From NCBI GenBank assembly GCA_018064445.1, contig JAGHVE010000069.1, positions 1-32,429 on the forward strand: 32,429 nucleotides of DNA, written 5' to 3'. Position numbers and translations under genes: made by a program. The stretch is from Candidatus Cacconaster equifaecalis (GTDB lineage Bacteria > Bacteroidota > Bacteroidia > Bacteroidales > UBA932). The notes beneath the pieces are model-generated. The model ran no database searches, was not told where the DNA came from, and saw nothing but the letters and a program-made list of their open reading frames with translations. How positions within the stretch are numbered: position 1 is the stretch's first letter; every line of letters begins with the position of its first letter. Positions 1-32,429 of this stretch are shown here, in pieces.

Positions 1-428
1 TTCTTTGCACGGCTGCGACGGGTAGCGGGCTTCTTTGCAGCGGCGGCTGCGGGAGTGGCGGCTGCAGACTCGTTGAAGTCCACAAGCTCCATAATGGCCA
101 TGTCGGCGCCGTCACCTTCACGGAATCCGTTCTTCACGATGCGGGTGTATCCGCCCGGACGGTCAGCAATCTTGGGAGCAACTACTCTGAAGAGTTCGCT
201 GACAGCCTCTTTCTGCTTGAGATAGCTGAAAACGGTACGACGGTTGTGGGTTGTATCCTCTTTTGACTTGGTGATGAGAGGTTCTACGTATGAACGGAGA
301 GCCTTTGCCTTTGCAAGAGTGGTCTCAATCTGCTTGCTGAGGATAAGCGACGATGCCATATTTGACAGCATTGCCTTGCGATGACCGCTCTGGCGTCCCA
401 AGTGGTTTATTGATCTGTTATGCCTCAT
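1..428 (-). CDS. rplQ: 50S ribosomal protein L17 (3' end outside window)
   Basis: L17 is a large-subunit protein near the exit tunnel. The ATG at 428 opens [20 protein letters not shown], the conserved L17 start, followed by the typical [18 protein letters not shown] stretch. The start lies inside the end of rpoA (11-base overlap, different frame), which suggests translational coupling. This is the usual last gene of the alpha operon. The visible C-terminal part, after about residue 115, is a low-complexity Ala/Lys/Arg tail ([14 protein letters not shown]...), an extension seen in Bacteroidota L17 proteins. No stop codon is in the window, so the true end and any operon terminator are not visible. 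Confidence 0.97.
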
Positions 429-1434
429 AATCTTTCTTGGATTTTTGTTCGATGTTATACTTGCTAATATCCATTCCGAAGCTCAATTTCAATCTTTCAA
501 CAAGATTGTCAATCTCGTTCAGGGACTTCTTGCCGAAATTGCGGAACTTCATCAGTTCGTTCCTCTGATGGGAAACCAGGTCCGCAAATGTCTCGATGTC
601 CGCAGCCTTCAGGCAATTGAGAGCACGGACCGAGAGCTCCATATCCGACAGCTTGGTAAGCAGCAGATGGCGCATACGGATTGTCTCCTCGTCAAGCTCC
701 TTGTTCTCCACGTCAACGGGAGCCTCAAGAGTGATCTTTTCGTCAGAGAAAAGCATAAAGTGATGAATCAGAATCTTGGCGGCCTCCTTGAGGGCGTCCT
801 TCGGATGGATTGAACCGTCGGTGGTGATTTCAATGTTCAGCTTCTCATAGTCCGTCTTCTGCTCGACGCGGAAAGGCTCGATGGAATACTTGACGTTCTT
901 GATGGGAGTGAAGATTGAATCGATTGCAATTGTTCCCACGGGAGCTCCCTCCACGATATTTTCGGTTGAAGGCACATAGCCGCGCCCTTTTCCGATCTTG
1001 AGTTCCATCACAATCTTCACGTCAGGCTCCATGGAGCAGATGTGAAGTTCGGGATTGAGGACCTTGAAAGAAGAACAATTCCTGGAAATGTCATCGGCGG
1101 TGAACTCGTTCTTGCCATAAACCGTAAGATTCACGACTTCACTGTCCACTTCGTCAATCATTTTCTTGAAACGTACCTGTTTCAGGTTGAGAACGATATC
1201 CACCACATTCTCGATGACACCGTGAATGGTATCGAACTCGTGGTCAACACCGTCAATCCTGATGGACGTGATGGCAAATCCCTCCAACGAAGAAAGCAAT
1301 ATTCTACGCAAAGCGTTACCTATTGTAATACCGTAGCCCGGTTCCAATGGGCGGAATTCAAATCGTCCGAAGGTCTTGGTTGAGCCGTCAAGCATCACCA
1401 CCTTGTCGGGTTTCTGAAATGCTAATATTGCCAT
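418..1434 (-). CDS. rpoA: DNA-directed RNA polymerase subunit alpha
   Basis: Alpha dimerises to nucleate RNA polymerase assembly. The 338-residue length is normal. The N-terminal assembly domain (about 1-235) shows [20 protein letters not shown] near residue 33, the dimerisation/beta-contact segment. A linker leads to the C-terminal domain (about 260-330) with [20 protein letters not shown] and a helix-hairpin-helix ending in GKKSLNEI, the part that contacts UP-element DNA and activators. It lies 11 bases downstream of rpsD and overlaps rplQ, the standard alpha operon order. No Shine-Dalgarno sequence precedes the ATG; the leader is A/T-rich, as usual in this phylum. Confidence 0.99.
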
Positions 1435-1445
1435 ATTCTTAATTT

Positions 1446-2048
1446 TTACTTGGAGTACAACTCGACTATGAGCTGCTCGTTGATTGTTTCGGGAATTTCA
1501 GTTCTCTCGGGAACGCTTGAATACTTGCCTGCGCACTTGCTGGCATCCCATTCAAGCCAAGCATACTTGGAAGCACTCTGAAGGCTGTTCTGAACGACCT
1601 CAAGACTCTTTGACCTCTCACGGACTGCAACAATCTGACCGGGTTTCACGATGGTTGAAGGAATGTTGCATACCTCACCGTCGAGGGTGACGTGGCAATG
1701 TGAGACAAGCTGCCTAGCTGCAGGTCTTGTGGGAGCAATGCCAAGACGGTATACGATGTTGTCGAGACGTGACTCAAGAAGGAAGATAAGGTTTTCACCT
1801 GTACGTCCCTTCATACGGCTTGCCTTTTCGTATGTCTTGCGGAACTGGCGTTCGAGAACGCCGTACATATATTTCACTTTCTGCTTTTCAGCGAGCTGGA
1901 TTCCGTACTCGGAAGTCTTCTTGCGCTTCTTTGCCAGACCGTGCTGTCCCGGAGGATAGTTTTTCTTTTCGTAGTTCTTGTCTGCGCCGTAAATGGGTTC
2001 TCCGAACTTGCGGGCGATTTTAGTTTTTGGACCGGTATATCTTGCCAT
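1446..2048 (-). CDS. rpsD: 30S ribosomal protein S4
   Basis: S4 is a primary binder of the 16S rRNA 5' domain and in many bacteria represses the alpha operon. The 200 residues begin [21 protein letters not shown] and lack the N-terminal zinc cysteines, so it is the zinc-free type. The S4 RNA-binding domain (about 92-155) contains [20 protein letters not shown] and the HVTLDGE turn. It sits 20 bases after rpsK and 11 before rpoA. No S4-binding pseudoknot was identified by eye near rpsM, so autoregulation is not shown here. Confidence 0.98.
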
Positions 2049-2068
2049 AATCTAAATCTTTTAAAATG

Positions 2069-2458
2069 TTATACTCTACGGCGTCCTTTGGGGCGGCAAC
2101 CATTGTGAGGAAGAGGAGTGACATCGATAATCTCCGTCACGTCGATACCCAGACCGGCGAGTGAGCGGATTGCTGATTCACGTCCTGAACCGGGACCTTT
2201 GACGTATGCCTTGATCTTGCGAAGTCCGAGATCATAAGCCACTTTTCCGCAATCTGCAGCGGCAACCTGAGCTGCATAGGGAGTGTTCTTCTTGGAACCC
2301 CTGAAGCCCATCTTACCTGCTGAAGACCAGCTGATAACCTGACCCACACTGTTGGTGATGGTCACAATCACGTTGTTGAAAGTGGACGAAATATGGGCTT
2401 GACCATAAGCGTCAACCTTAACAACTCTCTTTTTGCTTGTTGTAGTTTTCTTTGCCAT
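2069..2458 (-). CDS. rpsK: 30S ribosomal protein S11
   Basis: S11 is a platform protein of the small subunit that lies against S18 and S21 near the mRNA exit. The 129 residues carry the family core ([19 protein letters not shown], then [21 protein letters not shown]) and the conserved C-terminus [17 protein letters not shown]. Length and motifs are normal. It is 12 bases downstream of rpsM and 20 upstream of rpsD, in the canonical alpha-operon position. Confidence 0.98.
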
Positions 2459-2470
2459 AATCTGAATCCA

Positions 2471-2848
2471 CTATTTAGTTGCTTTCTTCTTGTTGGCCAC
2501 GGTCTTCTTGCGGCCTTTGCGGGTACGTGCGTTGTTCTTGGTGCTCTGACCGCGGACAGGCAGACCGAGACGGTGACGGATACCGCGGTAGCAACCGATA
2601 TCCATCAGTCGTTTGATGTTCATCTGTACTGAAGAACGAAGTTCGCCTTCAATCTTGAATTCGTTGGCAATCTTTGTACGGATTGCTGTAATCTGATCGT
2701 CATTCCAGTCCTTGACCTTGATGTTGAGGTCAATCCCGAGTTCGTTGAGAATCTTCCGGGAAGAACTGCGACCGATGCCGAAGATATAGGTCAAACCTAC
2801 CTCTCCGCGTTTGTTGTTTGGTAAATCAACTCCGGCTATACGTGCCAT
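2471..2848 (-). CDS. rpsM: 30S ribosomal protein S13
   Basis: S13 sits in the head of the small subunit, contacts the P-site tRNA and forms bridges to the large subunit. The 125 residues open [26 protein letters not shown], with the helix-two-turn-helix region [18 protein letters not shown] and a strongly basic C-terminal tail ending KKATK that would reach the decoding centre. It follows rpmJ by 37 bases and starts the alpha-operon group. Confidence 0.98.
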
Positions 2849-2885
2849 ACTGTATTGTTATTTTATTGTTGTACAAATTGAAAAA

Positions 2886-3002
2886 TTAACCCTGGCGCAT
2901 CTTGAACTTGGGGTTCTTCTTGCAAATTACATACAAGCGGCCTTTGCGCTTTACGATTTTACAATCCTCACTACGTTTTTTGATGGATGTCTTGACTTTC
3001 AT
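2886..3002 (-). CDS. rpmJ: 50S ribosomal protein L36
   Basis: This is a 38-residue protein beginning [20 protein letters not shown] and ending [10 protein letters not shown]36 is a small zinc-ribbon protein that stabilises domain V of 23S rRNA. The zinc form uses Cys11, Cys14, Cys27 and His32. Here Cys14 and Cys27 remain, but position 11 is Ser and position 32 is Lys, so only half of the site survives and normal zinc binding is unlikely. The position between infA (11 bases upstream) and rpsM is canonical. Confidence 0.96.
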
Positions 3003-3013
3003 ATCTGTTGTTT

Positions 3014-3232
3014 TTATTTGTATCTGAAAGAAATTCTTCCTTTTGTCAAATCATAGGGGCTCATCTCCACCCTGACCTTGTCACCGGGCAGGATACGGAT
3101 GTAATGCATTCGCATCTTTCCGGATATGTGGGCGATTATCACGTGACCGTTGTCAAGCTCGACTCTGAACATCGCGTTCGACAGGGCCTCGATTATCGTT
3201 CCTTCTTTTTCTATTGCAGTCTGTTTGGGCAT
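3014..3232 (-). CDS. infA: translation initiation factor IF-1
   Basis: IF-1 occupies the A site during initiation and helps IF-2 and IF-3. The 72 residues form one S1/OB-fold domain: [20 protein letters not shown], then [20 protein letters not shown] and [18 protein letters not shown], ending SFRYK. These are hallmark IF-1 blocks and the length is exactly normal. It lies 19 bases downstream of map and 11 upstream of rpmJ, the usual map-infA-rpmJ arrangement. Confidence 0.98.
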
Positions 3233-3251
3233 AAACTCTTATTAAATTTGA

Positions 3252-4022
3252 CTAACTGTTATTCTTTTCAATAAATTCAAAAGTTGACAAGACGTCGGGT
3301 TCCCCCTTCCTTATGGCAACCGTCAGTTCGAAATAGGCGGATTTCTTATGGTCCGCTGTTATCACTCCCCAACCGTTGTCATCAAGATAGACCTCCTTCT
3401 TCCCGGCATTGATCATAGGCTCTATGCAGATTACCATCCCTTCGCGAAGTTTCACCCCGTGGCCCTGACGGCCATAGTTGGGAACCTCGGGACTTTCGTG
3501 CATATTGCGTCCCAGACCGTGCCCGACCATCTCGCGGACTACGGAAAAGCCCCTGCTCTCGCAGTAACTCTGGACCGCATTCCCGATATCTCCGATTCTT
3601 CCGCCGGCCACTGCCTTGGCGATACCCTCATAGAGAGAGGCTTTCGTCGTATCAAGAAGCGCCCGGGTCTCCTCATCCACCTTCCCGACCGGGAAAGTGT
3701 AAGCGGAATCACCGTAAAAACCTCTGTACTTCGTGCCGCAGTCCACTGAAAGGATATCTCCTTCACGAAGACGGTAGTCGGAGGGGAAGCCGTGCACCAC
3801 CACCTCATTCACAGAGAGGCAGAGTGTGGCGGGAAAACCCTCGTAACCCAGAAAACCGGGTTCTGCTCCGAGCGAGCGGATGTATTTTTCGGCAACCGCA
3901 TCCAGTTCCCTGGTAGTGATTCCCGGCTCAACGAGCCTCCCGACGTGTGCCAACGTCCTGGAAACCATCAACGCATTCTCGCGCAGAATCTCAATCTCCT
4001 CCCGGGTCTTGAGTCTTATCAT
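3252..4022 (-). CDS. map: methionine aminopeptidase, type I
   Basis: This enzyme removes the initiator Met from nascent proteins. The 256 residues match type I enzymes without an N-terminal extension. The five metal ligands are visible: Asp94 (LSVDCGT), Asp105 (FYGDSA), His168 (VGHGLGRNMHE), Glu201 (CIEPMI) and Glu232 (YFELTVAI); His77 (VVVHGFP) is the conserved substrate-side histidine. The gene lies 13 bases after secY and 19 before infA. Secretion, N-terminal processing and initiation genes are therefore co-transcribed, as in many bacteria. Confidence 0.98.
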   Translation of the reverse strand: MIRLKTREEIEILRENALMVSRTLAHVGRLVEPGITTRELDAVAEKYIRSLGAEPGFLGYEGFPATLCLSVNEVVVHGFPSDYRLREGDILSVDCGTKYRGFYGDSAYTFPVGKVDEETRALLDTTKASLYEGIAKAVAGGRIGDIGNAVQSYCESRGFSVVREMVGHGLGRNMHESPEVPNYGRQGHGVKLREGMVICIEPMINAGKKEVYLDDNGWGVITADHKKSAYFELTVAIRKGEPDVLSTFEFIEKNNS

Positions 4023-4035
4023 CTCAAAGAACTTA

Positions 4036-5361
4036 TTACATACCTGAACGGCCCTTGAGACGTCCCGTCTTCATCAGACCGTCGTAGTGACGCATCAGCA
4101 AATGGCTTTCTATCTGCTGCATCGTATCCAGAACCACACCTACAAGGATAAGCAGTGAAGTGCCTCCATAGAAGGGAGCGAACTGGTTGTTGACGCCAAG
4201 CATACGCGCGAACGCCGGCAGAATGGCTACGAAAGCGAGCATTATTGAACCGGGAAGCGTTATGCGAGACATTACAGCATCAATATATTCAGCGGTCTTT
4301 CGGCCGGGTTTGCACCCGGGGATGAATCCGCCGTTTTTCTTCATATCCTCCGCCATATTGGTGGGGTTCACGGTAATAGCGGTGTAGAAATACGTGAACA
4401 GAATCACCATAAGGGCGTAGATGAAGTTATACCAGAAGCCATTGGTATTGTTCAATACAGCAGCCAAGCCTTTGGTAGCGTTGAAATTGGAGAACATTAT
4501 GGGGATTATCATCAGCGCCTGGGCGAAGATGATGGGCATAACTCCGGCAGCGTTTATCTTCAGAGGGATATACTGACGGACCCCGCCATACTGCTTGTTT
4601 CCTACAATGCGTTTGGCATACTGTACGGGAATCTTTCTCACGGCCTGAACCAGGGCGATGGTGCCGACGAACACGAAGAAAAGAACAAGGAGTTCCACGA
4701 TGAGCATCAGGACGCCACCGGTGGTCTGATTGAACTTTTCACTGCACTCGAGCCACAGGGCCTGGGGGAGACGTGCGATGATTCCCACCATAATGATCAG
4801 GGAGATACCGTTGCCGATTCCTCGGTCAGTGATTCTCTCACCCAACCACATTACGAACATAGTACCACCAATAAGGATCAATGTCGCGAAGGCTCCGTAC
4901 CAGCCGCCGCCCATTGTACTGATGAATGCCTCGGGAGGCAGTGTAGAGTGCAATGAAGCGATATATGCGGGACCTTGGATGGCAAGAATCAATATTGTCA
5001 GGTAACGCGTGTACTGATTCATTTTCCTGCGGCCGCTCTCGCCTTCGCGCTGGAGGCGCTGGAATGAAGGGACGAAAACGCCGAGAAGCTGTATAACAAT
5101 GGAGGCGGAGATGTACGGCATCACACCCAATGCAAAGATTGAGGCGTGTCCGAACGCACCGCCGGAGAACATATTCAACAGACCTACGAGACCTTCGGAT
5201 GCTGTGTTCTGAAGGTTGGCAAGCTGGGAGGCATCTATTCCGGGGAGCACGATGTAACTTCCGAGACGGTATATTACAATCAGCCCGAACGTATAGACGA
5301 GCCTCTTGCGAAGGTCCTCAATCTTGAATATGTTGGCTATTGTCTGAAAAAAATGTTTCAT
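4036..5361 (-). CDS. secY: protein translocase subunit SecY
   Basis: SecY is the channel of the SecYEG translocon in the inner membrane. The 441 residues show about ten hydrophobic segments starting near residue 22, and the early signature RLGSYIVLPGID followed by a plug-region motif (GLLNMFSGGAFGHASIFALG). Conserved cytoplasmic loops include QRLQREGESGRRKMNQYTRY, and the C-terminus ends MKTGRLKGRSGM. It starts 12 bases after rplO. Length and order are normal for the spc operon. The start has no Shine-Dalgarno sequence. Confidence 0.98.
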   Translation of the reverse strand: MKHFFQTIANIFKIEDLRKRLVYTFGLIVIYRLGSYIVLPGIDASQLANLQNTASEGLVGLLNMFSGGAFGHASIFALGVMPYISASIVIQLLGVFVPSFQRLQREGESGRRKMNQYTRYLTILILAIQGPAYIASLHSTLPPEAFISTMGGGWYGAFATLILIGGTMFVMWLGERITDRGIGNGISLIIMVGIIARLPQALWLECSEKFNQTTGGVLMLIVELLVLFFVFVGTIALVQAVRKIPVQYAKRIVGNKQYGGVRQYIPLKINAAGVMPIIFAQALMIIPIMFSNFNATKGLAAVLNNTNGFWYNFIYALMVILFTYFYTAITVNPTNMAEDMKKNGGFIPGCKPGRKTAEYIDAVMSRITLPGSIMLAFVAILPAFARMLGVNNQFAPFYGGTSLLILVGVVLDTMQQIESHLLMRHYDGLMKTGRLKGRSGM

Positions 5362-5373
5362 AACGGAACAGGC

Positions 5374-5820
5374 TTATAGTTTGGTTACTTTACCACCGGC
5401 CTCTTCAATCTTCTTGATTGCGGATGCTGAGAATGCATCTGCCGTGACGTCAAGCTTGGCGGTTACAGTACCGTTGCCGAGAATTTTCACCAAGTCGTTC
5501 TTTCCGGCGAAACCGGCACCGCGAAGAACGTCAACGTTGATTTCAGTCACGTTGAACTTGTCCGCTATTGTCTGAAGGGCTGAAAGGTTGACGGCCTTGT
5601 ATTCAACTCTTGTGGGGTTCTTGAATCCAAACTTGGGAAGACGACGCTGGATAGGCATCTGCCCACCTTCAAAACCAATCTTCTTGGAATATCCTGAACG
5701 GGACTTTGCACCGTTGCTTCCGCGGCACGCTGTCTTTCCGTGTCCTGAACCGGGACCGCGACCGACTCTCTTCTCACTTCTGACAGAGCCCTGTGCGGGT
5801 GTTAGATTATTCAATTTCAT
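5374..5820 (-). CDS. rplO: 50S ribosomal protein L15
   Basis: L15 is a late assembly protein of the 50S subunit. The 148 residues begin MKLNNLTPAQGSVRSEKRVG with the glycine-rich rRNA-binding segment RGPGSGHGKTACRGSNGAKS and the family segment PIQRRLPKFGFKNP. It lies 20 bases after rpmD. Unusually for this phylum, a strong Shine-Dalgarno sequence (AAAGGAGG) lies 9 bases before the ATG, so this cistron probably initiates by rRNA pairing. Confidence 0.98.
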   Translation of the reverse strand: MKLNNLTPAQGSVRSEKRVGRGPGSGHGKTACRGSNGAKSRSGYSKKIGFEGGQMPIQRRLPKFGFKNPTRVEYKAVNLSALQTIADKFNVTEINVDVLRGAGFAGKNDLVKILGNGTVTAKLDVTADAFSASAIKKIEEAGGKVTKL

Positions 5821-5829
5821 CTGTAGTTT

Positions 5830-5837
5830 CCTCCTTT
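5830..5837 (-). promoter_or_regulatory. strong Shine-Dalgarno site of rplO
   Basis: Read on the minus strand the bases are AAAGGAGG, 9 bases before the rplO ATG and just after the rpmD stop. Most starts in this window have only A/T-rich leaders, so this site stands out. Confidence 0.7.
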
Positions 5838-5840
5838 GCT

Positions 5841-6023
5841 TTATTTAACCTCTTCTACTGTTACAAGGTGAAGAACCTTCTGGATCATACCTTTGGTCAC
5901 GGGGGTCAATTCAACCTCTACTGTCTGGTGCATACGGTGGATTCCCAAAGAAACAAGGTTGGCAATCTGACGGTCGGTAGCACCGCTTACGCTTTTGATT
6001 TGAGTTACTTTAACTTTTGCCAT
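5841..6023 (-). CDS. rpmD: 50S ribosomal protein L30
   Basis: The 60 residues beginning MAKVKVTQIKSVSGATDRQI and ending LVTVEEVK match bacterial L30. The core IANLVSLGIHRMHQTVEVEL is the L30 ferredoxin-like segment. It lies between rpsE (12 bases upstream) and rplO, the usual place. The ATG has an AGGAGG sequence 8 bases upstream, overlapping the rpsE stop region. Confidence 0.97.
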   Translation of the reverse strand: MAKVKVTQIKSVSGATDRQIANLVSLGIHRMHQTVEVELTPVTKGMIQKVLHLVTVEEVK

Positions 6024-6031
6024 AATTTCAG

Positions 6032-6037
6032 CCTCCT
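6032..6037 (-). promoter_or_regulatory. Shine-Dalgarno site of rpmD
   Basis: AGGAGG on the minus strand, 8 bases before the rpmD ATG and touching the rpsE TAG stop codon. Stop and re-initiation signals are thus adjacent, consistent with coupling. Confidence 0.65.
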
Positions 6038-6554
6038 AACCGTTGAAAACTTTACTCATTGGTATACCGCGAAGGCCTGCAACAGTATATGCGTCACGCA
6101 TCTGTGACAGAGCGTTTACAGTTGCCTTCACAAGATTGTGAGGGTTTGAACTTCCCTTTGACTTCGCCAGGACGTCGCTCACGCCGACTGACTCGAATAC
6201 GGCACGCATTGCACCACCGGCCTTTACACCGGTACCGGGAGCCGCGGGTTTCATAAATACCCTTGCGCCGCCGAATTTGGCTTCCTGCTCGTGGGGAATG
6301 GTTTTCTTGCTCAGAGGAATTCTGACAAGATTCTTTTTTGCATCTTCAATACCCTTGGATATTGCAGTTGTCACTTCGTTCGCCTTTCCAAGGCCATAGC
6401 CGACAACGCCGTTTTCGTCACCGACAACGACGATGGCTGCAAAACTGAAATGACGGCCACCTTTGGTGACTTTAGTCACTCTCTGTACAGCAACCAGCTT
6501 GTCTTTAAGTTCAAGATCAGTGGTTTTAACTTTCTTTACATTGATATCTGCCAT
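6036..6554 (-). CDS. rpsE: 30S ribosomal protein S5
   Basis: S5 sits at the mRNA entrance and affects decoding accuracy. The 172 residues contain the N-terminal double-stranded-RNA-binding domain (about 17-80, with [20 protein letters not shown] and [14 protein letters not shown]) and the C-terminal S5 fold ([35 protein letters not shown]). It is preceded by rplR (5 bases) and followed by rpmD (12 bases). Length and order are normal. Confidence 0.98.
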
Positions 6555-6559
6555 AGCTC

Positions 6560-6922
6560 TTAGAATTTAAGGCCACCCTCACGGGCAGCGTCGGCCAAAC
6601 TTTTAACTCTTCCGTGATAGAGGTAACCGCCACGGTCAAAAGCGACTGTGGAGATACCCTTGGCAGCTGCACGCTCTGCAATCGCCTTTCCGACTACGGC
6701 AGCGGCCTCAACGCCGTTCTTGCCTTTGCACTGTTCCACCAGGGCCTTGTCGTTTGATGCGGCGCTTGCAAGGGTGATGCCCTTGGTGTCGTCAACCACC
6801 TGAACGTAAATCTGCTTGTTGCTTCTGAACACCACCATTCTCGGTCTTTCCGGAGTTCCGTTGACAATCTTGCGGATGCGGTAGTGTATTCTCTGTCTTC
6901 TTTCTATTTTAGTCAATGCCAT
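6560..6922 (-). CDS. rplR: 50S ribosomal protein L18
   Basis: L18 binds 5S rRNA with L5. The 120 residues start [20 protein letters not shown], followed by [20 protein letters not shown] and the C-terminal [20 protein letters not shown] and REGGLKF, all family blocks. An AGGAG sequence lies 8 bases before the ATG (6931-6935). It is 14 bases downstream of rplF. Confidence 0.98.
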
Positions 6923-6936
6923 AACTTTATCTCCTA

Positions 6937-7500
6937 TTATTTAGCAGCTGCACTCTTACCGGCCTTGCGACGGAGCTGTTCACCGACAAACTTGATACCC
7001 TTGCCCTTGTAAGGTTCAGGCTTGCGCATTGAGCGGATTTTTGCAGCTACCATACCGAGAAGTTGCTTGTCGCAGCTTTTCATAATCAATACGGGATTCT
7101 GGCCTTTCTTCACGGGAGCGGCTTCAGCCTTGATTTCATCGGGAAGCTGGAACTGGATGTCGTGGGAATAGCCAAGGTAAAGTGTAACGATCTGTCCGTT
7201 TACTTCAACACGGTAGCCGACACCGACGAACTCCTGCTGGATTGTAAACATTTCAGATACGCCTGTCACCATATTCTGGATGAGGGCGCGGTAAAGACCG
7301 TGGTTTGAACGCTGCTGAGGTTCGTCTGAGTCACGTGTTACTGTAAGAATATTCCCGTCTACGGTCACTTTGATCTGAGGGTCGACGACCTTCTGTGACA
7401 ATGTGCCGTGAGGGCCTTTAACCGTTACCACGTTGTCGCCGTCAATTGTAACGGTGACGCCTGCGGGAAGGTGTACAGGTAATTTTCCGATTCTTGACAT
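6937..7500 (-). CDS. rplF: 50S ribosomal protein L6
   Basis: L6 lies near the factor-binding site of the 50S subunit. The 187 residues hold two repeated alpha/beta domains: [20 protein letters not shown] with [10 protein letters not shown], then the second domain with [20 protein letters not shown] and the C-terminal [20 protein letters not shown]. Ends in a short basic tail. It follows rpsH by 26 bases and precedes rplR by 14. Confidence 0.98.
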
Positions 7501-7526
7501 TATTCTGAATTTTTAAATTGTTAACA

Positions 7527-7922
7527 TTAGTAAACGTAGCAGAGTACTTCACCGCCAACGTTGAGGTCTTTCGCTTCCTTGTCGGTGATAATGCCTTTTG
7601 AGGTAGAAAGAATCGCTATTCCGAGTCCGTTCAGTACACGCGGCATATTCTCAACGTCGGTGTAGCGTCTCAGACCGGGAGAGCTGATACGTTCAAGTTT
7701 CTTGATAGCGGCTTTCTTGGTCTCGGGATGATACTTGAGAGCCATCTTGATTGTGTTGCAGGGAGTTCCCTCAACAACCTTGTAAGCCAGGATGTAACCC
7801 TTCTCGTGGAGAATGCGGGTAATCTCGACTTTCATCTTCGAAGCAGGGACCTCGACAGTCTTGTGACCGGCAAGGTATGCATTGCGAACTCTTGTCAAAT
7901 AATCTGCAATTGGATCAGTCAT
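7527..7922 (-). CDS. rpsH: 30S ribosomal protein S8
   Basis: S8 binds the central domain of 16S rRNA and in E. coli represses the spc operon by binding its mRNA. The 131 residues start MTDPIADYLTRVRNAYLAGH and contain SSPGLRRYTDVENMPRVLNG and GIAILSTSKGIITDKEAKDL, all S8 blocks. The 98-base gap before it (7923-8020) is the longest inside this spc operon and holds a stable two-tier hairpin (separate entry). An A-rich stretch directly before the ATG replaces a Shine-Dalgarno sequence. Confidence 0.98.
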   Translation of the reverse strand: MTDPIADYLTRVRNAYLAGHKTVEVPASKMKVEITRILHEKGYILAYKVVEGTPCNTIKMALKYHPETKKAAIKKLERISSPGLRRYTDVENMPRVLNGLGIAILSTSKGIITDKEAKDLNVGGEVLCYVY

Positions 7923-7940
7923 TTTTTTTGATTTTTTTGA

Positions 7941-7981
7941 ATCCCGGCGTCACTCGGAGGAACCCTGCCGCAACGCCCGAT
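7941..7981 (-). other. two-tier RNA hairpin in the rpsN-rpsH gap
   Basis: On the minus-strand transcript, GGCGU (7977-7973) pairs with ACGCC (7950-7946). Inside, CGG-C-AGG (7970-7964, with a bulged C) pairs with CCUCCG (7960-7955) around a GUU loop, and an outer AUC/GAU pairing closes the base. It ends about 18 bases before the rpsH start. It has no following U-run suited to termination. A role in mRNA processing or feedback by S8 is conceivable but is only inference. Confidence 0.5.
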
Positions 7982-8020
7982 ATCCAATGGTTAATATTAT
8001 AGTGTTATCTTTTGGTCCTG

Positions 8021-8290
8021 TTACCAGCTTGCCTTCTTTACACCGGGGATGAGACCCTTTGAGGCCATCTCACGGAACTGAATACGGCTGATGCCGAAAG
8101 CGCGCATATAGCCCTTGGGACGACCGGTGATTGAACAGCGGTTGTGCAGACGGCAGGGAGCTGAATTCTTGGGGAGCTTGTCCAAAGCGGCCCAGTCACC
8201 GGCTTCCTTGAGAGCTTTGCGTTTTTCTGCATATTTGGCACATAACTTGGCGCGTTTAACTTCGCGGGCCTTCATTGATTCTTTTGCCAT
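8021..8290 (-). CDS. rpsN: 30S ribosomal protein S14 (zinc-independent form)
   Basis: S14 is a head protein of the small subunit. The 89 residues begin [20 protein letters not shown] and end [21 protein letters not shown]. This long form lacks the CxxC...CxxC zinc ribbon of the 61-residue type. The motif [19 protein letters not shown] is typical. It is 5 bases from the rplE stop and is followed by the structured 98-base gap before rpsH. Confidence 0.98.
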
Positions 8291-8295
8291 ACCTC

Positions 8296-8910
8296 TTAGT
8301 TGTTATGTTTGATATTCTTGAAAGGCAGCCCGAATTCACGGAGAAGGGCGTGAGCCTCTTCATCCTTCGTGGCGGTTGTAACGAAAGTAATCTCCATTCC
8401 CATCACCTTGGTGATCTTGTCGATGTCGATTTCGGGGAAGATTATCTGTTCCTTGATACCGAGAGTATAGTTTCCTCTTCCGTCAAAGTTCTCCGCGATA
8501 CCCTTGAAATCCCTGATTCGGGGAAGGGACACTGCGATGAGCCTCTCGAGGAACTCATACATTTTGGCTCCACGAAGAGTCACCTTCGCTCCGATGGGCA
8601 TTCCCTTACGGAGTTTGAAGTTTGATATATCCTTGCGGGACACTGTCTGGACAGCCTTCTGTCCGGTGATGGTTGTGAGTTCCTGCTGTGCCACCTCGAC
8701 AAGTTTCTTGTCCTGGGTTGCACTTCCCACGCCTTCATTGATGGTAATCTTGGTGAGCTTGGGAACCTGCATTACCGTAGTATACTTGAACTCCTTCATC
8801 AATTTGCCGACGATCTCCTCCTTGTACTTCTTCTGAAGTGAAGGAACGTATCCGGTCTGTGCTATTGTCGGACCCTGCTGAACTGCAGGCGCTTTTTCTT
8901 TCTTTGCCAT
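8296..8910 (-). CDS. rplE: 50S ribosomal protein L5
   Basis: L5 binds 5S rRNA and contacts the P-site tRNA through its loop. The 204 residues exceed the usual 180-185 because of an extra N-terminal segment of about 20 residues ([20 protein letters not shown]) before the normal start [13 protein letters not shown]. Core motifs are present: [34 protein letters not shown] and [19 protein letters not shown]. The ATG overlaps the rplX stop by one base and has GAGGAGAT 6 bases upstream, so the long start is supported. The extension is a mild peculiarity. Confidence 0.97.
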
Positions 8911-9230
8911 TATTTGATCTCCTCACCAGATTTTTTAGCGTAGCGTACAAGTTTGCCATTTTCATTGAGACGGCGGCCGATCTTCGTGGCTCCGCCCTTG
9001 ACGGGGTCAACCACCTGAAGATTGGAGACGTGTATGCCAGCTTCCTGTTTAACAATACCTCCTTGAGGGTTCTTTGAATTGGGTTTTGTGTGTTTGCTTA
9101 CCATATTGATTCCCTCAACTATGGCGCGGCTCTTCTCAACGTTCACAGCAAGGACCTTTCCTGTCTTGCCTTTGTCGTTGCCGGCGTTTACAAACACCAT
9201 ATCGCCTTTTTTGATGTGTAACTTTGTCAT
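8910..9230 (-). CDS. rplX: 50S ribosomal protein L24
   Basis: L24 initiates assembly of the 50S subunit. The start chosen is the ATG at 9230 ([20 protein letters not shown], the KOW motif), giving 106 residues. An upstream in-frame start at 9263 would add a non-conserved segment and overlap rplN, and the ATG at 9230 has a full AAGGAGGT sequence 7 bases upstream. The C-terminus KKSGEEIK is the usual end. The stop shares one base with the rplE start. Confidence 0.97.
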
Positions 9231-9237
9231 AACGAAT

Positions 9238-9245
9238 ACCTCCTT
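9238..9245 (-). promoter_or_regulatory. near-perfect Shine-Dalgarno site that fixes the rplX start
   Basis: AAGGAGGT on the minus strand, 7 bases before ATG 9230 and overlapping the TAA stop of rplN. This is the strongest anti-16S match noticed in the window, and it decides the rplX start. Confidence 0.75.
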
Positions 9246-9609
9246 ATAGTACCTCAGGGGCAAGTGAGACGATTTTCATAAAATTGTCACGCAGTTCGCG
9301 GGCAACCGGACCGAAGATACGGGTACCGACAACCTCATCCTGCTTGGTCAGCAGTACACAGGCGTTGTCATCGAAACGGATGTAAGAACCGTCTGCACGA
9401 CGGATTTCCTTCTTCGTACGGACTACAACTGCATTTGAAACTGAGCCCTTCTTGGTGTTGCCACCGGGGATGGCACTCTTGACGGCGACAACTATCTTGT
9501 CACCGACACTGGCGTAGCGACGGCGTGTACCGCCAAGGACACGGATACAAAGAACCTCCTTTGCACCACTGTTGTCCGCCACCAATAAACGTGATTCCTG
9601 TTGTATCAT
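9244..9609 (-). CDS. rplN: 50S ribosomal protein L14
   Basis: L14 lies at the subunit interface and binds 23S rRNA with L19. The 121 residues begin [20 protein letters not shown], followed by [20 protein letters not shown] and the C-terminal [20 protein letters not shown]. This is the first gene of the classical spc operon and lies 2 bases after rpsQ, the end of the S10 part. Confidence 0.98.
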
Positions 9610-9611
9610 GA

Positions 9612-9866
9612 CTATTTAACTTTTTCTACGATTTCTACTAATCTCCAACGTTTTGTCTTGCTCAAAGGGCGGGTCTCCATAATGCGGACCTTGTCACCTT
9701 CGCTGCACTCATTCTTGTCATCCTGAGCGACAAATTTTGTGGTTTTGTTTACGAACTTGCCGTAAATGGGATGTTTTTCCTTTGTCTTGACAGCAACTAC
9801 AATAGATTTTTCCATCTTGTTGCTTACCACAATCCCGATTCTTTCTTTACGAAGATTTCTTTCCAT
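9612..9866 (-). CDS. rpsQ: 30S ribosomal protein S17
   Basis: S17 is an early-binding OB-fold protein of the small subunit. The 84 residues start [20 protein letters not shown] with [19 protein letters not shown] and the conserved [19 protein letters not shown]. It lies 13 bases after rpmC and 2 before rplN, the normal S10-spc junction. Confidence 0.98.
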
Positions 9867-9879
9867 AGGACATCTATTA

Positions 9880-10074
9880 TTAGTTCTGTTGTTCCTTCTC
9901 GGCGAGAACCCTCATCATACGCGCGATGTCGGTCTTTGCCTTCTTGATATTAGAAGTATTCTCCAACGGAGAAATCACATGATTCATCTTCATGCGGTTC
10001 AGATTCTGTTTCTCGACTTCAAGGCGCTCACGCAGGTCCTTTACAGCCATCTCTTTAATTTCCTGGGTCTTCAT
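9880..10074 (-). CDS. rpmC: 50S ribosomal protein L29
   Basis: L29 sits at the tunnel exit beside L23. The start chosen is ATG 10074 ([20 protein letters not shown]), the conserved beginning, giving 64 residues. A longer frame from 10101 would add nine non-conserved residues and overlap less naturally with rplP. The block [20 protein letters not shown] and the helical end [13 protein letters not shown] fit L29. It is 16 bases after rplP. Confidence 0.96.
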
Positions 10075-10090
10075 TGTCTTATGCTTCCAA

Positions 10091-10510
10091 TTATTCAACA
10101 AAGTCTCTTCTGATTACGAATTTCGTGGAAACGGGAAGTTTCTGCGCTCCGAGGCGGAGAGCCTCCTTTGCAACTTCCAAGGGAACTCCGTCAGCCTCAA
10201 TCAGCATACGGCCGGGAGTGATGGGAGCCACGAAACCTTCGGGATTACCTTTACCTTTACCCATACGGACCTCAGCAGGCTTCTTGGTGTAAGGCTTGTC
10301 GGGGAATACTCGAATCCAAATCTTACCTTCACGTTTCATGTAACGTACTACAGCCTGACGGGCGGCCTCAATCTGTTGGCCGGTAAGCCAGCAACTCTCC
10401 ATGGTCTTGATACCAAAAGATCCAAAGGCCAGCTGGCTGCCACGGTGGGCGTTGCCTTTCATACGGCCTTTCTGCTGTCTTCTAAACTTGGTTTTCTTTG
10501 GTTGTAACAT
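10091..10510 (-). CDS. rplP: 50S ribosomal protein L16
   Basis: L16 organises the A-site tRNA pocket of the 50S subunit. The 139 residues begin [20 protein letters not shown], with [37 protein letters not shown] and [10 protein letters not shown] at the end. In bacteria with a complete S10 operon, rpsC lies directly upstream. Here the gene is instead the first of its transcript: 186 non-coding bases with a promoter and a 5' hairpin separate it from lpxK, and rpsC is 20.7 kb away. Confidence 0.98.
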
Positions 10511-10550
10511 CTTTCTATAAATTAAATTATACTAAACTTCTGTGTCTCAA

Positions 10551-10578
10551 TATTTTAGCCTTTTACAGGCATAAAATA
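10551..10578 (-). other. 5'-terminal hairpin of the rplP transcript
   Basis: On the minus-strand RNA, UAUUUUA (10578-10572) pairs with UAAAAUA (10557-10551), and GCCU (10570-10567) with AGGC (10561-10558), around a GUAAA loop with one bulged U. This gives 11 base pairs. It begins only a few bases after the start point predicted from the promoter at 10587-10617, so it would cap the mRNA. It lacks a following U-run, so it is not a terminator. A role in stability or ribosomal-protein feedback is inference. Confidence 0.55.
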
Positions 10579-10586
10579 CAGGGTTG

Positions 10587-10617
10587 CAAAGATACACAAT
10601 ATTTTTAATCCGCAAAA
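10587..10617 (-). promoter_or_regulatory. Bacteroidota-type promoter for rplP and the downstream spc/alpha genes
   Basis: On the minus strand there is TTTTG (10617-10613), an 18-base spacer, then TATCTTTG (10594-10587). This matches the phylum's -33 TTTG / -7 TAnnTTTG pattern. The predicted start is near 10580, giving a leader of about 70 bases before the rplP ATG. The -33 element sits within a small GCAAAA/TTTTGC palindrome. Confidence 0.75.
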
Positions 10618-10696
10618 CTTTTTTGCAGATTTTCGACAACTTTTTTTGAATACTAACTGCTGATTTTTCAGTCCGTTACCCCTATCGGAAAAATCT

Positions 10697-11752
10697 TCAT
10701 AAGGCCCGGTTTCGACCAACCTGAAGACCGGAGTGGAGAAGGGATGCGAACTCCTGACGTTCCTCGTAAGAAAGGAATTCCATCTCTATGGGCAGATAGA
10801 AAAGCCTCCGGCGGACATTATCCGACAGACGCCTTGCGCCGAACAGGCGCTGGGCATCCTTTTCCGTGGTAAGGAACATCGCACGGGGATGGGCCTCCGC
10901 AAATCCGTTGAACCTTCCGATATCAAATCTGTTGAACCGGTGATGGTCCGGGAAGGTCCTGTGATATATCCTGTCATACCTGTCCGTCAGATGCAGCAGC
11001 ATCGGAGTGTCGTCCCCGACACCGGAGAAGAGATAGACCTCCTTGGAATAGATGTATCTCCTGTCGGCATCCTCCCCGAAAACGGGTACGGGCTGGAGAT
11101 ATTTCACGACAGTGAAAAAGACATTCCGGGACGGGTCGATTCCGTTGGCTTTCATCAAAGCCTCCCTCTCCTCCCGGTCAAGATGTCCGGCACATTTGGT
11201 TATCAGCACAATATCCGCCTTATCGAGACGCCGGGGAAGATCCCTCAACCGTCCCATAGGGAAGAGGTTGTCCTTCAGGACGGGCTTTGAGCTGTCGACA
11301 AGCACTATGTCCTTCGAATGAAGCAGTCTCCTGTACTGGAATCCGTCATCCAGGATGATAACCTGCGGACGCTCGGATTCCGGAAGGGAAAGAAGATTTC
11401 CGATCGCCCTCTCCCTGACAGAATCGACTGCCACAAGAATCTCCGGGAACTTTCTTTTTATCTGGAGAGGCTCGTCACCCACTTTGTCAACTGTATCCTG
11501 CGCGTCGACCATCAGGAACCCTTTTGTCCTGCGCCTGTATCCGCGTGAAACGACGGCGATGCGGTACTCTCCGCCGAGGATTCTGACAATCGCCTCCACC
11601 GCAGGAGTCTTGCCGGTGCCGCCCATCGAGACATTGCCTACCGATATGACCGGCACGTCGAAGGAGACTGTTTCCTTCCTGCCACTCTCATAACTCCTGT
11701 CCCTGTACTTCAAATACAGGTAGTATGGAAAAAGTAGATATTTGCTAATCAT
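10697..11752 (-). CDS. lpxK: tetraacyldisaccharide 4'-kinase (lipid A)
   Basis: LpxK phosphorylates the 4' position of the lipid A disaccharide at the inner membrane. The 351 residues begin with a hydrophobic anchor (MISKYLLFPYYLYLKYRDRS), then show the P-loop VGNVSMGGTGKTP (Lys48, Thr49), which is the LpxK-type Walker A. The Walker B-like LDDGFQYRRL and the later FTVVKYLQPVP and FPDHHRF also fit. It overlaps dus by 4 bases (ATGA) and is the last gene of the glgA-like/DUF4270/dus/lpxK group. No clear intrinsic terminator follows before the rplP promoter. Confidence 0.95.
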   Translation of the reverse strand: MISKYLLFPYYLYLKYRDRSYESGRKETVSFDVPVISVGNVSMGGTGKTPAVEAIVRILGGEYRIAVVSRGYRRRTKGFLMVDAQDTVDKVGDEPLQIKRKFPEILVAVDSVRERAIGNLLSLPESERPQVIILDDGFQYRRLLHSKDIVLVDSSKPVLKDNLFPMGRLRDLPRRLDKADIVLITKCAGHLDREEREALMKANGIDPSRNVFFTVVKYLQPVPVFGEDADRRYIYSKEVYLFSGVGDDTPMLLHLTDRYDRIYHRTFPDHHRFNRFDIGRFNGFAEAHPRAMFLTTEKDAQRLFGARRLSDNVRRRLFYLPIEMEFLSYEERQEFASLLHSGLQVGRNRAL

Positions 11753-12723
11753 CCCCAGACTTCATTTATATGGTCCAGAAGGGAGAACAGTTCCTGAGGG
11801 TCGGTCGAGGTCACAAGTTTGAGCCTTGTCTCCTTGAAATTGTCCAGACCTTTGAAATAACAGCTCAGATGCCTGCGCATCTCGAGGATGCCCACCTTCT
11901 CCCCCTTTATCTCCAAAGATTTGGCAAGATGCCTCTTTGCCAGCTCAACCCTCTCGGACACGCTCATCGGCTCGAGTATCTCCCCTGTCTGAAGGAAGTG
12001 CTTCACCTCCCTGAAAATCCAGGGATGCCCGAAACTGGCCCTTCCAATCATCACGGCATCGACCCCATAACGGTCGAACGCATCCTTCGCCTGCTGCGGG
12101 GTCGTTATGTCCCCGTTGCCTATAATCGGAATGCGCATCCTGGGATTGGCCTTCACCTTCCCTATCAGTGTCCAGTCCGCCTGCCCCTTGTACATCTGGG
12201 CCCGGGTCCTGCCGTGAATCGTCAAAGCCTCGATGCCCGCATCCTGCAGACGCTCCGCAAGCTCGACTATGATTTTGCTGTCGTCATCCCAGCCGAGCCT
12301 CGTCTTGACCGTGACCGGCAGCTTCACAGCGTCCACCACGCTTCGGGTGATTTCCACCATCCTGTCGGGAAAACGCATCATCCCGCTGCCGGCACCCCGC
12401 CTCGCTATCTTGTTCACCGGGCATCCGAAATTGATGTCGATGAAATCCGGGCCGGCCTCCTGGGCACGTACCGCCGCCTCAACCATAGCTTCCGGAATAT
12501 GGCCGTAAATCTGTATACCGATGGGTCTCTCATAGTCGAATATGCGCATTTTCGCCAGCGTCTTCGCCGCATCACGGATAAGACCGTCGCTGGAGATGAA
12601 CTCCGTATACATCATATCGGCGCCGAAGCCCTTGCAGATGTAGCGGAACGTAAGATCCGTCACATCTTCCATAGGGGCCAGAACTACCGGCCGGGGACCC
12701 AATTCAATATTCCGAATTTTCAC
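11749..12723 (-). CDS. dus: tRNA-dihydrouridine synthase (DusB-like)
   Basis: This FMN enzyme reduces uridines in the tRNA D-loop. The 324 residues form an FMN TIM barrel (about 1-240) beginning with PVVLAPMEDVTDLTFRYICK. The catalytic Cys is Cys101 in FIDINFGCPVNKIARRGAGS. Further family blocks are VKTRLGWDD, LTIHGRTRAQMYKGQADW, PIIGNGDI and DAVMIGRASFGHPWIF. A small helical tRNA-binding domain follows. It is 15 bases downstream of the DUF4270 gene and overlaps lpxK by 4 bases. The NIFR3/DusB group is inferred from motif style only. Confidence 0.93.
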   Translation of the reverse strand: MKIRNIELGPRPVVLAPMEDVTDLTFRYICKGFGADMMYTEFISSDGLIRDAAKTLAKMRIFDYERPIGIQIYGHIPEAMVEAAVRAQEAGPDFIDINFGCPVNKIARRGAGSGMMRFPDRMVEITRSVVDAVKLPVTVKTRLGWDDDSKIIVELAERLQDAGIEALTIHGRTRAQMYKGQADWTLIGKVKANPRMRIPIIGNGDITTPQQAKDAFDRYGVDAVMIGRASFGHPWIFREVKHFLQTGEILEPMSVSERVELAKRHLAKSLEIKGEKVGILEMRRHLSCYFKGLDNFKETRLKLVTSTDPQELFSLLDHINEVWG

Positions 12724-12738
12724 AGCGCCGGGGACTGC

Positions 12739-14079
12739 TCAGTCAAGCAGAAGACTGTAAGTGAATCTCAAATAGGGATGGCGTTCGGCACCGGTTCCGT
12801 TGATGACTCCCATCGAATAATTCTTGTAGTCGAGGAAACTTCCTTCTGTGGTGGAATAGGTTCCCATCATCCAGATGTCATCAAGATAGGTCAGATCCCT
12901 GTCATCGGTCCGAAGCAGTTTCTGGATATATATGCTCGCATCCGACTTGTATTGGAACAGCGAAAGATTGAGCTCGCCGTGGTCCATATCAGCATCGGCG
13001 ATCTCCTCAATCGGGCAGAAAGTCACGCGGCCCGAGGTGTCCCGGTAGCGTTTGCACGGGAAGAGATTCGAAGGATAAGCCTTGTATATCTCACCGTCAC
13101 CTGCATATTCGAAGGGGAATACAACCGAAGCCTTTGTAAGAAGCATCCGCGAAAGCTCTATATTGTTCTTGTCGGCCCACCCCCTGATTGCATCCTTGAT
13201 TTCCCTGGCCTTGATTTTTGGCTTCACGCCGCAGAAACCTTCATAATAGAGAGCCTCGGAAGGGTCGGCCTGAGCATATTCCTGAGTGCTGGACTCGTAA
13301 CGGCATACCGAATAGTATGCGCCGAGAGAGAATTCCACGGTGGTGTCGCGCCTGATTCCCGCACTGTTTGTCGAGGTGTATGTCAGAGTCATATAGGAAT
13401 AGGCCAGATTGATTCTGTTCAACCGGCCTCCGAGGTCAAGTTCCTCCACGTCATCGGTCTTTATCACTATTCCGTAGAATTTCTCCATAAACAGTTCCGC
13501 GCTGTCGAGCTGCTGGAAGGTCATATTCAGGATGGGGCGGGCAAAATCCTCCGTCAGATAGAGTTTTATCTCATCCCCTCCGGTATATACGGCATTCTCC
13601 TTGAGGATTGACTTCGTCCCGTATTTGTCCGGTGTTATCGAATTGTTGTATATCAGGGAAGAATCCAGCTTGACATTCAGCTGATAGGCATAGATGTTCT
13701 GGGGGATCACAGCCTGGTCTTCAGTAAGACTCTGATTGCCCTCGATGGAAAGAATCGCGACCATCTCCTTGAATACCGGCTCGCCCCCTATCACGAGGGA
13801 ATCATAGGTAGGGGTTATGGAAAAGGCCGATTCGGCATAGAATCTTCCGCACATAGGGGTGTTGATTGCCCCGAAAACGGCACTCGCCCCCAGATTTGTC
13901 TGGATGCTGTCGGCCATATCCATACAGACCGGCAACGGAATTTCCGTCACTTTGACAGATATGTCCTGATTTGCCGGAACGTACATCGACCCCAGAGTAT
14001 GGTCGACATTGATGCAGGAACAAACGAACAGCGCGACTGCAACGGCCGCCATCACCACACGGAACCCGGAATTTCTCAT
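12739..14079 (-). CDS. DUF4270-like lipoprotein
   Basis: The 446-residue protein starts with a basic n-region and a hydrophobic segment that ends at a lipobox, VCSC-I, with lipidated Cys22 predicted, so it is a membrane lipoprotein. The mature part is rich in beta-prone, Tyr/Thr/Ser-containing stretches, with no enzyme motif seen. The pattern (LG near residue 29, SAVFGAINTPMCGRFYAESA, FYGIVIKTDD) and the position after the GT5-like gene resemble the DUF4270 family of Bacteroidota. Its start overlaps the upstream stop by 4 bases, which indicates coupling. Function is unknown; an envelope or glycan-linked role is a guess from context. Confidence 0.65.
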   Translation of the reverse strand: MRNSGFRVVMAAVAVALFVCSCINVDHTLGSMYVPANQDISVKVTEIPLPVCMDMADSIQTNLGASAVFGAINTPMCGRFYAESAFSITPTYDSLVIGGEPVFKEMVAILSIEGNQSLTEDQAVIPQNIYAYQLNVKLDSSLIYNNSITPDKYGTKSILKENAVYTGGDEIKLYLTEDFARPILNMTFQQLDSAELFMEKFYGIVIKTDDVEELDLGGRLNRINLAYSYMTLTYTSTNSAGIRRDTTVEFSLGAYYSVCRYESSTQEYAQADPSEALYYEGFCGVKPKIKAREIKDAIRGWADKNNIELSRMLLTKASVVFPFEYAGDGEIYKAYPSNLFPCKRYRDTSGRVTFCPIEEIADADMDHGELNLSLFQYKSDASIYIQKLLRTDDRDLTYLDDIWMMGTYSTTEGSFLDYKNYSMGVINGTGAERHPYLRFTYSLLLD

Positions 14080-14894
14080 CTTATCTCGTCATAGAACCGA
14101 TCCACCGCCCCGACTGTCTCAGGGTCGGACGGGTCAAACACCTTGAACTGGGCAACAGGTATGCCGGACTTTTCAATATATGACCGAATCTCTTCGGAAA
14201 TCGCTTCTGTTCCCGCTATCACGCCATCCGCATACCGGACAGCAAGTTTTGCAAGCGAAGCGACATCGCAACCGCCGGCCTCCTCCACGTCGCCTCCGGC
14301 CAACCCCGACGCTTCCAGTTTGGAAACCAGGCCTTCATTGAATTTCTCACCCGCCCTGTCATTGAAAAGGGATACGACAACCTTGGTATCTTCGAACAGG
14401 GGGTCATTGTTGTAGAGTCTTTTCAGCATCACGGGCACCAGATGCGAAATCCATCCTATGCAATGGACCACGTCAGGCTTCCACCTGAGCTTCTTGACCG
14501 TTTCAAGGACTCCGTGGGCGAAGAAAATGGCTCTTTCATCATTGTCGGAAAAGAATTTGCCCTCCGCATCACAATCTACGGCCTTTCTATGAAAATAATC
14601 CTCATTGTCAATGAAATAGACCTGCATTCTCGCCGCGGCAATAGAAGATACCTTGATGACCAGAGGGTGGTCGGCGCCGTCAATCACCAGGTTCATACCG
14701 GAAAGCCGTATCACCTCGTGAAGCTGGTTGCGTCTTTCGTTGATCAGGCCGTATCTTGGCATAAAGGCGCGTATTCCGCCTCCAAGCTCCTGTATCCCGG
14801 ACGGCAGATATCTGCCGACTGCGGAAATGTCCGATTCGGGCAGATAAGGGAATATCTCCGAACAGACATAGAGTACTTTTTTCGTCTCTTCCAT
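14076..14894 (-). CDS. glgA: one-domain GT5-type glycogen/starch synthase-like protein
   Basis: The protein resembles the N-terminal Rossmann domain of glycogen synthase: KKVLYVCSEIFPYLPESDIS, LGGGIRAFMPRYGLINERRN, MQVYFIDNEDYFHRK, then WKPDVVHCIGW and YADGVIAGTEAISEE. At 272 residues it has only half of a normal GlgA (about 480); the C-terminal GT-B half is absent, and the KTGGL nucleotide-sugar loop is replaced by PESDISAVGRYLP. Short forms like this are common in Bacteroidota, so it is not a truncation. The start is taken as ATG 14894 (MEETKKVLYV); ATG 14906 would leave only about 13 bases of leader. Whether it makes glycogen is uncertain. Confidence 0.75.
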   Translation of the reverse strand: MEETKKVLYVCSEIFPYLPESDISAVGRYLPSGIQELGGGIRAFMPRYGLINERRNQLHEVIRLSGMNLVIDGADHPLVIKVSSIAAARMQVYFIDNEDYFHRKAVDCDAEGKFFSDNDERAIFFAHGVLETVKKLRWKPDVVHCIGWISHLVPVMLKRLYNNDPLFEDTKVVVSLFNDRAGEKFNEGLVSKLEASGLAGGDVEEAGGCDVASLAKLAVRYADGVIAGTEAISEEIRSYIEKSGIPVAQFKVFDPSDPETVGAVDRFYDEIR

Positions 14895-14924
14895 TTTCAA
14901 AAACATTCTTGGGCAAATTCGTTA

Positions 14925-14932
14925 CAAAGGTA
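14925..14932 (-). promoter_or_regulatory. -7 element of the glgA-like operon promoter
   Basis: TACCTTTG on the minus strand fits TAnnTTTG. The predicted start lies about 25 bases before ATG 14894. No convincing -33 TTTG is visible at the expected distance, so the promoter call is moderate. It faces away from the ftsX promoter 15 bases away. Confidence 0.5.
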
Positions 14933-14947
14933 ATAATTTTTTTTGAC

Positions 14948-14955
14948 TATCTTTG
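14948..14955 (+). promoter_or_regulatory. -7 element of the ftsX promoter
   Basis: TATCTTTG on the plus strand fits the -7 consensus and ends 13 bases before ATG 14969, predicting a leader of fewer than about 10 bases. The -33 position is occupied by the complement of the opposing -7 element, so the two promoters may exclude each other. Confidence 0.55.
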
Positions 14956-14968
14956 CGACAAATCCCGT

Positions 14969-15847
14969 ATGACTGAAAACAACAAACATATTATCCGCAG
15001 AAGACTGATAAAATCCTATGCAACATCCGTAATCAGCATAGCGATGGTCCTTTTCCTGCTCGCATCGGCCGCCATCTTCTCCATCAACGCGGCAGGCATC
15101 GGCGATTACTTCAAGGAGAATATGTCCTTCTCCGTATTCTTCAAGCAAACCACCTCTGAAAAGGATGCGGCAGACTTCCAAAACAGAATCAGCAACAGGG
15201 ATTTCGTCAAGGATTGCCGATATATCTCGAAAGAAGAGGGCGAGAAGGAGATGGAATCGCTTCTCGGAGAGGATTTTCTCGAGGTCTTCGAGTCCTCCCC
15301 CATCCCCATCTCCCTTGAACTGCACCTCAACGCCGGTGTCGTGACCGGAGATTCTCTGGAAACGATAAAACGAGAAATCCTCTCCGACCCGATCGTCGAG
15401 GATGTCGTATATCAGACAAATATGGTAGAGGCGCTGAACGCCAATCTCAAGAAGGTGACCCGGGTCATCGCCGTGGTGGCAGTCATCCTTCTGGCAATCT
15501 CCTTCGCCCTGATAAGCAACACCGTGAGGCTCAACATCCATACCCGCAGATTCACCATCCATACGATGAGTCTGGTGGGGGCGAAGCGTTCCTTCATAGC
15601 GCGTCCGTTCGTGCTGCGGGCAATCCTTCAGGGGTTTGTCGCCAGCGTGATGGCAGACGGAGTCCTGCTTCTTGTCATATCCCGCATACGTGAGAAATCA
15701 GAACTTCTTTCTCTGGTAATGGACACAGGGGCAACCCGCCTCGTCCTGGCCTGCACGATTCTTGCGGGCATTCTGATATGCGTGATATCGACAGCCATCG
15801 TCGTGAGCAAAATGGCCTACATATCCAAAGATGACTTATATTATTAA
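14969..15847 (+). CDS. ftsX: cell division protein FtsX (permease-like)
   Basis: FtsX pairs with FtsE in the divisome and controls peptidoglycan hydrolases. The start is ATG 14969 (MTENNKHIIRRRLIKSYATS), because an upstream in-frame start at 14909 would precede the promoter. The 292 residues show a first membrane segment (about 20-40), a large extracytoplasmic loop (about 45-160, containing SVFFKQTTSEKDAADFQ), then three more segments (near 170-190, 220-240 and 265-285). HTRRFTIHTMSLVGAKRSFI is the family's FtsX signature between segments. ftsE is not nearby. DUF3098 and uppP follow directly, the usual Bacteroidota order. Confidence 0.92.
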   Translation: MTENNKHIIRRRLIKSYATSVISIAMVLFLLASAAIFSINAAGIGDYFKENMSFSVFFKQTTSEKDAADFQNRISNRDFVKDCRYISKEEGEKEMESLLGEDFLEVFESSPIPISLELHLNAGVVTGDSLETIKREILSDPIVEDVVYQTNMVEALNANLKKVTRVIAVVAVILLAISFALISNTVRLNIHTRRFTIHTMSLVGAKRSFIARPFVLRAILQGFVASVMADGVLLLVISRIREKSELLSLVMDTGATRLVLACTILAGILICVISTAIVVSKMAYISKDDLYY

Positions 15848-15858
15848 TATTCATACCA

Positions 15859-16086
15859 ATGAGTGACTTTTCCCTTTCAAGAAAGAGTGTCAAGACAATA
15901 ATCGTCGGCCTTGTGCTTATGGTTTCCGGATACATCCTGCTCATAGGAGGTTCATCTGATTCCACGACCATATTCAACCCTGCAATGTTCAACGTCCAGA
16001 GGATGGTGATATCGCCTCTGCTGACGGTGCTGGGCATAGTCATCGTAATCACCGCCATCATCAGGAAGCCGAAAGAGGAGGAGTGA
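15859..16086 (+). CDS. DUF3098 small membrane protein
   Basis: The 75-residue protein has two hydrophobic segments (about 12-30 and 50-68) separated by SSDSTTIFNPAMFNVQRMVI, and a charged C-terminus (RKPKEEE). This matches DUF3098, found almost always between ftsX and uppP in Bacteroidota; function unknown. The stop codon overlaps the uppP ATG by one base (TGATG). Conserved location suggests a link to division or carrier-lipid recycling, but that is inference. Confidence 0.85.
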   Translation: MSDFSLSRKSVKTIIVGLVLMVSGYILLIGGSSDSTTIFNPAMFNVQRMVISPLLTVLGIVIVITAIIRKPKEEE

Positions 16087-16874
16087 TGAACTGGTTTGAA
16101 GCACTGATACTGGGGCTGGTACAGGGTCTGACGGAATTTCTTCCCGTCAGCAGCAGCGGACACCTCACAATCGCAAAGGAACTGTTCGGCATAGAGACGG
16201 CGGATCTAAGTTTTGAAGTAATCACCCACGCAGCGACGGTCTGTGCCACGATAATCGTATTCCGCAAGGAGATATGGACCCTTCTCCAGGGCCTGTTCAA
16301 ATTCAGGTACAACAGCGAGACCCGTTATGTCCTGATGATTGCCGTATCGATGATTCCCGTATTCATCGGGGGTATGTTCTTCAAGGACCAAGTGGAACTT
16401 CTCTTCAGCAACGGACTGCCCGTAGTGGGGTGCGCACTGCTTGTCACAGCCGCACTGCTTCTGTTTTCCGGCCGTCACACCGAAAGACAGACAGCCGACG
16501 TTTCCTACAAATCCGCATTCATTATAGGTCTGGCCCAGGCAGTGGCCGTAGTTCCGGGTCTGTCCCGAAGCGGCTCGACGATTGCGACAGGTCTGATCTG
16601 CGGAGTGAAAAGAGATCAGGCCGCCCAGTTCTCTTTCCTGATGGTCCTGATTCCCATATTGGGAGAGGCCTTTCTGGAAGTTGTCGGAGGTGACTTTTCT
16701 TCCAGTGCCGTCGGAACTCTTCCTCTTCTGACCGGATTCCTGGCGGCCTTCGTTTCCGGACTGTTCGCCTGCAAATTCATGATTGCCCTTGTGAAAAAGG
16801 CGAAATTGCAGTGGTTCGCACTTTACTGTGCCCTTGTCGGTGTCGCCTGCCTGATATGGAATGCTACTTTGTAA
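16086..16874 (+). CDS. uppP: undecaprenyl-diphosphatase UppP (BacA)
   Basis: UppP dephosphorylates undecaprenyl diphosphate at the membrane, renewing the carrier for cell-wall and surface glycan synthesis. About eight membrane segments occur in 262 residues. The two signature motifs are present: EFLPVSSSGHL (Glu17, Ser/Gly/His to 26) and AQAVAVVPGLSRSGSTIA. ATG 16086 is chosen; a GTG at 16083 is three bases upstream in frame. The gene is coupled to DUF3098 (one-base overlap) and the lpxH start lies inside its last codons. Confidence 0.96.
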   Translation: MNWFEALILGLVQGLTEFLPVSSSGHLTIAKELFGIETADLSFEVITHAATVCATIIVFRKEIWTLLQGLFKFRYNSETRYVLMIAVSMIPVFIGGMFFKDQVELLFSNGLPVVGCALLVTAALLLFSGRHTERQTADVSYKSAFIIGLAQAVAVVPGLSRSGSTIATGLICGVKRDQAAQFSFLMVLIPILGEAFLEVVGGDFSSSAVGTLPLLTGFLAAFVSGLFACKFMIALVKKAKLQWFALYCALVGVACLIWNATL

Positions 16875-17596
16875 GTGACGTGCATCTATGTCCCGTGGAT
16901 TGTGGAAATGCCTCCACGGCAGAAACTTTCGTCAATTTTCTCCGAAGTCTTCAAGGGAAAGCGGACGTGCTCTATCTGCTGGGTGACATATTCGACTTCT
17001 GGCTGGAGTATGAAGATGAAATCCCTTCCGGTTACGAATCTGTGCTATCTGAAATGAAGGCGCTTGCCCGCAGCGGCTGCAAAGTCAAGTTCTTCAGGGG
17101 GAACCACGATTACTGGACTCTGGACTATTTCCAGCGGGAACTGGGGATGGAGGTCTTCAGCGAACCGTACCTGATCGAAAGAATCAACGGGATGGACGTA
17201 TGTGTCGGTCACGGAGACGTCGTGGGATGCAGAACCTTGAAGGAGAGGATAACATTCTTCCTCTTCAGGAACCGGTTTCTCATCGGTGTTCTCAGGCGGC
17301 TGCCGAGACGCTGGATATCAGCATTCGCCCACAGATGGTCTGCCAGAAGCCGTAAATCGAGCTTGGGATATCTCTTTGACCCGGAAAACTCAGAACTTCG
17401 CCGCTTCTGCGAGAAACTCGGCAGGACCACACACGTGGACCACTTCATATTCGGACATTTTCACAGGAGAATTTCCATTCCGATTGAAGGAGGGGCACTC
17501 CTTCACATATTGGGCGACTGGTCGGACGGGGAAAATTATCTGAATCTTTCCGGCACGAATATCTCCGGCCTGGGCTTTCCGAACACCATAATATAG
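16856..17596 (+). CDS. lpxH: UDP-2,3-diacylglucosamine diphosphatase
   Basis: LpxH hydrolyses UDP-diacylglucosamine to lipid X in lipid A synthesis. The start ATG 16856 gives MECYFVSDVHL and 246 residues; an in-frame start at 16811 would add residues before the motif. Calcineurin-type metal ligands are complete: Asp8/His10 (SDVHL), Asp44/Asp47 (LGDIFDFW), Asn83-His84-Asp85 (RGNHDYW), VGHGDVVG and IFGHFHR. The start overlaps the uppP end by 19 bases. The end runs 61 bases over the 3' end of the convergent DUF4294 gene. Confidence 0.93.
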   Translation: MECYFVSDVHLCPVDCGNASTAETFVNFLRSLQGKADVLYLLGDIFDFWLEYEDEIPSGYESVLSEMKALARSGCKVKFFRGNHDYWTLDYFQRELGMEVFSEPYLIERINGMDVCVGHGDVVGCRTLKERITFFLFRNRFLIGVLRRLPRRWISAFAHRWSARSRKSSLGYLFDPENSELRRFCEKLGRTTHVDHFIFGHFHRRISIPIEGGALLHILGDWSDGENYLNLSGTNISGLGFPNTII

Positions 17597-18198
17597 AGGT
17601 TATCGAACTCGCCTCTTTCCCAATACCCCACAAGCTCCTCCAAATCCTTGTCTTCCCCGAATCTGTCGTACGGCTGCTTGAGGTTGCCCTTGAAAAATTT
17701 GGCCACCCCCTGCCAGAATCCAGCGGTGGCTCCGTTGAAATAGTATTTGAGGATGTAATATGGAGTCATCCCCACCTCCCTGTCTATCAGACGAATCATC
17801 ATCAATCCCTGCTTGAGCGTCAGTTGCCGGAATACAGGCTCGAAATCGTTCAGAACTTCATCCTTCATCTTCGCAAGGTATTTCTCCTTCTGCCTCTCGG
17901 TATAGTTGTCAGCTGCAAAAAGGCTGTCCGTCTCGTTTATCACACGGCTCACGACAAGAGCGTAGGGATAAGCCTTGCTGAAATTGTGTACCCGCTTGTA
18001 ATATTTCACCCAATCCCGTCTGCTCATCGTCTGTTTCGGATGAATCATCGCGGGCGGTATATCATCGAAAAAAACGGTATCCCCGTCCGTGACCTTGTAG
18101 TTCATAATGTCCAGACTGTCCAGTCTAATCTGAGCGGACGACTGAAAAGAACCGGCAAGCAGCAGAATCGCCGCAATTATGAAGTAAGGGTATTTCAC
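17536..18198 (-). CDS. DUF4294 family exported protein
   Basis: The 220-residue protein has a signal peptide (about 1-22, cleavage after SSA before Q) and then YKVTDGDTVFFDDIPP, a family hallmark. Later blocks AYPYALVVSRVINETD, LTLKQGLMMIRLIDREVGMT and YYFNGATAGFWQGVAKFF fit DUF4294, a Bacteroidota-specific family of unknown function. It starts with GTG at 18198, overlapping the fabF stop by four bases. The last 19 codons overlap the end of lpxH antisense. In many relatives fabF is followed by rnc; here this gene takes that place. Confidence 0.82.
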   Translation of the reverse strand: MKYPYFIIAAILLLAGSFQSSAQIRLDSLDIMNYKVTDGDTVFFDDIPPAMIHPKQTMSRRDWVKYYKRVHNFSKAYPYALVVSRVINETDSLFAADNYTERQKEKYLAKMKDEVLNDFEPVFRQLTLKQGLMMIRLIDREVGMTPYYILKYYFNGATAGFWQGVAKFFKGNLKQPYDRFGEDKDLEELVGYWERGEFDNLYIMVFGKPRPEIFVPERFR

Positions 18199-19451
18199 TT
18201 TACGAACCTCTTGAGGATCAGTGACGCATTCTGACCTCCGAAGCCGAAATTGTTGCAGAGCGCAACATCTACATTCCGATGGACGGGGGCGTTCAAAGTC
18301 AGTCGCAACTTGTAGTCGATATTCTCGTCCTCAGTAACGAAATTGATTGTCGGAGGGATAATGCCATCCCTGATTGCATGGATACAGGCAAGAGCCTCAA
18401 CCGCGCCGGCGGCTCCCAGCAAATGCCCTGTCATCGATTTTGTAGAACTAATGTTTATGTCGTATGCCCTCTCTCCGAAAAGAGACTTGATGGCATTGAG
18501 TTCGGCCACGTCACCAAGGGGAGTCGACGTGCCGTGGGCATTGATGTAATCCACATCTCCTATGCCCAATTCAGCATCCTTGAGAGCAAGAGCCATCGCC
18601 CTGGCGGCCATACTGCCATCCTCAAGGGGTGCGGTGATGTGGTATGCGTCGCAGGTCATACCGACACCTGCCACCTCGGCATAGATGTCGGCTCCCCGCC
18701 TGAACGCGTGCTCATATTCTTCAAGCACCAGAATCGCCGCACCCTCTCCGATTACAAATCCGTCACGATCCCTGTCAAAAGGTCGTGACGCAGTCTTGTA
18801 ATCATCATTGCGGGTGCTTATCGCCCTGGCTGAATTGAACCCGCCCACACCGGTACGGGTTATCGGGGCCTCACTGCCGCCCGAAATCATCACGTCCGCA
18901 CGTCCGCACCGTATCTCGTTGCAGGCGGTCATTATGGCGTGAGTGGAAGTGGCGCACGCGGATGACACCCCGAAATTGGGGCCATTGAATCCATATTTGA
19001 TTGCAATGTGGCCCGAAGCGATATTCACTATGAATCTCGGAATAAGAAATGGACTAAATCGAGGTTCTTCTCCCTCGACATAGTCCATCATCTCATTCTC
19101 GAAAGAACGTAATCCTCCGACTCCTGATCCTACAACCACACCTGCCCGTGAAGAGTCCAGCGAGGTCAAATCCAACCTGCTGTCCTGAACGGCCTCGTGG
19201 GCGGCAATCATTGCAAACTGGGCATAAAGGTCTATCTTCCTTGCCGTCTTGCGGTCGATTGCATCCTGGAACTTCTCAGGTTCGTAATCGGGGATTTCGC
19301 AAGAGAACCGGGTCTTGAAGGCAGAGGCGTCGAATCTTGAAATGGGACGCGCACCGCTCTTGCAGGCATCCAGGTTTCTGAAGTACTCGGAAACACTGTT
19401 ACCCAACGGATTTATTGTCCCTATTCCTGTTACAACGACTCTCCTTTTCAT
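18195..19451 (-). CDS. fabF: 3-oxoacyl-[acyl-carrier-protein] synthase II
   Basis: FabF extends acyl-ACP with malonyl-ACP in fatty acid synthesis. The 418 residues begin MKRRVVVTGIGTINPLGNSV. The condensing triad is complete: Cys166 (GVSSACATSTHA), His306 (NAHGTSTPLGD) and His343 (KSMTGHLLGAAGAVEA). It follows acpP by 15 bases, so carrier and condensing enzyme are made together. This resembles the acpP-fabF pairing found throughout bacteria. Confidence 0.98.
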   Translation of the reverse strand: MKRRVVVTGIGTINPLGNSVSEYFRNLDACKSGARPISRFDASAFKTRFSCEIPDYEPEKFQDAIDRKTARKIDLYAQFAMIAAHEAVQDSRLDLTSLDSSRAGVVVGSGVGGLRSFENEMMDYVEGEEPRFSPFLIPRFIVNIASGHIAIKYGFNGPNFGVSSACATSTHAIMTACNEIRCGRADVMISGGSEAPITRTGVGGFNSARAISTRNDDYKTASRPFDRDRDGFVIGEGAAILVLEEYEHAFRRGADIYAEVAGVGMTCDAYHITAPLEDGSMAARAMALALKDAELGIGDVDYINAHGTSTPLGDVAELNAIKSLFGERAYDINISSTKSMTGHLLGAAGAVEALACIHAIRDGIIPPTINFVTEDENIDYKLRLTLNAPVHRNVDVALCNNFGFGGQNASLILKRFVK

Positions 19452-19466
19452 CGGCCCGTTCCGGAA

Positions 19467-19706
19467 TTACTGCTGTTTCTGCTTCTCAATGAAATCGATA
19501 GCATCCTGAACAGTGGAAATCTTCTCGGCTTCCTCGTCCGGAATCTTCACGTCGAACTCTTTCTCGAATTCCATAATGAGCTCGACTGTGTCAAGGGAGT
19601 CTGCACCCAGATCATTGACAAAACTTGCGGTGGGAGTCACCTCACTTTCATCAGCGCCAAGCTTGTAAACAATTATCTGCTTGACTTTTGAAGCGATATC
19701 TTCCAT
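19467..19706 (-). CDS. acpP: acyl carrier protein
   Basis: ACP carries the growing acyl chain on a phosphopantetheine arm. The 79 residues are acidic and contain the attachment site [12 protein letters not shown] with Ser37. The four-helix pattern and length are normal. It lies 31 bases after tsf, with no clear terminator or promoter between, so it may be read from the rplM-rpsI-rpsB-tsf transcript. fabF follows by 15 bases. Confidence 0.98.
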
Positions 19707-19737
19707 AGTATTGGTTTTGGTTAGTATTTGAAAAATA

Positions 19738-20736
19738 TTAATCGTCAGTTAGCGAGAATCTGTGGAAAGCGATAACTTTCGCCTCTTTGTCAACGGCTGC
19801 GATGGCATCCTTTACAGATACCTTGCCGTCACCCATCTGATACTCCTGTTCCTCGAGAGTGCACTCCTTGAAAAACTTCTGAACACGGCCGTTGGCAATG
19901 TTCTGAATCATCTGCTCGGGAAGGTTGGCAGCCTTTTCGGCGGCAACTTTCACTTTGATTTCACGAGCCTGCTGAGCCTGCTCGGGAGTGAGCCAGCCCT
20001 TTGCAGTATTGGATTCGATGTGGTCTTCGCTGTCGCAGTGTGCGGGATTGATGCCCGCTTTCTTGAGAGCTGCGTCAACGGCTTTCTGAATCTGTTCCTC
20101 TTTGGTCTTCTCAACGGCTACCTGACGCTCTTTCTCAACGACCTCTGCAGGGCAGTCGGCTGCTGAAACAGAAACGGGGTTCATTGAAACAACCTGCATT
20201 GCCACGCCCTTGCCCAATTCCTCGGGAACGACTTTGTTGAAGGCGACGATTGCACCCAACTTGCCGTTGATGGCGTGAACATACTGTGAGACGTAGGGAG
20301 CCTCAACCTTGCGATAGAAGGCAAGAGTGTGCTTTTCACCACTCTTTCCTGTCTGCTGGGAGATAGCGTCCTCAACTGTCTCTCCGTCTGCTGTCTTGCA
20401 GGCCTTCAGAGCCTCGACGTCTTCGGGGAAGTTTTTGATGGCGGCATCGGCGATGGCGTTTGCCAAGGCCTGGAACTCTGAATTCTGAGAAACGAAGTCA
20501 GTTTCACAACCAAGGCAGATAATGATAGCCCTGTTGCCTTCAACGCGTACCTTTACAGCGCCTTCAGTAGTTTCACGGTCAGCACGTTTTGCTGCCACGA
20601 GCTTGCCTTTTTCACGGATGATTTCCTGTGCGCGTGCGAAATCGCCTTCAGCCTCAACGAGAGCCTTCTTGCAATCCATCATTCCGGCACCTGTCATTTT
20701 GCGCAATTTTGCGACATCTGCTGCTTTAATTTCCAT
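19738..20736 (-). CDS. tsf: elongation factor Ts
   Basis: EF-Ts is the nucleotide exchange factor for EF-Tu. The 332 residues start [20 protein letters not shown] followed by [20 protein letters not shown], the N-terminal UBA-type domain, and carry [20 protein letters not shown] near the C-terminus. Length is above the E. coli 283 but typical of Bacteroidota, with an extra Lys/Glu-rich central stretch (about 205-290). It follows rpsB by 17 bases, the universal order. Confidence 0.97.
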
Positions 20737-20753
20737 ATTTCCAGAGTATAACG

Positions 20754-21569
20754 TTATTCTTCAGTTTCTTCGGAAGTCTCTGCCTTCTCTGCGGCATTCC
20801 TGCGGGGGCGTACCTTCTTTGCGGGAGCAGCCTCCTTCTCTTCCTTGTCCCCAGACTCTTCCTTTTCCTTCTCCTTTTCGAGACGGCGGTCTTCGATACC
20901 TTCGCTTATTGCCTTGCAGAGGGTTTCGGTAACGATCTGAATGCTCTTTGCCGCATCGTCATTTGCCGGAATCACATAATCAATAGTGGTGGGGTCGCAA
21001 CAAGTGTCTACCATTGCGATAACCGGGATGTTGAGACGATTTGCTTCACGGACAGCATTCATCTCCTTCTGGACGTCAACTACGAAGATGGCGGAAGGGA
21101 GACGGTTGAGGTCTGCGATTGAACCGAGGTTCTTCTCCAGTTTTGCTCTCTGGCGTGAGATCTGGAGACGCTCTCTCTTGGCCAGTGTTTCGAAAGTACC
21201 GTCAGTCATCATCTTGTCGATGGTGTTCATCTTCTTGACGGCCTTGCGGATTGTAGGGAAATTGGTGAGCATACCGCCGGCCCAACGTTCGGTAACGTAC
21301 GGCATACCTACGCTCTGTGCACACTGTGCAACGATTTCCTTAGCCTGTTTCTTTGTGGCGACGAACAGTATTCTGCGTCCCGCATATGCGAGCTGCTTCA
21401 TGATTGCCGCCGCTTCATCTATTTTTACGACAGTCTTGTGCAGGTCTATGATATGAATCCCGTTTTTCTCCATAAAGATGTAGGGAGCCATCTTGGGATT
21501 CCATTTTCTCTTCAGGTGACCGAAGTGTACACCTGCATCGAGTAAGTCTTGGAAATTGGTTCTTGACAT
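20754..21569 (-). CDS. rpsB: 30S ribosomal protein S2
   Basis: S2 binds the small-subunit head late in assembly. The 271 residues begin MSRTNFQDLLDAGVHFGHLK, with RKWNPKMAPYIFMEKNGIHI, RWAGGMLTNFPTIRK and VIPANDDAAKSI, the family blocks. A C-terminal tail (about 225-271) is highly charged and Lys/Glu/Ala-rich (EKEKEESGDKEEKEAA). It is 163 bases after rpsI, with structured leader RNA in the gap. Confidence 0.97.
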   Translation of the reverse strand: MSRTNFQDLLDAGVHFGHLKRKWNPKMAPYIFMEKNGIHIIDLHKTVVKIDEAAAIMKQLAYAGRRILFVATKKQAKEIVAQCAQSVGMPYVTERWAGGMLTNFPTIRKAVKKMNTIDKMMTDGTFETLAKRERLQISRQRAKLEKNLGSIADLNRLPSAIFVVDVQKEMNAVREANRLNIPVIAMVDTCCDPTTIDYVIPANDDAAKSIQIVTETLCKAISEGIEDRRLEKEKEKEESGDKEEKEAAPAKKVRPRRNAAEKAETSEETEE

Positions 21570-21732
21570 TTCTTTGTCTTTTTGTTTTGTGTTTTTACAA
21601 TTCTCTTTACTTCAACCGGGAGTAACGGAATCATCCGGTCAACCCGATTTTCCGCAGTCGAACAAACTTCAGGCAGCCTCTCGAGGATCCGGAAGTTTTA
21701 GATTCTGACTGTGCTTGCAAACCAGGCAAACA
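21570..21732 (-). other. structured rpsB leader (two hairpins), no gene
   Basis: On the minus-strand RNA, hairpin 1 (21698-21664) pairs AAACUUC with GAAGUUU, then GG/CC and CCU/AGG with a CGAG loop. Hairpin 2 (21654-21626) pairs CGGAA with UUCCG around an inner AUC/GAU or CGG/CCG stem. An A-rich stretch precedes the rpsB ATG. No clear promoter consensus was found, and neither hairpin is followed by a good U-run, so this looks like an intercistronic or leader structure. S2 represses its own operon through an mRNA leader in E. coli; a parallel here is inference. Confidence 0.45.
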
Positions 21733-22122
21733 TTAACGTTTGCTGAACTGGAAGCGTCTACGTGCACCGGGCTGACCGGGTTTCTTACGCTCAACCTCAC
21801 GGGCGTCACGGGTAAGAAATCCGTTTGATTTGAGGACCGGGCGATAACTTTCTGCATCGACTTTGCAGAGAGCACGTGCAATACCCAGACGGATTGCTTC
21901 CGCCTGTCCTTTGATACCACCGCCATCAACATTGATCTTGATGTCAAAATTAGCTGCAGTCTCAGTGACGTTCAAGGGCTGGTTCACGATATATTTCAAT
22001 GTGTCTTCCTTGAAATATTCATCAAGTGTGCGGCCGTTGACGGTAATGCTGCCTTTTCCAGTGCTGAGATAAACGCGAGCAACTGCTGATTTACGTCTTC
22101 CAAGGGCGTTAATTACTTCCAT
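21733..22122 (-). CDS. rpsI: 30S ribosomal protein S9
   Basis: S9 reaches the P site with its C-terminal tail. The 129 residues begin [20 protein letters not shown], include [20 protein letters not shown] and end in the invariant [17 protein letters not shown]. It is 8 bases downstream of rplM, the universal L13-S9 pair. Confidence 0.98.
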
Positions 22123-22130
22123 GCTGCGAT

Positions 22131-22583
22131 TTAGATTTCGTTAAGGTTAATTGTTTTGGGTTTCTGTGCCTCGTGGGGATGCTGCTCGCCCGCATAGACA
22201 TAGAGGTTGCCGAAGATTGCTGATCCGAGACGGTTTTTGGGAAGCATACCTTTGATGGCATTCTGAACCACGGCCGTCGGTCTCTTGGCAAAAAGTTTTT
22301 CAGGAGTGGTCGTACGCTGTCCTCCGGGATATCCGGTGTGACGAGTGTAAACCTTGTCTGTCAGTTTGTTGCCTGTGAGCTTCACCTTGTCGGCGTTGAT
22401 GATGATGACATTGTCACCACAATCCGCATTGGGGGTGAAACAGGGTTTGTTCTTACCGCGGAGGATAAGGGCAACTCGTGAAGCCAGACGTCCAAGAACC
22501 TGATCCTTGGCATCAATAATCAACCACTGTTTGCCGGCGGTTTCCTTATTGACTGAGATTGTCTTGTAACTTAAAGTGTCCAC
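22131..22583 (-). CDS. rplM: 50S ribosomal protein L13
   Basis: L13 is an early-assembly protein of the 50S subunit. The start is taken as GTG 22583 ([20 protein letters not shown], where relatives begin MDTLSYKT), giving 150 residues; the earlier in-frame ATG 22631 would add a non-conserved stretch and sit only a few bases after the predicted mRNA start. Core blocks: [36 protein letters not shown] and [10 protein letters not shown]. The mRNA 5' end could form a short CCUUG/CAAGG hairpin (22634-22620). Confidence 0.95.
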
Positions 22584-22643
22584 TTTGTTGATTTTTAGGT
22601 TAATACTTAGTTTAGTTGCGACTCCTTGCATTTCAAGGGGCTG

Positions 22644-22674
22644 CAAATATACACATTTTTTCCTTTGCATCAAA
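22644..22674 (-). promoter_or_regulatory. promoter of the rplM-rpsI-rpsB-tsf operon
   Basis: On the minus strand there is TTTG (22674-22671), a 19-base spacer and TATATTTG (22651-22644), an exact fit to the Bacteroidota pattern. The predicted start is near 22638, giving a leader of about 55 bases to GTG 22583. Its -33 lies between the -33 and -7 of the opposing rdgB promoter. Confidence 0.82.
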
Positions 22675-22694
22675 TTTTTTACTTGCTACCTTTG
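22664..22694 (+). promoter_or_regulatory. promoter of rdgB-recO
   Basis: TTTG (22664-22667), a 19-base spacer and TACCTTTG (22687-22694) match the consensus. The -7 element ends only 7 bases before ATG 22702, so the mRNA should be leaderless or carry just a few leader bases. Confidence 0.82.
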
Positions 22695-22701
22695 TTCCGT
22701 T

Positions 22702-23292
22702 ATGAAACTCGTATTCGCCACCAACAATCAGCACAAGGCTCAGGAAGCGAAGGCAATCCTGGGAGAAAGCTTTGATATCATCACTCCTTCGCAACTTGGT
22801 TTCGACGGAGATATTCCGGAAACCCACCCGACCATCCGTGAAAATTCCATCCAGAAAGCGGCTTTCATCTGGGATAAATTCGGCACGGCCTGCTTTGCCG
22901 ACGACACGGGTCTTGAAGTGGACTGGCTCGGCGGGGCTCCGGGAGTCTACTCCGCCCGCTATGCCGGCGATGAGAAGGACCCGGGGAAGAATCGAATCAA
23001 ATTGCTGAAGGAACTTGAAGGAGTGCCATTCGAGAAAAGAACGGCTCATTTCAAATGCGTCATAACTCTGATTGAGAACGGGAAATCCATTGAATTCGAA
23101 GGCCTCTGCAGAGGACATATTGCAATGGAGGAAAGCGATGCGGTGAACGGATTCGGGTATGACAAGATTTTCATTCCGGAAGGATTCGACCGGACCATGG
23201 CGGAAATTTCAATAGAAGAGAAAAACGCCATCTCCCACAGAGGGGAGGCGATGAGGAAACTGGCATGCCATCTGCAGGGGCGTCACGAATAA
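22702..23292 (+). CDS. rdgB: non-canonical purine NTP pyrophosphatase (RdgB/HAM1)
   Basis: The enzyme removes ITP, dITP and XTP from the nucleotide pool. The start ATG 22702 gives MKLVFATNNQHKAQEAKAIL and 196 residues; an upstream in-frame start at 22576 would precede the promoter. The catalytic segment FADDTGLEVDWLGGAPGVYS carries Asp67/Asp68. The family ending NGFGYDKIFIPEGF and KNAISHRGEAMRKL is intact. recO starts 28 bases before its stop, so the two are coupled. Confidence 0.96.
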   Translation: MKLVFATNNQHKAQEAKAILGESFDIITPSQLGFDGDIPETHPTIRENSIQKAAFIWDKFGTACFADDTGLEVDWLGGAPGVYSARYAGDEKDPGKNRIKLLKELEGVPFEKRTAHFKCVITLIENGKSIEFEGLCRGHIAMEESDAVNGFGYDKIFIPEGFDRTMAEISIEEKNAISHRGEAMRKLACHLQGRHE

Positions 23293-23939
23293 TAGTCCTT
23301 CACCTGACGAAATACTCCGACCGCAGCCTGATTGTCCACGCAATCGATTCTCAGGAGGGCCGGCAGAGTTTCATCCTGCACGGAGCCGGGCGGAAGACGG
23401 GACTTCGCACGATGTCCGATTTCCACAGCCTCAACATCCTTGACGTAATCTCCTCGGGAAAGCCTTCTTCAAGTATGCGGTACCTGAGGGAATGGGAATG
23501 CGTCCGTCCCCTGAATTCACTCAGAAGCGACATCTTCAAAAGTTCCACAGCCCTATTCATAAGCGAAGTGCTCTACAGGAGCCTCACCGTGGAGGCGGCG
23601 GACAGCAATCTGTTCAACTGGCTCTGCTCCGTCATAGAGACTCTGGATTCAGCAGATGGAAGCATAGCCAATTTCCATCTGTGGTTTCTGGCCGCTTTCT
23701 GCGGCAGAATGGGATTCGGACCGGCGGGAAATTTCGAACCCCGCGAAATCTTCACCCCGGAAGAAGATTTCCTGCTCAAGAAACTAAGCTCCTGCGACTT
23801 CGGGGAGGCTATGGGCATCCCTCTCAACGGCAGAATCCGCTCCGGCATTTCAAGGAAACTGACTCAGTACCTCTCCTACCACCTCGGAGTACGGCTTGAA
23901 ATACGCTCCCTTGACGTGCTGCACGAACTATTCGAATGA
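23265..23939 (+). CDS. recO: DNA repair protein RecO
   Basis: RecO helps load RecA in the RecFOR recombination pathway. The 224 residues show an N-terminal OB fold (ASRIIVLHLTKYSDRSLIVH, ILHGAGRKTGLR) and a helical part with SSTALFISEVLYRSLTVEAA and LRSLDVLHELFE (IRSLDVLHELFE as read). Zinc cysteines are absent, as in Bacteroidota RecO. The only plausible start is ATG 23265 inside rdgB, since no later ATG/GTG occurs before the conserved segment. The stop overlaps that of convergent nrdG by 12 bases. Confidence 0.88.
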   Translation: MPSAGASRIIVLHLTKYSDRSLIVHAIDSQEGRQSFILHGAGRKTGLRTMSDFHSLNILDVISSGKPSSSMRYLREWECVRPLNSLRSDIFKSSTALFISEVLYRSLTVEAADSNLFNWLCSVIETLDSADGSIANFHLWFLAAFCGRMGFGPAGNFEPREIFTPEEDFLLKKLSSCDFGEAMGIPLNGRIRSGISRKLTQYLSYHLGVRLEIRSLDVLHELFE

Positions 23940-24407
23940 TTTTTTCTGGAATCTCGGGGTCCAGTCCGAAAAGACCGGTCCTTTTTCCGTATGCTCGATG
24001 TGGTAGAAGCGCTGATTGGTCGTGGCGGCATCGAGGGGGCCGAATTCCTCAATGAACGGCCCTGTCTTGATGAAATCCAGAAAAGGGATGACTTCCTCAG
24101 CTTTCTCAAGACTTCTTCCGGAATACCAGCAGGTCCCGATTCCGGGTCTTGAGTCCTTTATGAGTTTTGCCAGGTCCCTGACCGTTTCCGGCTCAGCATC
24201 GCCTCCCATAAATGAGACGCAGTTGATGCCGGGATTGGTGTCAACCAGGTTAAGCAGGGTTTCCCCGTCGAGAATCTCCCCGACATCCTCCCAGAGGTAC
24301 TTGGAATGGCACCCCGGGCACCCAATCGGGCAGTTGCTGATATTGACGGCAAGGGTTATCCTGTCCGGAACCTCCCTGAATACGACTTTTGTATCTGTGA
24401 ATCTCAC
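23928..24407 (-). CDS. nrdG: anaerobic ribonucleotide reductase activase
   Basis: NrdG is a radical SAM enzyme that installs the glycyl radical on NrdD. The 159 residues carry the CX3CX2C cluster motif in SNCPIGCPGCHS (Cys26, Cys30, Cys33), followed by FMGGDAEPETVRDLAKL and the small C-terminal part. The gene overlaps nrdD by 4 bases, the usual pairing. This gives the organism a route to deoxyribonucleotides without oxygen. Confidence 0.93.
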   Translation of the reverse strand: MRFTDTKVVFREVPDRITLAVNISNCPIGCPGCHSKYLWEDVGEILDGETLLNLVDTNPGINCVSFMGGDAEPETVRDLAKLIKDSRPGIGTCWYSGRSLEKAEEVIPFLDFIKTGPFIEEFGPLDAATTNQRFYHIEHTEKGPVFSDWTPRFQKKSFE

Positions 24408-26560
24408 TTGACTTCCTTCAGGTAGACTCGTTTCTCCGCCTCAATCTTGCGGTACTTGTCGAAATCCTCGACGGGGCGCAGGAATCCGATAACCCTGGTC
24501 CACTGCCTCATCGGCGCTCCGCACTTGGGACATACGTCCAAGGGCCTCTTGACGATATGGTGGCAGTTGAGATTGGTGCACTCGCTGTTGGGGATGTTGA
24601 AGGTGAAGTATGAAGTTCCGTTCTGGATTGCGAAATCGATGAGTTGCAGATACTGGAACTTGGAAAGATGTTCCTCAAGGTTGCAGTGCAGGCCCACACC
24701 GCCGTCAAGCAGTTCGGTGAACTCACGTCCGTGGAGACGGAAACGGTCCAGTACGGAGGTGTTCGGGTCCTCTGCCAGATAGAAGTAGGAATTATAAAGA
24801 ACCCTGCCTTCCGGCACCCAGTATCCTTCAGCCTTGTCCCAGCGGTAGTTCTTGCTGCTGAGCCCCTCTGCGGGAACGAACTCCTGATTGAACAGGAAGT
24901 CCTTCTCCGAGTGAAGTTTGTTCTGTTCGCTGATTGTTCCGGTCACAAGACGGCAGAACTGCTTGTAGCCCTCGTTGTACCCGCAGGTCAGTCCGACGAA
25001 CTCGGCTGCTTCGTTGATACCGTTCTCCCCTATTGTGCTGAAGAGCTTGTTCATCTTGATGTATCCGGAGTTGGAGGCATTCAGCATACCGGCCTTTTCG
25101 GTCTCATAAAGGAGGGTCTTGTAAGCCTTGTGGTATTTGTACACGCGATCGAGGATGGCGCTGATATACTGCTTGAAATCACCGCTCAATTCGCTGAAGT
25201 TCTCTTTCAGGAATTCGCGGCTGTAATCACGTTCCTTCGCCCAGTCCTGAATTATCCTGTTGAGATTGAGGGTGATGACGTTGGCGCTTCCGGTCTGGAC
25301 TCCGGTGAGTCCGTTGGTGAAGGTGAATACGTTTTCCTGTATCTCATTGCGCAGACGGCAGCAGCTGGCCAGAGCGTTCGGGTTGTCGGAGATATAGGTG
25401 AAGAAGGAGTGTCCCTCGGCATACATCTCGGCGGTGAAGGCCTTGTACTCCTTGTCCATAATGTCGCGGCCGTTGGAAAGAAGGGCCATAGTCTCCACGG
25501 GGAAGGTCAGAAGGGTGCGTGAGCGCTCCTCATTGAACCACTTCATAAAGGTGCGCTGCAGGAAGTCGACCCTTTCCCAGGACGGCTTGGTCCCGTCGGG
25601 GAAATAGAAGTCATCAAACATCGCGTGCCAGTAGTTGCTGTCATAATAGCTGATGTTCGTGAAGGGGCTCTGGTAACTGCGGTTTCCTGCAGGCTGGTTG
25701 ATTCCGTAGACAATCTGCTGGAAGTATTGCTTGATGGTGCTCAGGATTGTTCGGGAAGGCAGGACGCAGACTATCTCGTCTGTGCGCTTGTGATAGTCCT
25801 CTCCGAAATCTTTTGCACAATAGTAGTCGAATACGTTGAAGAATTCACCGAAGGCGACGGCACCCTTACACTGAGCCGAGAGCAGGAATGCAAGGTTGCA
25901 GAACTGGCCGCAGAAGCTGCTCAGGTTCTTCGGCGCACTGGCCTTCAGGCCGTCGAGGCCGCTTGTCCCTTCCATAACGAGGGGATAGAGGGATACCGCC
26001 TCACAATAGTTCTTGACGGCCGGTGAGGAAGCCTCGTCGTGAACATATATTATGTGGTGCTCAAGGTCCGCCGCGTAATTGTCCGCCACTTCCGGGAACA
26101 TCTCCTTGAGTTTCTTCTTCATCCTGTAACGCTGAATCTGCCTGTTGAGGGTCTTGAACACCTCACCGTCAAGATTGGAGACGTTCTTGATGGCGACGTT
26201 GGCGTTCGCGTCGGTCTCGGATGATGTTGCCGCGTTGTCACCGGATGCGGCGTAGTTGTCCATATAGTCCACCCTCTCCTTTATGAAACGGAGGTCCTTG
26301 TGCTTCTCACGGTAAAGAATGTAGGCTTTCGCGACTTCGAAGTGTCTCTCATACATCAGCTGGGTCTCCACTATGTCCTGCAGTTTCTCAACTTTGAACG
26401 TGTAGTCGTCGTTGAACATTCCGAACAGGTGAAGCAGGCTCTGGCGGAATTCCACGGGCATGCTCACTTTTCCACAGGCTGCGAAGGCAGCATTGACGGC
26501 ATTCTCTATCTTACTGAAATCGAAGCTCTTAATCTCGCCGTTTCTTTTAATTACTTTCAT
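24404..26560 (-). CDS. nrdD: anaerobic ribonucleoside-triphosphate reductase (class III)
   Basis: NrdD reduces NTPs to dNTPs anaerobically. The 718 residues begin with an ATP-cone domain (about 1-90: MKVIKRNGEIKSFDFSKIEN ... YILYREKHKD) for allosteric control, then the ten-stranded barrel with SSFCGQFCNLAFLLSAQCKG. A C-terminal zinc knuckle is suggested by ECTNLNCHH and CPKCGAP. The glycyl-radical loop is RVIGFLRPVEDFDKY with Gly at about residue 692. nrdG follows with a 4-base overlap. Upstream is a 102-base gap with an inverted repeat. Confidence 0.97.
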   Translation of the reverse strand: MKVIKRNGEIKSFDFSKIENAVNAAFAACGKVSMPVEFRQSLLHLFGMFNDDYTFKVEKLQDIVETQLMYERHFEVAKAYILYREKHKDLRFIKERVDYMDNYAASGDNAATSSETDANANVAIKNVSNLDGEVFKTLNRQIQRYRMKKKLKEMFPEVADNYAADLEHHIIYVHDEASSPAVKNYCEAVSLYPLVMEGTSGLDGLKASAPKNLSSFCGQFCNLAFLLSAQCKGAVAFGEFFNVFDYYCAKDFGEDYHKRTDEIVCVLPSRTILSTIKQYFQQIVYGINQPAGNRSYQSPFTNISYYDSNYWHAMFDDFYFPDGTKPSWERVDFLQRTFMKWFNEERSRTLLTFPVETMALLSNGRDIMDKEYKAFTAEMYAEGHSFFTYISDNPNALASCCRLRNEIQENVFTFTNGLTGVQTGSANVITLNLNRIIQDWAKERDYSREFLKENFSELSGDFKQYISAILDRVYKYHKAYKTLLYETEKAGMLNASNSGYIKMNKLFSTIGENGINEAAEFVGLTCGYNEGYKQFCRLVTGTISEQNKLHSEKDFLFNQEFVPAEGLSSKNYRWDKAEGYWVPEGRVLYNSYFYLAEDPNTSVLDRFRLHGREFTELLDGGVGLHCNLEEHLSKFQYLQLIDFAIQNGTSYFTFNIPNSECTNLNCHHIVKRPLDVCPKCGAPMRQWTRVIGFLRPVEDFDKYRKIEAEKRVYLKEVK

Positions 26561-26605
26561 AGGTGTTTTTCGTAGAGGGTGAATCGGGTACGAAGTTATG
26601 ACATA

Positions 26606-26638
26606 TTCCGGTAGGAAATACGCCCTTCCCCACCGGAA
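26606..26638 (-). repeat. inverted repeat in the nrdD upstream gap
   Basis: A perfect 7-base inverted repeat, TTCCGGT (26606-26612) and ACCGGAA (26632-26638), encloses an inner GGAA/TTCC pair (26614-26617 and 26626-26629). As RNA it gives an 11-bp broken stem lying between pepP and nrdD. It lacks a U-run, so it is not a standard intrinsic terminator. It does not resemble an NrdR box. Operator, processing site or leader structure are all possible. Confidence 0.5.
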
Positions 26639-26662
26639 ATTTCAACATCTTTTCAACACGGA

Positions 26663-28051
26663 TTACTGCATCTGCTCCTCAACGTCCTCCACGGTAATCG
26701 GGAGGCGTCTTGATCCGAGGAGGCGGGCTCCGTTCCCGGTGATGAGCAGGTCATCTTCCAGACGGATTCCTCCGAAGTCGTAATACTCCTCAAGTTTCCC
26801 GAAGTTGACGAAGCGGGCGTTGTGTCCCGACTCCTTCCACTTTTCTATGAGGGCAGGTATGAAATATATCCCCGGCTCGTCCGTAACGACGTAACCCGGC
26901 CTGAGAGACCTTGCCATCCGAAGAGAGCCAAGTCCCAGCTGGGAGGCTCTTGTCTGCCCGGGATCGTATCCGACAAGGTTTTCCCCGAGCCCCTCCATAT
27001 CGTGTACGTCAAGACCCATATTGTGGCCCAGTCCGTGAGGCATGAAGAGGCCCTGTACTCCGGCCTCCAACATCTCTTCAAGGTCTCCGTGGACAAGGCC
27101 CAGATTGGAAAGACCTTTGAGGATGATTCGGGATGCGTCTAAATGGAGTTCCCTGTAGGTGATGCCGGGACGGGCTGCATCCAGCACATAATTGTTCGCA
27201 GTGGAAACTATGGTATATATGTCGGCCTGACGGCTGGAGAACTTTCCTCCGACCGGAATGGTTCTGGTATTGTCCGAACAGTAGTTTGATTCGATTTCGC
27301 AGCCTGCATCAATCAGCAGAAGCCTGCCGGGAGTCAGAATCCCTTCGTGTCCGTGGTTGTGCATCGTCTCTCCGTGCTGGCTGAGAATCGTGGGGAAACT
27401 CATACGCGGACCTCCTGCCGCCGCGACACTTTCCATAATGGCGACAACTTCTTTCTCGACCATTCCCGGCCTTGCCGCCTTCATCGCAGCGTAATGCATT
27501 GCATATCCGAGGTTTGCCGCCTTGTCAAGTTCCGCAATCTCACACGGTTCCTTGACAAGCCTCAGGTCGATGACAGCCTTTATGAACTCCGTGCTTGCCG
27601 CCTCTTTCAAGGATGAAAACGGTATTCCGAGAGTCTCGTGCAGGAAAATCCGGTTGTCGTGCCTGTACTGGGGCAGGAAATGTATTTTCCGTCCTGCCTT
27701 GACAGCGGAAATGATATCCTCTTCCAGACAGTGCAGAGGCTTGGTGTTGCCAACGCCCACTTTCTCCGCCAACTGGCCGATGGAAGGCAGAGGCCCTGTC
27801 CAGATGATGTCCTCTATATCCACGTCATCTCCGTAGATTGTCTCCACTCCGCTGTCCAGGTCAACCGTTGCGGCAAGAGACGGAATGTCCAGCCCGAAGA
27901 AATAGAGGAACGAGCTGTCCTGACGGAAGCCGTAACAGTTGTCGGAATAATTGCAGGGACTTTCGTTGTTGCCCAGGAACAGAGCTATGCCTGAGGTAAC
28001 ATTGTTTTTCAGTCTGTTCCTTCTGTTGATGTATGTCTGTCTTTCGAACAT
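26663..28051 (-). CDS. pepP: Xaa-Pro aminopeptidase (M24B)
   Basis: The enzyme cleaves N-terminal residues before proline. The 462 residues have a creatinase-type N-terminal domain (about 1-170: FERQTYINRRNRLKNNVTSG, YGFRQDSSFLYFFGLDIP) and a pita-bread metallopeptidase domain. Metal ligands are recognisable in LLIDAGCEIESNYCSDNTRT (two Asp), PHGLGHNMGLDVHDMEG (His), TDEPGIYFI (Glu) and GGIRLEDDLLIT (Glu). It lies 13 bases after murA. Peptide use inside the cytoplasm is the likely role. Confidence 0.94.
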   Translation of the reverse strand: MFERQTYINRRNRLKNNVTSGIALFLGNNESPCNYSDNCYGFRQDSSFLYFFGLDIPSLAATVDLDSGVETIYGDDVDIEDIIWTGPLPSIGQLAEKVGVGNTKPLHCLEEDIISAVKAGRKIHFLPQYRHDNRIFLHETLGIPFSSLKEAASTEFIKAVIDLRLVKEPCEIAELDKAANLGYAMHYAAMKAARPGMVEKEVVAIMESVAAAGGPRMSFPTILSQHGETMHNHGHEGILTPGRLLLIDAGCEIESNYCSDNTRTIPVGGKFSSRQADIYTIVSTANNYVLDAARPGITYRELHLDASRIILKGLSNLGLVHGDLEEMLEAGVQGLFMPHGLGHNMGLDVHDMEGLGENLVGYDPGQTRASQLGLGSLRMARSLRPGYVVTDEPGIYFIPALIEKWKESGHNARFVNFGKLEEYYDFGGIRLEDDLLITGNGARLLGSRRLPITVEDVEEQMQ

Positions 28052-28064
28052 TGGTATCCTTGTC

Positions 28065-29378
28065 TTATTTTACACGTGTTATTTTCGCCCCGAGTTCGTT
28101 CAGTCGGACGTCTATGTTCTGATATCCACGGTCGATCTGCTCTATGTTCTCGATGACGGATGTCCCGTTTGCGCTCATCGCGGCAAGCAGCATTGCGATT
28201 CCGGCACGGATATCGGGGGAAAGAAGTTCTCCGCAGCGCAGCTGGAATTTGTGGTCGTGGCCGATGACAACCGCCCTGTGAGGGTCGCACAGAATAATCT
28301 GGGCCCCCATATCTATCAGTTTGTCCACGAAGAAGAGTCTGCTTTCAAACATTTTCTGATGAATCAGCACGCTGCCCTTGCATTGGGTTGCCACCACCAG
28401 GATGACACTCAGAAGGTCAGGCGTCAGCCCCGGCCAGGGGGCATCGGACACGGTCATTATGCTCCCGTCCATAAAAGATTCGATTTCATAACATTCCTGA
28501 GATGGAACGTAAAGGTCATCGCCCCTCTGTTCCAGTTTGATACCCAATCTGTGGAAACATTCGGGGATTATTCCCAAATCCTTGCAGGATGCATCCCTGA
28601 TTGTAAGGCTGCTTCGGGTGATGGCCGCCATACCGATAAAAGAGCCCACCTCAATCATATCGGGAAGCATACGGTGTTTGGTGCCGTGAAGAGAGGAGAC
28701 TCCCTGTATCGTAAGAAGATTGGAGCCGATGCCCTCTATGCGGGCGCCCATTGAAACCAGCATACGGCACAACTGCTGCACATACGGCTCGCAGGCGGCA
28801 TTGTATATCGTAGTCTGCCCTTTTGCCATAACGCTCGCCATCAATATGTTGGCTGTTCCCGTAACCGAAGCCTCATCCAGCAGCATATAGCTTCCCTTGA
28901 GGCCTCCCGCAGGCGACTGAAGGTGAAAAGCGTTGAAACCCTCGTCAAATTTGAAGGTGGCCCCGAGTTTGAGGAATCCCATAATGTGGGTGTCCACCCT
29001 CCGGCGGCCGATCTTGTCCCCTCCCGGCTTGGCGAAGAAGGCCTCGCCGAATCTGGCGAGCAGCGGTCCAGTAATCATCATCGAGCCTCTGAGAGCTGCG
29101 CATTTCTGCACGAAATCAGGAGTATGTATATACCGGCGGTCGATGTTTCTGGCGGTAAAAGCGTAGCAGCCCTTACTGGGGTTGTTCACCACGACACCCA
29201 TCCCCTTGAGGAGGGAAATGAGAGTCATTACATCCTGAATTTCCGGGACATTGTCAATCGTGACCGTATCCTCTGTCAGAAGCACTGCACTGATGACCTG
29301 AAGAGCCTCGTTCTTGGCTCCCTGCGGTGTGATGGACCCGCTCAGGCGGCGTCCTCCTTCGACTATGAAACTGCTCAT
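28065..29378 (-). CDS. murA: UDP-N-acetylglucosamine 1-carboxyvinyltransferase
   Basis: MurA makes the first committed precursor of peptidoglycan, using phosphoenolpyruvate. The 437 residues start MSSFIVEGGRRLSGSITPQG, with GAKNEAL (Lys22/Asn23). Two EPT domains are evident. In the catalytic loop AKPGGDKIGRRRVDTH, residue 121 is Asp where E. coli has Cys115. Cys-to-Asp enzymes (for example in Mycobacterium tuberculosis and Chlamydia) are active and insensitive to fosfomycin, so intrinsic insensitivity is expected. It is one base from the murB stop. Confidence 0.97.
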   Translation of the reverse strand: MSSFIVEGGRRLSGSITPQGAKNEALQVISAVLLTEDTVTIDNVPEIQDVMTLISLLKGMGVVVNNPSKGCYAFTARNIDRRYIHTPDFVQKCAALRGSMMITGPLLARFGEAFFAKPGGDKIGRRRVDTHIMGFLKLGATFKFDEGFNAFHLQSPAGGLKGSYMLLDEASVTGTANILMASVMAKGQTTIYNAACEPYVQQLCRMLVSMGARIEGIGSNLLTIQGVSSLHGTKHRMLPDMIEVGSFIGMAAITRSSLTIRDASCKDLGIIPECFHRLGIKLEQRGDDLYVPSQECYEIESFMDGSIMTVSDAPWPGLTPDLLSVILVVATQCKGSVLIHQKMFESRLFFVDKLIDMGAQIILCDPHRAVVIGHDHKFQLRCGELLSPDIRAGIAMLLAAMSANGTSVIENIEQIDRGYQNIDVRLNELGAKITRVK

Positions 29379-29379
29379 A

Positions 29380-30438
29380 CTATATGTGTTCTACCTCGGG
29401 TTCGAGGGTTATTCCAAATTTGTCACGGACAGCGTCCGTAATGTACTTCTCAAGAGAAAGTATATCTCCGGCAGTGGCTTTGCCGTCAGCATTGACTATT
29501 ACAAGCGGCTGCTTCTCCCACACGGCGGCACTTCCCTTCCGGCATCCCTTCAACCCGCAGCTGTCAATCAGCCAGGCGGCGGGAATTTTCACTTTCCCGT
29601 CGGGAAGGTCATAATGAGGGCCGCCCGATATCGCCTCGCTCACCACGGGATTCTTGAAAAAGCTGCCCGCACTGCCTGTCTTCCTGACATCGGGCAGTTT
29701 GCCTTCGCGGATTACAAGGACCGTTTCCCGGACCAGCATAGGGGTCAGAGGCAGAGCGGCGGAGGGTTTTCCTGCCGAGAAAAGAGGATCGTATGGGTTT
29801 GCGGAGGGCTGGAACAGTTCCACGTTGCGTTCCACTTCCTCCCTGAGGGCACCGTATTCCAGGCGGGGGCAGAAATCGGACCTTAAGTGGAATCTGACGG
29901 CAACGACTACGTATCGGCCGGAAGCGTGCTTGAAGAATGAATCGCGGTAGGCAAACGCACATTCGCGGGCAGTGAGGGTGACGAATTTCCGTTCCTGAAT
30001 GTCGAAGCACTCCACGTTTTCGACAATGTCCGCCGCCTCAACTCCGTATGCCCCGACGTTCTGGACTGCGGATGCTCCCGCGCTCCCCGGAATGCCTGAA
30101 AGATTCTCAGGTCCCCAGTATCCCTTTTTGGCAGCCCACAGGCAGAAATCATCCATTCTCTCCCCGGCACCGACGGTAACATACACATCGTCACCGCTGC
30201 TTTTCTGACCGTCAATCTCTATCCCTTTTATCGCACTGTGCAGGAGAGTCCCTTCGAAATCTTTCGTAAACAGAAGGTTGGAACCCTCCCCGATTGAACG
30301 GACAGGCTTCCTCAACCCGTCCCAGTCTATGGAAAGAAGATCCGAAGGGGACGTATATTCTATGAAAAGGGCTGCCTTCCCCCCGATTCCGAGGGTGTTC
30401 AGATCCTTGAGGTCCCTGTCAGCCGTTCTACGTATCAT
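29380..30438 (-). CDS. murB: UDP-N-acetylenolpyruvoylglucosamine reductase
   Basis: MurB reduces the MurA product to UDP-MurNAc with FAD and NADPH. The 352 residues correspond to the long type I form. FAD-binding blocks include TLGIGGKAALFIEY, GEGSNLLFTKDFEGT and LSGIPGSAGASAVQNVGAYG. The catalytic SAGSFFKNPVVSEA (Ser) and final Glu-containing region ITLEPEVEHI are present. murB and murA are adjacent and in pathway-reverse order on one transcript, preceded at 7 bases by an outer-membrane-type gene. Confidence 0.97.
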   Translation of the reverse strand: MIRRTADRDLKDLNTLGIGGKAALFIEYTSPSDLLSIDWDGLRKPVRSIGEGSNLLFTKDFEGTLLHSAIKGIEIDGQKSSGDDVYVTVGAGERMDDFCLWAAKKGYWGPENLSGIPGSAGASAVQNVGAYGVEAADIVENVECFDIQERKFVTLTARECAFAYRDSFFKHASGRYVVVAVRFHLRSDFCPRLEYGALREEVERNVELFQPSANPYDPLFSAGKPSAALPLTPMLVRETVLVIREGKLPDVRKTGSAGSFFKNPVVSEAISGGPHYDLPDGKVKIPAAWLIDSCGLKGCRKGSAAVWEKQPLVIVNADGKATAGDILSLEKYITDAVRDKFGITLEPEVEHI

Positions 30439-30445
30439 TTCTACT

Positions 30446-31084
30446 CTAGAACCTGAAACCGAGAGCGACGTTCACCTGCCTGGTCGTGATGTTTGAGCCA
30501 AGGAGGGGCGTTTTATTTTTGTAGAGAGGCGAAATGGCCCCTTCGTATGCCACGCCGACAAGAAAATCACCTATGAACACCTTTGCTCCGGCGTGCCAGT
30601 TGATTCCGAAACGGTTGAAACCCAATCCGCCTTTGTCAACGGGCTTGAACATATCCGTTTTCAAACTTCCTATCGCAGTCTGGCCCCAAACATAACCGAC
30701 TCCGTCAACTCCGGCATAAGGGATAACTGTCAGGGGATCCCAGTCAAAGGCATACATCAGGCTCAGAGGAACCTTTACTGACACCATTCGAAGACTCAAA
30801 ATATCATCGTTCTTGTTCCAGAAAGAATACTGGCCGGCAAGACCGTATTCTATGAAGAACGGGGTCTCGTGGGAAAGAATGTTTGCGTAGGTAACACCTG
30901 CCGTAAACGAGGAGCACTGTTTTTTGGACGCACCCGTGTCCATTTGCAACAAATCTCCGTTATCATAAATTCCCAAAGGGTTATATGATGCGAAGAATGT
31001 CCCGAAGGACTCGTCCTGAGCGTTTGCGGTGGAAGAGAGCGCAAACAATATGGCGCCAATTGCCAAAATCTTGAGTTTTTTCAT
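30446..31084 (-). CDS. outer-membrane beta-barrel-like protein, unknown function
   Basis: The 212-residue protein has a clear signal peptide (MKKLKILAIGAILFALSSTA, cleavage after ANA at about residue 22). The mature part alternates aromatic and polar residues in the pattern of short membrane strands (for example FIEYGLAGQYSFWNK, INWHAGAKVFIGDFLVGVAY) and ends with Phe (ALGFRF), the sorting signal of barrel proteins. No enzyme motif is seen. It has its own promoter right after the rpsC terminator and leads murB-murA-pepP, with murB 7 bases on. An eight-stranded barrel is a guess. Confidence 0.75.
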   Translation of the reverse strand: MKKLKILAIGAILFALSSTANAQDESFGTFFASYNPLGIYDNGDLLQMDTGASKKQCSSFTAGVTYANILSHETPFFIEYGLAGQYSFWNKNDDILSLRMVSVKVPLSLMYAFDWDPLTVIPYAGVDGVGYVWGQTAIGSLKTDMFKPVDKGGLGFNRFGINWHAGAKVFIGDFLVGVAYEGAISPLYKNKTPLLGSNITTRQVNVALGFRF

Positions 31085-31113
31085 ATTTTGGATTTTAGGA
31101 TTTTCACCGGAAA

Positions 31114-31121
31114 CAAAGATA
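31114..31121 (-). promoter_or_regulatory. -7 element of the OMP-murB-murA promoter
   Basis: TATCTTTG on the minus strand matches TAnnTTTG, 29 bases before the OMP ATG. The -33 position falls inside the rpsC terminator stem and shows no TTTG. The element begins 2 bases past the terminator's T-run. Confidence 0.55.
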
Positions 31122-31123
31122 GC

Positions 31124-31152
31124 AAAAAAAGTCCGACCCTTTCGGACCGGAC
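31124..31152 (-). terminator. intrinsic terminator after rpsC
   Basis: On the minus strand GTCCGGTCC (31152-31144) pairs with GGGTCGGAC (31139-31131), nine pairs including two G-T wobbles, around a GAAA loop, followed directly by seven Ts (31130-31124). It lies 24 bases after the rpsC stop and would end the rpsS-rplV-rpsC transcript. Confidence 0.88.
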
Positions 31153-31175
31153 CTGTTTTTTAGGAACAATTAATG

Positions 31176-31958
31176 TTATTCTTCGCGACGGGGACGACGT
31201 TCTCCATTCTGACGGCCTCCGCGGCGATCGCCGCCTCTTCCGCCACGGCCACCACGGCGTTCACCGCCACGGCCGTTACCCTGTCCGGCATTGGCGGCAG
31301 CTGCGGCCGCAACACCTACGTTGGGAGAAAGATCACGCTTTCCATAAACCTCACCGTTGCAAATCCAAACCTTGATACCGAGAACACCTACCTTGGTGTG
31401 AGCCTCTGCGAGTGCATAGTCGATATCGGCACGGATTGTATGGAGAGGAGTACGTCCTTCCTTGAACATTTCGCTTCTTGCCATTTCAGCGCCACCTACA
31501 CGGCCGCTGATCTGAATCTTGATACCTTCGGCACCCATACGCATTGTGGATGCGACTGCCATCTTGATGGCACGACGGTATGAAACACGACCCTCGAGCT
31601 GACGGGCGATGCTGTTGGCTACGATGTTGGCGTCAACTTCAGGACGCTTCACTTCGAAGATGTTGATCTGAACGTCCTTGTTGCAAACCTTCTTGAGTTC
31701 CTCTTTCAGCTTGTCAACTTCCTGTCCGCCCTTGCCGATGATGACACCGGGACGGGCTGTGTGGATGGTGACAGTGATGAGTTTGAGAGTACGCTCGATG
31801 ACAATCTTTGAAAGGGATGCCTTTGCGAGACGCGCATTGAGGTAATCACGGATTACCGCATCTTCCTTGATACGGGTAGGGTAATCGCCATACCAGTTAG
31901 AGTCCCAACCACGGATGATACCTACACGGTTGCTGATAGGATTGGTTTTCTGTCCCAT
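31176..31958 (-). CDS. rpsC: 30S ribosomal protein S3 with Gly/Arg-rich tail
   Basis: S3 lines the mRNA entry channel. The 260 residues begin [20 protein letters not shown]; the KH domain has GVIIGKGG at 71-78, followed by the S3 C-domain ([37 protein letters not shown]). From residue 211 comes a low-complexity tail: a poly-Ala run, then RGG-type repeats and a final RREE. It is one base from the rplV stop. Normally rplP would follow; here there is a terminator and then unrelated genes. Confidence 0.97.
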
Positions 31959-31959
31959 A

Positions 31960-32388
31960 TTACTTTTCCTCCTCTTTTACTGGTTCCTGATTCTTGGTAC
32001 CTACGATTACAGTCACGTGGTTTGAGCGCTTGCGAACGCGGGCTGCGCGACCCTGAGGGGCTGTACGGATACGTTTGAGTTGACGGCCGCCATCCACCAT
32101 AATGGTCTGGACGAATACGTTGCCGTTTTCCAATTCCTTGCGAGACTCCTCGTTCTTGGCTTCCCAGTTCGCAATTGCACTGCGGATAAGTTTCTCAAGA
32201 CGGTTGGATGCCTCTTTCTTTGAATAATGAAGTATATCCAAAGCACGGTTGACTTCAACACCTCTGATGATGTCAGCCACGAGGCGCATCTTCTGGGGTG
32301 ATGTAGGAACATCATTCAGCTTTGCTATAGCGATGTGTTTCTTGTTTTCCTTGAGCCTTTCGGCCATATCATGTTTTCTAGATCCCAT
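31960..32388 (-). CDS. rplV: 50S ribosomal protein L22
   Basis: L22 helps form the nascent-peptide tunnel constriction. The 142 residues include [40 protein letters not shown] and the hairpin region [20 protein letters not shown], all L22 blocks. The N-terminus is slightly extended ([20 protein letters not shown]), as in relatives, and the tail ends VKEEEK. It follows the rpsS stop by 20 bases and precedes rpsC by one base. Confidence 0.98.
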
Positions 32389-32408
32389 TGTAATCTCTTT
32401 TTTTAATA

Positions 32409-32429
32409 TTAACGATTACCAGAGTGACC
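32409..32429 (-). CDS. rpsS: 30S ribosomal protein S19, last codons only
   Basis: Minus-strand codons at the window edge read Gly-His-Ser-Gly-Asn-Arg-stop, the typical end of S19. With rplV next, this is the expected S10-operon order. The rest of the gene is outside the window. Confidence 0.8.

Follow-up and report, generated by a model that had tools for sequence, protein, structure and literature searches.

Why rpsC and rplP lie 20.7 kb apart in this locus is the question addressed here. The window (the whole stretch of DNA that was analysed, 32,429 nucleotides) is the entire contig C111 of a draft genome of 1.71 Mb in 161 contigs. The initial annotation had described the rpsC–rplP adjacency as highly conserved, and this was borne out: the two genes were adjacent in 142 of the 142 sampled Bacteroidota genomes outside the order that carry both, in a survey of genomes at least 90% complete that covered this junction only. 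We conclude, with a probability of about 0.85, that the gap reflects an old, clade-wide split of the superoperon by two breaks into three pieces, most likely separate transcription units, and not a local insertion.

Results and Discussion

Genes Flanking and Filling the Gap

The features of the window are collected in Table 1. The break is real and falls exactly between rpsC and rplP, as previously annotated, with the matches to TIGR01009 and TIGR01164 standing 20.7 kb apart. The S10 core consists of seven genes (rplC-rplD-rplW-rplB-rpsS-rplV-rpsC). Canonical order is kept within rplC–rpsC and within rplP–rpoA, as seen in the relatives and, for the window, by ORF position; in the part of the spc-alpha piece that follows rplP, rpsQ was named by NCBIfam and the other genes from canonical order or ORF position only.

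Table 1. Features of the window
Feature	Position	Strand	Evidence or remark
rplV (L22), member of the S10 core	31960..32388	-	TIGR01044, 93.9 bits; contig stops just past the gene
rpsC (S3), final gene of the S10 core	31176..31958	-	TIGR01009, E 1.4e-83, 279.8 bits
Intrinsic-terminator-like hairpin and T run directly after rpsC	31129..31154	-	11 pairs, 6 GC
TATCTTTG, -7-type box before ORF 30446-31084	31114..31121	-	read by eye
Block of about 22 cellular genes, both strands	10511..31175		NCBIfam/Pfam searches and ORFs
Junction, 3' end of lpxK	10716..10721		blastn: rplP side matches G020 contig C5, lpxK side matches G020 contig C7
TTTG, -33-type element upstream of rplP	10613..10616	-	sequence reading
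TATCTTTG, -7-type element, starts 84 nt before the rplP start codon	10587..10594	-	motif scan
rplP (L16), now leading the spc-alpha piece	10091..10510	-	TIGR01164, E 2.9e-55, 185.8 bits
rpsQ	9612..9866	-	NCBIfam match
Remaining spc-alpha piece (rpmC, rpsQ ... secY ... rpoA), canonical order	1..10088	-	ORFs

NCBIfam matches were obtained for 18 genes of the block. Thirteen were above the curated cut-off (lpxK, dusB, fabF, tsf, rpsB, rpsI, rplM, rdgB, recO, nrdG, nrdD, murA, and murB) and five were below it (a GlgA N-domain, ftsX, uppP, lpxH, and an Xaa-Pro peptidase that Pfam places in M24). Two genes correspond to the Pfam families DUF4270 and DUF4294, one short ORF was taken as acpP from a reading of its sequence, and ORF 30446–31084 gave no family match in the NCBIfam and Pfam searches. 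These family searches returned no mobile-element family or transposase among the block genes, in agreement with the earlier description of a block without mobile elements and with genes on both strands. Neighboring genes carry the protein names dipeptidase, gltS, and serine hydrolase; the clusters called aro, acpP, and peptidase were named by reading their sequences.

Distribution of the Split

Among genomes of the same genus that carry both genes, the adjacency was found in 0 of 30 (0 of 29 without the window), so the comparison of gene order with related Bacteroidales proposed earlier uncovered no congener with rpsC beside rplP. In the family, which we take to be UBA932 of GTDB, 8 of 99 genomes lacked one or both genes and were dropped. 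The two genes were apart in 70 of the remaining 91 genomes and adjacent in 21. Almost every genome here is a draft, "not adjacent" frequently stands for genes on separate contigs, and three of the 91 (G100, G123, and G141) yield partial matches only. The two states sort cleanly by genus, with 19 genera split and 6 adjacent. The genes were adjacent in 22 of 23 other Bacteroidales families, with one unresolved. When the loci were fetched, rpsC was followed directly by rplP on the same strand in 0 of 38 split genomes versus 17 of 17 intact family members. In G030, which has 7% contamination, a second, incomplete rpsC lies some 9 kb away from rplP.

Assembly Support for the Junctions

An artefact of assembly or binning, in which the window contig is chimeric and rpsC is truly adjacent to rplP, would be in keeping with a draft of so many contigs and with the fact that the lpxK–rplP junction occurs on this contig only, both sister contigs ending nearby. 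No counterpart of this junction was found by blastn in the sister genome G020, and the exact 20.7 kb layout is thus documented by this contig only. Contig C5 of G020 continues for 1.4 kb beyond rplP, enters a reverse-transcriptase ORF, and then ends, and contig C7 begins 131 bp ahead of its match to the window. No contig was found that joins C5 and C7 via the reverse-transcriptase flank, and short interspersed repeats occur in both genomes. Repeats of at least 12 nt were absent within 10500–10760 and within 31060–31200, each region being searched by itself. With regard to transposons at the junctions, the family matches of the block include no transposase, and the reverse-transcriptase ORF lies at the corresponding place in G020.

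The rpsC side is reproduced by G020, where C7 is collinear with the window from lpxK to rpsC. The separation itself is independent of the window contig, since it was seen within single contigs of 13 genomes from 7 genera (window included), with rpsC and rplP 10.7 to 453 kb apart; three of these are single-contig assemblies. These cases, together with the split state of 35 of the 80 named loci (some of which are the same genomes as the surveyed ones, e.g., L062 and G012) and the rplP motif of all 38 split genomes described below, make a chimeric contig a highly improbable source of the gap. Misassembly as the whole explanation was ruled out by the 13 single-contig cases; the exact junction at 10716–10721 may still be affected by it.

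A Second Break between rpsJ and rplC

The rpsC|rplP break is accompanied by a second one, rpsJ|rplC, which did not figure in the initial annotation. The resulting pieces are rpsL-rpsG-fusA-rpsJ, the seven-gene core from rplC to rpsC, and rplP to alpha. rpsJ was followed directly by rplC in 0 of the 37 split genomes for which rplC was fetched, versus 14 of 17 intact genomes, and rpsL-rpsG-fusA-rpsJ stays joined in 12 split loci. The window stops short of rplC, and in its genome rpsJ is found on contig C47 together with rpsG and fusA. The two breaks were observed together throughout: none of the fetched genomes from the 19 genera has only one of them. In G063, G064, G069, and G088, rpsJ and rplP keep the canonical order on one strand and stand 38–58 kb apart, separated by shared genes.

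The breaks may nevertheless be separate steps, because two genomes of genus g43 lack only the rpsJ–rplC link: in G137 and G148 rpsJ is unlinked from rplC and rpsC–rplP is intact (rplC begins 379 bp from the contig end in G148). On this view rpsJ|rplC would have broken in a wider group before the ancestor of the 19 genera lost rpsC|rplP, a sequence that would suit the wider fusA/rpsJ and rpsS/rplV gaps of some g33 genomes and the stepwise pattern of Brandis 2021 (PMC8046335). However, rpsJ adjoins rplC in the other g43 genomes G078, G112, and G126, which makes a separate origin of the g43 break more likely, and no fetched genome of the 19 genera is caught between the two states. We therefore consider two independent steps to be possible but rather unlikely.

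One Clade on the Tree

In the first tree (75 rows: 38 split and 17 intact family genomes drawn from the larger surveyed set, plus 20 of the 42 named intact loci), the 38 split genomes form one clade with an SH-aLRT of 100, and the state requires one change. In the second tree (128 rows, with 7 short split loci omitted), the 66 split rows likewise form one clade, although these rows are not all independent because some named loci and surveyed genomes are one genome. Three undecided rows were left uncounted. L067 and L072 fall within the split clade and L091 falls outside it. L072 (Candidatus Coprenecus merdigallinarum) groups with g30 and lacks rpsJ across 6.9 kb and rplP across 1.3 kb; the split locus of Candidatus Minthomonas equi stands beside g26. 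Among the split genera, g38, g47, and g49 branch early.

L091, from outside the family, has an isolated rplC–rpsC core, with no rpsJ in 6.9 kb upstream and no rplP in the roughly 700 bp to the contig end. It looks like an independent case of a loosened core, and on its account the split state would also have arisen elsewhere and the second tree would gain a change.

Layouts in Relatives

The initial annotation had offered an insertion or nested rearrangements as the origin of the gap. Nested rearrangements come close to the pattern in the relatives. A block inserted in this genome alone does not fit, since the break is common to 19 genera on one branch and comes with the second break, and it was ruled out by the family survey and both trees. 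Had the 20.7 kb been inserted between the two genes in this lineage, the order and orientation of the halves would be unchanged, and the halves do share one strand in canonical order. Similar gaps are present in G061 (another genus, 21.4 kb), G115 (10.7 kb), and G140 (18.2 kb), and that of G061 also holds pepP, murB, murA, and lpxK in the orientation of the window. Apart from the shared genes, however, the gap content differs among the window, G061, G115, and G140. An inserted segment also leaves the detached rpsJ, the congeners with the core reversed (G016 and G034) or 274 kb away (G029), and the ancestral position of the break on the tree to be explained, and we judge it quite improbable.

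In G016, G034, and G090 (the last from another genus), many of the block genes sit between rplP and rplC, and the S10 core is transcribed away from these shared genes. Because the core faces the other way in these three genomes, the same-strand 20.7 kb layout, correctly reported for the window, is probably secondary, a later rearrangement of two of the pieces. G061 speaks against this order of events, since a portion of the block is found there in the same orientation as in the window, and the polarity of the layouts is not proven. The positions of dnaA in the three single-contig genomes were set aside, dnaA not being established there as an origin marker.

Promoter Motifs, Terminators, and Leaders

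A TTTG/TANNTTTG-type motif is the promoter consensus of Bacteroidota according to PMC6847099. Such a motif is present ahead of rplP in 38 of 38 split and 1 of 17 intact genomes, and ahead of rplC in 37 of 37 split and 0 of 16 intact genomes; the scan permits TTG anywhere within a 10-nt stretch before the box, and the rates in dinucleotide shuffles were 4.8% and 2.5%. Among the split genomes, the 15 internal genes that were scanned yielded the motif 0 times. The same scan gave 0 of 11 split genomes ahead of rpsL (5 of 12 intact), and hence no promoter was located for the third piece.

Judged from sequence, the motifs at rplC and rplP would be working promoters, and the three pieces are probably transcribed separately. 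The search for terminators that gave the hairpin after rpsC in the window found 2 overlapping sites versus 0.6 expected in shuffles, and such terminators may insulate the pieces. The same hairpin follows rpsC in G020, and similar ones were seen by eye, uncounted, in several other split genomes.

With the rplC (35 rows) and rplP (27 rows) sets, RNAalifold returned an energy of 0, as it did for every shuffle of them; an 8-row set gave a z of -0.43. Rfam gave no match in the window. The rplC leader is well conserved; it opens with a short GC stem (by eye), and an A-rich stretch precedes the start codon.

A Proposed Course of Events

The split by two breaks would have occurred in the ancestor of at least 19 genera of one Bacteroidales family, in which the middle of the str-S10-spc-alpha superoperon, its seven-gene core, came away from both of its neighbors, rpsJ and rplP. 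The region would then consist of three transcription units (str plus rpsJ, the S10 core, and spc-alpha) that have since drifted apart. Three units are likely because rplC and rplP, which head the orphaned pieces, bear motifs of the Bacteroidota type. Stoichiometry could be held by promoter strength rather than by co-transcription.

Candidates for the first event are duplication with reciprocal loss, transposition, and nested inversions. Duplication with differential loss is favored because the cell would always retain an intact copy. Transposition alone predicts that rpsJ adjoins rplP, which was not observed.

A broader reading is that the clade has rewired the regulation of its ribosomal proteins into three unlinked regulons. 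A new control element, the rplC leader, would have taken over from co-transcription, and the seven-gene core, loose independently in L091, would be a natural module. This we regard as speculative and unlikely on present evidence.

Relation to Known Rearrangements

One large gut clade dispenses with an adjacency that is universal in the 142 sampled Bacteroidota outside the order. The intact sister genera within the family provide a natural experiment on whether co-transcription, matched stoichiometry, or inertia maintains the linkage. The break can serve to mark the clade in comparisons of synteny, and methods relying on ribosomal proteins that are linked on a single scaffold will recover the clade in pieces.

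The break is genuine and fixed in the clade, and the breakage of superoperons as a phenomenon is already known. A 2005 survey by Coenye and Vandamme is said to have covered the organisation and breakage of the S10, spc, and alpha clusters in prokaryotes. That survey is cited in passages of PMC8046335 and PMC3879981. PMC8046335 describes 163 events in 204 genomes, 115 of them rearrangements, and includes str-S10 breaks; there, as here, a conserved cluster of operons is broken up and its pieces drift further from one another. In contrast, 75 of those 115 rearrangements spare operons, whereas the two cuts described here fall within the classical S10 operon and have become fixed across 19 genera. 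The main text of PMC8046335 contains no word beginning with "bacteroid". No account of the present break was found in a literature search of titles and abstract openings, which is weak evidence because subscription journals fell mostly outside its coverage. The canonical Bacteroidales superoperon (g31, g32, g33, g44, g48, and part of g43) has the same gene order inside each piece; relative to it, the split clade is without the two junctions and carries the new motifs at rplC and rplP.

Extent of the rpsC-rplP Break

The separation of rpsC from rplP on the same strand, claimed in the initial annotation, was confirmed in the window, an entire single contig of a draft genome: the genes lie 20.7 kb apart. 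All genes named in the interval are cellular and none is mobile, as had also been claimed. The proposed check of gene order in relatives was carried out with 61 genomes (the window, 36 of the same genus, and 24 from other families of the order). Within the genus both genes were found in 30 genomes, window included, and are adjacent in none of them. Both were found in 23 of the 24 genomes from other families and are adjacent in 22 of these; in the other, G047, they are on two contigs. In the family of the window's genome (99 genomes, 25 genera) 91 genomes have both genes. The 21 with adjacency are confined to genera g31, g32, g33, g43, g44, and g48, and the 70 without it all come from the remaining 19 genera. 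The phylum survey covered 148 genomes, the window and others that are at least 90% complete and outside the order; among the Bacteroidota outside the order, rpsC adjoins rplP in 142 of the 142 with both genes (gap at most 317 bp). Neither gene was matched in five near-complete genomes (G179, G195, G234, G251, and G257), perhaps owing to missing stretches. The 80 named GTDB loci comprise 42 adjacent, 35 split, and 3 undecided.

Since two contigs can simply reflect a contig end, the flanks of the split genomes were fetched. In 35 of 38, the partner gene is absent from 1 kb or more on each side of the break, the exceptions being G081, G101, and the sister genome G020, whose contig was fetched as two pieces. 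Both genes are on a single contig in 13 genomes, separated by 10.7 to 453 kb, with 8 on the same strand in canonical order and 5 on opposite strands.

The 38 split genomes form one clade in a 17-protein tree of 75 rows (SH-aLRT 100), with one change of state. The same result came from a tree of six S10-core proteins with 128 rows, of which 66 are split, 59 intact, and 3 undecided; both trees were quick searches without bootstrap. One undecided row, locus L091 (JAISCQ010000253.1), lies outside the family beside the intact locus L141, and if it is scored as split, one more change is needed. It holds a complete, isolated rplC-to-rpsC core (6876-11558), with no rpsJ within 6.9 kb upstream, no rplP in the ~700 bp from rpsC to the contig end, and a hairpin and tandem repeats of ~48 bp downstream of rpsC up to that end. 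In L091 the same two cuts probably arose independently, although its rplP may start just beyond the contig end.

A Second Break between rpsJ and rplC

The order in intact members is rpsL-rpsG-fusA-rpsJ-rplC-rplD-rplW-rplB-rpsS-rplV-rpsC-rplP. rpsJ adjoins rplC in 14 of 17 intact genomes versus 0 of the 37 split genomes with rplC fetched. Among named loci with enough upstream room, rpsJ is absent from 19/19 split loci and no more than 1.6 kb away in 33/33 adjacent ones. It is retained at the end of rpsL-rpsG-fusA in 12 fully read split loci, and the moved piece is therefore the seven-gene core rplC-to-rpsC.

The three intact genomes without rpsJ beside rplC all belong to genus g43. In G096 the contig ends beside rplC; in G137 and G148 (L272-L275) rpsJ is apart from rplC with rpsC-rplP unbroken, which amounts to a partial break within an otherwise intact genus. 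In genus g33, loci L282 and L284-L287 have widened fusA-rpsJ and rpsS-rplV gaps in an otherwise canonical superoperon, and L282 has two rpsS matches. Genome G109 carries rpsJ in two copies (contigs C2 and C18).

Promoter Motifs

The Bacteroidota promoter consensus is TTTG/TANNTTTG, according to PMC6847099. The motif was found upstream of rplP in 38/38 split versus 1/17 intact genomes and upstream of rplC in 37/37 versus 0/16 (250 nt scanned for intact genomes); a 300-nt scan of intact genomes gave 2/17 and 0/17, respectively. Rates in dinucleotide shuffles were 4.8% and 2.5%. In 34 of 37 split genomes the rplC box begins 63-73 nt 5' of the start codon, and none of 15 internal genes tested in split genomes has the motif. 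Further matches in intact genomes were at rpsH (2/14), rpsE (1/13), and rpsJ (3/15). The leaders, that of rplC most of all, appear conserved in sequence.

Features of the window near rplP and rpsC
Feature	Position	Strand	Basis
rplP promoter box	10594-10587	-	motif
TTTG upstream of rplP	10616-10613	-	motif
Terminator-like hairpin directly after rpsC	31154-31129	-	

Judged from these motifs, the arrangement would work through three matched promoters, for the str piece with rpsJ, the S10 core, and rplP-to-alpha. The scan upstream of rpsL (0/11 split versus 5/12 intact) counts against this three-unit reading: with no motif in the 11 split genomes, the scan located no promoter for the str piece.

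Origin of the Arrangement

In G063, G064, G069, and G088, rpsJ and rplP are 38.5, 57.5, 46.7, and 42.9 kb apart, respectively, on the same strand in canonical order with common genes in the interval; it looks as though the central part of the original locus had gone missing. A single transposition as the first event predicts rpsJ adjoining rplP, an arrangement that was not observed. Nested inversions would fit, as would duplication followed by reciprocal loss. For other phyla, duplications and transposon-directed events are argued for in Brandis 2021 (PMC8046335).

Outward from rplP, two congeners of the window's genome (G016, G034) and G090 of genus g36 carry dipeptidase, gltS (absent in G090), DUF4294, lpxH, uppP, ftsX, glgA-N, DUF4270, fabF, acpP, tsf, rpsB, rpsI, and rplM; dusB, lpxK, and pepP lie beyond in varying order. 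Two peptidase-like genes follow, then rplC-to-rpsC transcribed away, ~37 to 75 kb from rplP start to rplC start. Many genes are common to these stretches and the window, with no match in the stretches to the window's murA, murB, nrdD, nrdG, recO, or rdgB. The initial annotation had both halves in canonical order and orientation. They do share a strand in the window, but relative to these three genomes its S10 core is inverted, as is its DUF4294-DUF4270 cluster, which suggests that the canonical-looking orientation is derived. G061 argues against this, as pepP, murB, murA, and lpxK lie between its rplP and rpsC, oriented as in the window.

Past rplP on contig C5 of G020, at the place matching the window junction, is a reverse-transcriptase ORF (L164:16043-17213; PF00078, 32.6 bits) with short interspersed repeats nearby; one repeat unit, ~37 bp long, occurs many times in G020 and several times in the genome of the window. 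Within the block, EF-Ts (19738-20736) has 332 aa versus ~271 profile positions, matched end to end, and the length suggests an insertion. The 276 aa protein at 14076-14906 has only the N-terminal starch/glycogen synthase domain, and such a protein adjoins a DUF4270 protein in many of the split genomes read.
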